Shown here piece by piece: positions 1-64,000 of a stretch of 64,000 nt of DNA. The stretch is from Chryseobacterium sp. W4I1 (GTDB lineage Bacteria; Bacteroidota; Bacteroidia; Flavobacteriales; Weeksellaceae). How positions within the stretch are numbered: position 1 is the first letter of the stretch; each line of letters starts with the position of its first letter. The DNA lies in NCBI RefSeq assembly GCF_030816115.1, contig NZ_JAUSXQ010000001.1, positions 2,418,001-2,482,000 on the forward strand, given 5' to 3'. Position numbers and translations under genes: made by a program. The notes beneath the pieces are model-generated. The model searched no databases and was not told the origin of the DNA. It saw only the letters and a program-made list of their open reading frames with translations.

Positions 1-891
1 CCATTTTAAATCCCTGCTGGCTGTAGGTGCTGAAATATTTTTGAAATGTTGGAGATAATCTTTCCTGCTGAACTTTTCATTCTTTACTTTTTCCTTAAAA
101 ATCAATATCCTGTCTTTTGTCGTTAAATTGATACTCTGAGATTGCAAAACCTCCTGAAGAGCTTTTAAAATAATCCCCAACATAAATTCAACAAAAGGAG
201 TAGAATTTCCTTTTTTATCAGATTCTGAAAGTTTATTGTAATATTCCTTTTGATTCTTTTTAATAAGACTTTCTACCGGGAGATATTCAAATACGGGATA
301 TTGCTGCATCAAAATAAGAGTTTGCCATAATCTTCCCATTCTTCCGTTACCATCCAAGAAAGGATGGATAAATTCAAATTCATAGTGAAAAACACAGCTT
401 TTTATTAAGATAAGATCAGGATCATTTTTCAGGTATTGAAAAAGATCATTCATCAGCCCTTTGATCATGGTGCCTGATGGAGCAACATGTTCCACTTTAG
501 AACCTTTGACTATTCCTACATTGGAAGTCCTTAATTTTCCGGCATTATCTATCAGATCTTTCATTAAAACAGCATGAGCTTTTTCGAGATCTTTAATATT
601 AGCAGGATTAAACTGCTTTAAGTGATCATATACTTCAATGGCGTTCTGTACTTCCTGAATATCTTTTAATGGTGCAATAATCCGTTTATTGTCCAGTAAT
701 GCAGTTATCTGTTCTTCAGTCAGTGTATTTCCTTCAATTTCCAACGAAGACTGAATCGTTTTAATACGGTTCTTCTTCCGCAATTCCGCTGTTGGCTTAT
801 AAAGATGATTCGCATTAATTTCTCCAATCTTTTCAGATATAGAAGAAACTAATATTAAGATCTTATTGGTAATAGTATATGGCGGTTTCAA
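1..891 (-). CDS. Fic family protein (3' end outside window)
   Basis: Fic-domain protein, a family that usually transfers AMP from ATP to target proteins. The catalytic motif HPFLDGNGRMGR is visible at 331-366 on the minus strand (about residues 176-187). The N-terminal part resembles the Fic/DOC N domain, and the last visible residues (SRKDYLQHFKNISAPTASRD) look like a winged-helix DNA-binding segment, as in Fic proteins that regulate themselves. There is no ATG: a stop lies at 903-905, and the best start is TTG at 889-891, giving MKPPYTITNKIL, which fits the family's usual N-terminus. The gene runs off the left edge, so the C-terminus is missing. The family is secure; substrate and regulatory role are inferred. 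Confidence 0.85.
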   Translation of the reverse strand, partial: MKPPYTITNKILILVSSISEKIGEINANHLYKPTAELRKKNRIKTIQSSLEIEGNTLTEEQITALLDNKRIIAPLKDIQEVQNAIEVYDHLKQFNPANIKDLEKAHAVLMKDLIDNAGKLRTSNVGIVKGSKVEHVAPSGTMIKGLMNDLFQYLKNDPDLILIKSCVFHYEFEFIHPFLDGNGRMGRLWQTLILMQQYPVFEYLPVESLIKKNQKEYYNKLSESDKKGNSTPFVEFMLGIILKALQEVLQSQSINLTTKDRILIFKEKVKNEKFSRKDYLQHFKNISAPTASRDLKW

Positions 892-895
892 AACT

Positions 896-925
896 TGATA
901 GTATCATTTGATAGTATCAAAGATA
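896..925 (-). promoter_or_regulatory. Fic promoter with tandem operator-like palindromes
   Basis: Two copies of the perfect palindrome TGATAGTATCA lie at 896-906 and 909-919, spaced 13 bp apart. A minus-strand -7 element TATCTTTG (918-925, Bacteroidota consensus TAnnTTTG) overlaps the distal copy, and the TTG start of fic is only 5 bp from the proximal copy. Transcription starting near 911 would lie inside the repeats. The layout suggests repression by a DNA-binding protein, possibly the winged helix of the Fic protein itself. The repeats are seen directly; the regulator is inference. Confidence 0.5.
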
Positions 926-1021
926 TAAAATCATTTTAAGCCTCTGTCATAATGTGACATAAAAATGTCAATTTCCTCACATTACGTAGCAAATTTTCAA
1001 AAGATTTAAAAAAGAAATATG

Positions 1022-1576
1022 CTAGTTCGCTTTCTCGAAATAATGGATCATCCCACCCTCAGGAAGATGATATTTCTGTGTATTAATTTCTGATTCTTCA
1101 CTTTCGCTGTTTTCTAAAAAAGAATTACTAAAAAGAGCATAAGAGGGGTTTTCTGCAAATTCATTCTTCAGCATCTGATGGGCTTCCACTACTGTTTTAC
1201 CATAAAGCTTTTTAAAACTTCCGATTGTATACTGTGAAAATTTTCCATAGTGAACAATAAATTTCAGTGACATGTCTATGGACATACTTAACTCTTTACT
1301 TAATTCCTTAATTTTTTGGTTAAAAGCATTCCGCATTTTCCAGAGCATCGTTGAAATAGTCTGATAAGATGGGTTATTGTCGTATCTGTAAAATAAAATG
1401 GCATCGCCCTCGATCTCTGAAATATCAAAATATTGATCATTCATATCGATCAGCGTAGAAAGTAGTTGTCTTACAATATATTCTCCTGTATAAAGTTTTG
1501 TATTGAACACGAATTCTGTAAACCCGCTGAAATCAGGAATAAGAATAATACCCTCATGTATATTTGGATTCTTCAT
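1022..1576 (-). CDS. DUF2652 domain protein
   Basis: A 184-aa protein opening with IILIPDFSGFTEFVFNT, the signature of the DUF2652 family found in Bacteroidota. This family is distantly related in fold to class III nucleotide cyclase-like domains; here the central EIEGDAILFY and the following segment match that pattern, but I see no complete set of cyclase metal and base ligands, so catalytic activity should not be assumed. There is no signal peptide or membrane segment, so it is probably cytosolic. It is a single-gene unit between the fic and phosphoesterase genes. Family assignment is fairly safe; function is unknown. Confidence 0.7.
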   Translation of the reverse strand: MKNPNIHEGIILIPDFSGFTEFVFNTKLYTGEYIVRQLLSTLIDMNDQYFDISEIEGDAILFYRYDNNPSYQTISTMLWKMRNAFNQKIKELSKELSMSIDMSLKFIVHYGKFSQYTIGSFKKLYGKTVVEAHQMLKNEFAENPSYALFSNSFLENSESEESEINTQKYHLPEGGMIHYFEKAN

Positions 1577-1751
1577 AATGATTTTAGTTTAAAAACCTGC
1601 TGCATCAGTATAGACGAAGCAGGTTTCATTTTACTTTATTGCCGGCATTGCCAATCACTATGCGCAGAGAAATAACATTTAATAATTGTACTTTCAGAGA
1701 AGGACGAATATGCTGAAAGCTAGGAGAGCTAATAGAAACCGATTCTAATCT

Positions 1752-2498
1752 TTACACTTCAATGATCAGTTCTTTTTCATAACCGTTGTATTTCTCATCA
1801 ATATAGCCATGAGGATTACAGATAATTTCGGTTGCGCCGATGCTGTATCTGCACGGCGTATGGATATGCCCGTGAATCCAGTACAGCGGCTGATGTTCTG
1901 CAATGAAATCTTCCAGATTGAATGCATAAGCGGAAGTCACGGGATCTTCTTTGTAGTGTTCCGGAACAGACTGAATGCTGGGTGCGTGATGGGTAACAAC
2001 AATATTCTTTAAGCCTTTAGAGTTTTCAAGACTTTCTTTTAACCAAAGCTTTGAGAATTGATGTATTTTAAACGTATCAAGAGTCCTCATCTTTGAATAA
2101 GAAGGATCCCGTTTAATTTTTTTATAATCATTCATTATTGGCTGACAAATCATTCCGTGATATAAAGGATCTCCGAAAATAGAAAAGTCCGTCCAAAGCG
2201 TGGCTCCATGAAAACGGATTCCGTCAATATCTACAGCATCATTTTCAAGGACAAAAATATTTGAGTCTTCAGCTTCAGCCTTGATCTTATTTAAGGTTTT
2301 CGGGTAGGAACCTTTATGATATTCATGGTTTCCTAAAACATAGATAACCGGTTTGTTCTTGATTTTCAACTTGATCCAGTCAATTCCTTTTGTTCCCAGA
2401 TTAATATCTCCTGCCAATACAACAACATCTGACTGATCAAAAAATAAATCAGCAGATCCAAATTCCTGGTGAAGGTCGCTGATGATCTGTATTTTCAT
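1752..2498 (-). CDS. metallophosphoesterase
   Basis: Calcineurin-like phosphoesterase of about 248 aa. Metal-binding motifs appear in order: SDLHQEFG (D-x-H) near the N-terminus, VLAGDINLG (GD), LGNHEYHKG (GNHE), then VVTHHAPS and WIHGHIHTP (GHxH) near the C-terminus. These five blocks are the full two-metal site, so an active phosphodiesterase or phosphatase is likely; the substrate cannot be read from sequence. The start is placed at MKIQIISDLH (2498). A longer version starting at 2546 would add 16 residues with no family match ahead of the first metal motif. The protein is cytosolic and ends 75 bp before the downstream MFS start region is reached on the other side. Confidence 0.85.
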   Translation of the reverse strand: MKIQIISDLHQEFGSADLFFDQSDVVVLAGDINLGTKGIDWIKLKIKNKPVIYVLGNHEYHKGSYPKTLNKIKAEAEDSNIFVLENDAVDIDGIRFHGATLWTDFSIFGDPLYHGMICQPIMNDYKKIKRDPSYSKMRTLDTFKIHQFSKLWLKESLENSKGLKNIVVTHHAPSIQSVPEHYKEDPVTSAYAFNLEDFIAEHQPLYWIHGHIHTPCRYSIGATEIICNPHGYIDEKYNGYEKELIIEV

Positions 2499-2571
2499 TT
2501 TGCTAAAATAAAGAGAACCGACGTTATAATGCCGATCCTTTTTCATAATAGTTTGTCTATTTTTAATCCGT

Positions 2572-3960
2572 TTATGAAACAGCTATTGCCGTTTGTCTGG
2601 TTTTTAAGCTTTTAACAATAAAATACAGCAACATTACAAGAGCAAGTAAAGCATATCCAACCAAGATAATCAGACTTAAATCTCCTACAGCATATTCTGA
2701 CGGAAAGATCTGGCTCATTAAAGTTATGAACGAAAGTCCAATTCCTGCTCCGAGGAAATAACTGGTAGAGCTTAAACTTGATGCAACGCCATAATGTGAA
2801 GGCTCTACATCCTGAATTCCCATCACAGACAGCGCGGTAAAACAGAACGTCATGCCAATTCCGGAGATACATGCAGCTCCCAATAGTACTACCGTTAGCG
2901 GATGTCCTGTGTAAACCGCTATCAGTAAAGATAAGGCTCCTGCCAGCATAAAACTCCAACCGAAAACACCCATCTGGGAAGAACTTAATCTTTTGGAAAT
3001 GTAGGGCAGTACAAATTTTGCAGCCAGCGCCGACATGATACTGAATGGCACCAACATTAATCCCGCAGATGCCGCACTGTATCCCATATCTTTCTGAAGC
3101 ATTAATGAGATAAGAAATAAAAATCCTATGAAAAATGCTCCTAATGTGAAGAAAACTGCATTGGAAATCATCAAAGATTTATGTTTAAATAATTGCAAAT
3201 CGATTAGAGGTTGAGCTACAGATTTCAATCTTATAAATACTGCAGCTAAAAGAAGAACAGAAATAACAAGAGAACCCATAATCATGAAAGGATTTTCTTT
3301 GATATGAACAAGCTCATGAGTTCCGTAGGTCAGACTTAAAAGTCCTAAAACCAACAATATTCCAGATATAAAATCAGTTTTCTGTCCAGGTTCACTTTTT
3401 TCATCTGTAGGCAGATACTGATAAGCAAAGATCAAAGTAAGTAAAAGAATAGGAACATTGATCAGGAACACCCAATGCCAGCTCAGATAAGTACTGATAA
3501 TGCCTCCTACTGAAAGTCCGCTTCCCGAACCAATCGCAGCAAATGAGCTGAAAATTCCAATGGCACGGTTACGTTCCTGCTCCCCCCTGAAAGTATTGGT
3601 GACAATAGATAGCGCAGAAGGCATAATGAATGCGGCTCCCAACCCCTGAAGGGCACGAAATATGGCTAAAACTTCAAAACTCTGGGAAAGTCCTGCACCT
3701 AAAGAGGTGAGCATAAAAATAAAAGCTCCGATAAGGAATATTTTCTTGCGCCCGATCTGGTCGGAAAGTTTTCCACCGATGATCAGAAAGCCTCCAAAAA
3801 AAAGCACATACAGGGTCTGCAGCCACTGTACGGTTTCTGCTCCGATATGAAACTGTTCCTGAATGGAAGGAATCGTTAAATTAATAATGGCAATATCCAA
3901 AGCCTCTACAAAAGTTCCTACCGATGCTAATATTAATATTAAATTCTTCCTTGTACTCAT
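2572..3960 (-). CDS. MFS transporter, DHA2 (EmrB/QacA-like) family
   Basis: A 462-aa integral membrane protein with about 14 hydrophobic segments, typical of DHA2 drug:H+ antiporters. The N-terminus has LDIAIINLTIPSIQEQF (motif D1-like), the loop 2-3 signature GKLSDQIGRKKIF, and motif C-like GSGSGLSVGGIIS in segment 5. It would pump small hydrophobic compounds out across the inner membrane; the substrate is unknown. It is transcribed away from an Lrp/AsnC regulator gene, with a palindromic site in the 142-bp gap, so control by that regulator is plausible. Length is near the family norm and no break is seen. Confidence 0.85.
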   Translation of the reverse strand: MSTRKNLILILASVGTFVEALDIAIINLTIPSIQEQFHIGAETVQWLQTLYVLFFGGFLIIGGKLSDQIGRKKIFLIGAFIFMLTSLGAGLSQSFEVLAIFRALQGLGAAFIMPSALSIVTNTFRGEQERNRAIGIFSSFAAIGSGSGLSVGGIISTYLSWHWVFLINVPILLLTLIFAYQYLPTDEKSEPGQKTDFISGILLVLGLLSLTYGTHELVHIKENPFMIMGSLVISVLLLAAVFIRLKSVAQPLIDLQLFKHKSLMISNAVFFTLGAFFIGFLFLISLMLQKDMGYSAASAGLMLVPFSIMSALAAKFVLPYISKRLSSSQMGVFGWSFMLAGALSLLIAVYTGHPLTVVLLGAACISGIGMTFCFTALSVMGIQDVEPSHYGVASSLSSTSYFLGAGIGLSFITLMSQIFPSEYAVGDLSLIILVGYALLALVMLLYFIVKSLKTRQTAIAVS

Positions 3961-3977
3961 CTATTCAAATTTACTGC

Positions 3978-4035
3978 AAAATTAATTTTAAAAGAACATA
4001 TGTCAAAATTATGTGTTAATTTTGGAACAAATTTA
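3978..4035. promoter_or_regulatory. divergent promoter region with palindromic operator candidate
   Basis: CAAAATTA-N5-TAATTTTG is a perfect 8-bp inverted repeat at 4004-4024. Its right arm is also a plus-strand -7 element TAATTTTG (4017-4024) for the Lrp gene. A minus-strand -7 element TAAATTTG (complement of 4028-4035) faces the MFS gene, with a TTTTG 23 bp upstream. A second palindrome AAAATTAATTTT sits at 3978-3989. This fits autoregulation plus control of the exporter by the Lrp/AsnC protein; binding is inferred. Confidence 0.5.
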
Positions 4036-4102
4036 AATATTAAATAAATAAAAAAGAACAAAATAACTATTACCCACAATATAACCTTTAAAAACAGAAC
4101 AA

Positions 4103-4573
4103 ATGACTGCCGAACAATATACCCCCGACGAAAAAGACCTTTCAATCCTGCGTTTGCTTCAAAAAGATGCCAAAATGAGCGTCCGTGATATTTCAGCAAG
4201 GATCAATTTAAGTCCAACTCCCACACACGAACGCATCAAGCGAATGGAAAAACTGGGAATCATCAAGGAATATACCGCAATAGTAGACCGTAAAAAGGTA
4301 AACAAAGGTATGATGGTGATCTGTATGATCGCATTAAATGTTCACAACAAAAAAACCGCCGGAAAATTCATCGAGGAAGTTGGAAAGTTGAAAGAAGTAG
4401 TAGAATTTTATAACATCAGTGGGGATTTTGATTTTATGCTGAAGATCCTTGCTCCTAATATGGATGATTTTCATGAATTTTTTGTCAATAAGCTTTCTGA
4501 AATTGAGGGCATTGGGCAGACAAAGAGTATTTTTGTGATGAACAGCATTAAAGAAAGTGCCCAGATTTTGTGA
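4103..4573 (+). CDS. Lrp/AsnC family transcriptional regulator
   Basis: A 156-aa regulator. Residues about 10-60 form the AsnC-type helix-turn-helix (LSILRLLQKDAKMSVRDISARINLS, then the HERIKRMEKLGII recognition part). The remainder is the Lrp/AsnC ligand-binding (RAM) domain, including SGDFDFMLKI and the C-terminal GIGQTKSIFVMN. Such proteins sense amino acids or related small molecules and often regulate a neighbouring transporter. It is divergent from the DHA2 exporter, which is its likely target. Length and domain order are normal for the family; the effector is unknown. Confidence 0.9.
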   Translation: MTAEQYTPDEKDLSILRLLQKDAKMSVRDISARINLSPTPTHERIKRMEKLGIIKEYTAIVDRKKVNKGMMVICMIALNVHNKKTAGKFIEEVGKLKEVVEFYNISGDFDFMLKILAPNMDDFHEFFVNKLSEIEGIGQTKSIFVMNSIKESAQIL

Positions 4574-4577
4574 GAGT

Positions 4578-4765
4578 TTAAGGAGGAAGTAAGAAGATGG
4601 GAGATGGAAGTTACTTTCAGCCTGTAAATGGATTTCTGGGTTTTTTACGAATTCAGATTAACTTGATGAAACTTTAAATTCAATGAAAACGGGATTAATT
4701 GTTCTTTCTTCTTTCAGTAACTCCCATCCTCCTGCTTCCCGCTTCCTTTCTTTTAAGAATCTTTT
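4578..4765. repeat. imperfect inverted repeat of flavobacterial type
   Basis: The arm GGGAGATGGAAGTTACTTTCAG near 4599-4620 is matched in reverse complement, imperfectly, by TTTCAGTAACTCCCATCC and flanking CCTGCTTCCCGCTTCC near 4711-4746, with about 90 bp between. Purine-rich GGAAGATGGAAG-type arms like these recur between genes in Chryseobacterium-related genomes as far as I recall. It may act as a terminator after the Lrp gene or be a mobile-type palindrome. No ORF is credible inside it. Confidence 0.4.
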
Positions 4766-4831
4766 AATATTTTAATTTTCTTGTTCTGTTCCGGATTGAG
4801 TAAATTGAAATCACATTTAAAATTACAGAAT

Positions 4832-5599
4832 ATGCCCTGGAATCCTGACGTTTACAACCAGTTTAAAAATATCCGTTTTAAGCCGTTTTATGATCTCGCT
4901 GAGTTGATCACCGATGAAAAAGCAATGAAAGCAGTAGATCTTGGCTGCGGAACAGGCGAACAGACTGCCATCCTTACTGAAAAATTTCAAGATGCTGTTT
5001 TTACAGGGATTGACTCTTCTCCCGAAATGCTTGAAAAATCCAAAGCGCTGGAAAATGAGCGTCTCCATTTCAAAATTGCGACAACAGAGACGATGCTGGA
5101 TGCTGATGAAAACTGGGATCTCATCTTCAGTAATGCTGCCCTGCAATGGTCTGATGATCATCAAAACCTTTTTCCTAAACTTATTGCTAAGCTGAATACC
5201 AACGGACAATTCGCTGTACAAATGCCTTATCAACCGGGCAACACCCTGAATAAAATTCTTTTTGAGCTGGCAGATGAAGAACCTTACCGTACACAGCTTA
5301 ACCAATGGAACCGCCCTTCAGCTGTGCTTACAATCGATGAATATGCACAAATCTTGTTTGACAGCGGCATTGAGGATCTGAATCTCTCTCAGAAGGTTTA
5401 TCCTATTATTGCCGAGGATCACGAAACCTTATTCAACTTTATTTCCGGATCAGCTTTGATCCCTTACCTGGAAAGACTTGACGAAGAACAACAAAAAGTC
5501 TTTACCGCAGAATTCAAACACCGAATTTCAAAAGATTTTGCTAAGCTTCCTGCTATTTATGCTTTTAAAAGAATCTTAATGTACGGACGAAAAAAATAA
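4832..5599 (+). CDS. tam: trans-aconitate 2-methyltransferase-like SAM-dependent methyltransferase
   Basis: A 255-aa class I methyltransferase. The opening MPWNPDVYNQFKNIRFKPFYDL is typical of Tam proteins, and the SAM-binding motif I VDLGCGTGEQT follows, then TGIDSSPEMLEKSK (motif II acidic residue) and FSNAALQWSDDH (motif IV-like with the W of Tam). Tam transfers a methyl group from S-adenosylmethionine to trans-aconitate, a by-product of aconitate isomerisation that inhibits aconitase. The start at 4832 is chosen over 4781 because the family begins exactly at MPWN. It is a monocistronic gene followed by a strong hairpin. Substrate is inferred from family resemblance. Confidence 0.8.
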   Translation: MPWNPDVYNQFKNIRFKPFYDLAELITDEKAMKAVDLGCGTGEQTAILTEKFQDAVFTGIDSSPEMLEKSKALENERLHFKIATTETMLDADENWDLIFSNAALQWSDDHQNLFPKLIAKLNTNGQFAVQMPYQPGNTLNKILFELADEEPYRTQLNQWNRPSAVLTIDEYAQILFDSGIEDLNLSQKVYPIIAEDHETLFNFISGSALIPYLERLDEEQQKVFTAEFKHRISKDFAKLPAIYAFKRILMYGRKK

Positions 5600-5633
5600 A
5601 AAAGCCCTGCTATTAATGATAAGCAGGGCTTTT
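5600..5633. terminator. bidirectional intrinsic terminator
   Basis: AAAAGCCCTGCT (5600-5611) and AGCAGGGCTTTT (5622-5633) form a perfect 12-bp stem around a 10-nt A/T-rich loop, with A and T runs on both sides. It lies between the convergent methyltransferase gene and the 5654 gene and can serve both. Confidence 0.85.
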
Positions 5634-5653
5634 AAACTGTTTTCAAACTGTTC

Positions 5654-6166
5654 TTATTTCCAGTAATTCCAGACAATTCCGTCAAAAACAGCAAACGTTT
5701 TACTTGCTGTATCATAACAGATCATGCCAGGGTACGGATTTTTCACATTGAGATGCGGAGAAGCTATTTTAGGAAGAATCATAGCTTTATCCGGCGATTC
5801 AAGAACGAGCACTCCATCTGTACTTCCCACTTTATCCCCGATCACTACTCCATTACCGGTTTCATCTGAACTGCTATTGATCACTGCCGAACTGTTGCCA
5901 ATATCACTGAGAGCTTTCCAGGTATTGTTTTCATAAACCTTTACCTTATCATCAGACCTGTCAAAGATAAATGTTCCGTTTTCCGGGATGTCCGGGATCC
6001 TCTCTGTTGCAGGAAGAATAAGACCTTTTGTATTGGTTGGGGTATTATTGAAATCCAGGACCGTACTACTACCGTCAACAGATTCTTTTTCTATAGCAAC
6101 CTGAGCATAGAATAAATTAAAAGCTAACAGTATCACCACTGTTGATATATTTTTTATGTGTTTCAT
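5654..6166 (-). CDS. exported protein of unknown function
   Basis: A 170-aa protein with a Sec signal peptide (charged MKHIKN, hydrophobic stretch, cleavage after LFYAQ). The mature part carries GLILPATERIPDIPENGTFIFDR and later GMICYDTASKTFAVFDGIVWNYW. This pattern (a 'GLILP' block, then a 'GM..YD....V.....W' block) recurs in exported Bacteroidota proteins, and a similar C-terminus is present in the neighbouring upstream protein. It lies 15 bp downstream of that gene and is surely co-transcribed with it. Function is unknown; a surface-associated or fibre-like role is speculation. Confidence 0.65.
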   Translation of the reverse strand: MKHIKNISTVVILLAFNLFYAQVAIEKESVDGSSTVLDFNNTPTNTKGLILPATERIPDIPENGTFIFDRSDDKVKVYENNTWKALSDIGNSSAVINSSSDETGNGVVIGDKVGSTDGVLVLESPDKAMILPKIASPHLNVKNPYPGMICYDTASKTFAVFDGIVWNYWK

Positions 6167-6181
6167 GTTTTATAAATTAAG

Positions 6182-7234
6182 TTAATCATTACAGCTTCTT
6201 TCAATGCAATTCCATTGAGTTCCGTTATACAGCTTCACACACTTGTCCTGAATATCGTACACCAGCATTCCTTCTTTCGGTTCTGCAACAGCGTCTCCAA
6301 GTTGAGGGGTTGAGCTCACATGTTGTACTCGGGTAATAACAAAACCTTTAAGCTTTGATTCCAATGCGAGGAAACCATTAGGAATATTTTCGGGCCAGTC
6401 TTTAGTTTTTTGCTGTATCGTAATTCCCATTTTAGTATAGCCGTCCGGTGTTCCTGAAACAGCAGGCTTTGTACAGTAATTATCCAGTTCATGAACTACT
6501 TCATCCGCAAAACCACAGACAAGTTTTTCATCAGGAAGCCCATCAGGCCATAATGTGGGACACGTCGCCTTAGTAGCATTCGGACCACAGAAACTGGCAT
6601 TACCGGGAGCAAGGCCTGTCACCGTATCCATTGCAATAGCGATGATCTGGCTGTCATTACTGAGAATAGAAGTTCCGCCACCGTTCACCTGTGCTTTGGC
6701 AATACAGTAAGCTTTCCCCAAAGGAGCTCCTACGTAATTGATAAAAGGATAGGTAATAGACTGCTGACTGAATGTTCCACATATTTCTACCACACTATAT
6801 GTCCCCATATCAATGCTTGATGTAGCACCGGGGAATGTTCCCATGAAAGACGGATCTCCCTGAGATACTGATCCGGTAAGGGAAAGATAAGCTTTGGTTC
6901 CCAGTTTCACTTTTGAGTTTTTCTGGCTTCCGAAAACCCCTATTATGATTGATCCCTCAGATTTTACACTCCCTTTGTCCCCAATCTCAAGATCACCATT
7001 TACCGTAATACCTTTTACAATAAGAGCACCGCCCGGCTGAATGATCAGTAAAGCACCCGTTGGAATAGTAATATCATTGGTCAGAGTAAGGTTTCCTGTA
7101 AGGCAGTACGTCTGCCCGGCATTCATGGTTTGACCTGTGTAAGCTATGCATTGTGCATCCGCAATACTGTAAAAAAGAACCATTAATAAAAATACGAATT
7201 TCTTATTAATGGCGCCAAAATTTAAATTATCCAT
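6182..7234 (-). CDS. exported beta-rich protein of unknown function
   Basis: A 350-aa protein with an N-terminal signal segment (FVFLLMVLFYSIADAQC). Residues about 35-110 have short repeats of hydrophobic and glycine residues (GNLTLTNDITIPTGALLIIQ, VKGITVNGDLEIGDKGSVKS) that look like a parallel beta-helix. The C-terminus has GMLVYDIQDKCVKLYNGTQW, matching the C-terminal block of the gene downstream. It carries several cysteines and is the first gene of a two-gene unit. No enzyme motif is visible. Most likely exported to the surface or periplasm; function unknown. Confidence 0.65.
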   Translation of the reverse strand: MDNLNFGAINKKFVFLLMVLFYSIADAQCIAYTGQTMNAGQTYCLTGNLTLTNDITIPTGALLIIQPGGALIVKGITVNGDLEIGDKGSVKSEGSIIIGVFGSQKNSKVKLGTKAYLSLTGSVSQGDPSFMGTFPGATSSIDMGTYSVVEICGTFSQQSITYPFINYVGAPLGKAYCIAKAQVNGGGTSILSNDSQIIAIAMDTVTGLAPGNASFCGPNATKATCPTLWPDGLPDEKLVCGFADEVVHELDNYCTKPAVSGTPDGYTKMGITIQQKTKDWPENIPNGFLALESKLKGFVITRVQHVSSTPQLGDAVAEPKEGMLVYDIQDKCVKLYNGTQWNCIERSCND

Positions 7235-7559
7235 ATGACTTTATAATAAATTAATATTTTTAACATAATTAAATACATTAAAAATAAAATTTTACATGGC
7301 TGCAATTTATATACCAAAATTTTACTCCACGGTATGATTTAGCCTTTAATTATTGGAATTAAGTAGCTTAATGAACACCATAGCAGAAAGTTAAACACTT
7401 GTTTAAAAAAATGAATTATTTTTTTAAGTAAACCTAGTCATTTGTAAATTCAGTTTTCATTCTGCATTAGCACTTATCATCAAAAAAAGATACACCGTCA
7501 TGATGCATCTTCTTGAATAGCGAGCTATAATTATTTGTTTTTACAAACAACAGAGCCGG
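7235..7559. other. intergenic region, no gene seen
   Basis: A/T-rich spacer between two minus-strand units. It should hold the promoter of the 7234 gene and the end of the GTPase operon, but I find no convincing hairpin, repeat or conserved small ORF. Confidence 0.5.
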
Positions 7560-9146
7560 TTAAGGTTTGATGTAGTTGGGGATTTTCCTCAAGGTATCTG
7601 AAAGTATGGTATCCCGTTCATTGATTGTAAAATTTTGCTGATTTAAAGAATAAAGATGAGCTTTATATTCTTTTTTCTGATGTTTGTAAAAGTCTCTAAC
7701 TGTTGATGGATTCTCTTTATAAATCACGTTGATCAGACTGTCTATTTTCATTCCAAATGGTGCTTTTTTTGAAACAAGCCGCCAGTCGTTTTCATTTAAT
7801 TCTGCATTGGGAAAAGGATTCAGATTGATCATCTGTACAACTGAAGGAATTTCTTCTGTGCGATTTGCATTCACGATGTCTGCACCGTTGTTTTCAACAG
7901 CAACAACAGTTTCTTCTGAAAAGGATTTCAGAATTTTTCCGTTATCCAAAAATACTAAATAACAGGCAGCCACAGCCGATACTAAAATGAGGAGACTCCA
8001 GAAAGCAATTTTATACGCATTCAACCGGGTTCCCTGGTAAGTAAAGCTGTTTTTTTCACGATTAAAATCTTCCAGGCTGTTGGCCAGCTTAGGCTTTGAA
8101 TTTCCTTGATTTGATGAATGAGAAGAACTCATTGAGCTGATTGTCCCCACATCTCTGCTGAGCCTGATCTTCTCTGAAAACATTTTTCTGCTTTCCAGAT
8201 GCTGTTTTCTGATATCTTCTACTTTCCCACCGGATTTTAAAATACCAATCAATTCGTCAATTTTTACTGCATATTGATCAAATCCGCTATTAATGGCATT
8301 AATCCCTGCTTTAGATTCACTGATCTTCTTTTCATTTTCCTGATGCCTTCTTTCATTCTGAATGATCTGTTTTTCTACCTCATCAATAATAGTTTTTCTG
8401 TCTCCTTTTAAATTCTCTTTTTCTTTTTCCATATCAAGGATACAGGCAGTCAACAGTTTTGATTTTTCTTCATCAGATCTCTGGATTTCTCTTTCAAAAC
8501 CATTGAGATCTATAATTTTGAAGATGCCTTTCTGTTGTACAAATTCTGCAACCTCACGGCTTTCAGTGAAGTAAATCATATCATACGTACTCAGGAGGGC
8601 TATTGCTTTACTGAACAGAGAAGACATCTGCGAAGAACCCGGCTCGGAATATACCATCAGATAATGATTTCCCGACCTAGCCATTCCAGGACTTTCCACT
8701 TCACGGGCATTAAACCCGATTTTATCATAATCTTTTGGCTGATGAATGGAAAATTTATCCGAATGGCTAATGGTAATGGTGCCATCCGTCACATTATGTT
8801 TTTCCAGATATTGGTGAAATTCATTCAGGACATCAATTGTCAGGCTTTCGGGGGCTATTTTATCAACAAAAATAAGGCTTGATCCGATAAATGTACCGCC
8901 CCGCTGAGAGTTCTGCTCTTTTGCGAAAGTGTATACAGTGTAGGAAATCAGATAGGAGCTGCCGGCTGGCTCTATACGCATTCCGTAGATTTTACTGCCC
9001 GGAAAAAGCTTGACTGCATCTGTTTTCAGATCAAATGTTTTAATATTTTTGGCTACATCTGCATTTCCACCAAGAAAATAGGACTGGCGGAAGCCATTCG
9101 GGTTGCCAAAAGTCCCGAATGCTGAAAAAAAGTAAATACCACTCAT
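7560..9146 (-). CDS. coiled-coil membrane protein of a GTPase operon (GAP1-like N-terminus?)
   Basis: A 528-aa protein, third gene of a three-gene operon. Residues 1-220 are an alpha/beta-looking region that opens MSGIYFFSAFGTFGNPNGFRQ. About 235-330 is a charged coiled coil (EKENLKGDRKTIIDEVEKQI and following). A low-complexity Ser stretch (MSSSHSSNQGNSK) comes next, then one transmembrane helix (IAFWSLLILVSAVAACYLVF, about residues 372-391) and a C-terminal extracytoplasmic tail. Its start codon shares one base with the stop of the GTPase gene (TGATG), indicating coupled translation. The N-terminus is reminiscent of the GTPase-associated GAP1-N domains described in NTPase conflict systems, but that match is from memory and uncertain. 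Confidence 0.55.
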   Translation of the reverse strand: MSGIYFFSAFGTFGNPNGFRQSYFLGGNADVAKNIKTFDLKTDAVKLFPGSKIYGMRIEPAGSSYLISYTVYTFAKEQNSQRGGTFIGSSLIFVDKIAPESLTIDVLNEFHQYLEKHNVTDGTITISHSDKFSIHQPKDYDKIGFNAREVESPGMARSGNHYLMVYSEPGSSQMSSLFSKAIALLSTYDMIYFTESREVAEFVQQKGIFKIIDLNGFEREIQRSDEEKSKLLTACILDMEKEKENLKGDRKTIIDEVEKQIIQNERRHQENEKKISESKAGINAINSGFDQYAVKIDELIGILKSGGKVEDIRKQHLESRKMFSEKIRLSRDVGTISSMSSSHSSNQGNSKPKLANSLEDFNREKNSFTYQGTRLNAYKIAFWSLLILVSAVAACYLVFLDNGKILKSFSEETVVAVENNGADIVNANRTEEIPSVVQMINLNPFPNAELNENDWRLVSKKAPFGMKIDSLINVIYKENPSTVRDFYKHQKKEYKAHLYSLNQQNFTINERDTILSDTLRKIPNYIKP

Positions 9147-10081
9147 CAGTTACTGAAACTAAATTTTAAACGTTCCCAAAATGTTCCCTCATAATCCAGA
9201 TCATATCCGGTAATGCTTCTGTACAGCCATTTAGACAGAACCTCTGCCGTGGACAGATTGAGCAGGTTTACCCTTTCCTGTCCTATTGAATTTTCAACGC
9301 TTCCAATGGTGTAATACGATTTACTTAGTCCATAAGTATTGATTCTTTGTGCTGTCATTGGAAGGCGGTCAGAAATAAAACCTTCCAGTTCTTCTGCACT
9401 TTCAACGTCCATTCTTCCGGATTTATCCCATTTGGAAATGACAAGTACAGCATTCACTGATTTCAGGTTTTTTCCTTTTCTTTCCAGCTCATCCAGAAAT
9501 TCATTGATCAGGCTGTCTTCTCTATGCGCAGAATCATAACTGGTAACGATAATGAAGGTAAGAGGTACATTGCCGTTCAAAAATGATTCGATACTACTGT
9601 GATAACTTCCGCCTCTTCTGATCTCATTGTGGTTTTCTCCTGAAGTTTCCAAAAATGTAAGATCAATAGGAACTACTCTTTTGGATTTATTATTGGGTTC
9701 AAAAACCAGATCAAGACGGGTTACTTTATCCCTCGATGTCCTGTTGGGAAGGATACCCTGACGTATATTTTCAAAAAAATCAGACAAAAGAACATTGGCT
9801 TCCTTGCTGTTGGGTGTACCAAGTTTCGGTCTCAATACTCCGGCATGAGATTTCAGATAATACAGCATGGAAGAAAGAATCACCGATTTTCCGGAATCCG
9901 CTGTTCCGAAGAAAAATACAAAATTGCTTTCTTTATTTTTAATATCATTTGAGATGGTTCTTGCAATAGGAACAAAATCTTCCTGAACCTGGTGCTCATT
10001 ATCAAAAGAAAGAGGTTTCAACAGCTCTTCAGCTTCATGGTCAAAAGACAAGGGCTTAAATTTTTCGTTAAAATTATCCAT
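9146..10081 (-). CDS. P-loop GTPase-like protein
   Basis: A 311-aa protein with a Walker A motif GTADSGKS at residues 59-66, a central strand LTFLETSGENHNE in the position of the Walker B/switch region, and VISKWDKSG where GTPases have NKxD (here SKxD). This pattern fits divergent TRAFAC/DO-GTPase-type proteins. The N-terminal tail contains a short duplicated motif, KPLSFDHE and KPLSFDNE. No membrane segment is present, so it is cytosolic and may be tethered by the membrane partners on either side. It sits 3 bp after the 11110 gene and overlaps the next gene by one base. Nucleotide specificity and role are inferred. Confidence 0.6.
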   Translation of the reverse strand: MDNFNEKFKPLSFDHEAEELLKPLSFDNEHQVQEDFVPIARTISNDIKNKESNFVFFFGTADSGKSVILSSMLYYLKSHAGVLRPKLGTPNSKEANVLLSDFFENIRQGILPNRTSRDKVTRLDLVFEPNNKSKRVVPIDLTFLETSGENHNEIRRGGSYHSSIESFLNGNVPLTFIIVTSYDSAHREDSLINEFLDELERKGKNLKSVNAVLVISKWDKSGRMDVESAEELEGFISDRLPMTAQRINTYGLSKSYYTIGSVENSIGQERVNLLNLSTAEVLSKWLYRSITGYDLDYEGTFWERLKFSFSN

Positions 10082-10084
10082 GGC

Positions 10085-11110
10085 TTAGTTATTGGGAATT
10101 AAAGTATTACCGCTTCTCTTATTATTGAAAACACTTCCTCTGTTATTCCTGTTATTGCCAGGACCTGTCACCAGTAAAATAATAATCACGATTACAAAAT
10201 CCAGTAAGATACATCCTGCCAACACCACAAACTGGTACATTCCGAAATGTTTGATAGCATGCTCAAATGCAAAACCAATCTTTCCTACTTCCTGAGTCTG
10301 CGAAACGATGGGCTCAAAGTGAATCTTTTCATTTCCTAAAACGGTTTGTGCCCTGCTTCCCAATTTATTGTATTCAGCAAGAGATTCATCGATGATGCCT
10401 TGTGACAGATCATCTTTTTCTTTTTTAGACAACAAAAGCAGATCCTGAATATTTTTATTCCATTTAAGACTGGCATTATTAAGATCCGTTTTCAAAGCTC
10501 GTTCTTCGGGAGAAAGATCTGAAATCATATTATCGATCTGATGGCCCATTCTTTCGGAGAGATCCTCATAATCGTTTCCTACCGGAGTCAAGAGATCCAC
10601 TTTCTGACCTGTCAGCTTTTCAATATCTCTGATCAGCGACTGTGCTCTGGTTCCGATTCCTTTGTTTCCAGGGTCTTTGATTTGCTCCATCAGCTGTTTT
10701 TTCTTAATCTCAATATTCTGAGTGGTTATTTTATTGTACTTATAGCTCAGCTTTGATTCTACATCATTTTCAAGAGCCATAAAGCTTTTATTGATCTCCC
10801 GGAGCTCATCGGTAAAAATATCTGTTTTCATAAACCTGGTATACAGTGCATTGAAATTTGCAATGAAACAAAAGGAGGCTATAAATACATAGATCCCTAC
10901 AAGACTTCCGGTAGGTTTTCCTTCCAGCTTGGCATTCCTAAGCATCCAGCACAGAAACAGCAATAAAAGGGATAAAACCAGAGCAATGACAAATGATGCA
11001 GGACCAAAAATCTGTTGCAGACCGAGCCAGGTCTGATAAAAGCTTACGCTGATGAGCAGCAATGCAAGAATCCCCAAAAAGAGATCGGCAGGAGTCGTTT
11101 TTTTATTCAT
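10085..11110 (-). CDS. multi-pass membrane protein with cytosolic or periplasmic helical domain
   Basis: A 341-aa protein with three hydrophobic helices in the first 95 residues (LFLGILALLLISVSF; FVIALVLSLLLLFLCWML; VGIYVFIASFCFIANF), a long helical, charged middle (about 100-270; NKITTQNIEIKKKQLMEQIK) and a last helix (FVVLAGCILLDFVIVIIILL) before an Asn/Arg-rich tail. It is the first gene of the operon with the P-loop GTPase and the coiled-coil membrane protein. The architecture suggests a membrane sensor or scaffold that recruits the GTPase. I recognise no named family. Confidence 0.6.
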   Translation of the reverse strand: MNKKTTPADLFLGILALLLISVSFYQTWLGLQQIFGPASFVIALVLSLLLLFLCWMLRNAKLEGKPTGSLVGIYVFIASFCFIANFNALYTRFMKTDIFTDELREINKSFMALENDVESKLSYKYNKITTQNIEIKKKQLMEQIKDPGNKGIGTRAQSLIRDIEKLTGQKVDLLTPVGNDYEDLSERMGHQIDNMISDLSPEERALKTDLNNASLKWNKNIQDLLLLSKKEKDDLSQGIIDESLAEYNKLGSRAQTVLGNEKIHFEPIVSQTQEVGKIGFAFEHAIKHFGMYQFVVLAGCILLDFVIVIIILLVTGPGNNRNNRGSVFNNKRSGNTLIPNN

Positions 11111-11446
11111 AATGTTTAAGTTGTTGTGTCGTTTTCTAATGCCGAAACTACAAACAACTGTAAGAGAAAAATTATGGGAAACCGTAAAGTATATTTTTAT
11201 TGAGATGAAGCAGAAAAATTAAAACCGATATGCATTTATAATATATGTATCGAACAGATTTTCAAAACTATTTAGATGATACAAATAAACCCTATAGAAA
11301 TTAATTATAATGCATGCATTTCCTTTTATTACTGAATTGAAAGCAATAAACAGATCTTTAATATCACAACTAAGTGATAAAAATTTAATTTCAATAATAA
11401 TATTTCCTACTTTAGTGATAACTAAAACCATCAAAATTCAAAATTT
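11111..11446. other. intergenic region, divergent promoters expected
   Basis: This A/T-rich gap separates the GTPase operon (minus) from the T9SS surface protein (plus). A 71-codon open frame on the minus strand (11219-11434) has no recognisable features and is probably not a gene. TACTTTAG near 11408 is a one-mismatch -7 candidate for the plus-strand gene. Confidence 0.4.
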
Positions 11447-12621
11447 ATGAAAACACCATTATTATCCATGAAAAGTGGCCTAGCAGCAGCTATGCTTCTT
11501 TTGACAGGAATTGCCAATGCCCAGCAATGGCAAATTACCGGAAATGCAGGAATTACTACAGCAAACTACGCAGGTACCGTAGATCCAAGACCTTTTTTTC
11601 TAAGAACGAACGGAGCATCTGCCAATCCGGGACAGGCTATCCTTAATGAGGCAGGTTCTTTCATCGTAGACGCCGTAAACAACTCCAATACCGCCAAAGT
11701 AAAAGGAAGCATCGTTGCCGGAAGCTCCAATATTCTGGGAGGACTGGCCAGCAGTTCTATAGTAAACGGCTGGGGAAATGATCTTGCCAACGGCGGAGGT
11801 GCTAATATCGTGAGCGGACAGGACAATATTGTTCTGAATAATTCCAGCAAATCTGTAGCTCTTGGCTGGAAAAACACTATCCGAAATTCTAACCAGTTTG
11901 CATTAGGGGTAGGCATTGATCTTAAGGATGTATATTCAGGAGGATTCGGAATTGATCTGGCCGCTACCGGAAACCGTTCTTTCGTCATCGGATCAGGAAC
12001 CGGAGGAGCAAAACTGACGAATAATATTCCGTTATCAATCATGTTTGGTCTCTCCCCCACCTCAACGATGCTGATTCAGGATAAAAGAGTCGGCATTCTT
12101 ACACTATCTCCTACTGCCAATTTCCATACGGTAGAACAGTAAGACATGAAAATCTGCCCACAGGAAGCGGCCTCGCCCTGGTTGTAGATGCAAGCGGAAA
12201 TGTAATGGTTTCGAATACGCCACTCAACAAAACAGCTTCGGCTTCAGAGGAAACCATCCAACAGCTGGAAGACCGCATTAAAAATCTTGAAAATACGGTA
12301 GAGGAGCTGAAGCAACTGCTATTGAATAAAGCTGCTATCTCAACTATCACTTCTTCAGATATTGCTCAGCTTTCTCAAAATGTTCCCAATCCCACCAAAA
12401 ACGGAACGAGCATCAGCTATTATCTTCCAAAAAATGCCCAAACAGCATCAATAGAAATTTACAATATTTCCGGTCAACTGGTAAGAACTCTACCCCTCCG
12501 TGAAAAGGGAAACGGCACGGTTACACTTTCAAGTTCAGAACTGCCATCAGGGACATATGTTTATAAAATGACCACAGACGGTAAAGTGATGGGCTCAAAA
12601 AAGATGGTGATTAAGGATTAA
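11447..12621 (+). pseudogene. T9SS-exported surface protein, broken by a one-base deletion
   Basis: Two frames make up one gene. The first (11447-12142) has a signal peptide (LLLTGIANAQ) and a run of short glycine-rich repeats such as SIVAGSSNILGG and SVALGWKNTIRNSN, like the left-handed roll of YadA-type heads. It stops at TAA 12140-12142. The second frame (to 12621) continues as VRHENLPTGSGLALVVDAS, then a coiled coil (ETIQQLEDRIKNLENTVEEL) and a type A T9SS sorting domain (SQNVPNPTKNGTSISYYLP ... GSKKMVIKD). Adding one G at about 12134 gives HTVGTVRHENL and restores a single frame; total length is 2 mod 3. If intact it would be a secreted, cell-surface-anchored protein. Real mutation and sequencing error cannot be separated here. 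Confidence 0.75.
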
Positions 12622-12641
12622 ATTCTTGATATATTATTTTC

Positions 12642-12682
12642 AAAAAAGACGATCAATGGAGGTTTCTATTGATCGTTTTTTA
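12642..12682 (+). terminator. intrinsic terminator after the T9SS gene
   Basis: ACGATCAAT (12649-12657) pairs with ATTGATCGT (12668-12676), preceded by an A run and followed by TTTT. It lies 28 bp after the stop codon of the T9SS protein. Confidence 0.8.
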
Positions 12683-12769
12683 AATTGGATTTTCAGGTAA
12701 GTTTTATACTTTCTCTTAAGCTTTCATAACTAAGGTAGAAAAGAACAACCAATTACTGCCTGATTAAAA

Positions 12770-12813
12770 ATTTTGAGATTGCTTTGTCGCTACGCTCCTC
12801 GCAATGACAGTTT
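12770..12813. repeat. short dispersed-repeat-like palindrome
   Basis: The string TTGAGATTGCTTTGTCGCTA then CGCTCCTCGCAATGACAG contains ATTGC and GCAAT arms. Very similar 'GATTGCTTCGTC...CTCGCAATGAC' elements are scattered between genes in Flavobacteriia, as far as I recall. It is downstream of two convergent genes and may act as a termination or dispersed repeat element. Confidence 0.4.
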
Positions 12814-12842
12814 AATGTTTTGTAAACATGTAATAAAAGCTA

Positions 12843-13565
12843 TTATAGCCCTCTTTTTCCCTCCATCCAGTAAGCTTGTGACCTGATGCATTTGGAATCT
12901 ATGCCTTTAGCTTTAAGGAATTTCCGAATGACAGACATGGTATTGCCATTTCCAGTGAGATAGAATACGACTTCATTGTTTTGAAGGGCCTGCTTTTCTT
13001 CTTTCAGGAAATCAGTGAGTGCTTCTATGATGTTTTGGATATCATTTTTGGGAGCGTGATAACCATACAGTTCCAGTTCTTTCAGTGCCGAAGGCTCTTC
13101 CAGCTCGTGAAGGCAGACAAATGAGCCACCGATTTCTTCCGCTGCTTCTTTAATGGACAGAGAACTTCCCAGCGAAGTTGCATCGCCTATGGAAAAATGA
13201 ATTTCTGCATTGGGTTCAAAAAAACGCTTTCCTCTTGGCATCAGTATTTTTGTAGTTTCGCCTACTGAAAGACGGCTGGCAAAACGGCTTCCTACAGCAT
13301 CCGTATCATGAAGATGGAAAATCACATCAAAAGTCCCTGCGTGCTTATTAAAGCTGAAGGGCGAATAATTACGGTAATCTTTTTCGCTTACCCTGATCCC
13401 GATGGCATAAGCAGGCTCAAAATGGACATCTGAAAGATCAGACGAAAAGCGGATGAGGCGGAGATCTTCTGAAACAGCTTCTGTATGAATAACGGTGCAT
13501 TCTTTAAATTTGGAGGACATGACGTTTTCTAATGTGTCATTCATCCATTTTGGTAAGCTTGGCAT
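12843..13565 (-). CDS. siderophore-interacting FAD/NAD(P)H reductase-like protein
   Basis: A 240-aa protein of the siderophore-interacting protein (SIP/ViuB) family. These flavin enzymes reduce ferric siderophores in the cytosol. The N-terminal half is an FAD-binding barrel (YRNYSPFSFN resembles the RxYS/T flavin-binding motif; FHLHDTDAVGSRFASRL follows). The C-terminal half is the NAD(P)H-binding part (FSIGDATSLGSS and FYLTGNGNTMSVIRKFL, and the terminal SQAYWMEGKRGL). It is 87 bp downstream of the AraC-type gene in the same direction, so the two are likely one unit and the regulator may respond to iron or siderophore status. Family confident; the siderophore is unknown. Confidence 0.8.
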   Translation of the reverse strand: MPSLPKWMNDTLENVMSSKFKECTVIHTEAVSEDLRLIRFSSDLSDVHFEPAYAIGIRVSEKDYRNYSPFSFNKHAGTFDVIFHLHDTDAVGSRFASRLSVGETTKILMPRGKRFFEPNAEIHFSIGDATSLGSSLSIKEAAEEIGGSFVCLHELEEPSALKELELYGYHAPKNDIQNIIEALTDFLKEEKQALQNNEVVFYLTGNGNTMSVIRKFLKAKGIDSKCIRSQAYWMEGKRGL

Positions 13566-13652
13566 ATATTATTTTATTGCAAAGGAAGCTGCAAAACAAA
13601 TACAGACCGATAGCTGTTTCAGGGAATTGGTTGGATTATTCGTGGATCGGAT

Positions 13653-14519
13653 CTACTTCCTGTTTCGGTCTCGGAATGCTGAGGGCGGACAGCCTTCCAC
13701 CTTGGAGAATAATCGGGAGAAGTAAGTATGGTCACTGTATCCGAGTTCATAAGCGATTTCCTTTACTGTAAGTCCAGTGAAAGATAAGAGCCGTTTGGCT
13801 TCTATTAAAATTTCCTGGTGAATCCAAAACTGTGCAGATCTTCCCGTAACTTCCCAGATAACTTCAGTGAGATAACCCCGTGAAATATGGAGTGCTTCGG
13901 CGTAGGCAGATGGACTTTTCATGGTTTTGAATTCTTTTCTTACCAGAATCCTGAACTGTCTATTCAGCTGAATGGCCCGGCTTTCAATGAACGTTTCGGA
14001 GTTGCTTTCTCCTAAAAAGATCATGGCATACATCCCTGTAAAAGCGTTCATTAGGGACTGAACCACAAAAAATCCTTCTTTGGTTTCCAGCATTTCTTCG
14101 TTACAGGACATCTGCAGCATTTCGGCACAGGAACTGAGCTTTTCTGCTGTAATCCGGTCAATGACAACAGGCTGTATATCGATCAGCGACTCCTCAAAAA
14201 CCGACCGTAAGGTATCGGGCAGCAGATCTGCTTTTACCGCGATAAACCATCCACTGACGTCATCCATCAAAATTCCTTCATGCACCTGCCCCGGCAGCAG
14301 AAAGAAAACAGCTGTATCCTGAGCTTCTATCATTTTAAAATCAACCATCATTTTCGCACGGCCACTTTGCAGATAGGTAAAAATATAATGACTGTCGCGA
14401 TGAATTCCTTTATCAAAAAGATTATCTTCCGTACTCATGGTCCTCTTTTCAATCCTTTCGATCAGAATACCATGCTGCGTAATGCTGTTTAAATCGTAGG
14501 TAGGAATGGACTGCTTCAT
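13653..14519 (-). CDS. AraC family transcriptional regulator
   Basis: A 288-aa regulator with an N-terminal cupin-like sensor part (FLLPGQVHEGI is visible) and a C-terminal AraC/XylS DNA-binding domain with two helix-turn-helix units; the signature AKRLLSFTGLTVKEIAYELG then YSDHTYFSRLFSKVEGCPPS is intact. It precedes the siderophore-interacting protein gene and probably controls it. A signal such as a siderophore or iron state is plausible from context only. Confidence 0.85.
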   Translation of the reverse strand: MKQSIPTYDLNSITQHGILIERIEKRTMSTEDNLFDKGIHRDSHYIFTYLQSGRAKMMVDFKMIEAQDTAVFFLLPGQVHEGILMDDVSGWFIAVKADLLPDTLRSVFEESLIDIQPVVIDRITAEKLSSCAEMLQMSCNEEMLETKEGFFVVQSLMNAFTGMYAMIFLGESNSETFIESRAIQLNRQFRILVRKEFKTMKSPSAYAEALHISRGYLTEVIWEVTGRSAQFWIHQEILIEAKRLLSFTGLTVKEIAYELGYSDHTYFSRLFSKVEGCPPSAFRDRNRK

Positions 14520-14677
14520 TGAAAATAGCTGGTGATGCGAAATTATTCTGATTTATTAAGCTGAAAGCATTTATTATCGCAAAGATAAGCAAAGAAATAT
14601 TTCTCTCTGTCTGTTTTTTAGGATACACAAAGGCATTTCATCCAGCAAAGTAAGGCCATTCTATTTTATAATTCAGT

Positions 14678-15313
14678 TTATCTGGCTTTTGACAAAGCCA
14701 TTTTTACCGCTAAATAAGTAAGTATGCCGGCCATAAACCATTTCTGCACTTTCACCCAAAACGGATTTCCTGCAAAGAATACCGCAACTTTTGCAGCGCT
14801 GAGGACGATGATAAAATTAACACTGAAGCTGATGAATACCTGAATAACACCGAGCTCTAGACTTTGGGTAAGAACGGAGCCGTATTCCGGTTTAATGAAC
14901 TGGGGGAAGAACGAGAGGTAAAAGACCGCAACTTTGGGATTGAGTACATTGGTGAGAAAGCCAACGGTGAAGAGTTTTTTCGGACTGTCATGAGGACCCT
15001 GCTGGTCTACATCAAATATATTTTTGCTCTTAGGTTTGATCGCCTGATAGGCTAAATACAGGAGGTAGACGGTCCCCAGAGTTTTTAGAACAGTGTAGGC
15101 CACAGGAACAGCCAGTAATACAGCTGTAAGACCAAAGGATACCATAATGATGTGAAAGAGAAAACCGCAAACTACACCAGCCAGTGAGATAAGCCCGGAT
15201 TTTTTACCTTGTGTAATAGATCTTGAAATAAGATAAATCATATTGGGACCGGGACTTATCACTAAAACAAGGGCAGCAATAACGAAAAATAAAAGATCGT
15301 GAAGTGGAATCAT
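14678..15313 (-). CDS. LysE/RhtB family exporter
   Basis: A 211-aa inner-membrane protein with about six hydrophobic segments. The N-terminal VISPGPNMIYLISRSITQGKKSG is the LysE/RhtB signature, and the segment YQAIKPKSKN follows the third helix as usual. The family exports amino acids and related metabolites. No specific substrate can be read. It is a single-gene unit. Confidence 0.85.
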   Translation of the reverse strand: MIPLHDLLFFVIAALVLVISPGPNMIYLISRSITQGKKSGLISLAGVVCGFLFHIIMVSFGLTAVLLAVPVAYTVLKTLGTVYLLYLAYQAIKPKSKNIFDVDQQGPHDSPKKLFTVGFLTNVLNPKVAVFYLSFFPQFIKPEYGSVLTQSLELGVIQVFISFSVNFIIVLSAAKVAVFFAGNPFWVKVQKWFMAGILTYLAVKMALSKAR

Positions 15314-15719
15314 CTTGGTGAATATTTAAACAAATATAAATATTTCCTGCTTTTTTTTATCTTTTTTTATGAAACAGCAGTTATTTAACATTAAGATTAC
15401 CTTTAATTATAAGGCCAGTCGGAGTATTTTGCTATTTTTGTATTCCCTGACCAGGGAGTTTTTACTTTTCTTAGGATAAAGCAAACAAGAACGATGAACG
15501 GGACAGATTTATGCAGCATACCGGGACTAAGGAAAGAAGATATATTTCAATCCTTTGCCCTATTTTTTATAGTGACCGTAATATCGTTTGTTTTTTTACG
15601 TTTGACAGTAAACTATGAACTCTCTGATGGATATCATTTGGCCGGTCTGTATTTCTCCACAAAATCTTTTTTAAACTTACTATTTGAAAGAATTCTACTC
15701 TATTAAAAATTTAAACTTA
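15314..15719. other. leader region of the TonB receptor operon
   Basis: A plus-strand -7 candidate TATTTTTG lies at 15433-15440, giving a possible leader of about 275 nt. A small palindrome CCCTGACCAGGG (about 15446-15457) follows. A 70-codon frame at 15494-15706 with one hydrophobic stretch overlaps the next start region; I see no support for it as a gene. No riboswitch fold was recognised. Confidence 0.35.
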
Positions 15720-18059
15720 ATGCAAAAATTGTTTTTTAAAACTGCCGTCACGGCTGCTGCGCTCTGTTTTAGTTCGCTGGCTCTGGCTCAGCAGAAATAC
15801 TCGGTAAGTGGTACGGTGAAAGACCACAAGAACGGGGAACTGCTGATCGGCGTAACCGTGAAGGTGAATGAAGATCCGTCGATCTCCGTTGTGGCTAATG
15901 AATATGGCTTTTACTCACTGTCGCTTCCCGAGGGAAATTATACGCTGATCGTTTCCTATCCGGGTTACCGTGATTTTGAACTGCCGGTAAAGGTGGAACA
16001 GAATACCAAGCTGGATCTGCCACTCGACCAGGAAGAGAAGGGAGATGAAAAGGTAGGAAAGATTGATGAAGTCGTTATTTCAGGGATTAAAAAGGATAAA
16101 AACCTGACGAGTGCCCAGATGGGAACGGAAACTTTAAGCATCAAGAATATAGAAAAGCTTCCTGTTTTATTCGGGGAAAAGGATGTGATGAAGACGATCC
16201 AGCTTTTACCGGGAATCAAAAGCAATGGTGAAGGAAGCAGTGGATTCAGTGTAAGAGGTGGCGCTACAGACCAGAACCTGATCTTACTGGACGAGGCACC
16301 TGTGTACAATGCGTCTCACCTGCTAGGGTTTTTCAGTACGTTCAACAGTGATGCACTGAAGGATGCAAGCATCATCAAAGGAAACAGCCCTGCCCAGTAT
16401 GGAGGCCGTCTTTCTTCAGTAATGGATGTAAAAATGAAGGACGGGAACAATAAGGACTATAATGTGAACGGAGGCATCGGGCTGATCAGTAGCAGGCTGA
16501 GTGTGGAAGGCCCTATCCAGAAGGAGAAGTCATCATTCATTGTTTCGGGGAGAAGGACATATGCGGATCTTTTCCTGAAGACAACGGATGATTTTAAAGA
16601 CAGTAAATTATATTTCTATGATCTTAATTTGAAGGCCAATTATCAGATCAATGATAATAACCGTCTTTATTTGTCAGGGTATTTCGGAAGGGATGTTCTT
16701 GGATTGGGAGATACATTCTCTACTGATTGGGGAAACACTACGGCTACATTGCGATGGAACAGTATTATCAACAGTAAATTGTTCTCTAATACATCATTCA
16801 TTTATAGCAATTACAATTATAAGGTAAGCTTAAAAAGCAACAACAATACTTTCGGTCTGAGTTCAGAGATCGAAGACTGGAATCTTAAGCAGGACTTTAC
16901 GTGGTTTGCAGGAAATAAGCATTCTGTACGTTTCGGGTTGCAGTCTATTTATCATACGCTTACGCCAAGCAGTGCTTCAGGAACGAGTGTAAGCAGCTTC
17001 CCGAGAAATCCGAGGAAATCGTGGGAAAATGCGGTATACATCAATGATGATTTTAAAGCCACAGAAAAGCTGACGGTGAATTACGGTTTAAGGTTGTCTT
17101 CATTCAGTGTGCTGGGTGGCGATACGTATAACTCGTATGAAAATGGGGTGATCACGGACAGCAGATATCTGGAGAAGGGTAAATTCGGAAAAACATACGT
17201 GAATCTCGAGCCGAGGATCACAGCGAATTACCGCATCAATGAGGTAAGCAGCATTAAAGGAGGTTACTCGAGGAATACGCAGAATCTGCACCTTCTGAGC
17301 AATAGCAGCAGCGGAAACCCCACAGACCAATGGATCGGGAGCAGCTACAGTGTGAAGCCGGAAATAGCAGATCAGGTCAGTGCGGGATACAGCAGGAATT
17401 TCAATCATAACAATTATGAACTGAATGCGGAGATTTATTATAAGTCGATGCAGAATCAGATCGATTTTAAAAACGGTGCGCAGATCACGTTTGATACGGC
17501 AGCGGATGTGGAAAGTGAGCTTCTGTTCGGAAAAGGAAGGGCTTACGGACTGGAACTTATCGCCAAAAAGAAAAGCGGAAGACTGACCGGCTGGATTTCT
17601 TATACGCTGTCCAAAACGGAAAGAAAAATAGATGGCATCAACGATAATCAATGGTATAATGCAAGAATGGATAAAACCCATGATTTATCAATTGTAGCAA
17701 CTTATGAGCTGAACAAAAAGTGGTCTTTATCCGGATTATTCGTTTATAGTACAGGAAATGCAGTAACTTTTCCTACAGGAAAGTATGAGCTGAACGGACA
17801 GACGATCTTCCAGTACAGCAGCAGGAATGCAGACCGGATGCCAGCGTATCACAGAATGGATGTGAGTGCAACGTATGAGCCGGATACTACGAAGCGTTTT
17901 AAAGGTTCGTGGTCGTTTGGTATTTATAATCTCTACGGACGTGAAAATGCCTATACGATTTCATTTGAAGATAATCCGAACAATCCGGGAACTACCCGTG
18001 CGATGCAGACTTCTCTATTCAGATGGGTACCTAATATCACTTATAATTTCAAATTTTAG
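15720..18059 (+). CDS. TonB-dependent outer membrane receptor with carboxypeptidase-like N-terminal domain
   Basis: A 779-aa receptor. After the signal peptide (ALCFSSLALAQ) comes a carboxypeptidase-regulatory-like beta-sandwich (YSVSGTVKDHKNGELLIGVTV, about 20-105). The plug domain follows (KDVMKTIQLLPGIKSNGEG; GFSVRGGATDQNLILLDEAP), then the 22-strand barrel ending in the aromatic ITYNFKF. It imports a ligand across the outer membrane using TonB energy. The start at 15720 places the signal peptide at the N-terminus; the earlier ATG at 15684 would add 12 residues. It is followed by a DUF4249 lipoprotein gene 3 bp after its stop, a common pair in Bacteroidota. The ligand is unknown. Confidence 0.88.
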   Translation: MQKLFFKTAVTAAALCFSSLALAQQKYSVSGTVKDHKNGELLIGVTVKVNEDPSISVVANEYGFYSLSLPEGNYTLIVSYPGYRDFELPVKVEQNTKLDLPLDQEEKGDEKVGKIDEVVISGIKKDKNLTSAQMGTETLSIKNIEKLPVLFGEKDVMKTIQLLPGIKSNGEGSSGFSVRGGATDQNLILLDEAPVYNASHLLGFFSTFNSDALKDASIIKGNSPAQYGGRLSSVMDVKMKDGNNKDYNVNGGIGLISSRLSVEGPIQKEKSSFIVSGRRTYADLFLKTTDDFKDSKLYFYDLNLKANYQINDNNRLYLSGYFGRDVLGLGDTFSTDWGNTTATLRWNSIINSKLFSNTSFIYSNYNYKVSLKSNNNTFGLSSEIEDWNLKQDFTWFAGNKHSVRFGLQSIYHTLTPSSASGTSVSSFPRNPRKSWENAVYINDDFKATEKLTVNYGLRLSSFSVLGGDTYNSYENGVITDSRYLEKGKFGKTYVNLEPRITANYRINEVSSIKGGYSRNTQNLHLLSNSSSGNPTDQWIGSSYSVKPEIADQVSAGYSRNFNHNNYELNAEIYYKSMQNQIDFKNGAQITFDTAADVESELLFGKGRAYGLELIAKKKSGRLTGWISYTLSKTERKIDGINDNQWYNARMDKTHDLSIVATYELNKKWSLSGLFVYSTGNAVTFPTGKYELNGQTIFQYSSRNADRMPAYHRMDVSATYEPDTTKRFKGSWSFGIYNLYGRENAYTISFEDNPNNPGTTRAMQTSLFRWVPNITYNFKF

Positions 18060-18062
18060 ATC

Positions 18063-18878
18063 ATGAAGAATATTATTTTTATCATATTATCGCTGTTCGC
18101 TGTAACTTCCTGTGAAAAGGAGATTGATCTTGATCTTGAGGATCAGAGTGGAAAAATTGTCATAGAGGGTAATATCACGAATAAGCCGGGACCTTATATT
18201 GTAAGGATCACAAAGTCGGTAGCCTTTACACAAAACAATCAGTATCCTGCAGTAGTGGGAGCACAGGTAGTGATAAGTGACAACACGGGCCAAACGGAAA
18301 CATTACAGTATATTGGGGACGGAAATTACAGGACGTCTGCATTCAACGGAGCAACAGGCCGCACCTATACGCTGAATATCCAGGCTGAAGGAAAGCAGTA
18401 CACTGCACAGAGCACGATGCCTGAAGCGGTGCATCTGGACGGCCTTACACAGGATTCTTTCTCTTTCGGAGGTGAGATCACGTATGCTCTTTTACCTGTT
18501 TTTACAGATCCTCCGGCTCTGGGAAACCGTTATCTTTTCAATTTTACGGTCAATAGTTTAACGAAGAAAACGTTTGACGTATTTTCAGATAACGTCAACA
18601 ACGGAATGGTGAATCAGAGACCTATATTTCTTCCGAATGAGGAAGACGATAATGATCCTACAAAGCATAAGGTAATAGTAGGCGATACGATTCACATGGA
18701 AATGCAGAGCATTGATAACAATATCTTCACCTACTACTCTGCTCTTCTGCAGATCATAGATGGCGGTGGACCTGGCGGAGGCGTTACCCCTTCCAATCCT
18801 CCAAGCAATATCAGCAATGGTGCTTTGGGATATTTCTCGGCGCATACGGTGCAGAGGAAGAAGGTGATCATTCATTAA
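18063..18878 (+). CDS. DUF4249 domain lipoprotein
   Basis: A 271-aa lipoprotein with a lipobox (SLFAVTSC, Cys at residue 17) and the DUF4249 opening EKEIDLDLEDQSGKIVIEGN. It lies 3 bp after the TonB receptor gene. In Bacteroidota such lipoproteins pair with a receptor of this kind and are thought to act at the outer membrane, perhaps in ligand capture. The C-terminal Gly/Pro stretch (GGGPGGGVTPSNPPS) is followed by GALGYFSAHTV, typical of the family. Confidence 0.82.
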   Translation: MKNIIFIILSLFAVTSCEKEIDLDLEDQSGKIVIEGNITNKPGPYIVRITKSVAFTQNNQYPAVVGAQVVISDNTGQTETLQYIGDGNYRTSAFNGATGRTYTLNIQAEGKQYTAQSTMPEAVHLDGLTQDSFSFGGEITYALLPVFTDPPALGNRYLFNFTVNSLTKKTFDVFSDNVNNGMVNQRPIFLPNEEDDNDPTKHKVIVGDTIHMEMQSIDNNIFTYYSALLQIIDGGGPGGGVTPSNPPSNISNGALGYFSAHTVQRKKVIIH

Positions 18879-18900
18879 ACAATTCTATTTAAAATGTAAT

Positions 18901-18934
18901 AAAGATTGTTCCGGATTGGGGCAGTCTTTTTTTA
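18901..18934 (+). terminator. intrinsic terminator after the receptor/lipoprotein pair
   Basis: AAAGATTGTTCC pairs with GGGGCAGTCTTT (18901-18912 and 18918-18929, with G-U pairs), followed by a run of T. It is 22 bp after the lipoprotein stop. Confidence 0.75.
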
Positions 18935-19107
18935 GTATTTCTAAATAATTCCTAAAACTCCTATGGTGAGCTAAAGACGAAAAATTCATTTCGCCAAATA
19001 CAGAAAATTCTAGGACCAGTACTTCTGATTATTTCCCTTGACTTTCCCTGGATCCAATTTTTGTAAAGCTTTCCATGCGTTAATATTGATCCGGAAATAT
19101 GTCGAAC

Positions 19108-19151
19108 AAAAAAAAACAGAACGGCTCCCTAATGCGGGTGTACCATTCTGT
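19108..19151 (-). terminator. intrinsic terminator after the hcp gene
   Basis: On the minus strand, ACAGAATGG pairs with CCGTTCTGT (one G-U pair) and is followed by nine T. It lies about 35 bp beyond the hcp stop at 19185. Confidence 0.75.
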
Positions 19152-19184
19152 CTGTATTTTAAAAATTTCCAGGAAATTATCTGC

Positions 19185-19592
19185 TTATGACGTAGGCCAT
19201 TCTGCTTTGTAAGAAGAAGTACCCAGATCGATATGTTCTGCACTTACTATAAAGCTGATGTACATACTGTTCTCATCTACTGCATTGAAGTCTACTTCAT
19301 GTTGGATCACATATCCGTTTTCCCATTTCAAAGTAGTTAATGTTCCTTCTTCGTGAGATTTGTTGAAAGTTACCTCTCCCGTTGTAGGTTTATATTTACC
19401 ATTAAGTAAACTTTCAAGGATGTCTGATTTTTCAGTAGCCTCCACTGTGATTTTGACAAGAGCATTGGAAGGATCTGATGCTACTCTTCCTGATACGTCT
19501 GTAGAACGGGATACACTGTAGTTAAGTCTTAGTAACTTCTGTCCTTCACCTCCGTTAAATTTTAAGATTCCTCTCGAATTTCTTTCTGCCAT
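19185..19592 (-). CDS. tssD: type VI secretion tube protein TssD/Hcp (Bacteroidota type), orphan
   Basis: A 135-aa protein matching Bacteroidota Hcp/TssD tube proteins in length and pattern: MAERNSRGILKFNGGEGQKL at the N-terminus, SYSVSR-like RLNYSVSRSTDVSGRVASDP, and ISFIVSAEHIDLG near the end. Hcp proteins stack as hexamers to form the inner tube of the type VI secretion system and can carry effectors. No other T6SS gene (sheath, VgrG, TssB/C, membrane complex) is in the window, so this copy is isolated and may serve an apparatus elsewhere. A terminator follows it. Confidence 0.75.
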   Translation of the reverse strand: MAERNSRGILKFNGGEGQKLLRLNYSVSRSTDVSGRVASDPSNALVKITVEATEKSDILESLLNGKYKPTTGEVTFNKSHEEGTLTTLKWENGYVIQHEVDFNAVDENSMYISFIVSAEHIDLGTSSYKAEWPTS

Positions 19593-19644
19593 GATTTCTA
19601 AATTTTAATTATTAATATTTTGTGATCTGATGTTTCTATTTCAC

Positions 19645-19652
19645 CAAATATA
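19645..19652 (-). promoter_or_regulatory. -7 element candidate for hcp
   Basis: TATATTTG on the minus strand matches the Bacteroidota TAnnTTTG consensus and lies 53 bp upstream of the hcp start. No clear TTG at -33 is present, so support is partial. Confidence 0.35.
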
Positions 19653-19764
19653 GAAGTAACTAATGTGAAAAAACAGTATTTCCGTATAAATATGAAAAAG
19701 TGTCGTAGTACTACTACTAACAACCGTTAGGGTAATTTATGCCTAAAAATCAATAATTTACAAT

Positions 19765-21333
19765 TTATCTGTATCTGGAAAAATATTTTTTAAGATCTGA
19801 AATGCTTTTAATATGAAGATCTTCTGCCTGTTTTCTACGCATCATCAAAGCATAGGAATTATTAAATCCAAGCGGTTTCAGCCATTGAATTCCATACTGT
19901 TTTTCAAATTCAGCATTAACATACTGATAGGTTTTATCTGCACTCTGAGTCACATTTTTAAGGGTCTGCCCTGTTGGTTTTAGAAGAACCAAAAGGCCGG
20001 TTCCGGTATATTCAGGATAAAAATCAACGCCATCATTCATCAGCGCATCAAAACAGATCTTGGTCCCTCCTAAACCTGTTTTGGTTTCCACTTTATAGTT
20101 TGTGTAACCTTCTATCAGCATTTTATACATTTCTGCAAGGATGTACTGTTCTCCGAATATTTTTGAGCCAATGCGTACTGTTCCGTAATTGCCTTTCCTT
20201 GAAGTTTTATAGAGTTTATTTTTAATTAAAAAATCCTTTGCAATTTTTTCCGGAGCCTGTTTGAGGTAATCAGACTTGTAATTCAGGTCGGTCATGATAG
20301 AATCGTTGAATTTACCGGCCAGCAGATCAAGGGTTTCTTCCAGCTGAGGAAATTTCTTCAGTGTTTTTATTTTAATAATGGGTGCAGCAAAATAAGGTGG
20401 AAATATTTTTTTATCATCATCCAGGACATACAGATCAAAAGCTTTGATCCTTCCATCTGTGGAATATCCGCTGATAAGATCCAGTTCTTTTTCGTAGGCA
20501 GCTTTGTACATAATGGCATCATTTACTACAAGCGGATTGGCATTGATTCCATACACAGAACGCAGACCGAGATCACCATCCTGTCTTCCCATAAACTCAG
20601 GGGTAAAACCTGCTTTAATTTTACTTTTTGACGGGGAAGTCAGCAAATACACCGCTCCCAGGATAATAAGCAGAACCGGAACTATATATTTCAGTTTTTG
20701 AAGTAATCGATATCCGGATTTTTGCACAACAGCAATAATCTGATCCAGCAGAATGGCCAGTAAGGCCGCGGGAATGGCACCGGCAAGGATCATATTGGTA
20801 TTATTGAGAGAAATTCCGCCAAAAATAAATTCGCCCAGACCGCCTGCAGCAACAAATGAAGCTAATGTAGCCACACCAACATTGATAACGGCTGCAGTTC
20901 TTATTCCTGCAATAATAACAGGCATGGCTAAAGGGAGCTGGACTTTAAAAAGAAGCTGGCTTTTATTCATTCCCATGGCTTTTGCAGCTTCAATCACACT
21001 GGGGCCTACTCCTGTTATTCCGGTATAGGTATTCCGTATGATGGGTAAAAGAGCGTAGATCAGTAAGGCAATAATAGCAGGTTTTGCCCCAATACCAAAA
21101 GCAGGAATCATAAAGCCCAGCAAGGCAATACTTGGGATGGTCTGTAAGATACCGGCAGTACCAAGAACCGGACTGGAAAGTGTCTTCTTCCTTGCAATCA
21201 GTATTCCCAAAGGGACCCCAACAATGATCGCTAAAATTAAAGACAGAAATGTAAGCCCAAGATGCTGTATGATCTGGGTGAATAATTTTTCCTGCTGTTC
21301 GATGATAAACTGCCAAAAGCTTTGCTGCGTCAT
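19765..21333 (-). CDS. egtU: ABC transporter permease fused to a substrate-binding domain (EgtU/OpuC type)
   Basis: A 522-aa fusion. Residues about 1-215 are an OpuC/ProW-like permease (ASFVAAGGLGEFIFGGISLN is the coupling-region signature). A helix (IVPVLLIILGAVYLLT) leads to an extracytoplasmic binding domain (about 235-522). That domain is in unusual order: the block normally found second (KAGFTPEFMGRQDGD, STDGRIKAFDLYVLDDDK, IFPPYFAAPII) comes first, and the block normally first (VRIGSKIFGEQYILAE, FYPEYTGTGLL, LKPLGFNNSYALM) comes last, ending the protein at SDLKKYFSRYR. The stop overlaps nothing, but its start overlaps the ATPase gene by 4 bp. Adjacent egtB and egtD make ergothioneine uptake the likeliest job; a betaine/choline transporter is the alternative. 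Confidence 0.65.
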   Translation of the reverse strand: MTQQSFWQFIIEQQEKLFTQIIQHLGLTFLSLILAIIVGVPLGILIARKKTLSSPVLGTAGILQTIPSIALLGFMIPAFGIGAKPAIIALLIYALLPIIRNTYTGITGVGPSVIEAAKAMGMNKSQLLFKVQLPLAMPVIIAGIRTAAVINVGVATLASFVAAGGLGEFIFGGISLNNTNMILAGAIPAALLAILLDQIIAVVQKSGYRLLQKLKYIVPVLLIILGAVYLLTSPSKSKIKAGFTPEFMGRQDGDLGLRSVYGINANPLVVNDAIMYKAAYEKELDLISGYSTDGRIKAFDLYVLDDDKKIFPPYFAAPIIKIKTLKKFPQLEETLDLLAGKFNDSIMTDLNYKSDYLKQAPEKIAKDFLIKNKLYKTSRKGNYGTVRIGSKIFGEQYILAEMYKMLIEGYTNYKVETKTGLGGTKICFDALMNDGVDFYPEYTGTGLLVLLKPTGQTLKNVTQSADKTYQYVNAEFEKQYGIQWLKPLGFNNSYALMMRRKQAEDLHIKSISDLKKYFSRYR

Positions 21334-22247
21334 ACGATCTGTAATTTTCTGTAATCATTGAATGCCCTGATCATATATTCGTAATGGTCAGAATTTTTAT
21401 GATCTGAACTTAATCTCTGTAAAGCATTCCAAACGTTTGTATGATCTGTAAATTTAAATTCGGGATATGAATTGGGTGCAATCTCCAGGTCTTTTAATGT
21501 GGCTGTCTTATATTCCAGTAGCAACCTGTTTTCAGCAAAAAAATCAGTTACAAAATCATTACCGGGATGATAAAGCATTTCTTTTGGCGTTCCTGTCTGA
21601 ATAATTTTCCCTTTATCCATCAAGCAAATCCTGTGTCCCAATTCAAAAGCTTCCTGAACATCGTGGGTAACGAGTATGATGGTTTTATTTTTAAGCTCTT
21701 CCAGGGATTTAAACTCTGAATGAATATCTGCTTTGGTGATATTGTCCAGTGCCCCGAAAGGTTCATCCATTAATAAAACGGGGGTATCCGCAATCAAAGC
21801 TCTTGCAATCCCCACTCTTTGCTGCTGTCCGCCACTTAGCTCACTGGGAAATCTTGAAAGGACATCCTCGGAAAGATGAAGTTTATTTAAAAGTTCGTGC
21901 GTTCTGTTTTCTGTCTTTTTCTTTTCCCATTTCAGTAATTCCGGAACTACAGCAATGTTCTGCTTGATCGTATAATGGGGGAACAGTCCGGAATGCTGCA
22001 TCACAAAACCCATTCCTATACGCAGCTCTTCCGCTTTTTGGTCACGGATATTTTTACCATCAATGAGAATATTACCAGAGTCTGCTTCAATGAGTCTGTT
22101 GATCATTTTAAGCGTGGTCGTTTTGCCACAGCCGCTGGTTCCTAAAAGTACCAGAATTTCCTGATCATTCGCCTGAAAGGAAATATCATCAACTGCAGGT
22201 TTTCCGTTAAAATTCTTTGAAACTGATTCTACTGTAATCATAAGCAA
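21330..22247 (-). CDS. egtV: ABC transporter ATP-binding protein (EgtV/OpuCA type)
   Basis: A 305-aa ATPase. Walker A GTSGCGKTT, the Q-loop MGFVMQHSGLFPH, signature LSGGQQQRVGIARALI, Walker B VLLMDEPFGALD and H-loop ILVTHDVQEAF are all complete. It energises the permease/binding fusion encoded next, overlapping it by 4 bp (ATGA), so the two are translationally coupled. The C-terminal 65 residues are not a clear CBS pair. Start could also be the in-frame ATG at 22241 (MITVESVSKNF). It is 3 bp downstream of egtB, so the transporter and the biosynthetic gene share a transcript. Substrate is inferred from context. Confidence 0.8.
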   Translation of the reverse strand: MLMITVESVSKNFNGKPAVDDISFQANDQEILVLLGTSGCGKTTTLKMINRLIEADSGNILIDGKNIRDQKAEELRIGMGFVMQHSGLFPHYTIKQNIAVVPELLKWEKKKTENRTHELLNKLHLSEDVLSRFPSELSGGQQQRVGIARALIADTPVLLMDEPFGALDNITKADIHSEFKSLEELKNKTIILVTHDVQEAFELGHRICLMDKGKIIQTGTPKEMLYHPGNDFVTDFFAENRLLLEYKTATLKDLEIAPNSYPEFKFTDHTNVWNALQRLSSDHKNSDHYEYMIRAFNDYRKLQIV

Positions 22248-22250
22248 AAA

Positions 22251-23423
22251 TTATCGGGCTAGCCTGATTCCTGTCAACTGCCATTTCAGTCCGGTCTGGA
22301 AAAAATTACGGTAAGTATTCCTGCTATGTCCAAAAGGTGTAGCATCGGAGGCGCCGCGCAAAACCATCTGGTTGACCATAAATTTTCCGTTATATTCTCC
22401 CACGGCTCCGGCTTCTTTTTTAAAACCCGGATAAGGCAGATAAGCAGAATTAGTCCATTCCCATCGGCTTCCCCAATCAAAATGACGGGAAGCGACTTCC
22501 CATTCTGCTTCGGTTGGGAGGCGCATTCCTTTCCAGGATGCAAAGGCGGAGGCTTCGTAGAAACTGATGTGACAAACGGCATCGTCAGGATCTATTTCCT
22601 GTAAACCGTTTAGGGTATAATTCATCCATTTGTCGTCAATGTAATGCCAATATAACGGACATTGTGTTTGATTCTGCTTTACCCAATCCCAGCCTTCTGC
22701 ATGCCAGTACTTGAAATCTTCGTAGCCGCCGGCCTGCATGAATTCGAGATATTCGGCATTGGTTACCAGTCGGTCAGCAATTTCAAAATCGTTAAGGTAG
22801 ACCTTATGTCTTTCTAGTTCATTATCAAAACAGAAGCCTTCACCGTTGAAGCCTATTTCATAAACTCCTTCGGAAAACTTTAGCATTTCACCCTTTCCAG
22901 AGTTTTCTTTTTTTGAGATCGGTTCTTTTTTATAAGCCGGAAAAAGCGGATTATGACCCAGAATATATTTAATATCAGTCAACAGTAATTCCTGATGCTG
23001 CTGTTCATGATTAAGACCTAATTCCAAGAGAGGTTCAATGGCTTCGGTCATGAACCGGCTTTGAAGAAAGATCTTCATATGCTCATCTACATACTTCCGG
23101 TATTTATAAATATCCGAAACGGAAGGCCTGCTTAAATTTCCACGGTCGGTACGGATCACTCTTGCCCCGATAGTTTCGTAATAGCTGTTAAAGACAAAAT
23201 TATACTGTTCATCGAAAACTTTATAATCAGGAAAGTTGGGAATGAGAATAAACGTTTCAAAAAACCAGGTGGTGTGACCAAGGTGCCATTTCGGAGGGCT
23301 TACATCAACGATAGGCTGTACCACATAATCCTCGATTTCCAGAGGGGCACATATTTCTTCTGAGTGTTTCCGGATATCGGCATATTTTTTAACTAAATCT
23401 GATGTTGCTGTTTCTGGTGTCAT
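22251..23423 (-). CDS. egtB: ergothioneine biosynthesis sulfoxide synthase EgtB
   Basis: A 390-aa iron enzyme. The N-terminal DinB-like domain has WHLGHTTWFFE (His47, His50) and NHEQQHQE (His139, His143), the His ligands of the non-haem iron. The C-terminal formylglycine-generating/C-type-lectin-like domain (about 170-390) includes RLPTEAEWEVASRH and ends LKWQLTGIRLAR. EgtB uses O2 to join gamma-glutamylcysteine or cysteine to hercynine, forming the sulfoxide precursor of ergothioneine. No egtA, egtC or egtE is visible, as is usual outside Actinobacteria. It lies between egtD and the transporter genes; start at MTPETATSDL follows a normal leader. Confidence 0.9.
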   Translation of the reverse strand: MTPETATSDLVKKYADIRKHSEEICAPLEIEDYVVQPIVDVSPPKWHLGHTTWFFETFILIPNFPDYKVFDEQYNFVFNSYYETIGARVIRTDRGNLSRPSVSDIYKYRKYVDEHMKIFLQSRFMTEAIEPLLELGLNHEQQHQELLLTDIKYILGHNPLFPAYKKEPISKKENSGKGEMLKFSEGVYEIGFNGEGFCFDNELERHKVYLNDFEIADRLVTNAEYLEFMQAGGYEDFKYWHAEGWDWVKQNQTQCPLYWHYIDDKWMNYTLNGLQEIDPDDAVCHISFYEASAFASWKGMRLPTEAEWEVASRHFDWGSRWEWTNSAYLPYPGFKKEAGAVGEYNGKFMVNQMVLRGASDATPFGHSRNTYRNFFQTGLKWQLTGIRLAR

Positions 23424-23645
23424 GTTCTTTAGTTTTGATGATTTTAACTTTGTTTTTCTCCCGAATGTTGGACTGAAGCAGATTAAAAATATTTTTTTTG
23501 GAGGTTTTTAAATCTGTTGAGTATGATTTTTAACTCAAAGTTTTATCAATTCAATGTGTTATTTTAGGTGAGCAAAGAGGGCGACAAGTCATAATTTATT
23601 TATGTGCCCATGATGAAACACTAATAATTTTCGCCTGCTTGTTTT

Positions 23646-24629
23646 TTATTTTACCTGCCAGACGGTATCTACAAACCATTTTTTGGAGTCTTTGATTTCG
23701 CCGACATTTTCAAAACCGGATTTTTCTCTAAGCTCTTTTATTTTGTCAGTGGAAAATTTTTGTGAAATTTCCATGTCGATGAGCTCATTTTCTTCAAATG
23801 AGATATTTTCATTTCCTATCGTTACAGTCTGATCTTTCAGGCTTACGAGAAAACTTCTGCAGGCTCCGGTAATGGGATCGTAAGTCTGATAATGCTGAAA
23901 CTGGCTCAGATTAAAATCAGCTTCCAGGTCATTGTTGATACGCGTCAGAAGATTCAGGTTAAAAGCTGCTGTAATTCCTTCCTTATCGTTGTAGGCATTT
24001 AAAATAATGTGAGGATTTTTTTTGAGATCGAAACCAATGAGTATCCTGTCGCCTGAGGCGAGGTTTTGATTTAAGCTTAAACAGAAATTTTCAGCTTCTT
24101 CGATATCCATATTGCCGATATTACTTCCTAAAAATAAGATCACTTTCTTCCTGTCAGATAAGGAAGCTGCCTTATGAAGCATTTCAAAATATTCGCCTTC
24201 GAGGCAGGTGATTTGAAGCGCAGGAAACTGACTGGTTAGTTTTTCATTTAAAATAGAAAGTATATTTCCGGAGATATCAATAGGCATATAGGTGAAATTG
24301 GTTCCTTTTTCTACGAGATAGCTGAGCAAAAAGGTTGATTTCATGGCGTCTCCGGCACCCAGCTCAATCAAGTCAAAAGGTTCGTTCCCGGGAATGAGTA
24401 GTTTAGCCAGATCTGCGGTTTTGTTTTTAAAAATATCGAGTTCACATTCGGTAAGATAATAGTTAGGCATCGCCATAATTTCCTGGAAAAGACGGTCGCC
24501 TATTTTATCATAAAAATATTTTGAGGATAGCTTTTTAGGACTGTTTTTTAAGCCCTCCAAAACATCCAGACGAAAACTGTCAATAGGATGATCTTTAACT
24601 CCGGAATGTGGTTTTAACTGTAAATTCAT
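23646..24629 (-). CDS. egtD: L-histidine N(alpha)-methyltransferase EgtD
   Basis: A 327-aa SAM-dependent methyltransferase. DVLEGLKNSPKKLSSKYFYD is the EgtD N-terminal signature and DLIELGAGDAMKSTFLL is the SAM-binding motif. YMPIDISGNIL and FLGSNIGNM (with the acidic/Asn residues of the active site) follow. EgtD trimethylates the alpha-amino group of histidine to give hercynine, the first step of ergothioneine synthesis. It is the upstream gene of the cluster; a 222-bp gap separates it from egtB, with no clear terminator in it. Length is normal. Confidence 0.9.
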   Translation of the reverse strand: MNLQLKPHSGVKDHPIDSFRLDVLEGLKNSPKKLSSKYFYDKIGDRLFQEIMAMPNYYLTECELDIFKNKTADLAKLLIPGNEPFDLIELGAGDAMKSTFLLSYLVEKGTNFTYMPIDISGNILSILNEKLTSQFPALQITCLEGEYFEMLHKAASLSDRKKVILFLGSNIGNMDIEEAENFCLSLNQNLASGDRILIGFDLKKNPHIILNAYNDKEGITAAFNLNLLTRINNDLEADFNLSQFQHYQTYDPITGACRSFLVSLKDQTVTIGNENISFEENELIDMEISQKFSTDKIKELREKSGFENVGEIKDSKKWFVDTVWQVK

Positions 24630-24999
24630 ATGTTTTAATTTGTGTGTGGTTTATAGTTAACTACAACTATCTTGCCGCCCCACCATTGAATTCTATATAA
24701 GCATACCACACTTTTACATTAATTTAAATATACGATTAATTAATATAAATGGTTTGTATACCTATTTTAACAAGAAAGCGAAGTATGACCAATGATTTGG
24801 ATGATCAGACAGAGAATGAATAAAAATACTAAATATTTAAAGGCAGCAGGATAAAGTAATGTAATCCATTTTTACACTTGATCATGGGTTACATTATTAT
24901 TTTTCTATTGTTGGCGTTTCTTTTTTCCAGTATTGAAAAAGATGTAAATTAGCATACAAAAAGGAATTAAAAACGTCTTTTTCAGAAATAACCCATACT
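24630..24999. other. divergent intergenic region between egtD and the XRE gene
   Basis: An A/T-rich 370-bp spacer holding the promoters of egtD (minus) and the membrane XRE regulator (plus). I see no strong palindrome or canonical -7/-33 pair. No convincing ORF is present. Confidence 0.45.
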
Positions 25000-25566
25000 A
25001 TGTCTAAACTAAAAGCAGTAAGAGAACAGAAGAATCTGACCCAGGAAGAATTATCAGAAAAATCAAAGATCTCTGTACGAACTATCCAACGGATAGAATC
25101 CGGAACGGAACCCAAAGGACATACCCTCCGTGCATTGGCACAAGCATTGGAAATACAGGAAAGTTCATTACAGGATAAAGCACCAATCACTGCAACAAAT
25201 GATCTGAAAACGGAATTAGAAGAAGAACAAACTGATATCAATTTTTCTTATATCAAAATTATCAACCTTTCATCATTACTGTTTATTATCGTACCGCCTT
25301 TCAATATTCTTGTTCCTCTTATTCTGATGTTTAAAATGAAACAGAGAAACAGCCTGGCGAAGCAGATTATTTCAGTCCAGATCCTATGGACCATAATCGC
25401 CCCTATTGTCTTTATGCTTGGAATCTTTTTAAAGCTCGGGCGCCAGTTTACATTGGTTCTTATCATACTCATTATACTCTCCAACGTATTTATTATCCTT
25501 CGCAACGCAGCAGGATTAGACCGAAACAGAAAACTTCACTACAAACTGAATTTCAGCATGATATAA
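25000..25566 (+). CDS. XRE-type HTH protein with C-terminal membrane segments
   Basis: A 188-aa protein. Residues 1-60 are a Cro/C1-type helix-turn-helix (REQKNLTQEELSEKSKISVR, TIQRIESGTEPKGHTL). After a linker come three or four hydrophobic helices (IINLSSLLFIIVPPFNILVP; IISVQILWTIIAPIVFMLGI; LVLIILIILSNVFIIL) and a short basic tail. This makes a membrane-bound DNA-binding protein, a class seen in Bacteroidota. It is upstream of a serine hydrolase gene (88 bp), and could regulate it. Targets are unknown. Confidence 0.75.
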   Translation: MSKLKAVREQKNLTQEELSEKSKISVRTIQRIESGTEPKGHTLRALAQALEIQESSLQDKAPITATNDLKTELEEEQTDINFSYIKIINLSSLLFIIVPPFNILVPLILMFKMKQRNSLAKQIISVQILWTIIAPIVFMLGIFLKLGRQFTLVLIILIILSNVFIILRNAAGLDRNRKLHYKLNFSMI

Positions 25567-25654
25567 ATACTGTCAGTATCTTGTCGGGTTTTTGTCGGGT
25601 TCATTTCCAGCAGGAAAACGGATAAAAATTTAATCTTTGTCAAAAATCTTAACG

Positions 25655-27139
25655 ATGACAAAGTACGCTCAATGTATTCTCTTTCTTTTTACAACCTTCT
25701 TTAGTAATGCTCATGCACAAATAGAAAGGACCAACAGTCTTTACGGAACAATTATGTCAAGAGACAGCCTGTTTTTTTCAGTCGGATTCAATACCTGTAA
25801 TGTTGGCCAAGTAGAAAATCTCCTCAGTGACCCGTTTGAGTTTTATCATGATAAAGACGGTATTTCAGATAAAAAGAAATTCATGGCCGATTTTAAAAAC
25901 GGGTTGTGCAAAGCACCGGATACCTACCGGGCAAAAAGGATTCTGGTAGACAAAAGCACCGAAATTTATCCTATGTACAAGGAAGGAAAATTATATGCTG
26001 CCATTCAGAACGGTGATCATCTGTTTTATGAGAAAGAAAATAATAACCCTGAAAAATTAGTGGGTTCAGCCAAATTTACTAATTTCTGGTTTTTAGAGAA
26101 TGGAGACTGGAAAATGGCAAAATCATTAAGCTTTAATCATGAAGCAAAGCACGACAATCAGGAAACAGCATTGGATAATGATAAAGAGATTGAAAGTTGG
26201 CTGAAGGAAAATAAAATTCTCACACTGGGACTGGGAATCATTAAAAATGGTGAGCTGCAGCAGGTAAAGGTTTTTGGTGACATAAAAAAAGGTGTTTCAG
26301 CACCTTATAATACGTATTTTAATGTAGCTTCACTTACCAAACCTATAACAGCAATGGTGGCACTGCGTCTTATAAGCCAGGGAAAATGGAAGCTGGATGA
26401 GCCTCTGGATCAATACTGGACAGATCCCGATATTCTAAACGATCCGAGGCATAAAAAACTAACGACGAGAATAGTGCTGACCCATCAGACAGGTTTCCCG
26501 AACTGGAGATGGATGAATAACGATAAAAAATTAAATTTTCAGTTTGATCCGGGAACAAAATATCAGTATTCAGGAGAAGGTTTTGAATACCTGCGTAAAG
26601 CTTTGGAAAAGAAATTCAGAAAACCGCTCGAACAACTCGCCCGGGAATTGGTTTTCCAGCCGCTCAGTATGAACGATACCGGTTATACCTGGAATCAGAA
26701 TACCGATGAATCGAGGTTTGCCATTGGTTATAATAAGGAGGGTAAACCTTACCCAACAGAAAAAATAAAAAGAGCCAATGCGGCGGATGATCTTCACACG
26801 ACCATAGAAGATTACGGAAATTTCATGGTAAGTATCATGAAAGGTAAAAACCTGACGGCTGAAGTATTTCATGAAATGACGACAAAACAGGTAAAAACAA
26901 AAAACGATAAATATTTTGGGTTAGGTTTTGAAATTTATGATTTAGGAAATGACGACTATGCTTTGTCTCATGGTGGATCAGATCTTGGTACCCAATGTAT
27001 TGCATTTATACTTCCCAAATCCGGAAATGGGATTCTGATATTTACGAATGCAGATGATGGATATAAGGTATTTGAAAAGCTGCTTGTTCATTATTTAAGT
27101 GAACAAGGAAAGAAAATTATTGAAATAGAAACAAAATAA
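25655..27139 (+). CDS. exported serine hydrolase, beta-lactamase/PBP-like, with N-terminal NTF2-like domain
   Basis: A 494-aa protein with a signal peptide (CILFLFTTFFSNAHAQ). Residues about 30-165 look like an NTF2/DUF4440-type fold (NVGQVENLLSDPFEFYHDKD; FWFLENGDWKMAKSLSF). The rest is a class C beta-lactamase-like serine hydrolase: SLTK at 226-229 (catalytic Ser and Lys), YQYSGEGFEY (YSN-like) and LSHGGSDLG near residue 440. Such enzymes are peptidases or esterases, rarely true beta-lactamases. The start is ATG 25655; the TTG at 25637 would add six residues. A strong hairpin follows. Confidence 0.82.
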   Translation: MTKYAQCILFLFTTFFSNAHAQIERTNSLYGTIMSRDSLFFSVGFNTCNVGQVENLLSDPFEFYHDKDGISDKKKFMADFKNGLCKAPDTYRAKRILVDKSTEIYPMYKEGKLYAAIQNGDHLFYEKENNNPEKLVGSAKFTNFWFLENGDWKMAKSLSFNHEAKHDNQETALDNDKEIESWLKENKILTLGLGIIKNGELQQVKVFGDIKKGVSAPYNTYFNVASLTKPITAMVALRLISQGKWKLDEPLDQYWTDPDILNDPRHKKLTTRIVLTHQTGFPNWRWMNNDKKLNFQFDPGTKYQYSGEGFEYLRKALEKKFRKPLEQLARELVFQPLSMNDTGYTWNQNTDESRFAIGYNKEGKPYPTEKIKRANAADDLHTTIEDYGNFMVSIMKGKNLTAEVFHEMTTKQVKTKNDKYFGLGFEIYDLGNDDYALSHGGSDLGTQCIAFILPKSGNGILIFTNADDGYKVFEKLLVHYLSEQGKKIIEIETK

Positions 27140-27159
27140 AGCACTAAATGTATATCTCT

Positions 27160-27198
27160 ACAACTGTCTGCATCCTGAAACGGCAAGCAGACAGTTGT
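27160..27198. terminator. hairpin between convergent genes
   Basis: ACAACTGTCTGC (27160-27171) and GCAGACAGTTGT (27187-27198) form a perfect 12-bp stem with a 15-nt loop, between the serine hydrolase and the acyltransferase gene. No long T run follows, so it may act as a shared stem or terminator. Confidence 0.6.
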
Positions 27199-27210
27199 AA
27201 TTATAAATTT

Positions 27211-28347
27211 TTAAAAGCTTTGTTCAGCCTTCATTCTATTGATCAGGGGATTGGCATACATCGCTAGGAAAAACTCTTTTGAAACGGCATCAGACGGATC
27301 TATCCGCATTTCCAGCCTGCGTACAAACAGCTGTTTTTCCTGTTCCGTATATTGTGTAGCGTAAGTATCAGTATCATGAAGCAGGTCATAGGCAATATAC
27401 TTGGTCGGCCAAAGCTTGTAGTTCTGTATGATTGAATTATCAATGACCTGAGCAATAGCCTGCAGTTGCTTATTTTTGTTTTCTATTGTAGCTGCAATCT
27501 CATCAAGTTCCGTATCCAGTACGGTACCGGCATGAAGGTGTATGCGCTTTTTCTGCCCCAATACGCCGCTGAGCATGGTCATAAAATCCTCATCCTTCCC
27601 TTTGATGTATTCCTCATCTCTGTGTTGAGCCAGAAGCTGTGGCATTTTCAGGGAATCGGTAGGATCATATTCATAAGAAATAGATATGGGAACAATCTTT
27701 AATGTTTTAAAATAATCAGTCAGAGAAAGGTCTCCAGCTGCCATGGCAAGCATTTTGAGCACACCCTGCTGGGTAGCATCATTTCCGTCTTTGGTACGGC
27801 CTTCACGCTGGGCTATCCAAACGGAACGCTTTTCCTCGTGCAGAAGCTGTTCAATATATTCGGACATGGTCTGCGAACTTTTCAGCTGCTCACGGATCGG
27901 CAGACCTCGCTGAACTAAAAAGTTACGGTTCAGTTTTGCCAGTACATGTAAAAATGTTTTCTGAACAAGGTTATCACCAATCGCTGAAGATGTCATGATA
28001 AATTCCTTTTCGAGCAATACAAGATTAAGCAGTGAAGTATCCAGAACAATATCCCTGTGGTTGGAAACGAAAAGATAAGGTGTATTTTTATCCAGCTGGT
28101 CAAATCCCGAAGTCGTTAAGCCTTCCGAACTCTTCGCCAGGATCTGACGAATCGTGTGAGCGATAAATTGATGCTGAAAATCGCTGATGGAGTGAATATC
28201 CTTAAACTGTTCACGCCACACCTGCTTGTCGGTATCAGGAAAAGTGAAGCTCATCAGTGCCGTCATCATAGGATCACAGGCTATACCACGCAATGCTTCA
28301 TTTACTTCACTATCATAAAAGGGCCTGATTTCATCGAACTTCGACAT
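27211..28347 (-). CDS. 1-acyl-sn-glycerol-3-phosphate acyltransferase-like protein
   Basis: A 378-aa protein with a PlsC-like domain: FVSNHRDIVLDTSLLN (His/Asp motif), then KTLKIVPISISYEYDP. The spacing between the His and the second Asp is one residue longer than the textbook NHx4D; I have assumed this is a variant of the family. It would acylate lysophosphatidic acid or a related glycerol acceptor at the membrane. The start is set at MSKFDEIRPF (28347), not the upstream ATG at 28386, which adds residues of no family likeness. Function is inferred from the motif only. Confidence 0.65.
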   Translation of the reverse strand: MSKFDEIRPFYDSEVNEALRGIACDPMMTALMSFTFPDTDKQVWREQFKDIHSISDFQHQFIAHTIRQILAKSSEGLTTSGFDQLDKNTPYLFVSNHRDIVLDTSLLNLVLLEKEFIMTSSAIGDNLVQKTFLHVLAKLNRNFLVQRGLPIREQLKSSQTMSEYIEQLLHEEKRSVWIAQREGRTKDGNDATQQGVLKMLAMAAGDLSLTDYFKTLKIVPISISYEYDPTDSLKMPQLLAQHRDEEYIKGKDEDFMTMLSGVLGQKKRIHLHAGTVLDTELDEIAATIENKNKQLQAIAQVIDNSIIQNYKLWPTKYIAYDLLHDTDTYATQYTEQEKQLFVRRLEMRIDPSDAVSKEFFLAMYANPLINRMKAEQSF

Positions 28348-28738
28348 GCAATTATTTAAAATTAATACTATTTTGCAAAAGAACAAAAATTTATTGAGGG
28401 GACCTTACAATGTTTGTTAAAGTATTATGATTGACGTTTAAGTTTAGTGTGACTGTAAATTTCTAGTAGAATAAAAACATGGCTAAACAATTTTTTTTAT
28501 CTGTTCTTTTGTCTTGAAACAAAATGAACCAAAAGTTCAAGGCTGGAATCTTCCGCTAAAAATGAAAACTTGCTCCTAAAATCCCCAAAACTCGTGCGGA
28601 TTCAAGATTACTTTTTCAGTTCTATATTTGGTCCGCACTCAGACAGTGGGAATTTTTTAACGGATCAAGTTTTAATTTTTTTAACGCTACAGCTTCCTAG
28701 GCCGATGGTATGGTTAACACTATTAAAAAAGGAAACAA
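28348..28738. repeat. intergenic region with a dispersed-repeat-like sequence
   Basis: Between about 28490 and 28620 lies TTTGTCTTGAAACAAAATGA, AACCAAAAGTTCAAGGCTGG and CTCGTGCGGATTCAAG, resembling a repeat that recurs between genes of Chryseobacterium, as far as I recall. No other copy is in this window. The rest shows no gene. Confidence 0.3.
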
Positions 28739-29284
28739 TTATTTTACTTTTTCCAGCAAGTATAATTTAGCACCGGAAAAAGCCAGTTTAGGCATCAGGT
28801 TTCCTTCCAAAACCATCGTTTTGTTGTTGACGTCAATTACTGAAATATAATTGTTGGAATTGTATTCTATATAGTTTTCTTTTTCTTTGGTCACCGGATT
28901 CTTCCCGAATTCCATAGAATACTTCACCCAGTCTTCTTCTCCTGAACTGCAGTGTACGGGTTTGAATTTGGATTTTTTAGCTTTGAAAATAATCTGATCA
29001 AAACCTTCCGTACAGTCTGAGGTAAACGAACTTTCCGGGTTCTGATCATTGGTAAAGTCTTCAAAAGAACCTTTATATGCACCCACTACTTTCCAGGTCC
29101 CATCCACTCGGTCTTCATCTATTTTCCCTTTGGCTTTGCTTACCGCCCAGCTAATGCCGTTAACGGTTCCTTTTACAGCTTTATAGCTTACGTTGACGGC
29201 ACCTTTAACTACTTTAGCGGCGGTAGATACGACGCAGGAATTGAGAATGAAGGTTGCTGAGGCGAGGATAAGAATTTTTTTCAT
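28739..29284 (-). CDS. lipoprotein of unknown function
   Basis: A 181-aa protein with a lipoprotein signal (ASATFILNSC, Cys at residue 17), then a short alternating segment (AAKVVKGAVNVSYKAVKGTV). The mature part contains one cysteine pair, CTEGFDQIIFKAKKSKFKPVHC, with no known motif. It is probably attached to the outer membrane. It stands alone beside the lanthipeptide cluster, separated by 121 bp and not part of it. Function unknown. Confidence 0.65.
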   Translation of the reverse strand: MKKILILASATFILNSCVVSTAAKVVKGAVNVSYKAVKGTVNGISWAVSKAKGKIDEDRVDGTWKVVGAYKGSFEDFTNDQNPESSFTSDCTEGFDQIIFKAKKSKFKPVHCSSGEEDWVKYSMEFGKNPVTKEKENYIEYNSNNYISVIDVNNKTMVLEGNLMPKLAFSGAKLYLLEKVK

Positions 29285-29405
29285 GTTGTGAGGTTTATAG
29301 ATGCGAAGATAGATTTTTTAAAACAATATTATAAGGTTATTATACATCTAAATCAAACTGTTGACCTTCTATCATAGTTCTCAGAGAAAATTTTCCATTC
29401 TTAAT

Positions 29406-31613
29406 CTAATTACCAAGCTCGAGCTGATTTTTAACCAAATTATAGTATTCTTTTTTTGTATCTACCAGATACCTGTGATTTCCTTTCTCTACAATCTCAC
29501 CATTTTTAAGGACAATTATTTGATCAGCATTTTTAACAGTAGAAAGACGGTGTGCAATAATCACTACTGTTTTTCCCCTAAAAAAAGATTGCAGATTACC
29601 ATGTATAATTTTTTCATTGTCAGCATCCAATGCAGACGTAGCCTCATCAAAATATATGTATTCAGGATTCTTATAGACTGCTCTTGCTATTAAAATCCGT
29701 TGCTTCTGGCCTCCGGAAATACCATTTCCAGCTGCCCCTATCTTTGTCTGAAGGCCTAGTGGGAGCCCATCTATAAAGTCTTTAATATTGGAAACTTTAA
29801 CAGCGTGTTCCATGCGATCTTCATCGATGTGTTCATCCCCGGTTGCAATATTACGTTCTATACTATCTGAAAAAATATATCCATCCTGCATTACAGCTCC
29901 GCAATTTTCTCTTATACTTTTCGGTGACAAACTTAATATATCCTGACGATTATAGAAAACACTTCCCGCTGCTGGATCGTAAAATCTTAAAAGTAATTTC
30001 ATCAACGTAGTCTTTCCACTACCGCTTGCACCTACAATAGCAGTTATTTTTCCTTTAGGAATAAAAAGATTAATATCTTTTAATACAAATGGTGATTTTG
30101 GTCCCTCATATTGAAATGACACATTCTTAAAATTAATCCCATATTCATTAAATTGATCTTTAAAATCTGGTTTGTATAATACTAATGATTTCAATCCGGC
30201 TTGCTCTTCCTCGGGATGTTCCTGTAATTCGTTTAATCTCTTCAAACTTAACTTAGCATCCTGTAAAGAACGAAAAAAATTAACCAACTGATTAACAGGA
30301 CTATTCATTTGCCCTATAATATATGATATGCTTAATAGGGTTCCTAATGACATATAGTCAATTACCACGAAATAGGCGGCAAGAAAAGTGACGAGAATAT
30401 TTTTAGTTTGATTTAGAAACTCAAAACCTGAAAGCTGTATCTGATTGATTTTTAATATTCTGAGATTAGTTTTAAAAAGTTTTTGCTGTATGTTTTCCCA
30501 TTCTTTTCTCTTCAGATCTTCATATTGATTTAATTTCATTTCAGAAACACCATTAATAATCTCATAAATAGATTCCTGATTTTCACCACGTTGATGAAAT
30601 CTAAAATAATCGATGATTTCTCTTTTTTTCAACCAAAAAAGTGACCATATAACGGATACTACCGTTAAGACAACATACACTGTTAAAATCCTGTAGTCAT
30701 AGTACCATAACACTCCGAAGAATACAGAAAATGTTATCAAAGAAAAGAGGGTTAAAATACTTTGCGATGTAAGAAACTGTTCAATTCTTTCATGATCCTG
30801 AATTCTTTGGCTAAAATCACCTAAAAGTCTGGTATCAAAAAATTTTATAGGAAGCTGAAGTAGTTTTTTAAGGAAATCTGAGATAATTTTTATACTGATT
30901 TTGGTCCCTATTTTTAGGGTAATCCAATTCCGGATAATCTCAAAGACTATATTACCGGAGAAAAAGGCCAATTGAGTCAGTAAAATGATTCCTATAAGGT
31001 TTATGTTTTTTTTGTTTACCCCATTGTCGATCAATTTTTGGGTAAGGATAGGAAAAACAACGGTAATAGAAGCGCCTAATGTCAGTAAAAAGAAAAGTGA
31101 GAAAAGCTGTTTCTTATAAGGCAACAGAAATGCTGCCAAAGTTTTATAGGAGATTGTAGTTTGTGTTTCAATGTTTTCATTTTTATAAAACCGTTCTTCC
31201 GGCTCCAATAGTAATGCTATTCCATGCTGTTCGTTCGTAAGCCAGTTTTTTTTAAATTTCTCTCCGTCGAAAGAAATAAAACCATACCCCGGATCAACAA
31301 TCTTATATATTTTCTTTTTACTGAATATTTTCTTTTTAATACTTTGTAAAACAACAAAATGATTTTGATTCCAATGGATTATACAAGGTAATGTAATGCT
31401 TTCTAAATCTTCCACACTTAATTGAGCACCCATTGAATCAAACCCTAATTCAGTAGCCGCTTCATGCAAGCCAAGTAGTGATACACCATCCCTGGTAAGA
31501 AAGGATCTATCCCGTATATATTGAAGACTAACCTCTCGTCCATAATGAGAGGCAATCATAGAAAGACAGGCCGGGCCGCAATCCATCTGGTCATGTTGAG
31601 GAATAAATTTCAT
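29406..31613 (-). CDS. bacteriocin ABC exporter with C39 peptidase domain (LanT-like)
   Basis: A 735-aa three-part protein. Residues 1-140 are a C39 peptidase: the catalytic Cys12 in QMDCGPACL, the His in IIHWNQNHFVVLQ and the Asp in IVDPGYG. Next is a six-helix exporter domain (about 150-450). The ATPase domain has Walker A GASGSGKTT (about 527-535), LSPKS, signature ISGGQKQR and Walker B YIYFDEATSALD. It would remove the leader of the precursor at its double-glycine site and export the core. It is 6 bp downstream of the lanC-like gene and completes the operon. All active-site residues are intact. Confidence 0.88.
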   Translation of the reverse strand: MKFIPQHDQMDCGPACLSMIASHYGREVSLQYIRDRSFLTRDGVSLLGLHEAATELGFDSMGAQLSVEDLESITLPCIIHWNQNHFVVLQSIKKKIFSKKKIYKIVDPGYGFISFDGEKFKKNWLTNEQHGIALLLEPEERFYKNENIETQTTISYKTLAAFLLPYKKQLFSLFFLLTLGASITVVFPILTQKLIDNGVNKKNINLIGIILLTQLAFFSGNIVFEIIRNWITLKIGTKISIKIISDFLKKLLQLPIKFFDTRLLGDFSQRIQDHERIEQFLTSQSILTLFSLITFSVFFGVLWYYDYRILTVYVVLTVVSVIWSLFWLKKREIIDYFRFHQRGENQESIYEIINGVSEMKLNQYEDLKRKEWENIQQKLFKTNLRILKINQIQLSGFEFLNQTKNILVTFLAAYFVVIDYMSLGTLLSISYIIGQMNSPVNQLVNFFRSLQDAKLSLKRLNELQEHPEEEQAGLKSLVLYKPDFKDQFNEYGINFKNVSFQYEGPKSPFVLKDINLFIPKGKITAIVGASGSGKTTLMKLLLRFYDPAAGSVFYNRQDILSLSPKSIRENCGAVMQDGYIFSDSIERNIATGDEHIDEDRMEHAVKVSNIKDFIDGLPLGLQTKIGAAGNGISGGQKQRILIARAVYKNPEYIYFDEATSALDADNEKIIHGNLQSFFRGKTVVIIAHRLSTVKNADQIIVLKNGEIVEKGNHRYLVDTKKEYYNLVKNQLELGN

Positions 31614-31619
31614 AAGCAG

Positions 31620-32849
31620 CTATATCCCGGTTAATAATAATTCATTATGGGCAGGCAGCTTTTGATTCTGTCCCTGCATAAGCGTAATTCCAATTCCAGC
31701 GATTCCCCAAAAAAAAGAATATTTAGCAGAGGGATGAATTTCCTGATTGTCTTCGTAGTCAAATTGAAAACCTGCCAGCGATTCTTTATCCGAATTCCAA
31801 TAATCCGTTATTTTACTATACCAATATTGAGATGATACATGGTAAAGATCTTCTAATCTCCTGTCATAGATATCATTGAACATATGATATAAACCAGAAC
31901 AACCGTAAAGAATGCTTGCATCCTGTGTATGATTGTGTTTTAATTTACGCTGTGCAGATGCATCCAGCATCTGTTTTATAGTATCCTCAAACTCCTCGAA
32001 CTTAAATACCTTTGCTGCATTGGAAAGGGCATATAATATTCCAAGATCTCCATAGCACATAGAAAATTGAGTTTCTGTCGCCCTCTCAGGAGCAGGAAAC
32101 CTATAGGAAAAAAAACCATTTACCTGATCTCTTTTCTGATTCATAACAAATGATACTGCTTTATAAGCAGTATCTTTAACTTGCTGCTCATTTTCTTCTG
32201 AAATTTTATATTCAACGATTTTTGTTAGAAAATTGATAATCATTGCCGAACCATGTGAAAGTCCTAAATAGATTTGATTATCAAAACTTGGAGATGGCCA
32301 GTATATTTCTTTTTCGTTATGTATAACGGCATTGTCTATAATTGAAGTTACAATTTCGTTTAAAACATTTTTAGAGTAGGAACTCTTATTATATTTATAC
32401 TGATTAAGAAAATAATATCCTCCGGCAAGACTTCCGCTGAAACAGTCATAATCTTTTCTTTCAAGTTCTTGTTTTACCGTTTCATGCAAAACATCATCCA
32501 GGTATAAATAGTATTCAGAAAAATCATATTGATGGTCAAAATTATTTTCTATAAACAGCATGCCTCTGCCAAAGCTTGCCAATGTCTGAGCTACTGAATC
32601 ACCTTTATATTTTGGTTTATATTCATTGTCTAAAGAAATCTTTGATATCAAATTAATAGATTCTTCAATCATCAGTTCTCCTTTTTCCAGAAATTCGCTT
32701 TTGCCATAATTTTTGTGGCCATAGTAATAAAGCAGAGCAGCTCCCATCTTCCCATATTCGATAGATGCATCTGAAAAAATAGAAATATTTTCATCTATTT
32801 CTCTTATAATACTTTCAATAATAGCTGGAGTTTTAACTTGTCTCATCAT
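31620..32849 (-). CDS. LanC-like cyclase with altered zinc site
   Basis: A LanC-family protein of about 410 aa. It has the landmarks LGLSHGSAM, MCYGDLGILYAL and FFWGIAGIGITLM. The third landmark, normally LCHGxxGxxHxF in cyclases such as NisC, reads ILYGCSGLYHMF: Cys and His are Leu and Tyr. Only the CYG ligand of the zinc triad remains; a Cys lies two residues later. The enzyme may therefore be inactive, use a different site, or bind the peptide only. The start is set at MMRQVKTPAI (32849), overlapping the end of lanB; an ATG at 32906 is possible. It is co-transcribed with the lanB-like and exporter genes. Confidence 0.75.
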   Translation of the reverse strand: MMRQVKTPAIIESIIREIDENISIFSDASIEYGKMGAALLYYYGHKNYGKSEFLEKGELMIEESINLISKISLDNEYKPKYKGDSVAQTLASFGRGMLFIENNFDHQYDFSEYYLYLDDVLHETVKQELERKDYDCFSGSLAGGYYFLNQYKYNKSSYSKNVLNEIVTSIIDNAVIHNEKEIYWPSPSFDNQIYLGLSHGSAMIINFLTKIVEYKISEENEQQVKDTAYKAVSFVMNQKRDQVNGFFSYRFPAPERATETQFSMCYGDLGILYALSNAAKVFKFEEFEDTIKQMLDASAQRKLKHNHTQDASILYGCSGLYHMFNDIYDRRLEDLYHVSSQYWYSKITDYWNSDKESLAGFQFDYEDNQEIHPSAKYSFFWGIAGIGITLMQGQNQKLPAHNELLLTGI

Positions 32850-35800
32850 TTCTATATTTAATTGAAGTATATGTTTTAAACATGAAAAAGTATATAATAA
32901 ATTCATGCATTCTAGCCTTCGTCAAAAAAATACGGTTCATATTCATATGAATGTAATCCTGAAGAAGAGTAATATATGCAGAACCAGATGTGGTTTTTTT
33001 TATTAATAATGCTAGTTCTTTAATATTTTTCGATCTGCAAAGAAATGGGTCTATAAATTCTTTTATTTCAGTGTAATCATTTTGTCTTATTACGGATTCT
33101 AAAAAGTCTCTGTTTTCCCTGTATTTTTTATCAAGGGATTTTTTAAATTTCTGAACATATTCGGGATTTGAATGGTCAACGTGTTCAGGCATAAATGCCT
33201 GATATAGCTGTTCAAATAACCGAATTTTATCATCAATGGAAACTTGAAAATCATTCATCAACTGATCCAATGAAAAGACACCTGCTTTCCATCTGACCTC
33301 TTCAGTAAGATCTTCAATTTTAAGAAAATCCATGATAGCCAGACTGTCATAACAGAACATTTTCTCCGACAGTTCTATAGTCTCAGGCCCATATCTTTCT
33401 ATTTCACGGTTATAAGTATCAATCTCAAAGGAGGTAACAATATCATTTTCCAAAAGATCTGAAAGCATTTTATTCAAATACTGAAGACTTTCTTCATCAA
33501 TTTTTTTCTTTATTCGGAACCTCACGTGATACTCAGGGTCTTGAAATCTAAGAAAAAACCATGGATGTTCCTCATTATTGCTCCCAATGTGATCTATATA
33601 ATTAGCCAGAACCTCTTTTATGATGATATCTGCATATTTGTGACTTGTGTAAATCTTAAAGAAACTCCATTCGTCACCAGGTAAATATTTTCTTTGTTTT
33701 GATTTTGGCTGTTCTGTAAAATCTTTGGAAACCAGGCTAGAATTGTTCGGAACAGTGAATGGAAAAATGAATTCAGATGCAAATAATTTTCCCTTTTCAT
33801 CGGGTAACTGAAGTGGTTCAAAATATTCGTAAAGGAAAATGGTTTCTTTACTAATCTGCCTTGTTAAAATATGTAAAGATGTATCATTTCTAGTATCCAA
33901 TACTAAAATATTATCCCTTTCTTTTATAGTACATGCCTGAGGAATATATTTCTCCTTGATGAGTATTTTTAATTTTTCAACTGTCATTGACTTATCCATA
34001 TCAATCCTCCAGCAGGCTTCTTTTAAAATAAATTCTTTATATTCCACTCTTGGGAGAAAACTGTTTTTTTCCAGAAATCCCCAATTCCACATAAATCCCA
34101 AATCGATTCCATTAAATTGATAATCTGCCAAAAATTTTATAACTGGCAACTGGTTTTCGCTGTAATTATAGGCATTGGTGAATTTTGGTTTTATTTCTTT
34201 ATTTACCTTTTTTGATCTTAATTTCAGTCTGCCATCCTCAAAACGGACATAAATATCATTAATCAATATAACACTGCTATCATTATTTTTACTCTCTGAA
34301 GCATAGGGTAATTCATAAGTATGAAAATTTGGGCGTTGCAGTACATTACCCAATCTATCTTCTCTATGATGAAGCAATTCTACATGAATTAAGTTATGAG
34401 TGTCTTTTTCAGTTATTGTTTTTAAATCCTCAGCTAATGCTGCATCATGATAGGCAAATCTTGATAATAAAATTGTAGCTAGTGGAGTGGGAATAGGTGA
34501 TACCGGAAGAAATTTAAAATTTCCTGCATCAACATCTTCTTGAGATTTACTGATAAATGATCCGAATATATGGTTGTTGTGTCCAAAAGAAAGTGGTGGA
34601 TCTTGTTTTTTGCTTACTTGCTTTATATCTTGTTCAGTCAAGATAATTGGAGTAAAGACGCTGGGAGAAAAACAATGAACGTATTTATCCAGAACCAGCT
34701 TGACTATAGGGGAAATATTATCATGATCGTCTTTATCTTCGAAAGTGAAATATATATTTTCCAGCAATGGTGTGTTCTCAAGGTTACCACTTATGTGAAA
34801 GTCATAACCCACTCCAAAATCCGGATCAAGGGCCTTAACAAGCGGAACTTCCATTGTTTCAAATTTCTTTTGGAATCTCTTAGTGAAAGTAGCAATTCTA
34901 TGATTAGGTTTACTTTTCACTAATGGGATTAACTCTTCAATTCTTTTAGATAATAAAGAAGTTACATTTTGATTGACATATTTACTAGACAATTTCACTA
35001 GTGAATCAACTTGAACAATCTGTCTGTTCTCATTAATTATTTCTTTAAATTCAGATGCTTTTTTTTCAATTTCTTCAACAATGGTATTCGAATTAAAAAC
35101 ATCATATTTATAATCCTGAATAGTATTGATGGACCGTAAAACATCTGACTTGCAGCCATATTGAGCCAAATATTTTTCCAATTCAGATAAAGGATCATCT
35201 AAACTCGTCATATAAGGAGGAAGTTTATCAACTAATATTTTGCTTTCTATGAGGGAATTGATATATTCCATAGCCTCATCATCATCAACGTCCGGGATTA
35301 GTTTCAGAATCAAATTTTTAATTTCTGAGACTTTAACACCATTTTCAGATAAATTGATAATAGAATTTAATATAGAGTCTTTAGGAACTTCAGCTAGTTC
35401 ATAATCATAACGTGGACTCCAGCTGATATATCGCCATTGATCTCCACTTGTATATAAGGTATTATTTATAAAATAAGGAATATTTTCATTATTTTCAGCA
35501 ATAATAATATCTTTTAATTTTCTTAAGAAAAGTACATCTGTACGCACTTTCAGGGCAAGGCTATCATTTTCTAAGAGAATGTTTGTTTCTCCCTGATGCA
35601 TTTTGCCTGATGCAAAACCTGCAAATAATCCATAGGGTGTACATCTGGTACACATTCTGGAATAGTATTTATATAAACTTTGTAAAATTCGATCGGAAGG
35701 ATCAAAAATGATTTCATTATTTCCCAGCCAATCTAATGCTGTAAAATAAAAGGTTCTTGAAGCAAGATATAAGGCATTGAGAAAGATCGTTTCACTAAAA

Positions 35801-35925
35801 TATTTTTTGACGCAATAAATATCTTCTGCCATCATTGAGTCATTTAGAGATCTCATGTTAGCTAACGGAAGGGTCGATATTCTGACCACAAAAAATTTTG
35901 TAGGAATAATGAAGTTTGCTTTCAA
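32833..35925 (-). CDS. lantibiotic dehydratase LanB (full length)
   Basis: A 1030-aa protein joining both LanB parts. The N-terminal glutamylation domain (residues about 20-700) contains RTDVLFLRKL and the landmark YSRMCTRCTPYGLFAGFASG. The C-terminal elimination domain (about 755-1020) has GDEWSFFKIYTSHKYADIII, FFLRFQDPEYHVRFRI and YNREIERYGPETIELSEKMF. LanB glutamylates Ser/Thr using glutamyl-tRNA and eliminates glutamate, giving dehydroalanine/dehydrobutyrine. No ATG fits: the frame opens at 35934 (after a stop) and the only sensible start is TTG 35923-35925. It overlaps the lanC-like gene and follows the precursor and a hairpin. Confidence 0.88.
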   Translation of the reverse strand: MKANFIIPTKFFVVRISTLPLANMRSLNDSMMAEDIYCVKKYFSETIFLNALYLASRTFYFTALDWLGNNEIIFDPSDRILQSLYKYYSRMCTRCTPYGLFAGFASGKMHQGETNILLENDSLALKVRTDVLFLRKLKDIIIAENNENIPYFINNTLYTSGDQWRYISWSPRYDYELAEVPKDSILNSIINLSENGVKVSEIKNLILKLIPDVDDDEAMEYINSLIESKILVDKLPPYMTSLDDPLSELEKYLAQYGCKSDVLRSINTIQDYKYDVFNSNTIVEEIEKKASEFKEIINENRQIVQVDSLVKLSSKYVNQNVTSLLSKRIEELIPLVKSKPNHRIATFTKRFQKKFETMEVPLVKALDPDFGVGYDFHISGNLENTPLLENIYFTFEDKDDHDNISPIVKLVLDKYVHCFSPSVFTPIILTEQDIKQVSKKQDPPLSFGHNNHIFGSFISKSQEDVDAGNFKFLPVSPIPTPLATILLSRFAYHDAALAEDLKTITEKDTHNLIHVELLHHREDRLGNVLQRPNFHTYELPYASESKNNDSSVILINDIYVRFEDGRLKLRSKKVNKEIKPKFTNAYNYSENQLPVIKFLADYQFNGIDLGFMWNWGFLEKNSFLPRVEYKEFILKEACWRIDMDKSMTVEKLKILIKEKYIPQACTIKERDNILVLDTRNDTSLHILTRQISKETIFLYEYFEPLQLPDEKGKLFASEFIFPFTVPNNSSLVSKDFTEQPKSKQRKYLPGDEWSFFKIYTSHKYADIIIKEVLANYIDHIGSNNEEHPWFFLRFQDPEYHVRFRIKKKIDEESLQYLNKMLSDLLENDIVTSFEIDTYNREIERYGPETIELSEKMFCYDSLAIMDFLKIEDLTEEVRWKAGVFSLDQLMNDFQVSIDDKIRLFEQLYQAFMPEHVDHSNPEYVQKFKKSLDKKYRENRDFLESVIRQNDYTEIKEFIDPFLCRSKNIKELALLIKKTTSGSAYITLLQDYIHMNMNRIFLTKARMHEFIIYFFMFKTYTSIKYRNDETS

Positions 35926-35989
35926 TTTCTTATTTTATAAATGAGTAATAGTTTTTAAGAAAGTAAAATATAGGGCGCTGTAGCTTTAG

Positions 35990-36034
35990 AAAAAAAATAG
36001 AAACCCTCCCAATCTTTCAATTGAGAAGGTTTCG
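35990..36034 (-). terminator. hairpin with T run between precursor and lanB (attenuator candidate)
   Basis: On the minus strand, GAAACCTTCTCAAT (36034-36021) pairs with ATTGGGAGGGTTTC (36014-36001) around a 6-nt loop, with G-U pairs, then TATTTTTTTT. It begins 8 bp after the precursor stop and 65 bp before lanB. A partial terminator here would give more precursor than enzyme, as is common in lanthipeptide operons. Confidence 0.75.
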
Positions 36035-36041
36035 TAAGAAA

Positions 36042-36224
36042 TTAGTTAGTTGAACCAGTTATTGAAGTAGTGGTGCAATTATTCGTTACTGAAGTAGTTG
36101 TACAATCACCATCTCTTACTGGTGCTATTGATTTGTTACCTCCTTTTACAGTACTTAGCTGTCCTTCATTTAATTTTGCAATTGTTTTCTTGTTTAATTG
36201 CAGTTTGCTGAATTTTTTGTCCAT
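36042..36224 (-). CDS. lanthipeptide-like precursor peptide
   Basis: A 60-aa peptide. The leader (residues 1-29) is KLQLNKKTIAKLNEGQLSTV plus KGG, with the double-glycine cleavage site at 28-29. It matches leaders of Bacteroidota class I lanthipeptides (LNKKTIAKLN). The 31-aa core has two tandem units, DCTTTSVTNN and CTTTSITGS, with Cys41 and Cys50 and eleven Ser/Thr residues after Gly29 up to the C-terminus that could be dehydrated. Next to it lie lanB, the lanC-like gene and the C39 exporter downstream, and a TonB receptor upstream. It is followed by a hairpin. It is the only precursor I can see in the window. Confidence 0.82.
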   Translation of the reverse strand: MDKKFSKLQLNKKTIAKLNEGQLSTVKGGNKSIAPVRDGDCTTTSVTNNCTTTSITGSTN

Positions 36225-36304
36225 GATATTAAAATTTTATAATTTTGGTCTCTACTCTCTTAAAGGATTTTCGAGTTTCTCCTGCACGCGTGTATTTTTA
36301 AAAA

Positions 36305-38681
36305 TTAATTTGCTCTTGATTTTTCTTCAAATTTTATGTTCTTTCCGGTACCTTTTACTTTATTATTTCCAAAAGAATAGTTCACACTAAGATTAAATCT
36401 CCTTTGGTCAAAATAGTTGTAAAACTCATTACGATAACCTGCATTATAGGAATATCCTTCACTCGTCAATGTCTTAAACAGATCGCTTACCGTAGCACTA
36501 ACATTTAGTTTCCTATCAAAAAATGAGGCCTTAATTCCAGGTGAAAAATTCATTTGGGTTTTAATTTTCACATTAGAATAAACATAAGGCAGGTCATGCC
36601 AGAAATTCAATAGTAAAGACCATGTTTTCGCTTTGTTTAAGCTAATTGTATTATTTATGGTATATGAAAATGAAAACATTTCAATTTTTTCCGCCTCCGG
36701 TATAATAGGTCTGGTTGATGTGTAGGTTCCTGTGGTACTTAATGATGTTTCCCATATTTTAAAAAAAGTTTCATTATAACTTAATTGGAGCCCTGCTTTA
36801 TTCTCATTATATGCGTTTTCAATTACATTAGTATAAATACCATCTATAAGACGCGCAATATTAGACAATCCATTTTTATTGTACTGGCCATACAAGGTTG
36901 CACTCAATTTATTTTTAAACGTATACGTCAGCTCAACATTATCATTAAAAGAAGGGGACAAGGTTGGAGTTCCTGTAAAATACATATACGGATTCGTGTA
37001 CCATCTGAAAGGATTAAGAACCTGAAAACCTGGACGTTCTATCCTCTTTGAATAGCTAACGGTAACCGTATGGTTGTCATTTGGTTTATACCTTAAATAA
37101 GCAGTAGGAAACAGCCTGCCATATTCACCTTCAGCAATATCTTTTTCTGAGCCTGGTGTAGTGCCATTAAACTTAGTATACTCATATCGTAAGCCTGCTT
37201 TTGCGGACCACTTCTCACTAAAATCTTTTTGAAAACTTAAGTATGCAGCATAATTATATTCTTTATAATGAAAAATATTACTATTAGCAGGAACTCGTAT
37301 GTAATCAGCACCTACCCTACTAAAATACTCAACATTAGACTTGTTATCAAAAGCAGTGTATTTCACACCAGTTTCAATATTTCCCCATTTATAAGGAAGT
37401 ATAAGATCTGCCTGGCCTGAATAAATACTATAATCCATATTGCTATTATTTTGTACCACTGTATTAGCTTGTGTAAAATTATTCAGGGTATTAAAATCAT
37501 TTACTTTATCAGGGGCATTACTCAGATAATTTGCAGTTATACTTAGCTTTTTCCCTAAGGTATCCAATTTAAGATCATAATAAGCATTAACAATATGGGT
37601 TGGCGTTTTCCAGGATTGATTTTGGATCGTTGAAAATGTTGAATCAATAATTCCCGGATGTTCATATCTGCTAGATCCATTTGCATCCATACTGCTATGT
37701 TGCCTGTTAAAGTCGTAAATAATACCTATATTTTGTTTGGTATTAATCTTATAATCTATACTATAATTAAAACCTAATATTTTTACTGCATCCTTCCTTG
37801 TTTCACTGGTGTATATGCTGTTGTCCGGCCCTATCAGACTACGGGTTCCCTTGGGCCGAGTAGAATTATTATATTGCCGGATTTTAAGTGATGTACTAAG
37901 CTTTTTCGATTGAAAATTAATAGTAATCCCGGATCCAAATCCATAATAACTTGTTTTTTGATAAGATCCATTCACATTACCGCTCCAACCTAAATTTGGA
38001 TTTTTCTTAAAGATGATATTAATCATTCCGCTGTTACCCTGCGCTTCATATTTAGATGGAGGAGTCGTGATTACCTCAATTTTAGCAATATCATCTGAGC
38101 GTAGTGACTGCAGATACCCCGTCAACTCACTTTGAGAGAGATTAAGGATTCTATCATTTACCATAACAACAACATTTCCCTTTCCTACGATGGATACATT
38201 TTCATTCTGAATTCTTATTAAGGGTGTATTTCGTAAAGCATCTAAACCATTCATTCCCTGAGATGCTATGGAATTTTCAACATTAAAAACCAGACGATCA
38301 ACCTTTCGTTCAATGAGTTTTTTTGAAGCTGTCAGATTTACCGATTCTATTTTTACCGATTTATCTTCAATTTCAATTTTGCCTAAATCTATATCTGTAT
38401 TAAGGCTTATCTTCTTATCAAAAGAATTTTTACCAGAGTGTTCAAATAGCAAATTATAATCTCCTTTTTCACTTTTTAGTAGAAAAAATACCTAAACTAT
38501 CTGTTAGGCCATTTATGATCAAACTTTTATCAACATTTTGTAATCTGACAGTACTGAATGCAATGGGTTGTTTACTATTATCTACTATTTGCCCTTTAAT
38601 TGAGAATTCTTGTGCATATATTACTCCACAGTTAAAAAGTTTAAAAACTAACAGTAGAGAAATAAATTTGCTGACACTCAT
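36305..38681 (-). pseudogene. TonB-dependent outer membrane beta-barrel receptor, split by a one-base insertion
   Basis: The N-terminal part (38681 to 38469) has a signal peptide (LLLVFKLFNCGVIYAQ) and a carboxypeptidase-like start (IKGQIVDNSKQPIAFSTV), ending at TGA after IFSTKK. In the next frame the sequence continues KGDYNLLFEHSGKNSFDKKI, then the plug (LDALRNTPLIRIQNENV; TTPPSKYEAQGNSGMINII) and a large barrel to 36305. Removing one A from the A5 run (complement of 38473-38477) fuses both into one frame; total length is 1 mod 3. It is an outer-membrane barrel family protein placed just upstream of the lanthipeptide precursor. Homopolymer sequencing error, phase variation or decay are possible. 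Confidence 0.72.
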
Positions 38682-39264
38682 ATAATGGTTAATAATTCCT
38701 CTCCAAAGGAAATAATTTTTCATCAATTAACCTAATTTTTTTAATAAAAATAAACATTTTTATTTTTTATTTAAAAAATTAACAATTAAAACCCTGATAT
38801 ACAACATATTAAATTATAAACAATTTTATATAAAAAACAGCTAATTCATTATTTATTTTTCACATTTAACATAATATTTCTCATAAAAGGGAATATTATA
38901 CAACTAAATCACATCTCTCTCCATATTAAAAAGTCAATAAAGGATCTTTGATTTTTGAGGGAGAGAAATTAGACAATCAAGCCTATATATTATTCTTCTA
39001 GTATCATTTTTTAAACCAGGAGCAAAATTTTCAGGAATTCAGGATAAAAGCAGCTGAATAGAGGTATATTATTTTTTTCCATATCATCAAGTTTATTAGG
39101 ATACGAAGGTAAATTTCAAAAAATATTATATACATTCCTCCAGTATAGATTTTCAGCTCAGTGTTTTATTGCTTTTAAAAAAGTATATTTTTAAAAATAA
39201 AAAAACAGCAAAAACCTACATCTTTGCTGTTTTTTTTATTGTTTCAACAGTATTGCGTTCGCAG
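38682..39264. other. A/T-rich intergenic region, no gene seen
   Basis: Very A/T-rich spacer between the lanthipeptide-locus receptor and the terpene synthases. It holds a bidirectional hairpin near its right end (39196-39237). No conserved small ORF or clear promoter was found. Confidence 0.5.
39196..39237 (-). terminator. intrinsic terminator after the terpene synthase genes
   Basis: AAAAACAGCAAA (39201-39212) pairs with TTTGCTGTTTTT (39223-39234), with an A run on the left and T run on the right, so it works in both directions. It lies about 30 bp beyond the stop at 39265. Confidence 0.75.
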
Positions 39265-40290
39265 TTATTTCTGTACAAAAATACTGTGTGGAATAAGAAT
39301 GTCATCTCCCTCCCTTCCATATTGTGGTACAATAAATCCTTTCGGCTCATACCGGTTGGTTCCGGAATTATAATACCAGTTGGCACATCCGCTTATCTGG
39401 AGTTTAATATGGTAAATATGATCGTATGCCTGTTGTTGGAAAGCCCCAAAATCCGGCAGGGACTTGTGGAGATCATCAAGCTCCTGGCCATAGGCATCAT
39501 GCAGTCTCATGGCTTCTGTACAGGCTTCCTGATAGGTAAGATTGTACTGGTGGCTCAGAATGAAGATAATGTTCAGGCTTTCACTTTCTATTTCAAGCTC
39601 TTTTTTCAGAGAGGCAAAATCATTCTGGATTACAATAATCAGGGAAAGCAACTCCCGACAACGCTGTACAACAGGATGATTATAGATAAAAACCGGCAGC
39701 GGGGAATTCGTAGCAGGATCTATCAGGTCTCCATAAGGCCACATCCCAATTGAATATTTTCTGAAGCTGAGATAATGCGGAAGTAACGGATAAGTTCTTT
39801 TTTCAGCCTGTTTGAAAGGGATTTCCTCCACCATTCCATAGATGATAAATTCATAAAAATTAATGGCTACACGATCTATCCAAAAACGGGGCATAAATGT
39901 TTCCCATTCTTTCCTTGCCTGTGCCATCTGCCGCAGAATACCAATTTCATCCGGCTCGGGATCATCGCCCATCATGACCTCATATACCCGTTCTGCCATT
40001 GCTTTCAGTTCTTTTGCCGGCGTCATTCCGAAATAGTCATCAAACAGAGTGATATAGATCATCAGCCTGGCACAGGGGCGCATCCGTTCTATACTGTCGC
40101 AGGTAGGGTTCATATAAGTAGCTACGCGGGACAGGAACTGGGGTTTACATCTTTTTATTCCTTCTTCGGAAATAAAAGTATAATCATTGTCATACCACTC
40201 CTTTTCTTCATCGTCAAAGGCATTGGCAATTGGGCTGGTAACAGTAGGCCAAGGGTAATGGCATTTGGGAACAATTAATTCTTCTCTCAT
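39265..40290 (-). CDS. terpene synthase family protein A
   Basis: A 341-aa class I terpene-cyclase-like protein. The Asp-rich motif reads LFDDYFGMT (Asp84, Asp85), and the NSE triad is complete: QNDFASLKKE, with Asn223, Ser227 and Glu231 (an Asp224 in between). These motifs bind the Mg2+ of the isoprenyl diphosphate substrate. The length fits bacterial sesquiterpene or diterpene cyclases. It lies 31 bp after the second terpene synthase in the same direction, so they form a pair. The substrate chain length and product are unknown. Start at MREELIVPKC is typical. Confidence 0.8.
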   Translation of the reverse strand: MREELIVPKCHYPWPTVTSPIANAFDDEEKEWYDNDYTFISEEGIKRCKPQFLSRVATYMNPTCDSIERMRPCARLMIYITLFDDYFGMTPAKELKAMAERVYEVMMGDDPEPDEIGILRQMAQARKEWETFMPRFWIDRVAINFYEFIIYGMVEEIPFKQAEKRTYPLLPHYLSFRKYSIGMWPYGDLIDPATNSPLPVFIYNHPVVQRCRELLSLIIVIQNDFASLKKELEIESESLNIIFILSHQYNLTYQEACTEAMRLHDAYGQELDDLHKSLPDFGAFQQQAYDHIYHIKLQISGCANWYYNSGTNRYEPKGFIVPQYGREGDDILIPHSIFVQK

Positions 40291-40321
40291 GATTTATTTT
40301 AAATGAAAAGTTATTTTGATA

Positions 40322-41320
40322 CTATATTTGGTTTAGTCTTTCTTTCAGCTCTCTGGCTTCCGGAAACTCCATGGCATTGTAGCGGCCCAGCTTTGTAGAA
40401 ATATTTTTCCAGCCGCTCAGGACCATGCTCATATAATGTACCCAGTTTACTACAGCATCCTGCCAGACACCAAAGTCAGGCAGCGAGGATTGAAGATTTA
40501 CAAATTCTTTTAGATCTTCATTATGAAGACGCAGATCTTCCAGACATGCATCCTCCAGTGAGATCTGGCGTTCGTGCTGGATGACTTTAACAATATTGTA
40601 ATAGATACTGTCGGTGGCCTCATCTTTCACTACAGACTGTACTTCGTTGAAATAGGTCACCAGATGACAGGCCAGGGTCTGCAGACGACGAATGACCGGA
40701 TGTTCATGTATTTCCTGTGGCAGAATAATTCCTGTTTCTACTTCTGTAAGCTGCAAAAAAGGATACAGGCAGATAGAATCTTCCCTTAACGCGATACATT
40801 CTTCTATGGTTGGGAACATTTTTTTCTCCTTATATATGAGCTCGGTTTCCAGTCCGGTAAAGTACCTGCTGATCATCTTTGTAAACCGGATTATTGATTC
40901 CTGAGGGATAAACTGCAACAGCTCCTGCCTTAATGAAGCGAGCATAGATCCCAATGGTATTGTTGATTCTTCAGCGCTGATATCACCATTGAGAACTGCA
41001 ACGGACTGGGTGTGTATTTTTTTAATATCTCCGGATGCACTTTCCTCATAAAGGTCGTCATTGTACAGTGTCCACAACATCAGTCTGCAGATAGGTTTGA
41101 ACCGTTCAAGCGATGCTGTGGGAAACCATTGTGCGGCAATATGTGCCGTTTTAGTTTTCTTATATTTTTTGCGGAGTTCGGGGTTCTGTTGATAAAGCCA
41201 GAGATATTCTCCGTCTATCCATTGGTTTTCGGTAATTTCCTGCAGCTGGTCTGCATGAGGATTCTTTAATGTCGGGAACGGATAATTAAATTGTTTGTTT
41301 AATAGTTCAAGTGTGTTCAT
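40322..41320 (-). CDS. terpene synthase family protein B (variant NSE)
   Basis: A 332-aa paralogue of the neighbouring terpene synthase, with the Asp-rich motif LYNDDLYEES (Asp88, Asp89, Glu92). The NSE position reads FNEVQSVVKDE: Asn225, Ser229 and Asp233 in place of the usual Glu. An Asp can sometimes serve there, so loss of activity is not proved. Both proteins keep similar C-termini (SLPDFGVWQ; SLPDFGAFQ). The start is set at MNTLELLNKQ (41320); the upstream ATG at 41422 adds 34 residues with no family likeness. It is the first gene of the pair. Confidence 0.75.
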   Translation of the reverse strand: MNTLELLNKQFNYPFPTLKNPHADQLQEITENQWIDGEYLWLYQQNPELRKKYKKTKTAHIAAQWFPTASLERFKPICRLMLWTLYNDDLYEESASGDIKKIHTQSVAVLNGDISAEESTIPLGSMLASLRQELLQFIPQESIIRFTKMISRYFTGLETELIYKEKKMFPTIEECIALREDSICLYPFLQLTEVETGIILPQEIHEHPVIRRLQTLACHLVTYFNEVQSVVKDEATDSIYYNIVKVIQHERQISLEDACLEDLRLHNEDLKEFVNLQSSLPDFGVWQDAVVNWVHYMSMVLSGWKNISTKLGRYNAMEFPEARELKERLNQI

Positions 41321-41897
41321 GGTTTTATATTTTACTGTTTTTTCACATAAGGATAATGTTTTATAGGTACAGTTAGTCCAAAAATGAGTCACTGATAAAT
41401 AGAGAAAATTTAACATCACCAAATCCCAGCCTAGTCAGAATCATTTGTAATCCGGGTCAAATAAGAGGTTGATATCAAATAGCAAATCCATATTAAGATT
41501 ATACTTTTGTAATGGGATTGTGTAAGTATTAGAATAAGGAACAGATCACTTCCCAAACTTTATTGCAAGAATAATTTTCATAAATTTTAATTTGATGATT
41601 AATATTTTTACGGCATTAGTTTATAACAATGAAAATAATAAAAAATATAATAGAAATCAAATTTATTTCACATAGTATTGATAAAAAAAACATCATAACA
41701 TTCTGAAATTATAGCATTAACAGGCTTTTAAGATTAAAAAAGAATAAGTTAAATATAGATTTCAACCTGATTTTTTTATCATTTACCTATTTTTTCATTC
41801 CCTATTTATTAACAAAAAAAGCTCTGAAGATCATAACATCATCAAATCTCCTAAGAATTATTCTACACATCCTTTGGTCATAATCAATGCACAATAA
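41321..41897. other. A/T-rich intergenic region, promoter region of the terpene synthase pair
   Basis: A minus-strand TAAATTTG (complement of 41658-41665) fits the -7 consensus but is 338 bp from the start codon, so it is uncertain. No terminator for the upstream PKS operon was seen. No gene recognised. Confidence 0.35.
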
Positions 41898-42236
41898 CTA
41901 AAAAATATCAATTTCAATAGCAATGTCTATATCTCCTATTTCTATACGGTTTATGGTATCTAACTGAAATGTCCCTTTTGCTGAAAAAGATTTATTGTAA
42001 GTTATATCATCGCCTGTATTGCCTGATGGCCATGTTAAGTTGCACGCAAAAAAACCTTCGTTAACTGAAAATGTTTTTGAAGGCGTATCAACAAAAATAT
42101 CCTCCTGACTGATCTCTACCTGCCAATTTTTGCAGGCATAATTTTCCGGCTGTGTATTGTTTAACACATCATTCCAGATGTTATAATCATTGCTGAATTT
42201 TTCTGCAATGTGATCTTTAATCTTGTTAATTTCCAT
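41898..42236 (-). CDS. small protein of unknown function at the end of the PKS operon
   Basis: A 112-aa acidic protein. The first third is helical (MEINKIKDHIAEKFSNDYNI) and the rest looks beta-rich (SQEDIFVDTPSKTFSVNEGF; then TFQLDTINRIEIGDIDIAIE). No signal peptide or membrane segment. It is 31 bp downstream of the membrane protein gene and is the last gene of the run. I do not recognise the family. A role in the polyketide pathway is suggested only by position. Confidence 0.5.
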   Translation of the reverse strand: MEINKIKDHIAEKFSNDYNIWNDVLNNTQPENYACKNWQVEISQEDIFVDTPSKTFSVNEGFFACNLTWPSGNTGDDITYNKSFSAKGTFQLDTINRIEIGDIDIAIEIDIF

Positions 42237-42267
42237 GGTTAATAGTTTTTTGATATTAAAATTAAAG

Positions 42268-42804
42268 TTAGTAGTTAGCCATTTCAGGCTTATACATCCA
42301 TTTTCTTAATCTCCAGACAGGCACATACACAAAAATGACAGACAGGATTCCTGCAAGTATTCCAACAAGCACCGCCATCGCCGTAGCGTCCAGCTTATAA
42401 TATTCTGAAAATCCATACTGTGCAAAAAGCAATACAGACAGGACCAATAATCCAGTAGTGAGTCCGTGTATAATGCTAAGCTTAGCCATTAGTTTCTTCT
42501 TATTGAGCTGATCATCTACGGTAAACTCAATCGCGCCCTGCTCGGAAGCTATGATTACTCTGTTGATGATATCGATGGTAAGAACTACCGGTAAGAATAT
42601 GGCCATGGGCAGGGTCAACCGGGCCAGATTTTGGGTTCCGGAAAAGAAGTGGGTGTATCCCAATTCCTGAAAGCTGGCATAAGCGATAATAAAATTGAAG
42701 AATACATTCGGAAGAACATAATAAATCGTACGCTTGATTAAAAAGCGTTTCAGCGTGGTTTTCTTGAGTTTTTTAGGGGGTGGCGGTTTCAATTTAAATT
42801 TCAT
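42268..42804 (-). CDS. four-helix membrane protein of unknown function
   Basis: A 178-aa protein with a basic N-terminus (KFKLKPPPPKKLKKTTLKRF) and about four hydrophobic segments (VLPNVFFNFIIAYASF; LTLPMAIFLPVVLTIDIIN; IIHGLTTGLLVLSVLLFAQY; AVLVGILAGILSVIFVYVPV). Its start overlaps the previous acyltransferase gene by 4 bp. It could anchor or transport the product at the inner membrane, but this is inference from context. Family not recognised. Confidence 0.55.
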   Translation of the reverse strand: MKFKLKPPPPKKLKKTTLKRFLIKRTIYYVLPNVFFNFIIAYASFQELGYTHFFSGTQNLARLTLPMAIFLPVVLTIDIINRVIIASEQGAIEFTVDDQLNKKKLMAKLSIIHGLTTGLLVLSVLLFAQYGFSEYYKLDATAMAVLVGILAGILSVIFVYVPVWRLRKWMYKPEMANY

Positions 42805-44054
42805 AGCGACGAGGTCAGGAGTTCAATGGCTTTATCTTTAATTTTAACAGCTTCTTCTTTAGGCAGAAAATGCTCATTAGACATAAACGTAAAATCCATT
42901 TGCTGATTATACGTTGTGGCGACCAAAGTATTCGAATTCAGCCATGGAAAAGCAACAGTCGGACTGATGACGGTTTCCACTTTAAAATTTTTATAATCGC
43001 TTGGGATATTGATCCTTCCCATATTGGAAAGCGTTACATCATGCCCACCTTTACTGGATTTCATCATGGAAATCATACGTTCGGCAACGGGATGCATCTG
43101 CTCACCCATCCACAGAAGCTCTCTCGCCTCCATTTTTTCTATTTTTCCAACAAGATCTTTTTTGATCTGTCTGGCATTATCCAGTAGATCTGTACTTCCT
43201 TTTTTTAATGACAATTCAACGGTCGGCGCAAAAGCAAATACATGATCCTGCCTGATCTCCGGAATAAAATGACGGACATCTACAGGACTGATCACCTTAC
43301 CTTTTGCCTGCTTTCCCTGAATCTCCTGAAAAGCCTGCATAAATGAGGAACAGAACAAAGCATGTACAGAAACACCATGAGCTTTGGACTTTTCAGTGAT
43401 TTGCGCAGTTGTATCTGAATTCAACTTCCAATGGACCACGTAATTTTTTCCGAGGTTTCTTATCTTACTTTTTCGCTGCATAAGAAAAAAGAGTCGGGCC
43501 ATCACCAGGTAAAAACGGGCTTTGCGCTTCTTTTTTTTCATATTGAAATCCAAAGGCAGAAAATCATCTACAGAACTGAATACCTCATAAGGCTGCAGCT
43601 CCACAGCAGGATCATCCAGCAAAGTAAGAAGCTCCGTCATCATGGTGACAAGGGAAGTTCCGTCGCAGATACAGTGAGGCAGTACCCAAAGAATTTCGGA
43701 CACATCATTTCCTTTAATCCAGACCAATTGAGCCAGTGGTTTTTTATCATCTTTAAACAGCCGGAACCATTCACTTTCGGATTCCTGCAGCCAGTCTTCA
43801 TCTGTTTTCCGCTCAACAATGCGAAGTGGAATAGGTTCCATTTCTTTTTCTTCTATAAAAAACGGATACTTTTCACTGCTGTTATCAATCCTCGTTCTTA
43901 GCAACGGATGTTTTTGCTGGATTTTTTCTAAAGCAGCCTTAAAATTTTCCTCAGGGATATTCCCTTTGATTTTTGCCGTAAATACACAATTGACAGGGGT
44001 TTCGGGATCCACATACATGATTCGTTCCACCATCATTAAATTTCGCCTGATCAT
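42801..44054 (-). CDS. condensation-domain-type acyltransferase, copy 1
   Basis: A 417-aa protein of the condensation/PapA acyltransferase fold. The active-site motif reads LPHCICDG (His127, Asp131): the second, catalytic His of HHxxxDG is kept, while the first is Pro. The N-terminal pattern ALEKIQQKHPLLRTRI and the C-terminal VTLSNMGRINIPSDYKNF fit the fold. Such enzymes transfer acyl groups from a carrier protein or CoA to an alcohol or amine. The gene overlaps both neighbours by 4 bp. It is paralogous to the adjacent copy. Substrate unknown. Confidence 0.72.
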   Translation of the reverse strand: MIRRNLMMVERIMYVDPETPVNCVFTAKIKGNIPEENFKAALEKIQQKHPLLRTRIDNSSEKYPFFIEEKEMEPIPLRIVERKTDEDWLQESESEWFRLFKDDKKPLAQLVWIKGNDVSEILWVLPHCICDGTSLVTMMTELLTLLDDPAVELQPYEVFSSVDDFLPLDFNMKKKKRKARFYLVMARLFFLMQRKSKIRNLGKNYVVHWKLNSDTTAQITEKSKAHGVSVHALFCSSFMQAFQEIQGKQAKGKVISPVDVRHFIPEIRQDHVFAFAPTVELSLKKGSTDLLDNARQIKKDLVGKIEKMEARELLWMGEQMHPVAERMISMMKSSKGGHDVTLSNMGRINIPSDYKNFKVETVISPTVAFPWLNSNTLVATTYNQQMDFTFMSNEHFLPKEEAVKIKDKAIELLTSSL

Positions 44055-45322
44055 AATATTGCTATAGGGTCTAATTGTAATTTTACCGTCTTAATCACCT
44101 CATCACGAATGGCTAAGGCTTCAGCATACGGTAAATATCCTTCGCTTCCTACAAATGAAAAATCCATTTCTCCCCTGAATGTTGACGTTACCATCGTTGT
44201 GGTATTTCCCAAAGGACCAATCACAGAAGGACTGAAAATGGTCTCCAGTGTAAAATCCTTGTATTGATGGGGAATCTGGATACGGCCTAAGTTGGAAAAC
44301 ATACAATCATTGGAAGATTTCCCATGTTTAAGGAGCTTGGTGAAATTTTTCACGGCATCATGAGCAGACTCCATCACCATCATGGTAATGTAAGGATTTA
44401 GTTTGGAGGTTTTTCGTTCTACAGATTCCTGCATCAGTCTTAAATTTTCCGAAAAACTTATTTTTTGATTCGCTGAAACCACGATCATCAGCCCGAAAGC
44501 AAAAATATGATCCTCTTTGATCTGCTTTGCAAAACGTCTGATATCTACCGGACACGACACCTTATTGAAAGCCGCTGCCCCTCTCACTTTTTTAAATGCC
44601 TGAAGGACTGCCGCGCTCAGGAACGTATTCACCGTAACCTCCTGTGATTTGCAGTAAGCAATCAGTTCCTGGCTCATTTCTTTGTTAAATTTCCAGTGGA
44701 TTAGATAATCGTTTTGCCGGTCAATGGCTTTTTTGTTGACAGGAATACATTTGATGGCTGTTGCTGCCAATCTTCCGATCACTTTCGCTTTCAGTTTTTG
44801 TTTGCGGTTCGTTAAAATCTCAGCAGGAACCACATCATGAATTCCGAGTATGGGATTTTCCACCCCGATTTCTGCAGAAGGACGATCCAGCAGCTGTAAA
44901 AATTCATACAGAAAAGCCATTGCAGAACCGCCATCACACAAACAGTGATGAAAAGAAAAAAGCATATCTGAAACCTCTTCCCCTTTGATCCATACAAACC
45001 GGATCAATGGCAATTCTCCGTAATTGAACAAGGTTTTCCACTCTCTTGCGGATTCCTCTTTCCAGTCGTCCTCTCCTTTTCGGGCCACGATCCGTATCGG
45101 GATGGGCAGACGTCTTTCCGGAACTTCAAACCACGGGATATTGTTTTCATCATGACTGATGAGTGCTCTCAACCATGGATGTTTGCCCTGAATCTGATTC
45201 AGGGCATGTTGAATATTTTCCTCTTTAAAGGTTCCGCGCAACCGGAACGGAATCACCGCATTGAAGGGCTCTGTTCCGTCACCCAGCAGCATACGCTCAC
45301 CAAATAACAATTTTCGTCGCAT
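44051..45322 (-). CDS. condensation-domain-type acyltransferase, copy 2
   Basis: A 423-aa paralogue of the neighbouring gene with the full canonical motif FHHCLCDG (His125, His126, Asp130). Landmarks ALNQIQGKHPWLRALI and MFSNLGRIQIPHQYKDF match. It probably acylates a hydroxyl, for example on a sugar or lipid, using the polyketide synthase product or another acyl thioester. It overlaps copy 1 by 4 bp and lies 3 bp after the glycosyltransferase gene, so all are co-expressed. The pair may act on different positions; the substrate is unknown. Confidence 0.78.
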   Translation of the reverse strand: MRRKLLFGERMLLGDGTEPFNAVIPFRLRGTFKEENIQHALNQIQGKHPWLRALISHDENNIPWFEVPERRLPIPIRIVARKGEDDWKEESAREWKTLFNYGELPLIRFVWIKGEEVSDMLFSFHHCLCDGGSAMAFLYEFLQLLDRPSAEIGVENPILGIHDVVPAEILTNRKQKLKAKVIGRLAATAIKCIPVNKKAIDRQNDYLIHWKFNKEMSQELIAYCKSQEVTVNTFLSAAVLQAFKKVRGAAAFNKVSCPVDIRRFAKQIKEDHIFAFGLMIVVSANQKISFSENLRLMQESVERKTSKLNPYITMMVMESAHDAVKNFTKLLKHGKSSNDCMFSNLGRIQIPHQYKDFTLETIFSPSVIGPLGNTTTMVTSTFRGEMDFSFVGSEGYLPYAEALAIRDEVIKTVKLQLDPIAIL

Positions 45323-45325
45323 AGG

Positions 45326-47731
45326 CTATACCTTAACTAATGTTGAACGATGTTGCTGTACAAAATCTTCCAGAAGCTCTACCGCACGGTCATTGCCGCC
45401 GGCATTCAGTAAGTTCGTCTGAACCTCTTTCGCTGCGTTTCTGTAGGCAGGGTTTTCCAGCAATTCAAAAACAGTTTCACGAAGAGCCTCAACACGCAAT
45501 CGTTTGTATCGGATGCTGATTCCACAGCCTGCTTTTTCAATTAATTTGGCAATGTGAAAATGATCGTAGGCAATAGGCGTAATCAACATCGGTAATCCAT
45601 TGGTGAAGGTATCATTAACGGTATTAAAACCTCCGTGACAGATCACCGCATCCATATGAGGCATTAATGCAGATTGCGGTACAAAACCATTCACGATGAA
45701 ATTAGAAGGCCATTCATCAAATATGTCCGGCGGAGTGGCTGCAATAACCGTTACAGGCTGGTCTGCAAATGCAGCAATCACCTTTTCAAAAAAGGCTTTC
45801 CGAATATCTACCAAAAGGGTTCCTAGTGATACAAATATTTTCGGTGTTGTAGAGGCTTCCAGTTTTTCCCAGTCGAAAGGAGCAGGATTCGGACGTCCTT
45901 TCACCGGACCTACAAATCTCATATGGGATGGTACTGTTTCAAAATCTGCAAAAGTCTGTGATGTGAAGACCAGATTCAGCTTATTGGAATGGATAAAAAT
46001 ACCCTCATCATTGATCCCCACTTCTTTTTGAAGATCCTTGATCAGGTTTTGCTGCCATTCGAATATTTTTGGGGCATTATTCGCCGTATCGCCCATTACA
46101 TCAGGGGGTACAGGCGTAGTCGTTACACACGGAATATGGTGTTTGTGGGCAAAAAGAGCTCCTCCGAAAGTGATGCAATCATTCACCAGAACATCCGGTT
46201 TCCAGCTTTCCATCAGACGCTCCAATCCGGGCATCATCATTTTAGCAAACGGAACATAGGTTTCTTCCAGGGCAAGTTTCATCACTTCAGGGCCTGAACA
46301 CGCCGGCCCGTCATCCTGCCGCTTTAAAATACGCAGAATATCTTCCTGAAACGGACTCAAATCTTCTTCAGGATAAAAATAACTTCCTCCTTCCGGAATA
46401 TGTTTGCAATCCAATGGAGTAATTCCAAACCATTTCACTTCGTGTCCACGGGCGATCAGACTGGCTCCCACACTTAAGGTCGGGCTGATATGGCCAAAAA
46501 ACGGTGGGATCACAAATAAAAATTTAGACCCCGGCTTTATGGTTTCATCAGCAGGGATTAATGCTTTTTCAAGCAAATTGGCTGCGGTGGCTGTACCTCC
46601 GGCTTCGGTGAAAGATTCACGAACCTTTTCAGCAGCTTCTTTATATTCTGAATGATTTAATATATTTTTCACGGCTTTGTTTAAGTGATGGGATTTAAAT
46701 CTGTTAAAATTAAGACGTTCTCCTGCTCCGGTACGCACGACGCGTCCTGCTACATGAGACTGATCATACGCAATCGGGATCACAACCAACGGAAGACCAT
46801 TGGAAAGGGCTTCAGAAACGGTATTGTGACCGCCGTGACAAACGACTCCATCCAGATAAGGCAGCAGATCCAATTGAGGAACCTGATTATACACCATAAA
46901 GTTCTCCGGCCAGCTGTCAAAAAGCTGTGGATCAGAGACTAATACAACGGTCAGATCTTCATCTTTAAAGGCATCCACCACTTTTTGGAAGAACGCTTTT
47001 TTATGATCATGATCGAAAGTCGTTCCGATACTGACTAAGATCTTTTTGTTGATTGTCCTATTGAATCTGTCCCAATCAAATTCACAGGAGATACGGCGTT
47101 CCATAAGAACAGGTCCCGTGAACTGATAATTCTCCGGAAGATCCATTTCACCAAAGAAATATTTTGAAGTTAAAACAAGCGTCAACAGATCGGAAGAAGC
47201 CAATGAACGGTTTTCCGTTACCCCAAGTTCTTTCTGCAGTTCAATGATTTTATTGACTTCCCATTCGTGTACTTTAGGCAGCTCGTCCATCATTTTAATG
47301 GCAGCCGGAGCGGTAACGGATGTGCTGTAAGGAAGATTCAGTTTTTTGGCAGCAATAGCGGCAGCAAATAACTGATGATCTCCAATCACCAGATCGGGTT
47401 GATACTGTTTCAACAGGGTAACAATTCCATTGTAGCAATGTCTGTTTAAGGGAATCAGTACGTCATCGTAAAGAAACTTAATACTGTCGATACCGTAGAC
47501 TACTTTTTTAGAAATAATATCGAGATAGCTTTCACTTTCTCTTTTTTCCTCGTCGGTCTGATCATACTGAATGAGCAACAGTTCTCCCCCGACAGGAAGT
47601 TTTGTACTTAAATTTTTGTCAAGACTGATCCAGGCCACTTCATGTCCTCTTTGCAGTAATTCTGCACCGATGCTTAAGGTTGGATTGACATGGCCTGTCA
47701 ATGGTGGAACAACAAATACAAATTTAGCCAT
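45326..47731 (-). CDS. tandem two-domain GT1 (UGT-type) glycosyltransferase
   Basis: An 801-aa protein made of two complete GT-B glycosyltransferases. Domain 1 (about 1-395) starts VFVVPPLTGHVNPTLSIGAE (catalytic His13) and has the donor-site motif CHGGHNTVSEALSNGLPLVV. Domain 2 (about 405-801) starts FLFVIPPFFGHISPTLSVGA and has CHGGFNTVNDTFTNGLPMLI. The two resemble each other along their whole length, so the gene arose by duplication and fusion. UGTs of this type glycosylate lipids, carotenoids and polyketides, commonly with UDP-sugars. Both active sites look complete. It overlaps the hydrolase gene by 8 bp in the PKS operon. Confidence 0.85.
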   Translation of the reverse strand: MAKFVFVVPPLTGHVNPTLSIGAELLQRGHEVAWISLDKNLSTKLPVGGELLLIQYDQTDEEKRESESYLDIISKKVVYGIDSIKFLYDDVLIPLNRHCYNGIVTLLKQYQPDLVIGDHQLFAAAIAAKKLNLPYSTSVTAPAAIKMMDELPKVHEWEVNKIIELQKELGVTENRSLASSDLLTLVLTSKYFFGEMDLPENYQFTGPVLMERRISCEFDWDRFNRTINKKILVSIGTTFDHDHKKAFFQKVVDAFKDEDLTVVLVSDPQLFDSWPENFMVYNQVPQLDLLPYLDGVVCHGGHNTVSEALSNGLPLVVIPIAYDQSHVAGRVVRTGAGERLNFNRFKSHHLNKAVKNILNHSEYKEAAEKVRESFTEAGGTATAANLLEKALIPADETIKPGSKFLFVIPPFFGHISPTLSVGASLIARGHEVKWFGITPLDCKHIPEGGSYFYPEEDLSPFQEDILRILKRQDDGPACSGPEVMKLALEETYVPFAKMMMPGLERLMESWKPDVLVNDCITFGGALFAHKHHIPCVTTTPVPPDVMGDTANNAPKIFEWQQNLIKDLQKEVGINDEGIFIHSNKLNLVFTSQTFADFETVPSHMRFVGPVKGRPNPAPFDWEKLEASTTPKIFVSLGTLLVDIRKAFFEKVIAAFADQPVTVIAATPPDIFDEWPSNFIVNGFVPQSALMPHMDAVICHGGFNTVNDTFTNGLPMLITPIAYDHFHIAKLIEKAGCGISIRYKRLRVEALRETVFELLENPAYRNAAKEVQTNLLNAGGNDRAVELLEDFVQQHRSTLVKV

Positions 47732-48518
47732 GATTTTGTGTTAATGTGTTAGATAATGATTGAGATAAAAAATAAACCATCGATTCTGCAATCTGAACAG
47801 GTTCCTGTATCGGGACATTGTGATCACCGGGAATCAGTTCAAGTTCAGATGAAATGATTTGCGTTTTCAGCCATTCCCCTGTAGGTTTACAGTTCGATTC
47901 AGATCCGTAAAGCAAAAGTGTGGGTGTATCCAGTTCTGAGAAATTCGCTTCTCCCAGAAAATGTTTTTCCCTGATCATATCTGCTTTGATGCTGGTCTTT
48001 TCAAACAGGAATTCATACATCCGGTGGTTTTTCTCCATCTGCCTCTTGCCCATCTGCACTTTGGTGGTGTCCGTAAAATTGGCCACGTAATGCTCAAGGA
48101 ATTCTTTACTGTATTCATCGATGATGTTACGGGCCTTTTCATCCTGAGGATCCGGGGCTTCTATAACGACCAGCTGACTGACACGTTCCGGTGCTTTCAA
48201 TGCTGTTTTCAAAGCAATCAATCCTCCGAAACTGTATCCGGCCAGATGTACTTTCTTAAGATTTAAAACATCCATCAGAGCCAGTAAATCAGATGACATA
48301 CTTTCCAGATCGTAGCCGTCTGTAAAACGCTCACTCATGCCGTGACTTTTCAGATCATACATCACCACGTGGAAATGCTTCGCCAGAATCGGGGCAATAT
48401 TAAAATAATAAATGGAGAGGTTGCTGAACATCCCATGGATAAGCACCACCGTCTGTTCAGCCCCTTTGTTGAGTTCCTGAATATGAACCTGTTTATGGTT
48501 TATATTGATTATTGGCAT
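47724..48518 (-). CDS. alpha/beta hydrolase (possible product-release thioesterase)
   Basis: A 264-aa alpha/beta hydrolase with oxyanion strand VVLIHGMFSN, nucleophile elbow LAGYSFGG (Ser96), and a C-terminal GDHNVPIQEP for the catalytic His. The acid residue is less clear, probably in YGSESNCKPTGE. It resembles the 2-hydroxymuconate-hydrolase/thioesterase-like branch. There is no signal peptide. It overlaps the ACP gene by 10 bp and the glycosyltransferase gene by 8 bp. In this setting it may release the chain from the ACP, but hydrolysis of another ester is as possible. Confidence 0.75.
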   Translation of the reverse strand: MPIININHKQVHIQELNKGAEQTVVLIHGMFSNLSIYYFNIAPILAKHFHVVMYDLKSHGMSERFTDGYDLESMSSDLLALMDVLNLKKVHLAGYSFGGLIALKTALKAPERVSQLVVIEAPDPQDEKARNIIDEYSKEFLEHYVANFTDTTKVQMGKRQMEKNHRMYEFLFEKTSIKADMIREKHFLGEANFSELDTPTLLLYGSESNCKPTGEWLKTQIISSELELIPGDHNVPIQEPVQIAESMVYFLSQSLSNTLTQNHG

Positions 48519-48808
48519 TCGTAGATATAATTGATGATCATACGGAGGTCAAGGTTGATCAGTTCGTCTAAGTCCATAGAAGACAGCCATCCCGTGAAGT
48601 CAATCTGATCCCCGAAATGCGCTTTGATCTTCTCGGAAAAAGAAACGATTTCTATGCTGTCCATTTCCAGGTCTTTTGTGAATGAACTTTCCGGAGTGAT
48701 GTCCATTTCCTCTACAAATTCAGCGCCTATCACTTCCGTAATAAAACCTTTTAAAAGTGTGAACAATTCTTCGTGATTCAATTTTAATGTGTTGTTTATA
48801 GTGTCCAT
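48509..48808 (-). CDS. stand-alone acyl carrier protein
   Basis: A 99-aa acidic protein with the carrier pattern FTKDLEMDSIEIVSFSEKI; Ser51 is the phosphopantetheine attachment site. It would carry the growing or finished acyl chain. It overlaps the KS-AT-DH-PPTase gene by 13 bp and the hydrolase gene by 10 bp. The last third (after about residue 70) is a little longer than simple ACPs. Confidence 0.82.
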   Translation of the reverse strand: MDTINNTLKLNHEELFTLLKGFITEVIGAEFVEEMDITPESSFTKDLEMDSIEIVSFSEKIKAHFGDQIDFTGWLSSMDLDELINLDLRMIINYIYECQ

Positions 48809-51800
48809 CCGATAATATATTTTTTATGTTTAATAGTTTTTATTTCAGTTTGGTTGATCCATAAATGATCCCCCTCAATATGGGTGATTTCAAAGGCTTT
48901 TGGGTTTCCTTTCAGTCCGGTTCCCAGAAACTTTCCGTACGCTTCTTTGGCTACCCAGAATCTGGTGGTCCATTCCGCCTGATCTCTGTCTTTTAATAAG
49001 GTTAATTCGTGATCGGTAAATACCAGGTCGTAAAATCCAGAGCTGCGTTCTTCCATGATCTCCATATCGATTCCCACAGGGCTGCCCTGGCGTGCAATAC
49101 CTACCGCATCCTTTTCTTTATGGGCTAAAGAAATATGGATATCTTCTGTGACATCGCCTATCAGATAAGGTTTTCCGACCTCATCCTTCCCGATTTCAAA
49201 AGTGATCGGAAAACAAGGGTGATTTTTATGTTCACGAAGAAGATTCCGAACAGCATCTTTCACCGCTACGCGGCTCACCATCCATTCTTTCCGCTTGTTG
49301 GGAAACAATTGCTGATGATACTGTTTTTCCGTCTGGTTGAAATATCTTTTGAGGATAAAATCCCACGAAGCCACTCTGGTATACGCCTGATGAAAGAAAA
49401 ATACTTCAGGAGCTATTTCCTCCGAAAGACGATTATGCAAAGGCGACATGGAAACATTCCAAAGCGGTTCATCGATTTCCAGTCGGCGGTTTTGCCAGCC
49501 TGTAATCGCGCACCATACTTTTCCGTCTCTTTTAAGGATGATATCGGCGATGGCAAATTCTTCATTGAGTTCTGTGAGGATGCAGATACATTCAAAAATG
49601 CCGTCCTGATCCTCCATATCTCCGAAGAATTCGATATCTCTGATTTTCACGGGGAAAGCAATACGGTCTTTGGTCAGGGTAAGCTGCAGCCACAATCCGA
49701 ATAACTGTCCTGCATTATCAAGCAAAGAACCTTTTCCTCCGTTTCCTTTAATTTTCCCTACAATTCCTTTCGTTCCTACTGCAGAAATCTCTGTAATTCC
49801 CTGGTAGAGTTCTCCATGGAACATATGTTTATCATAGATCTCTTCAGGTGTTCTTTCAATAGGCAGAAGGTCCCCGATTGCCAGGTTAAAGGCAGGAACA
49901 ACAGGTGCAGATGAAGCCAGTAAGACTTCTGCATTGGCAAAGTTCTCTATATCAAGGTAAGCATGGTTATTCGAACGCCATTCTCCTTTGACTGTTTTTT
50001 CAAAAGGTTTGGCCACATTCATCCATTGAAACACACTTACATTCATGATTTTATGAACGCGGGTTCCCGATATTTCGGCCTGTGCTATTTCTGCCAACTG
50101 CTCAAAAATCATGGTCATCGGGATCACCGGCTCCATATCAGAGACATTGGTCCATCCTTTCGGCTGTCTCAGTAAACTGTGATCGATGAGGTAAGGATGC
50201 GTATCTAAAGTAACATACAGAAGTTTCGAGAAATTTTTGCTGGCAGGTACTTTAGAAACCACAGGTCTTGGGATTGTAATTTCCGGACGGTTTTGAAACA
50301 ATGTCAATACCTCTTCCTGCATCCGGATCATATCTGTGATATTTACCTGGAAAGCCTGAACCAAAGGATGACCTGTCTTAGCGACCGTCGCTGAAACCGT
50401 ATTTTGTTTTGGCATCTCAAAAGACTGAGCCAGATTTTGAATTTCTTTAAAATCACGGATAATCGGCGATCCCAGCTGTAACTTGATTCCCTTTCCTGAT
50501 GATTTTTTAGATTGGCTTTGTACTTCTAAAAAGTCCAATGCTACGGTTTTACCTTCCACAAATAATGCGGCTACCACACGCTGCAGCTGAGCCAGTGCAG
50601 ATCTTGTAGCAACACTGGAAGCAATCGTACTGAATGCTTTTCCTTTTAAGGTATCATCGATAAATCCAATTAATCCTCCGGTACCCATCTGGATAAAGAA
50701 TCTCGCTTCTTCTTCATACAATTTATCCGTCAGTTCACGGAAACGGACCGGCTGAACCAAATGCTCGGCACTTAGTTTTCTGATCGCATCCTGATCGGCA
50801 GGATACGGTTCTAAAGTCGTTGCAGACCACAACGGGATTTTCGTCTGTTGAAACTGTGCTTTTTCCATTCCAGCCAAGATCACATCCAGTTTATCAGCAA
50901 TAAAAGGTGAGTGAAAACCGGACTGAAACGGCAGAATCTGATGAAAAATCTGTTTTGATTTTAATAATGGAACCAGCTCATCCAGAGCAGCATTACTGCC
51001 ACAAAGGATCACCTGATTGGGACAGTTGTCATTGGAAATATAAAGATTGGGAATGATATCGATAAAAGGCTTCACCGCATCAATCCCTGCTCCGATTGCA
51101 ATGAATCTGGAATCTTTTAATTCAAAGGTTTCCGGATTCAGAACATCAATCAAAGCTTTCACAGAATTCACTTCTGCCAGCTCTGAGGAATATCCTGCCA
51201 GCCATTCTCCCAGGCTGTGTCCGGCATTCATATCCGGAACAATTCCCAGCTTTTTCAATGCATTGTCGAGAATACTACATTTGTTGAAAATCCCTAACGC
51301 ATCGCTTAATAAACCTTCCCCTTCTGTTTCGATAGGTTCGGTTAATCCAAAATAACGGCTCACACTCTCCACCTCTCCTTTCGCAAGGCCATCCAGCCCC
51401 GGAAATACAAAGGCAATTTTACCTCCATCTTTCAGTAAAGGTGTGTTGGTGTACCAGATATCCTGTTTATTGCGCCATGGATTATCTTTAGCAACAATTT
51501 TAGTCGCTTTTTCTATTCTTTCAGGAGTCGGGTCGAATAAAGCAATCCTGTAATCCCCTTCTCCTACTGTGTTGTCGTTGTTTTTTAAAGCTGAAAGTAA
51601 TTCTTCATGGGTAGGTCTTGCCAATACTAAAACGCGGTCTTTTTTCGGCATATCATAGCCTTCCAAAACAACGTGTGCATTGATCCCTCCAAATCCGAAG
51701 GCATTGACTGCCGCTACTTTCGGCAAGCCTGTTTTTGACCAGCTTTTCGGGTCCTGTACCGGAGCAAAACGGGTCTGCTCCATATCTGCAATTGGATTTT

Positions 51801-53028
51801 CACAATATAATGTAGGCGGTAACGTATCATGATGAAGCGCCAGACAGGTCTTGATTAAACCTGCGATTCCGGCAGCCGGCATGGCATGTCCGATATTGGA
51901 TTTAACAGATCCGATTCCTGCAGCCTGCGTTGTTTCTTCTTTTGTAAAAAACTGAGCCAGGGTCTGAAGTTCTGTTTTGTCTCCAAGCGGTGTTCCCGTC
52001 CCATGGGCTTCAAGATAACCGATTTGTTTTTCATCCAGATCTGCATTGATCCAGGCCTGTTGTAAAGCTTTAAGCTGACCTTTAACGGACGGGCTCATCA
52101 CGCTGGTTCCATTCCCATCGCTGCTTACTCCAACACCTTTGATCACAGCGTAGATTTTATCCTGATCGCGGACTGCATCTTCCAATCGTTTTAACACAAC
52201 GAAACCACAGCCCTCACCAATTAATAATCCGTCTGCGTCCATACTGAACGGCTTGATCTGCTGTTGATGAGACAGAGCTCCCAACTGGGCAAAAATACTC
52301 CAGAAAGCAGCATTCTGTCCGGTATGCACACCGCCCGCGATGACCATATCACAACGGCCACGGTTGAGTTCCTGAACAGCGTGATCTACTGCAATTAAAG
52401 CACTGGCACAGGCCGCATCTACTGTGAATGCAGCGCCTCCCAGATTGAACCTGTTCGCCACTAAAGAGGCAACCAGATTGGGAATTAATCCCATGGCGGT
52501 ATCTGCCGCGAAACGGCCTTTCCGCTCCTGGAAAGCATGCTTCACCTTTTCAATATCTGCTGAAGATACCTGAGGCAGCAATTCCTGCAACAGCGAAGAA
52601 ATCTGCTCTCCGGTACGCACGATTTCAATGGCACGCGTCGCTCCGGGACCGGTATAGTTTCCTTTACCGATAATGATACCCGTTTTCTCAAGAGATATTC
52701 CTTTTTGAAATACGCCGGCATCTTCGAGGGCTTTCTGCACCAAATCAAGGGTTAATAAATGATCCGGCTCGGTGCCTTCTACTGCTAACGGAAGAATTCC
52801 AAAAGCTGTCGGATCAAATTCATAATCTGAAATAAATCCACCGCGCTGACAGTAAAATCTGTCGACAGGACTGGTAGCATCACTAAAGTGTACAGGATCA
52901 ATCCGATCAGCCGGAGCCGATTGGGTAGAATCTACCTTGTTGACAATATTCTGCCAAAAAGTATGGGCATCCTGTGCCCCGGGAAAGACACAGGATAAGC
53001 CAATAACAGCAACATCTGTTTTTTTCAT
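48796..53028 (-). CDS. polyketide synthase: KS-AT-DH-phosphopantetheinyl transferase
   Basis: A 1410-aa protein. The ketosynthase (about 1-460) has the Cys in DAACAS (Cys207), the EAHGTGT His and SNIGHAMPAAG His, so it is active, not a chain-length factor. An acyltransferase domain follows (about 540-830) with GHSLGEW (Ser605) and FHSPF. The hot-dog dehydratase (about 935-1200) has DTHPYLIDHS (His944) and SLLDNAGQLFG. The C-terminus (about 1210-1410) is a Sfp-type phosphopantetheinyl transferase with VGIDMEIMEE and WVAKEAYGK. This transferase would activate the local ACPs. It contains no ACP, KR or ER; those are in the next gene. Translation overlaps the ACP gene. Confidence 0.85.
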   Translation of the reverse strand: MKKTDVAVIGLSCVFPGAQDAHTFWQNIVNKVDSTQSAPADRIDPVHFSDATSPVDRFYCQRGGFISDYEFDPTAFGILPLAVEGTEPDHLLTLDLVQKALEDAGVFQKGISLEKTGIIIGKGNYTGPGATRAIEIVRTGEQISSLLQELLPQVSSADIEKVKHAFQERKGRFAADTAMGLIPNLVASLVANRFNLGGAAFTVDAACASALIAVDHAVQELNRGRCDMVIAGGVHTGQNAAFWSIFAQLGALSHQQQIKPFSMDADGLLIGEGCGFVVLKRLEDAVRDQDKIYAVIKGVGVSSDGNGTSVMSPSVKGQLKALQQAWINADLDEKQIGYLEAHGTGTPLGDKTELQTLAQFFTKEETTQAAGIGSVKSNIGHAMPAAGIAGLIKTCLALHHDTLPPTLYCENPIADMEQTRFAPVQDPKSWSKTGLPKVAAVNAFGFGGINAHVVLEGYDMPKKDRVLVLARPTHEELLSALKNNDNTVGEGDYRIALFDPTPERIEKATKIVAKDNPWRNKQDIWYTNTPLLKDGGKIAFVFPGLDGLAKGEVESVSRYFGLTEPIETEGEGLLSDALGIFNKCSILDNALKKLGIVPDMNAGHSLGEWLAGYSSELAEVNSVKALIDVLNPETFELKDSRFIAIGAGIDAVKPFIDIIPNLYISNDNCPNQVILCGSNAALDELVPLLKSKQIFHQILPFQSGFHSPFIADKLDVILAGMEKAQFQQTKIPLWSATTLEPYPADQDAIRKLSAEHLVQPVRFRELTDKLYEEEARFFIQMGTGGLIGFIDDTLKGKAFSTIASSVATRSALAQLQRVVAALFVEGKTVALDFLEVQSQSKKSSGKGIKLQLGSPIIRDFKEIQNLAQSFEMPKQNTVSATVAKTGHPLVQAFQVNITDMIRMQEEVLTLFQNRPEITIPRPVVSKVPASKNFSKLLYVTLDTHPYLIDHSLLRQPKGWTNVSDMEPVIPMTMIFEQLAEIAQAEISGTRVHKIMNVSVFQWMNVAKPFEKTVKGEWRSNNHAYLDIENFANAEVLLASSAPVVPAFNLAIGDLLPIERTPEEIYDKHMFHGELYQGITEISAVGTKGIVGKIKGNGGKGSLLDNAGQLFGLWLQLTLTKDRIAFPVKIRDIEFFGDMEDQDGIFECICILTELNEEFAIADIILKRDGKVWCAITGWQNRRLEIDEPLWNVSMSPLHNRLSEEIAPEVFFFHQAYTRVASWDFILKRYFNQTEKQYHQQLFPNKRKEWMVSRVAVKDAVRNLLREHKNHPCFPITFEIGKDEVGKPYLIGDVTEDIHISLAHKEKDAVGIARQGSPVGIDMEIMEERSSGFYDLVFTDHELTLLKDRDQAEWTTRFWVAKEAYGKFLGTGLKGNPKAFEITHIEGDHLWINQTEIKTIKHKKYIIGWTL

Positions 53029-53047
53029 AGTTATCGTATACAGAGGT

Positions 53048-53914
53048 TTACCAGTTGTTTCCAGACATGATCAATACCTGACTTTCAGTTCCGTATTTGA
53101 TCTCATTAAGGAAAATTTCTTTCCCCTGGTTCAATGGAATTAAAGAAATACCGCGACGTTCATATTCTGTTTCCAGAGTCGATGAAACCATTCCGGCTCC
53201 TTTCCATGGGCCCCAGTTGATGGAGATTACTTTTCCTTTTAATTTTTTGTTTAAAGCTTTCGCATAATCATCCAGTACGGAGTTGGCCGCAGCGTAATCT
53301 GTCTGACCTTTATTTCCATATACCGAAGCAATGCTTGAGAAGAGCACTACGAACTGACAGTCGGCACGAAGCTGTTCTGCCAATACACGAAGCGGTTTTA
53401 CTTTGGTATCGAATACGCGCTCAAATGAACTGGAGGTTTTCTGTCTGAACAGTTTGTCTTCCAAAAGACCTGCTCCGTGAATAACTCCGTCTAAACGGGC
53501 GTATTTATCATAAATATTTTTGATCAAATCTGATAATCCCTCTTCGTCACAAAGATCTAAGGATTGATAGACCACTGTACTTCCCAGCTGTTCCATATCA
53601 CGGATGGTACGCAGTATCTGATTGTTTTTGAAAATTCTTACAGTCTCTTTTTCTATTTCGGAAGGAGAAGTGAATGTTCCGGTTTTAATAAGATAGCTTC
53701 TTATTTCTTCCTTGGTTTTCATGGCTTCCACTTCTTTAAGGTCTGCTATGACATCTCTAGGATCTGCCGATCTTCCTACCAGAATATAGGTGCAAGGATA
53801 CGCTCCGGACATATGCTTCACCAACTCAGAAGTGATTCCCTGTCCGCCTCCAAGCACTAAGACAACAGATTCCTGATCCAGCTGGATATGCGCTTCTTCA
53901 AGGCTTGTTGACAA
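53048..53914 (-). CDS. catalytic half of the PKS ketoreductase (separated by frameshift)
   Basis: An SDR-type KR catalytic half: NADPH motif VLVLGGGQGITSELV, the Ser in VVLFSSIASVYG and the Tyr in TDYAAANSVLDDYAK. There is no ATG; the frame runs back past TTG 53914 to 53986, reading KPSEVVYKHDQRHKIDIIPS, the usual link between the two halves of a PKS KR. The other, structural half ends the preceding gene at its stop 53976-53978. Removing one base (for example one C of CC at about 53984) joins them; combined length 53048-60089 is 1 mod 3. Most likely the C-terminus of the large synthase. It ends 19 bp before the KS-AT-DH-PPTase gene. Confidence 0.75.
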   Translation of the reverse strand: MSTSLEEAHIQLDQESVVLVLGGGQGITSELVKHMSGAYPCTYILVGRSADPRDVIADLKEVEAMKTKEEIRSYLIKTGTFTSPSEIEKETVRIFKNNQILRTIRDMEQLGSTVVYQSLDLCDEEGLSDLIKNIYDKYARLDGVIHGAGLLEDKLFRQKTSSSFERVFDTKVKPLRVLAEQLRADCQFVVLFSSIASVYGNKGQTDYAAANSVLDDYAKALNKKLKGKVISINWGPWKGAGMVSSTLETEYERRGISLIPLNQGKEIFLNEIKYGTESQVLIMSGNNW

Positions 53915-53975
53915 TGGGGAAGGGATGATATCTATTTTATGTCTTTGGTCGTGTTTGTAAACGACTTCGGAAGGT

Positions 53976-56900
53976 TTATCTGTGGTTTAATATTTCTTTT
54001 AAAGCGATCTCTGTAATCTGATCAACTTCCTGTGGTGTGCTCAGACTAATCAGCCTGCAAGAGGTTTGTTCAAATTCTCTCGCTAAACTTTTGAAAAGTC
54101 CAGGATAGCCTTTGTAATGACGTAAAAGACGGGTATCAGTCAGTTCCTGAATATGAGCCGGAATGTCTGAAATCAGATACACCCATTTGGCTTTATCAAG
54201 ATCCAGTTTCTTGATCTGATCTACGTGATCAATGATGCTGTGTTTTACGGTTGAGGAGAAGAGATCCAGAATTATCAGTCCGTCAAAATCTTTAAGATCT
54301 CTTTCCGTATCCACCAATTCTGCGATAGCTCCATATTTTTCAAGGGTATTTTTGATTGCCATCGTCTGCGGACTGTTGTCCTGAGTGATGGCAAAACGTT
54401 TCCCCTTTATGATTTCTGTATTCTGCTCTGTAGAAACATCGGTTGGCGTCAGGTCAAAACGGAGACGTGACAATAAATTCTGAACAGGTTCAGCATCAGT
54501 ATCGGTGTTTCCACTCATTTCGCTGATCCATAAGGCCAGTCCTTTTAATGTTTTAATAGCAGCCAGTTTTTCCATCAGATCATCCGCCTGGTCCATATCC
54601 TGACCGAAACCTATTTTGGTTTTAAGGTCTCCGATAATTTCCATTCTTTTAATAGAGTCAATGCTCAGGTCTGCTTCAAGGTCAAGATCCAATCCCAACA
54701 TTTCTTTCGGATACCCTGTTTTTTCACTGACGATATCCAGAATTATATTTTGAAGTTCTTCAAGAGAGAATGCAGATTTGCTTTCTACTTCTGCTGCCGG
54801 TGTTACTGTAGTTCCGTTTTTTTCAGGAGCTGCTGTTGGAGTTCCTGTCAATTCTGTCAACCAGGAAACCAGACCACTTAGAGTTTTTATCGATGCTAAT
54901 TTTTCCATGATCGTATCTTCATCAGCATTACCTGATGTAAGCGCCCCCAGTTCACTGCGAAGTGTTCCGATGATTTCTACCCTTTTGATAGAGTCAATAC
55001 TCAAATCAGCTTCAAGGTCCATTTCCATGCCGAGCATTTCATGAGGGTATCCTGTTTTATCGCTGACCACCTGTAGCAACAGGGTTTTAATATCTTTTAC
55101 CGGAGCCTGTTTTACCGAAACGGCAGCAGGCTTTTCTATATGGACCGGCTGTGCAGGAATCGTCACCAAACGATCGTTCACAGGTGCTTGTACCGGCGCA
55201 GCATAAACAGGTGCAGGGCTGACTTGTGGATTCTGTCCCAGGAAGGAAAGCATCACATCACGCTGTGCCTGAATCAGCTGTTTCATGGTATTTAAATATT
55301 CCTGAAGCATACGTTCAGCGGCAGGCTGAGATTCGGCTACAGGGGCTCGTTGGTTATTCGTAAAATTGTTCATGGGAATAGGATTTAATATCGGTAATGC
55401 ACCGTTAGCCGGCAGATTACCTGTGGTTGGATGCGCCATTTGTCCGTTCACACGCCAGATGGCTGGATTTTTCTTATACAGTTCAGGCTGGTCAATTTGA
55501 ATCAATCTGGCATTACGGCCATCGAAAAGTTTTTCAATGCTGAAGCTTCGGCCAGTTCCCAGATATTGTGCTAGCATGGAAAGAAGATGGCTCAGTTTAT
55601 TTCGGTTGCTGTCTTCTACATACAGGACCAGCTGATCTTTTTCTAAGCAGGATTTAGTCAGTCCGGAAAGGACTTTTCCAGGTCCTACTTCGATGAATAT
55701 TCTGGCTCCGTCTTCATACATCGCCTGAAGTTCTTCTACAAATCTCACGGGCTGTACCAAATGATCCGTCAGTCTTTCCTTGATTTCTGAAGGCGTTGCA
55801 GGATAGGTTTCAGCTGTTGTATTCGACCAAACCGGGATCTGCATTTCCTGGAACGGAACCTCTTTCAAGACTTCATTATATAAGCCTTTGGACTTAGCCA
55901 ATAACGGGCTGTGGAATGCACACGCAACTTCTAATTTCTTTGCAGAGATACGTTCCTGTTTAAGGATCTCCATTAATTTATTGATAGCCGGCATACTTCC
56001 TGCCACTACACATTGGGTCGGGGCATTATAATTAACCGGATAACAACCTTCTGTTTTGTCTAGTACCGGGTGCAACTGTTCTCTTGTTGCGCTTACCGCA
56101 ATCATAGTTCCCGGATCACCGCCTTCTACTGAATCTAAAATGGCGTGAGCTCTTTGAATACTCAAATCAACCAGTTTTTCTTCTTCAAAAACACCGGCAA
56201 AACATAAAGCCGGTAATTCACCATAGCTGTGGCCTGCCACCATATCCGGAACGATGTCCAGTGATTTCAGGAATTTAGCCAAAGCCAGGTCAACAATTCC
56301 TAAGATAGGTTGGGCCAGGCGGGTATCTTTAATGGTTTCTTTCTGTTGTTTTAAAGCAGCTTCATCAAACGTTGTTGAAGGGAAAACTACTTTCTCCAGT
56401 TCAGGATATCCTTCGATCAGGTTACGCATGGCCGGAAAAGCTACGAACAGATCGCGGGCCATATTGATTCTCTGACTGCCCTGTCCCGGGAACAGGAAGG
56501 CTACTTTACCATCACGTTTATTCACCGTGAAAGTATCTTTACTTTCAATGCCGGATAATGCCAGTTCGATGTTCATCATCAAATGTTCGGCAGTGTCAGC
56601 AACGATGGTTAACTGAATTGGTTTTTCTGAACCTACTGCTAAGCTGTAAGCCATATCTTTTAAAGGAATATCACCATTAACCTCTAATAAAGATTTGATC
56701 TGTGACAATGGAATTTTCGCATCCTCATACGTATCCCCACGGAATACAAACAATTCTGACGGCCACGATTGCAATACAGCAGAATCATCTTCCTTCGGAT
56801 GGTTGGCAATAACCGTATGGAAATTGGTTCCCCCGAATCCGAAAGCACTGATTCCGGCATAACGGTTTTTCTCGCCCCACAATCCACTTTCTGCATAAAA

Positions 56901-59900
56901 AGCAAAAGGACTGGTTTGGGCATTATAATAAGCATTAGGCTGCTGTAAGTGAAGTGTCGGTGGTTTTACGCCATGATATACTGCCAGTGAAGCTTTGATC
57001 AGTCCGGCTAACCCTGCGGCACATTTGGTATGCCCGATCTGCGTTTTTACGGAACCTAAGTGAGTCTGTCCTGGTATCGCTCCTGAGCGGCTGAATAAAT
57101 TCGTCAGTGCACTCAGTTCGGTTTTATCTCCCACTACAGTTCCGGTTCCGTGAGCTTCCACTAAACCAACTGATGCAGGACTGATACCCGCCTGAGCGTA
57201 TGCACGCTCCAATGCGCGTACCTGTCCTATTTTTCTAGGTGCTGTAAGACCCAGTGCCTTTCCGTCACTTGATCCTCCCACTCCTTTAATGACAGAATAA
57301 ATACGGTCACCATCACGAACTGCATCTTCATATCTTTTTAAGACAAGGATTGCCACACCTTCTCCAAGGGCAATACCATCGGCTTCTCCGTCAAATGTTG
57401 CACATCTTCCTTTTCTCGAAAGGGCGTGCGTGCTGGAAAACATCAGGTAATCATTGATTCCGTTATGTAAATCCGCTCCTCCGGCAAGAACCATATCGGA
57501 TTTTCCTAATATCAGTTCCTGACAGGCCAGATCGATAGCTGCTAAAGAAGAAGCACACGCCGCATCTACGGTGAAATTTCTTCCGCCAAGATCCAGACGG
57601 TTTGTAATCCTACCTGCGATCACATTCGCCAAAATACCCGGGAATGAATCTTCCGTCGTATGTGGAAATGCCTGTTTTACTTCTTCATGAAGTTCTCCGA
57701 AAACCTGTTTATAGTATCCTCTGAAACTATAGCTGTTGGCCAGATCATTACCGCCTTCAGCTCCTATAATAACAGAAATATTTTCTCTGTTGATGTGTTT
57801 TTCTCCATAGCCTGCATCTTCCATCGCACGCTTGGCAACCAATAAAGTCAACAGTTGTGTTGGTTCAATGGCAGCAAGAGATTGAGGAGGAATTCCGAAG
57901 GCCAATGGATCGAAATCAATTTTTGGAATAAACCCGCCCCACTTGGAGTGAGATACATCCGGCCCGTCTGAATCCGGATGGTAGTAGAGTTCTTTGTTCC
58001 AGCGCTCATCAGGAACTTCTGTGACACTGTCTCGTCCCAAAATGATATTTCGCCAGTATTCTTCAAGGTTTTTAGCGCCCGGGAAAATACATTCCATCCC
58101 GACAATCGCTACATCCAGAGGTTTTTCTGTGGATACCGGCAGTTCCGGTAAAGCCGCCTCTTCAATATATTTATAGTTATCAATACTTACGTTCTGATGA
58201 AGGGATGCAAGGGAAATCACGCGGTTTTGCATCGTAGCCACCTGACCGATCATGTACATTCCAAGATCCAGCTGCTCGTTTTTAGGAACATTAACCAACT
58301 TGTCTCCCTGACGATCGATTCCTTTTGCGGCAATCCTAAGTCGGCCCACATTGAGTTTTTCAAGCTGCTCCCAAACTTCTTTTTTATCCATTCCGGCGGC
58401 CAGAAGTTTGATCTTCTCAGTACTGAAATGTTTAGCAAAAGCTGTATTTAAACAACGTGTCTCGTGTCCCGGTGCCGTTTCCAGTAAGACCGTGTCTTTT
58501 GCCTGCATCGCCTGTACCTGGAATTCTTCCTGAATAGCTCCGGTACGTACAGCTTCTTCCGTATATAAATAAGCAGTTCCGATCAATACGCCAACTTTTA
58601 CGCCTCTGGCTGCTAAAGGAGCCGCCATGATAGAAACAAATGCTGTTGAAAATGCATTGTGAATTCCCCCTGCAAAAAATACGCTGATATTTTCAGGATG
58701 TTCTTCTTTTAAAATACGTTCAATTTGTTTTTCCCAAAGCACCATGCTTGAAAGCGGGCCCACGTGACCGCCGCACTCACGGCCTTCAAAGATGAAATTG
58801 GTAGCGCCTTCTTTTAGGAAAATATCTAGTAATGCAGGAGAAGGAACGTGAAGGAAGGTTGTAATTCCCGCTTTTTCAAATACCTTAGCCTGTGCAGGTC
58901 TTCCTCCGGCAATAAGGACTACGGAAGGCTTTGCTTCCAATATATAGGAGGTCTGTTCTTCTCTCAATTCCTGAGGGGCAAATCCAAGAATACCTACGCC
59001 CCATGTTTTTTCACCTGCCAGTTTTTTCGTTTCCATCACCAAAGCTTTGGCCTGTTCACCTTTTAATAATGACAAAGCAACAAAAGGCAAAGCTCCTGCA
59101 TCCGCTACTGCATTAGCAAACAACGGAACATCACTGACACGGGTCATTGGTCCCTGTGCGATAGGATAACGTAATCCCAGTTTCTGGGCCATTATATTAT
59201 TTTCACTGATCACCTCAAGTGCTTTAGCCTGCTTCAGGTGACCATACATAGCTTCCTTGAACCCGAAAACCATTTTTTTTAGGCTTTTGAAATCTTCATA
59301 CAGATCTACCGCCAATGAAATATCCTGACCCATAGGAATATAGCTCTTGCTTGGGTCAAGATCAGTAAAATATTGTCTCAGCTCTTCGGCCGTGACATTT
59401 TCAGGTAATGCAGGTGAGTTCGGTCTCACCAGCACCCGATGGTTGGCTATAATTTTAGTTTCTGCACCATTGAGTTTTGAGGACAGGTCTTTGATTTCCT
59501 GAGGAACGGAACTCTCCGGGAACAGCGCCAATTGACTGTCGAGTACAATTCCGGCAGCTCCTAATGATTTTACTGCGGCAGCTGTGTGCAGTCCTATTCC
59601 TCCCTGTACCCAAACAGGGATGGTCTGAATTTCTTTAGTGACACGCTGAAACAGTACAAAAGTTGACTCATAGCCTACCAGGCCTCCTGCCTCATTTCCT
59701 TTTATAATAATCCCTTCTGCACCCGACTGTTCGGCCAGCCTGGCTTCATCTAAACTGGTTACCTGATAGATAACAGGCAGATCCGGTACAATATTCATTG
59801 AAACTCCGGACGGAAGGATCGCAAATCGTACTTTTTTCGGGATCTGCAGGGATATAAATTTGTCGTTCGGTAGATAGATACCATAAGAAGGTACATCGGT

Positions 59901-60089
59901 CTGATCAAGTTGATTCAGTGCTTCCTGAGCGGCCGCCGCATTATGGCCTAAGCTTAAGATGGGAAATGCACCCGCCTGGTGCAATTTAGGCATAAGACTG
60001 ACATCCGGCTTTTCAAAAGGCGTTAATCCAAGAATGGTTAAGTTTTTCATTGCATTTATGGTATTGAGGTGATAATTGGGAAACTTCAT
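53976..60089 (-). CDS. PUFA-synthase-like polyketide synthase: ER-ER-KS-AT-ACP-ACP-KR(part)
   Basis: A 2037-aa megasynthase. Residues about 13-235 and 295-600 are two nitronate-monooxygenase/PfaD-type FMN barrels (enoylreductase), the second with LRYPIAQGPMTRVSD and FEGRECGGHVG. The ketosynthase (about 657-1085) has DAACASS (Cys845), EAHGTGT and QIGHTKCAAG. The acyltransferase (about 1195-1500) has GHSYGE (Ser1288) and FHSPLL. A Pro/Gln-rich linker follows, then two ACPs with DLEADLSIDSIKR (Ser1700 and Ser1812), typical of PUFA synthases. The end is the structural half of a KR (GYPGLFKSLAREFEQ); the catalytic half follows in another frame. With the next gene it supplies every step of full beta-carbon processing. 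Confidence 0.88.
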   Translation of the reverse strand: MKFPNYHLNTINAMKNLTILGLTPFEKPDVSLMPKLHQAGAFPILSLGHNAAAAQEALNQLDQTDVPSYGIYLPNDKFISLQIPKKVRFAILPSGVSMNIVPDLPVIYQVTSLDEARLAEQSGAEGIIIKGNEAGGLVGYESTFVLFQRVTKEIQTIPVWVQGGIGLHTAAAVKSLGAAGIVLDSQLALFPESSVPQEIKDLSSKLNGAETKIIANHRVLVRPNSPALPENVTAEELRQYFTDLDPSKSYIPMGQDISLAVDLYEDFKSLKKMVFGFKEAMYGHLKQAKALEVISENNIMAQKLGLRYPIAQGPMTRVSDVPLFANAVADAGALPFVALSLLKGEQAKALVMETKKLAGEKTWGVGILGFAPQELREEQTSYILEAKPSVVLIAGGRPAQAKVFEKAGITTFLHVPSPALLDIFLKEGATNFIFEGRECGGHVGPLSSMVLWEKQIERILKEEHPENISVFFAGGIHNAFSTAFVSIMAAPLAARGVKVGVLIGTAYLYTEEAVRTGAIQEEFQVQAMQAKDTVLLETAPGHETRCLNTAFAKHFSTEKIKLLAAGMDKKEVWEQLEKLNVGRLRIAAKGIDRQGDKLVNVPKNEQLDLGMYMIGQVATMQNRVISLASLHQNVSIDNYKYIEEAALPELPVSTEKPLDVAIVGMECIFPGAKNLEEYWRNIILGRDSVTEVPDERWNKELYYHPDSDGPDVSHSKWGGFIPKIDFDPLAFGIPPQSLAAIEPTQLLTLLVAKRAMEDAGYGEKHINRENISVIIGAEGGNDLANSYSFRGYYKQVFGELHEEVKQAFPHTTEDSFPGILANVIAGRITNRLDLGGRNFTVDAACASSLAAIDLACQELILGKSDMVLAGGADLHNGINDYLMFSSTHALSRKGRCATFDGEADGIALGEGVAILVLKRYEDAVRDGDRIYSVIKGVGGSSDGKALGLTAPRKIGQVRALERAYAQAGISPASVGLVEAHGTGTVVGDKTELSALTNLFSRSGAIPGQTHLGSVKTQIGHTKCAAGLAGLIKASLAVYHGVKPPTLHLQQPNAYYNAQTSPFAFYAESGLWGEKNRYAGISAFGFGGTNFHTVIANHPKEDDSAVLQSWPSELFVFRGDTYEDAKIPLSQIKSLLEVNGDIPLKDMAYSLAVGSEKPIQLTIVADTAEHLMMNIELALSGIESKDTFTVNKRDGKVAFLFPGQGSQRINMARDLFVAFPAMRNLIEGYPELEKVVFPSTTFDEAALKQQKETIKDTRLAQPILGIVDLALAKFLKSLDIVPDMVAGHSYGELPALCFAGVFEEEKLVDLSIQRAHAILDSVEGGDPGTMIAVSATREQLHPVLDKTEGCYPVNYNAPTQCVVAGSMPAINKLMEILKQERISAKKLEVACAFHSPLLAKSKGLYNEVLKEVPFQEMQIPVWSNTTAETYPATPSEIKERLTDHLVQPVRFVEELQAMYEDGARIFIEVGPGKVLSGLTKSCLEKDQLVLYVEDSNRNKLSHLLSMLAQYLGTGRSFSIEKLFDGRNARLIQIDQPELYKKNPAIWRVNGQMAHPTTGNLPANGALPILNPIPMNNFTNNQRAPVAESQPAAERMLQEYLNTMKQLIQAQRDVMLSFLGQNPQVSPAPVYAAPVQAPVNDRLVTIPAQPVHIEKPAAVSVKQAPVKDIKTLLLQVVSDKTGYPHEMLGMEMDLEADLSIDSIKRVEIIGTLRSELGALTSGNADEDTIMEKLASIKTLSGLVSWLTELTGTPTAAPEKNGTTVTPAAEVESKSAFSLEELQNIILDIVSEKTGYPKEMLGLDLDLEADLSIDSIKRMEIIGDLKTKIGFGQDMDQADDLMEKLAAIKTLKGLALWISEMSGNTDTDAEPVQNLLSRLRFDLTPTDVSTEQNTEIIKGKRFAITQDNSPQTMAIKNTLEKYGAIAELVDTERDLKDFDGLIILDLFSSTVKHSIIDHVDQIKKLDLDKAKWVYLISDIPAHIQELTDTRLLRHYKGYPGLFKSLAREFEQTSCRLISLSTPQEVDQITEIALKEILNHR

Positions 60090-60319
60090 AATTAAAGCTC
60101 ACCCTTTCGGGATAAGAGCATTATTATTACGACGGAATAAAAGTAATAAATTTATACTAAATTTTTAATCATAAATAAAATTTAATAACAAATTATTAAT
60201 AATAAATTATTATAAATTTAAATATCATTAAAAAAAGTAGTTTATGTTTTTATTGTCAGAAATACAACGGTACAGTCTATACTATTCAATTATAAAGATT
60301 TATAACTAATAATATAAGT

Positions 60320-60351
60320 CAAATATAGAAATAAAAAATAAAATAAATCAA
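60320..60351 (-). promoter_or_regulatory. candidate promoter of the PKS operon
   Basis: On the minus strand TATATTTG (complement of 60320-60327) fits TAnnTTTG, with a TTG (complement of 60349-60351) 21 bp upstream. Transcription would start near 60313, leaving a leader of about 220 nt. Confidence 0.4.
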
Positions 60352-60483
60352 AAATAAGAGAATTATTTTTCCAATATTACAAAAATATAATACGCCTACA
60401 AAAGTGTATGAATTCTGGAAAAACTGAGCTTGATGATTTGTTAAAAAAAATCATAAAATTCAGGAGTTTGAAAAAACAATGAC

Positions 60484-60515
60484 AAAAAAATAACGTTACC
60501 GGGAAGCAACGTTAT
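60484..60515 (-). terminator. intrinsic terminator after the 60636 gene
   Basis: ATAACGTT (60490-60497) pairs with AACGTTAT (60508-60515); on the minus strand the stem is followed by a T run. It lies about 120 bp after the stop at 60636. Confidence 0.7.
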
Positions 60516-60635
60516 GAGAATAAGAAGATTATAAAACCTCTTTTATTGTTCGATTGGGAAAATTATCCCATTTCTTGAGAGGGATTTTAATGACTAAAAC
60601 AGGATTATGTTCATTTTAAGTTGTTTTGACAATGA

Positions 60636-61244
60636 TCAGTAAAATTGCTTTACGATATCAATAATTTCAGTTTCAGGATCCATAAAGAGATACATATTTC
60701 CCTCATCATGGAAAAAATCACTTTTTTTTATTTCAATCTGTCCTAAAAAGAACAGAGGTTGATTGTTTTTAACAGGCCATTCCGGATTCTGTAACCACTT
60801 GGGTGGTTTAGTCTGGTATTTAAAAAGTTCCCTATAGCGCTGTTTTATGTATTGTTTCTGTTCAGATTTTGAAAGTGTTTTGTCTTTTGGCAGAATATGC
60901 TGCTCAATAAATCCTGCATCAGCGTCTATATATTTGGGGCTGGTATTCAAAATGAATTCATACTCATCAGACTTTTGTGGGGAAGCTGTGATCTCTACTC
61001 CAATTTTGCTTAAAAACAGTTGAACCGTTCCGTGAGCGTTGAGCCTTCCTTCAGCATTTTTATAATCCTGCTCAACCAGATAAAAGTAAGCAGTGGTGTT
61101 TTGTAAATAAGTTCCCTGCCAATCTATTGCCGGATCTGAAAGCTGTTTTTCCAAATCCTGATTGTTATAAAGCTGCTGCTCAAAATCCTGATCGGAAAGC
61201 TTACCTTCCACGAAATCTTTTAAAATCTGTATTTCATCTGCCAT
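60636..61244 (-). CDS. protein of unknown function (YwqG/DUF1963-like C-terminus?)
   Basis: A 202-aa cytosolic-looking protein without signal peptide or membrane segment. The start MADEIQILKDFVEGKLSDQD is helical and acidic, as in many SMI1/immunity-type proteins. The C-terminal half has PKWLQNPEWPVKNNQPLFFL then MYLFMDPETEIIDI, which resembles the end of YwqG-like DUF1963 proteins. It has a strong terminator downstream. The resemblance is weak. A toxin-immunity role is possible but not shown. Confidence 0.55.
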   Translation of the reverse strand: MADEIQILKDFVEGKLSDQDFEQQLYNNQDLEKQLSDPAIDWQGTYLQNTTAYFYLVEQDYKNAEGRLNAHGTVQLFLSKIGVEITASPQKSDEYEFILNTSPKYIDADAGFIEQHILPKDKTLSKSEQKQYIKQRYRELFKYQTKPPKWLQNPEWPVKNNQPLFFLGQIEIKKSDFFHDEGNMYLFMDPETEIIDIVKQFY

Positions 61245-61318
61245 CTGTCAGTATTTTTTTCCGTCATAGAAGACGAATGACCAAATTTAAGTCAAAAAAA
61301 TTACACCAGAACGGTAAA

Positions 61319-61390
61319 AGAATCTGCATGATCTGCAAAATTGGTGAGACCTATTTTAAGCTCGCAGATTTTGCTGATCAGGCAGAGGTT
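61319..61390. repeat. imperfect inverted repeat
   Basis: ATCTGCATGATCTGCAAAAT (from 61322) is matched imperfectly in reverse complement by CTCGCAGATTTTGCTGATCA (about 61359-61378). Similar 'CGCAGATTTTGC' palindromes are frequent in flavobacterial spacers, as far as I recall. It follows the start of the unknown gene and precedes a receptor remnant. Confidence 0.4.
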
Positions 61391-61483
61391 TATATTGTAT
61401 TTAAAGCATTATCAGGTTGTTTGGATCAATCCCTGTTCCCGCTTTTGGCTTGCCGTACCGCCTGATTGTCTTTTTGATTAAAT

Positions 61484-61675
61484 CTAATAAACCAGCGTTA
61501 ACCGATACCGCGCGGCATTAGGAATATTGGTCTGGCTGATTTCATAATCTGTTCCTACGGTTCTGCTGTTTGACTTTCGTATTCCAAAAAGGTTACTGAC
61601 ATCGAACATCAGGGTTGCTTTATCTTTTAAAAACGTTTTGCTGAGTCCCTGAATTTTACAACGAAGGCGACTTCT
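61484..61675 (-). pseudogene. 3' remnant of a TonB-dependent receptor
   Basis: On the minus strand the frame just after the glutaminase stop reads KIQGLSKTFLKDKATLMFDV then SNLFGIRKSNSRTVGTDYEI and ends ...NIPNAARYRLTLVY and TAG (61484-61486). Barrel C-terminal segments of Bacteroidota outer-membrane receptors look exactly like this. It has no start or upstream part; about 60 codons are left. It lies in the same frame as glutaminase and directly behind it, so a deletion or insertion joined the two. Confidence 0.7.
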
Positions 61676-62689
61676 TTAAAATAAACTCAGGTCGTACTGT
61701 TTCACAAGATCTAAAATCATATGATAGCCCGCTGCAGAATTTCCATGCTGATCTAACGCAGGGCTGAAAACACCGATCCCCATTTTTCCGGGAACACTTA
61801 CGGTAATTCCGCCTCCAACTCCGGACTTGCTCGGCAATCCTACTGTTCGTGAATACTCTCCACTGAACTCATACATTCCGGCAGTCAGCATCTGGGATTC
61901 TACCAGCTTTGCCATTTCTGCATTTTTGTATGCTGAATCTCCATCGAACCGAACGCATTGATTGGCAAAGAAATAACCTATTTTAGCCAAATCTTCCGCC
62001 GTCAGCTCAATAGAGCACTGTTTGAAATAATTATCCAGCTGGTCTTCATTTCCGGAAATCAGTCCGTTGTTTTTCATCAGGTAAAACATACCACGGTTAC
62101 GGTGTCCGGTAGATTTTTCAGATTGATAAACGGATGTATTATAATCAATTGTCTGATTTTTGGTGATGTATCGCACCATATCCAAAATTTTCAGAAATGG
62201 TTTTTCGCCTTCTCCTGAAATTAAGGAAGTGGTAAGAATGGCTCCGGCATTCATCATCGGGTTCAATGGCTTTCCTGTGGTTTCAAGATTTGAAAAATAA
62301 TTGAACGGTTTATCGGTTCCGAAATAGCCCATTTTATCAAAGATATTGGCTTCGCCTTTTTCACTCACAGCGATCATCAATGCAATGATTTTGGAGATAC
62401 TCTGCATGGTAAATTTCTTATGAACATCCCCGACATTAAATATTTTCCCATTTTTTTCTACTACCGAAAAGGCAATGGCTCTGGCATCTATCTTTCCCAG
62501 CTCGGGAATATAATCTGCTACTTTACCCTGAGTATAATAGGTTCTGTTTTTTTCCAGAATACTGCTTAATGATTTTTCCGAAATGGTTGTAATATCTGCT
62601 GTTTTCTGAGCGTAAATTACTGTGTTTAAAGTAAGAAAAGCTGCAATACATATTCCTTTTGCAGAAAATAAAAAGCTGTTTTTGTTCAT
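61676..62689 (-). CDS. glsA: glutaminase A with signal peptide
   Basis: A 337-aa glutaminase. Family motifs: FTMQSISK (nucleophile Ser97 with Lys100), NPMMNAGAI, and the C-terminal LPSKSGVGGGITVSVPG. It hydrolyses glutamine to glutamate and ammonia. The N-terminus (ICIAAFLTLNTVIYAQ) is a signal peptide, so it is periplasmic or secreted, unlike the cytosolic E. coli enzymes. The start is ATG 62689, because a good promoter lies between it and the upstream ATG at 62734. It is not in an operon; a receptor remnant follows it. All active-site motifs look intact. Confidence 0.87.
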   Translation of the reverse strand: MNKNSFLFSAKGICIAAFLTLNTVIYAQKTADITTISEKSLSSILEKNRTYYTQGKVADYIPELGKIDARAIAFSVVEKNGKIFNVGDVHKKFTMQSISKIIALMIAVSEKGEANIFDKMGYFGTDKPFNYFSNLETTGKPLNPMMNAGAILTTSLISGEGEKPFLKILDMVRYITKNQTIDYNTSVYQSEKSTGHRNRGMFYLMKNNGLISGNEDQLDNYFKQCSIELTAEDLAKIGYFFANQCVRFDGDSAYKNAEMAKLVESQMLTAGMYEFSGEYSRTVGLPSKSGVGGGITVSVPGKMGIGVFSPALDQHGNSAAGYHMILDLVKQYDLSLF

Positions 62690-62731
62690 AAAGGTATTTT
62701 TGGCCAATATTTTATCATCAGCCCTGAAAAA

Positions 62732-62764
62732 CAAAGATAAAGTATTTCATGCTTTGCCAGCAAA
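62732..62764 (-). promoter_or_regulatory. promoter of the glutaminase gene
   Basis: Minus-strand TATCTTTG (complement of 62732-62739) fits TAnnTTTG, with TTTG at -33 (complement of 62761-62764) 21 bp upstream. Transcription would start near 62725, 36 nt before ATG 62689, which decides the start of glsA. Confidence 0.6.
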
Positions 62765-62934
62765 TATCAAAAAATCCAAGTACTGGTAATGATTTCGACA
62801 AGATTAAGTATTTCTACCCAAAATTATAATTGGTCATTTGTACTCTAATACAGATCCGGTCTTCTTTGTTACTTTGAAATACGGATTTACTCAGAAATCC
62901 ATTATCAGAAACTAATCAACCAAAATTATTCATC

Positions 62935-63345
62935 ATGGAAACAGCAAATGTAAACGTAAATTCATCCGGTCAGCTTCAATTAGGGAACGGAGCTCAATTC
63001 TGGGTGTATCTTTCACCTCAGAATAATACCGCCAAAATGATCTCAACATGGCGTGTGACATTTTCACAAGGCAACTGGAGCGAATCGATTTCGAGCGAGA
63101 ATCCTACGAAACAGATCCAAACTCCTAACCTTTCAGGAATTTTTGACATTAAAGTGGAGCTTCTAAGCGGTTCAACCGGTACTTGGCGCCAGATTCCACC
63201 TCAGCAGGGAAGCCATAACGAAATTGGCTGTAATTCCAACTGTGCCTCTATGGTAGGGATCGTTGCCGACAGTACGAATCCGTTTCCAGGTGCTATTAAT
63301 GCTCATTTTTGGACAACGTGGGACGCTATGTGTAAAGCGCATTAA
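62935..63345 (+). CDS. small protein of unknown function
   Basis: A 136-aa protein with no signal peptide. The first half is beta-rich (SSGQLQLGNGAQFWVYLSPQ; ISTWRVTFSQGNWSESISSE) and the second contains four cysteines in CNSNCAS and near the end. The sequence FDIKVELLSGSTGTWRQIPP suggests a beta-sandwich. Nothing in it suggests an enzyme. It may be an exported structural or fibre protein lacking a recognisable signal, but I do not recognise the family. A hairpin follows at 63477. Confidence 0.6.
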   Translation: METANVNVNSSGQLQLGNGAQFWVYLSPQNNTAKMISTWRVTFSQGNWSESISSENPTKQIQTPNLSGIFDIKVELLSGSTGTWRQIPPQQGSHNEIGCNSNCASMVGIVADSTNPFPGAINAHFWTTWDAMCKAH

Positions 63346-63476
63346 ATGCAGGGGCGGATGGGCTGGAAGTTAATAGTGGAATTGTATTCGTTTTTTTAAA
63401 TTTCAATCCCTTTCCTCAGTTTTAAGCTTACCTAGCTCATTATCAGAGTCTTATTCTGAATTAAATTAAAATAATT

Positions 63477-63508
63477 AAACCGCCTCATTTTAGGTATGAG
63501 GCGGTTTT
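63477..63508 (+). terminator. intrinsic terminator
   Basis: AAACCGCCTCAT (63477-63488) pairs perfectly with ATGAGGCGGTTT (63496-63507), followed by TT and preceded by an A-rich run, so it could serve both strands. It lies 132 bp after the 62935 gene. Confidence 0.8.
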
Positions 63509-63598
63509 AAATTTAAAAATATAATAAGATGTGGAAACCCGTAAGGTGCCTTGTTTGAAGTAATTTACCTTTACTTAAGTTAACCAAAAAATAATAAA

Positions 63599-63709
63599 AT
63601 GACTAAAGTAAAATCTATTAAACCAGGCCCTAAACCTGATAAATCTGACGGAACACCGGACAGGAGAAGAAGGGTTACCCCTGAAACGAAACCTAAACAC
63701 CGATCTTAA
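63599..63709 (+). CDS. small Pro/Lys-rich protein
   Basis: A 36-aa peptide MTKVKSIKPGPKPDKSDGTP followed by an Arg/Lys-rich end and stop. It is highly basic with no signal peptide; it looks like one of the tiny basic proteins seen in Flavobacteriia. There is no Cys or obvious domain. Coding status rests on a clean frame with ATG and A-rich leader, so it is moderately supported. Confidence 0.45.
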   Translation: MTKVKSIKPGPKPDKSDGTPDRRRRVTPETKPKHRS

Positions 63710-63767
63710 ACCTCATATTCACAAACCCGGTGAGAAATAAAATAGCTTCAATATAAACTTTAATACT

Positions 63768-63944
63768 ATGAAAAAACTGATCTCATTCATTGCAGTAATA
63801 CTATTTGTAATTTCTTTTCAAAATTTAGATGCCCAGAAAAGGTATTCAGGAAAAAGGCATTCTTCCAGTCATAGAGGAAGTTCTCATAAAGGAGGTACTT
63901 ACAAAAATGCAAAAACAGGAAATAGATACGGAAAACATAAGTAG
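63768..63944 (+). CDS. small exported basic protein
   Basis: A 58-aa protein with a signal peptide (LISFIAVILFVISFQNLDAQ) and a mature part of about 36 residues rich in Ser, Lys, Arg, His and Gly (KRYSGKRHSSSHRGSSHKGG, then YKNAKTGNRYGKHK). Short basic exported proteins of this type are common in Chryseobacterium and have no known function. The frame is clean from ATG to TAG. Confidence 0.6.
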   Translation: MKKLISFIAVILFVISFQNLDAQKRYSGKRHSSSHRGSSHKGGTYKNAKTGNRYGKHK

Positions 63945-64000
63945 TAAAAATATACAATACTTTAATTATTTGTTTGTTGAGTGGAGGCTGTCATCAAGAC

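Follow-up and report, generated by a model that had tools for sequence, protein, structure and literature searches.

Relation to Described Lipid Synthases

Type N secondary lipid synthases are described from Chitinophaga pinensis and Chryseobacterium gleum (Shulse & Allen 2011, PMC3098273), and the authors' guess in the text is that the product is a resting-body lipid. No reported product of a Type N operon was found in the open-licence PMC literature. Fused ER-KS proteins and PPTase-bearing C proteins are described for relatives in the text of PMC3098273 and in PMC13291983.

The operon analysed here lies in a window of 64,000 nucleotides from Chryseobacterium sp. W4I1. Judged by sequence comparison, its core is a Type N secondary lipid synthase. 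This answers the initial annotation, which considered the exact class unknown. The genera are the same as in the text of PMC3098273, the PPTase motif classes agree with those given there, and the locus of C. pinensis YS-16, a strain other than the one in that paper, matches the operon in gene content and order. For this locus, record L060 shows A (57%) and C (57%), followed in order by ACP, hydrolase, glycosyltransferase (GT) and a PapA-like gene, and record L084 supplies PapA-like 1, PapA-like 2 and the last gene. The minimum of a secondary lipid synthase (KS, ACP, and KR, usually with tandem ACPs) is present, the KR being frameshifted in the window. The hydrolase, GT, PapA-like and membrane genes are not described in the text of PMC3098273, figures aside. 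The Type N core was thus already known from that text, and the C. herbae region that antiSMASH already labels 'hglE-KS, T1PKS, terpene' is apparently the same locus. New here are the A-C-ACP-hydrolase-GT block on two Streptomyces plasmids, the loss of a histidine in the first ER barrel, the catalytic triad of KS2 and the likely horizontal transfer.

The Streptomyces plasmid cassettes encode the same ER-KS-AT-ACP-KR and KS-AT-DH-PPTase proteins, followed by ACP, hydrolase and GT, and their KS1 is 61% identical to that of the window. They differ in having one PP-binding domain in A and one GT, and a methyltransferase replaces both PapA-like genes and the last gene. We infer that the label Type M, given to Streptomyces avermitilis and Renibacterium in the text of PMC3098273, probably applies to them. 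The pfaDA and pfaBC-PPTase genes of Aquimarina sp. TRL1 and Flavobacterium sp. N502540 (clade VI of PMC13291983) have the same core fusions. Those clusters are hybrids with large PKS-NRPS assembly lines, whereas the neighbours of the window operon are lanthipeptide and terpene genes.

PUFA synthases (PfaABCDE) share the iterative type I logic, the tandem ACPs and a second AT of other specificity. The operon differs from them in that it has no CLF, its DH is best matched by PKS dehydratases, and a FabK-like ER is fused before the KS. Because of these differences the operon is not a classic PUFA synthase; the relationship indicated by the earlier description as PUFA-synthase-like stands, but the label is weak. 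The heterocyst glycolipid synthase (hgl, Type F) is likewise a PUFA-like synthase for a glycolipid chain. Its hglC is KS-CLF-AT without DH/I in the text of PMC3098273, a layout that differs from C of the operon, which is KS-AT-DH-PPTase without CLF; the operon also has acyltransferases. The antiSMASH rule name hglE-KS derives from this synthase.

Gene Order of the Operon

Eight genes are read from the minus strand between 60089 and 42268 in the order A, C, ACP, alpha/beta hydrolase, double GT, PapA-like 1, PapA-like 2 and small hydrophobic protein (Table 1). From the KR to the last gene, adjacent ORFs overlap by at most 13 bases or are at most 19 apart, in agreement with the single run of overlapping or nearly abutting genes first proposed. 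Also as proposed, two KSs, two ATs, a KR, three ACPs, a PPTase, an alpha/beta hydrolase, a double GT and two condensation/PapA-type acyltransferases are all detected with Pfam or NCBIfam. The ORF at 41898-42236, once counted as a member, is dropped, as none of the 17 extended relatives has a match to it. Apart from the frame break between A and KR, no gene of the operon is interrupted in the window. Promoter and terminator scans of the window are near chance level (23 terminator-like sites against 18.0 expected from shuffles); a hairpin upstream may insulate the operon from the preceding gene.

Table 1. Features of the operon and its upstream flank in the window.
Feature	Position	Strand	Remarks
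Terminator-like hairpin	60490..60515	-	11-pair stem and T run, upstream of operon; consensus match only
Gene A	53976..60089	-	Window frame of 2037 codons, ends before KR; Pfam and NCBIfam
ER-like barrel 1	59304-60062	-	In gene A
ER barrel 2	58290-59237	-	In gene A; NMO/FabK-type barrels precede KS1
KS1	56790-58127	-	In gene A
MAT	55641-56498	-	In gene A
ACP1 of A	Ser 1700	-	Tandem with ACP2
ACP2 of A	54591-54743	-	Tandem with ACP1
KR	53048..53914	-	PF08659; C-terminal domain of gene A, frameshifted in window
Gene C	48796..53028	-	1410 aa; KS2, AT2, DH, PPTase
KS2	51634-53028	-	In gene C; Cys-His-His triad
AT2	50686-51261	-	In gene C; without malonyl Arg
DH	49474-50244	-	In gene C; PKS-type by predicted fold
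PPTase	48799-49434	-	In gene C
Free-standing ACP	48509..48808	-	99 aa; PF00550; Ser kept in 62/62 relatives
Alpha/beta hydrolase	47724..48518	-	264 aa; PF00561, PF00975; thioesterase-like
Double GT1-family glycosyltransferase	45326..47731	-	801 aa; TIGR01426 MGT twice, above cut-off
PapA-like acyltransferase 1	44051..45322	-	423 aa; PF00668; HHxxxDG
PapA-like acyltransferase 2	42801..44054	-	417 aa; PF00668, PF16911 PapA_C; PHxxxDG
Small hydrophobic protein	42268..42804	-	178 aa; last conserved gene of operon

Synthase Proteins A and C

The KR was initially annotated as a separate gene. This is ruled out, as A and KR form one ORF in 59 of 60 relatives; the KR ORF looks separate in the window because a one-base frameshift interrupts gene A. 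The one exception (L060) carries several breaks of its own. Such a one-base frame break can pass for a separate KR gene, which calls for caution.

Residues of A and C were aligned in 61 sequences, corresponding to 59 of the 60 loci (the broken L060 left out) and two Streptomyces. The catalytic residues of A are conserved in all 61 except at two positions. The Ser of ACP1 is present in 59, with a gap at that column in both Streptomyces, and the catalytic His of the ER barrels is found in 61/61 sequences for barrel 2 and in 0/61 for barrel 1. The two barrels are located ahead of KS1, as described before, and their number is correct, but by this alignment they are not equivalent, and barrel 1 has lost its histidine. 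Profile comparison relates the two barrels to each other (94.7% probability over 218 columns). In the fold comparison of the ER model, FabK scores better than PfaD in both Z and identity, the fold being common to all and the aligned rows mostly spanning model residues 194-632; the best match of the predicted ER2 fold is FabK-like. The fused pair is of interest because, according to a passage of a 2026 paper (PMC13311796), only thraustochytrid PUFA synthases have two TIM-barrel ER domains.

In C, the catalytic triad of KS2 (Cys-His-His) is kept. No CLF is seen in C, where one triad-bearing KS is followed by the AT, without a second KS-like stretch. Both predicted ATs exist, but they differ: the malonyl-binding Arg 1313 of the MAT faces Glu 633 of AT2 in the pairwise alignment, and this column contains Arg in 0 of 61 relatives. 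A Pfam search of the window's own C protein does not find the DH. The DH of the initial annotation is nevertheless supported by PF14765 in a Streptomyces homologue and by an AlphaFold2 model, whose best-matching fold is of the PKS dehydratase type, with PpsC and a MAS-like DH among the best matches. The matches of the model include no FabA-like dehydratase/isomerase, which by itself does not speak against such domains. The PPTase motifs are VGKP and ISLAH, with G, P, S and H invariant in 32 aligned sequences. They fit x(G/D)xP and hShxH (P1a and P1b'), as defined in the text of PMC3098273.

Tailoring Genes

The Ser and His of the alpha/beta hydrolase are present in 62/62 relatives. The double GT is one ORF in 53 of 60 loci and two ORFs in all six Chitinophaga; the contig end cuts it in the remaining locus (L064).

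In mycobacteria, PapA5 acylates diols with polyketide chains, and PapA5-type enzymes esterify polyketide chains in PDIM/PGL-type pathways (Pps/MAS, PapA5). Both PapA-like proteins have the two PapA5-type traits, the HxxxDG motif and homology to PapA5. The structure 8s6l, a phthiocerol/phthiodiolone dimycocerosyl transferase, is the better of two PDB matches of PapA-like 1 and the sole match of PapA-like 2. The motif of PapA-like 1 is kept in 17/17 extended loci. That of PapA-like 2 (P/A-H-x3-DG) is also kept in 17/17, counted in the extended loci as most of the 60 end before this gene. The NCBI PapA5 model NF006787 gives 33.9 and 30.5 bits against a cut-off of 396, so the two are distant relatives of PapA5, not PapA5 itself. 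The operon also shares with the PDIM/PGL-type pathways the resemblance of its DH to PpsC and a MAS-like DH, whereas the synthase layout and the phylum differ.

A homologue of the last protein directly follows PapA-like 2 in all 17 extended loci (28-92% identity). It had been annotated as a membrane protein. By eye the 178-aa ORF is hydrophobic, which agrees with this, but its only family match is a sub-threshold one to SecD/SecF; it is probably a membrane protein.

Distribution and KS Phylogeny

The order A-C-ACP-hydrolase-GT is kept in 60/60 related loci, so the arrangement is not due to chance. The first PapA-like gene follows in 59, and the contig of the 60th (L064) ends inside the GT. Chryseobacterium, Sphingobacterium, Flavobacterium and Chitinophaga all keep the block, as does an Aquimarina MAG as far as its contig reaches; the tail is conserved in 17/17 extended loci. 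Within the genus, presence is patchy: this pathway type, on record since 2011 with no product assigned, occurs in 106 of 173 genomes examined. Across the phylum, 39 of the 395 genomes scanned are matched. Only four match the full query (the genome of the window itself, two others of its genus and one of its order), and the other 35 match only query residues ~366-570, the PPTase region, at 25-37% identity.

The block recurs with a different tail on both such Streptomyces plasmids examined (NZ_CP108492.1 and NZ_CP108735.1). Since the synthase-ACP-hydrolase-GT unit recurs in Actinomycetota, the GT and hydrolase look like core members. Upstream of the operon, no gene is common to more than two of four genera in the 13 loci compared. 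Horizontal transfer is likely, and the operon seems to have moved between orders.

Sphingobacterium detergens, a biosurfactant species, carries the operon (L030); a link between the two is conceivable, though nothing ties the surfactant to the operon genes. The surfactant is called a glycolipid in a passage of PMC8009627; part of PMC7956807 describes one phospholipid fraction and one of mixed polar lipids.

In the KS tree, which includes neither hglE nor Shewanella pfa KSs, KS1 groups with two other Chitinophaga (97/94) and Streptomyces (100/99). This clade joins Rhodobacteraceae (87/80) and then Beijerinckia/Methylosinus (83/89), with modest support for both branches. KS1 is nearer to Beijerinckia, Type P in the text of PMC3098273, and three KSs from other type I PKS or NRPS/PKS proteins lie further off. 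It groups with secondary-lipid-type KSs. Of the possibility that KS phylogeny would lead to a family already described and with a known product, the first half is borne out, but no reported product was found.

Proposed Pathway and Alternatives

The operon is probably a Type N (M/N-like) secondary lipid synthase operon making an acylated glycolipid. This retains the earlier idea of an iterative reducing glycolipid synthase as the best-supported reading, without its separate KR and equivalent ERs. The observed gene order, domains, conserved catalytic residues and best folds of the predicted DH and ER2 models could be arranged as follows. The PPTase of C would arm the ACPs, and the Arg-bearing MAT of A would load malonyl units. 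On the tandem ACPs, KS1 and perhaps KS2 would carry out repeated condensations. Each unit would be reduced by KR, the PKS-type DH and the FabK-like barrel 2, so the chain would be mainly saturated, with a hydroxyl remaining where a reduction cycle stops early. Barrel 1 could be a structural partner. The AT of C, without the malonyl Arg, might move a starter or the finished chain in a PfaB-like way. The chain would then go to the free ACP, or the alpha/beta hydrolase would release it. The double GT could add one or two sugars, and the two PapA5-like enzymes could esterify lipid or sugar hydroxyls with acyl groups; it may, however, be acetyl or FAS II acyl groups that they transfer. The small hydrophobic protein might help to place or export the product. 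We infer the step order, chain length, saturation, sugars, acyl donors, product class and a single product for all parts.

A glycosylated, acylated polyketide for signalling or antibiosis, with the hydrolase offloading or cyclising a chain of modest length, is unlikely, although it accounts for several features. The GTs fall into TIGR01426, a subfamily that, as its name (macrolide GT) says, also glycosylates macrolides, and the aglycone may therefore be something other than a lipid. A specialised metabolite would agree with the patchy presence and the likely horizontal transfer, and the Streptomyces version has a methyltransferase. However, the conserved block of the related loci has no annotated regulator, transporter or resistance gene, upstream genes are shared by at most two of the four genera, and KS1 stands with secondary-lipid-type KSs apart from the three others. 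Synthesis of EPA/DHA-like chains for membrane phospholipids is very unlikely. Tandem ACPs, MAT and KR are present, and intact A of one Chryseobacterium and one Chitinophaga passes TIGR02813 (PfaA) with 1038.8 and 1037.5 bits (cut-off 1010.1), while the window fragment and one Streptomyces relative fall below it; the missing CLF and the best matches of DH and ER weaken the PUFA label. It is hardly credible that the polyketide acylates a glycosylated terpene from the two adjoining terpene synthases (39265-41422). They are adjacent in the window, and antiSMASH merges both into one region in C. herbae, but this is the only one of 17 extended relatives with a match, ~8 kb away behind other genes (the count covers ~10 kb past the operon, less than 4 kb in L077). 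As parts of the operon, the terpene synthases are ruled out.

As the synthase is frame-broken in the window, it may not work in this strain. Decay of the operon, with a real frameshift before the KR and an inactive synthase, is rather doubtful. Truncated A proteins listed in other Chryseobacterium (P0092 and P0102) would fit it. Against it, the remaining catalytic residues examined in the window are intact, the other genes are uninterrupted, and a single assembly error would look identical.

The acylated glycolipid could belong to a class undescribed in Bacteroidota, within a pathway across Bacteroidota and Actinomycetota of which the block is one arm; this is conceivable, with the balance slightly against it. 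Such a pathway would join a CLF-free, two-KS, fully reducing synthase having a fused catalytic/non-catalytic ER pair to sugar transfer. PapA5-like acylation would here occur in Bacteroidota, with a logic known from mycobacteria. The conserved tailoring genes predict a sugar and ester-bound acyl chains in the product.

Gene Content and Limits of the Operon

The operon is real, well conserved, and an orphan of an already described type. One minus-strand run encodes the KS, AT, PPTase, ACP, hydrolase, double glycosyltransferase (GT), and two condensation-type proteins that the initial annotation had proposed; these domains were found with Pfam and NCBIfam. From KR through the small hydrophobic protein, genes overlap by at most 13 bases or are separated by at most 19. 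GC content is 43.4% for the operon block and 36.7% for the remainder of the window. The genome is a single contig of 4.62 Mb, and the nearest named relatives of gene C are from Chryseobacterium, e.g., C. oleae at 98%.

Features of the operon and neighboring genes (window positions)
Feature	Position	Strand	Domains or remarks
A	from 60089 downward	minus	NMO-type barrels, KS, AT, two PP-binding (Pfam, NCBIfam)
KR	after A, separate frame	minus	Pfam, NCBIfam
C	after KR	minus	KS, AT, PPTase (Pfam, NCBIfam)
ACP	after C	minus	Pfam, NCBIfam
Alpha/beta hydrolase	after ACP	minus	Pfam, NCBIfam
Double GT	after hydrolase	minus	macrolide-GT subfamily (Pfam, NCBIfam)
Two condensation/PapA-type proteins	after double GT	minus	Pfam, NCBIfam
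Small hydrophobic protein	last in run	minus	sub-threshold match only (Pfam, NCBIfam)
Two terpene synthases	39265-41422	minus	family 2
Outer-membrane beta-barrel protein	36305-38726	minus	
Class I lanthipeptide cluster	29406-36224	minus	
Lanthipeptide precursor-like ORF	36042-36224	minus	GG leader motif, CTTTS repeats
LanB-like	32833-35925	minus	
LanC-like	31620-32906	minus	
C39-peptidase ABC transporter	29406-31613	minus	
FGE-sulfatase/DinB_2 and Methyltransf_33 proteins	22251-24629	minus	adjoining

The order A-C-ACP-hydrolase-GT is kept in all 60 related loci (by title 39 Chryseobacterium, 9 Sphingobacterium, 6 Chitinophaga, 5 Flavobacterium, and 1 Aquimarina MAG). Of these, 59 also have PapA-like 1; the remaining contig stops within GT. 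A single double gene codes for GT in 53 loci, and two genes do so in all six Chitinophaga; in the Aquimarina MAG, GT is interrupted by the contig end. The far end was compared in 17 loci, where PapA-like 1, PapA-like 2, and the last gene are always next in line. Neighborhoods past the last gene differ. The ORF at 41898-42236, initially included in the operon, has no counterpart in any of these 17 (the locus L077 is short there) and is excluded. Upstream of A, no ORF of at least 100 codons is common to more than two genera (13 loci, four genera), so A is the first conserved gene.

KR had been considered a gene of its own. It lies in the same ORF as A in 59/60 related loci, where A has a stop-to-stop frame of 2330-2562 codons. 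The exception is L060 (Chitinophaga pinensis YS-16), with A and C in several broken frames (L060 10001-21255). Among 120 database relatives of A listed, 118 contain KR and are 2313-2367 aa long; two are truncated. The window departs from the relatives by a single-base frameshift that falls between ACP2 and KR, either a sequencing error or a mutation.

Relatives on Streptomyces Plasmids

In a tblastn search of plasmids with KS1 (E <= 1e-60; 407 records matched, best 40 listed), two Streptomyces linear plasmids are at the top with 61% identity; the next among the matches listed shows 49.9%. On each, a single run holds A, C, ACP, hydrolase, one GT, and a methyltransferase. On one plasmid, Pfam assigns two NMO stretches plus KS, AT, PP-binding, and KR to A, assigns KS, AT, PS-DH, and ACPS to C, and confirms the other four genes. 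The synthase is accompanied by ACP, hydrolase, and GT in both phyla, whereas the tail is unlike that of Bacteroidota. The association of the hydrolase and GT with the synthase thus seems to be an old one. The DH-PPTase part of Streptomyces C has at least 120 protein relatives, each covering at least 78% of the query; named organisms among the 120 listed are Streptomyces, except one "Actinobacteria bacterium".

Distribution and Horizontal Transfer

The DH-PPTase part of the operon is found in 106/173 genomes of the genus and, over its full length, in 4/395 genomes sampled across the phylum. The operon is thus patchy. For RpoB (1091 residues, 17 genomes), identity to the window genome falls from 96-99% (Chryseobacterium) through 78-79% (Flavobacterium) and 74% (Sphingobacterium) to 70% (Chitinophaga). 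Identity of A (best segments) is 79-81% in Sphingobacterium, 76-77% in Flavobacterium, and 56-57% in Chitinophaga, a different rank of genera. Because A is more similar than RpoB between orders, sequence comparison points to horizontal transfer. In the C tree (a quick method, with long outgroup branches), Flavobacterium seoulense is placed within the Chryseobacterium clade (99 SH-aLRT), away from four other Flavobacterium.

Its locus, L044, has A at 77% to the window, the same distance as other Flavobacterium. Its C, hydrolase, and GT are nearer, with 86, 81, and 84% versus about 79-80, 73-76, and 80-81%. This difference suggests a mosaic operon.

Published Relatives and Possible Product

Shulse and Allen (2011, PMC3098273) based Type N on Chitinophaga pinensis and Chryseobacterium gleum; they gave its product as unknown and proposed a resting-body role. 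The window PPTase fits the motif classes given there for Types M-T, x(G/D)xP and hShxH. Fused pfaDA and pfaBC-PPTase with PKS-NRPS genes are described in two Flavobacteriales and compared to Renibacterium, and pfaBC without CLF in cyanobacteria (2026, PMC13291983). In C. herbae, antiSMASH region 2.2 (495,527-554,653) is "hglE-KS, T1PKS, terpene" with no known similarity, and polar lipids include three glycolipids (PMC10459008). The C. herbae locus (505488-531592 on the NODE_2 contig) is inside this region if the numbering is the same. Sphingobacterium thalpophilum has a similar region, also with no known similarity (PMC11446778).

No product of this operon type was found in searches of the open-licence PMC literature. 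A glycolipid is the most probable reading, open to test; a PUFA product is not favored. The kind of operon is already known. New in detail are a core that spans two phyla and includes GT, an ER barrel that lacks its histidine, and the PapA5-like tail.

Other Features of the Window

The two terpene synthase genes adjoin each other; in C. herbae an extra related gene sits between their homologues. Among the 17 extended loci, only C. herbae has terpene synthases near the operon end (L077 is short). A class I lanthipeptide cluster is also present. The N-terminal part of the beta-barrel protein may be in its own ORF (38469-38726), possibly making this a second broken gene of the assembly. The FGE-sulfatase/DinB_2 protein and the adjoining histidine-specific Methyltransf_33 protein are reminiscent of an EgtB/EgtD ergothioneine pair.
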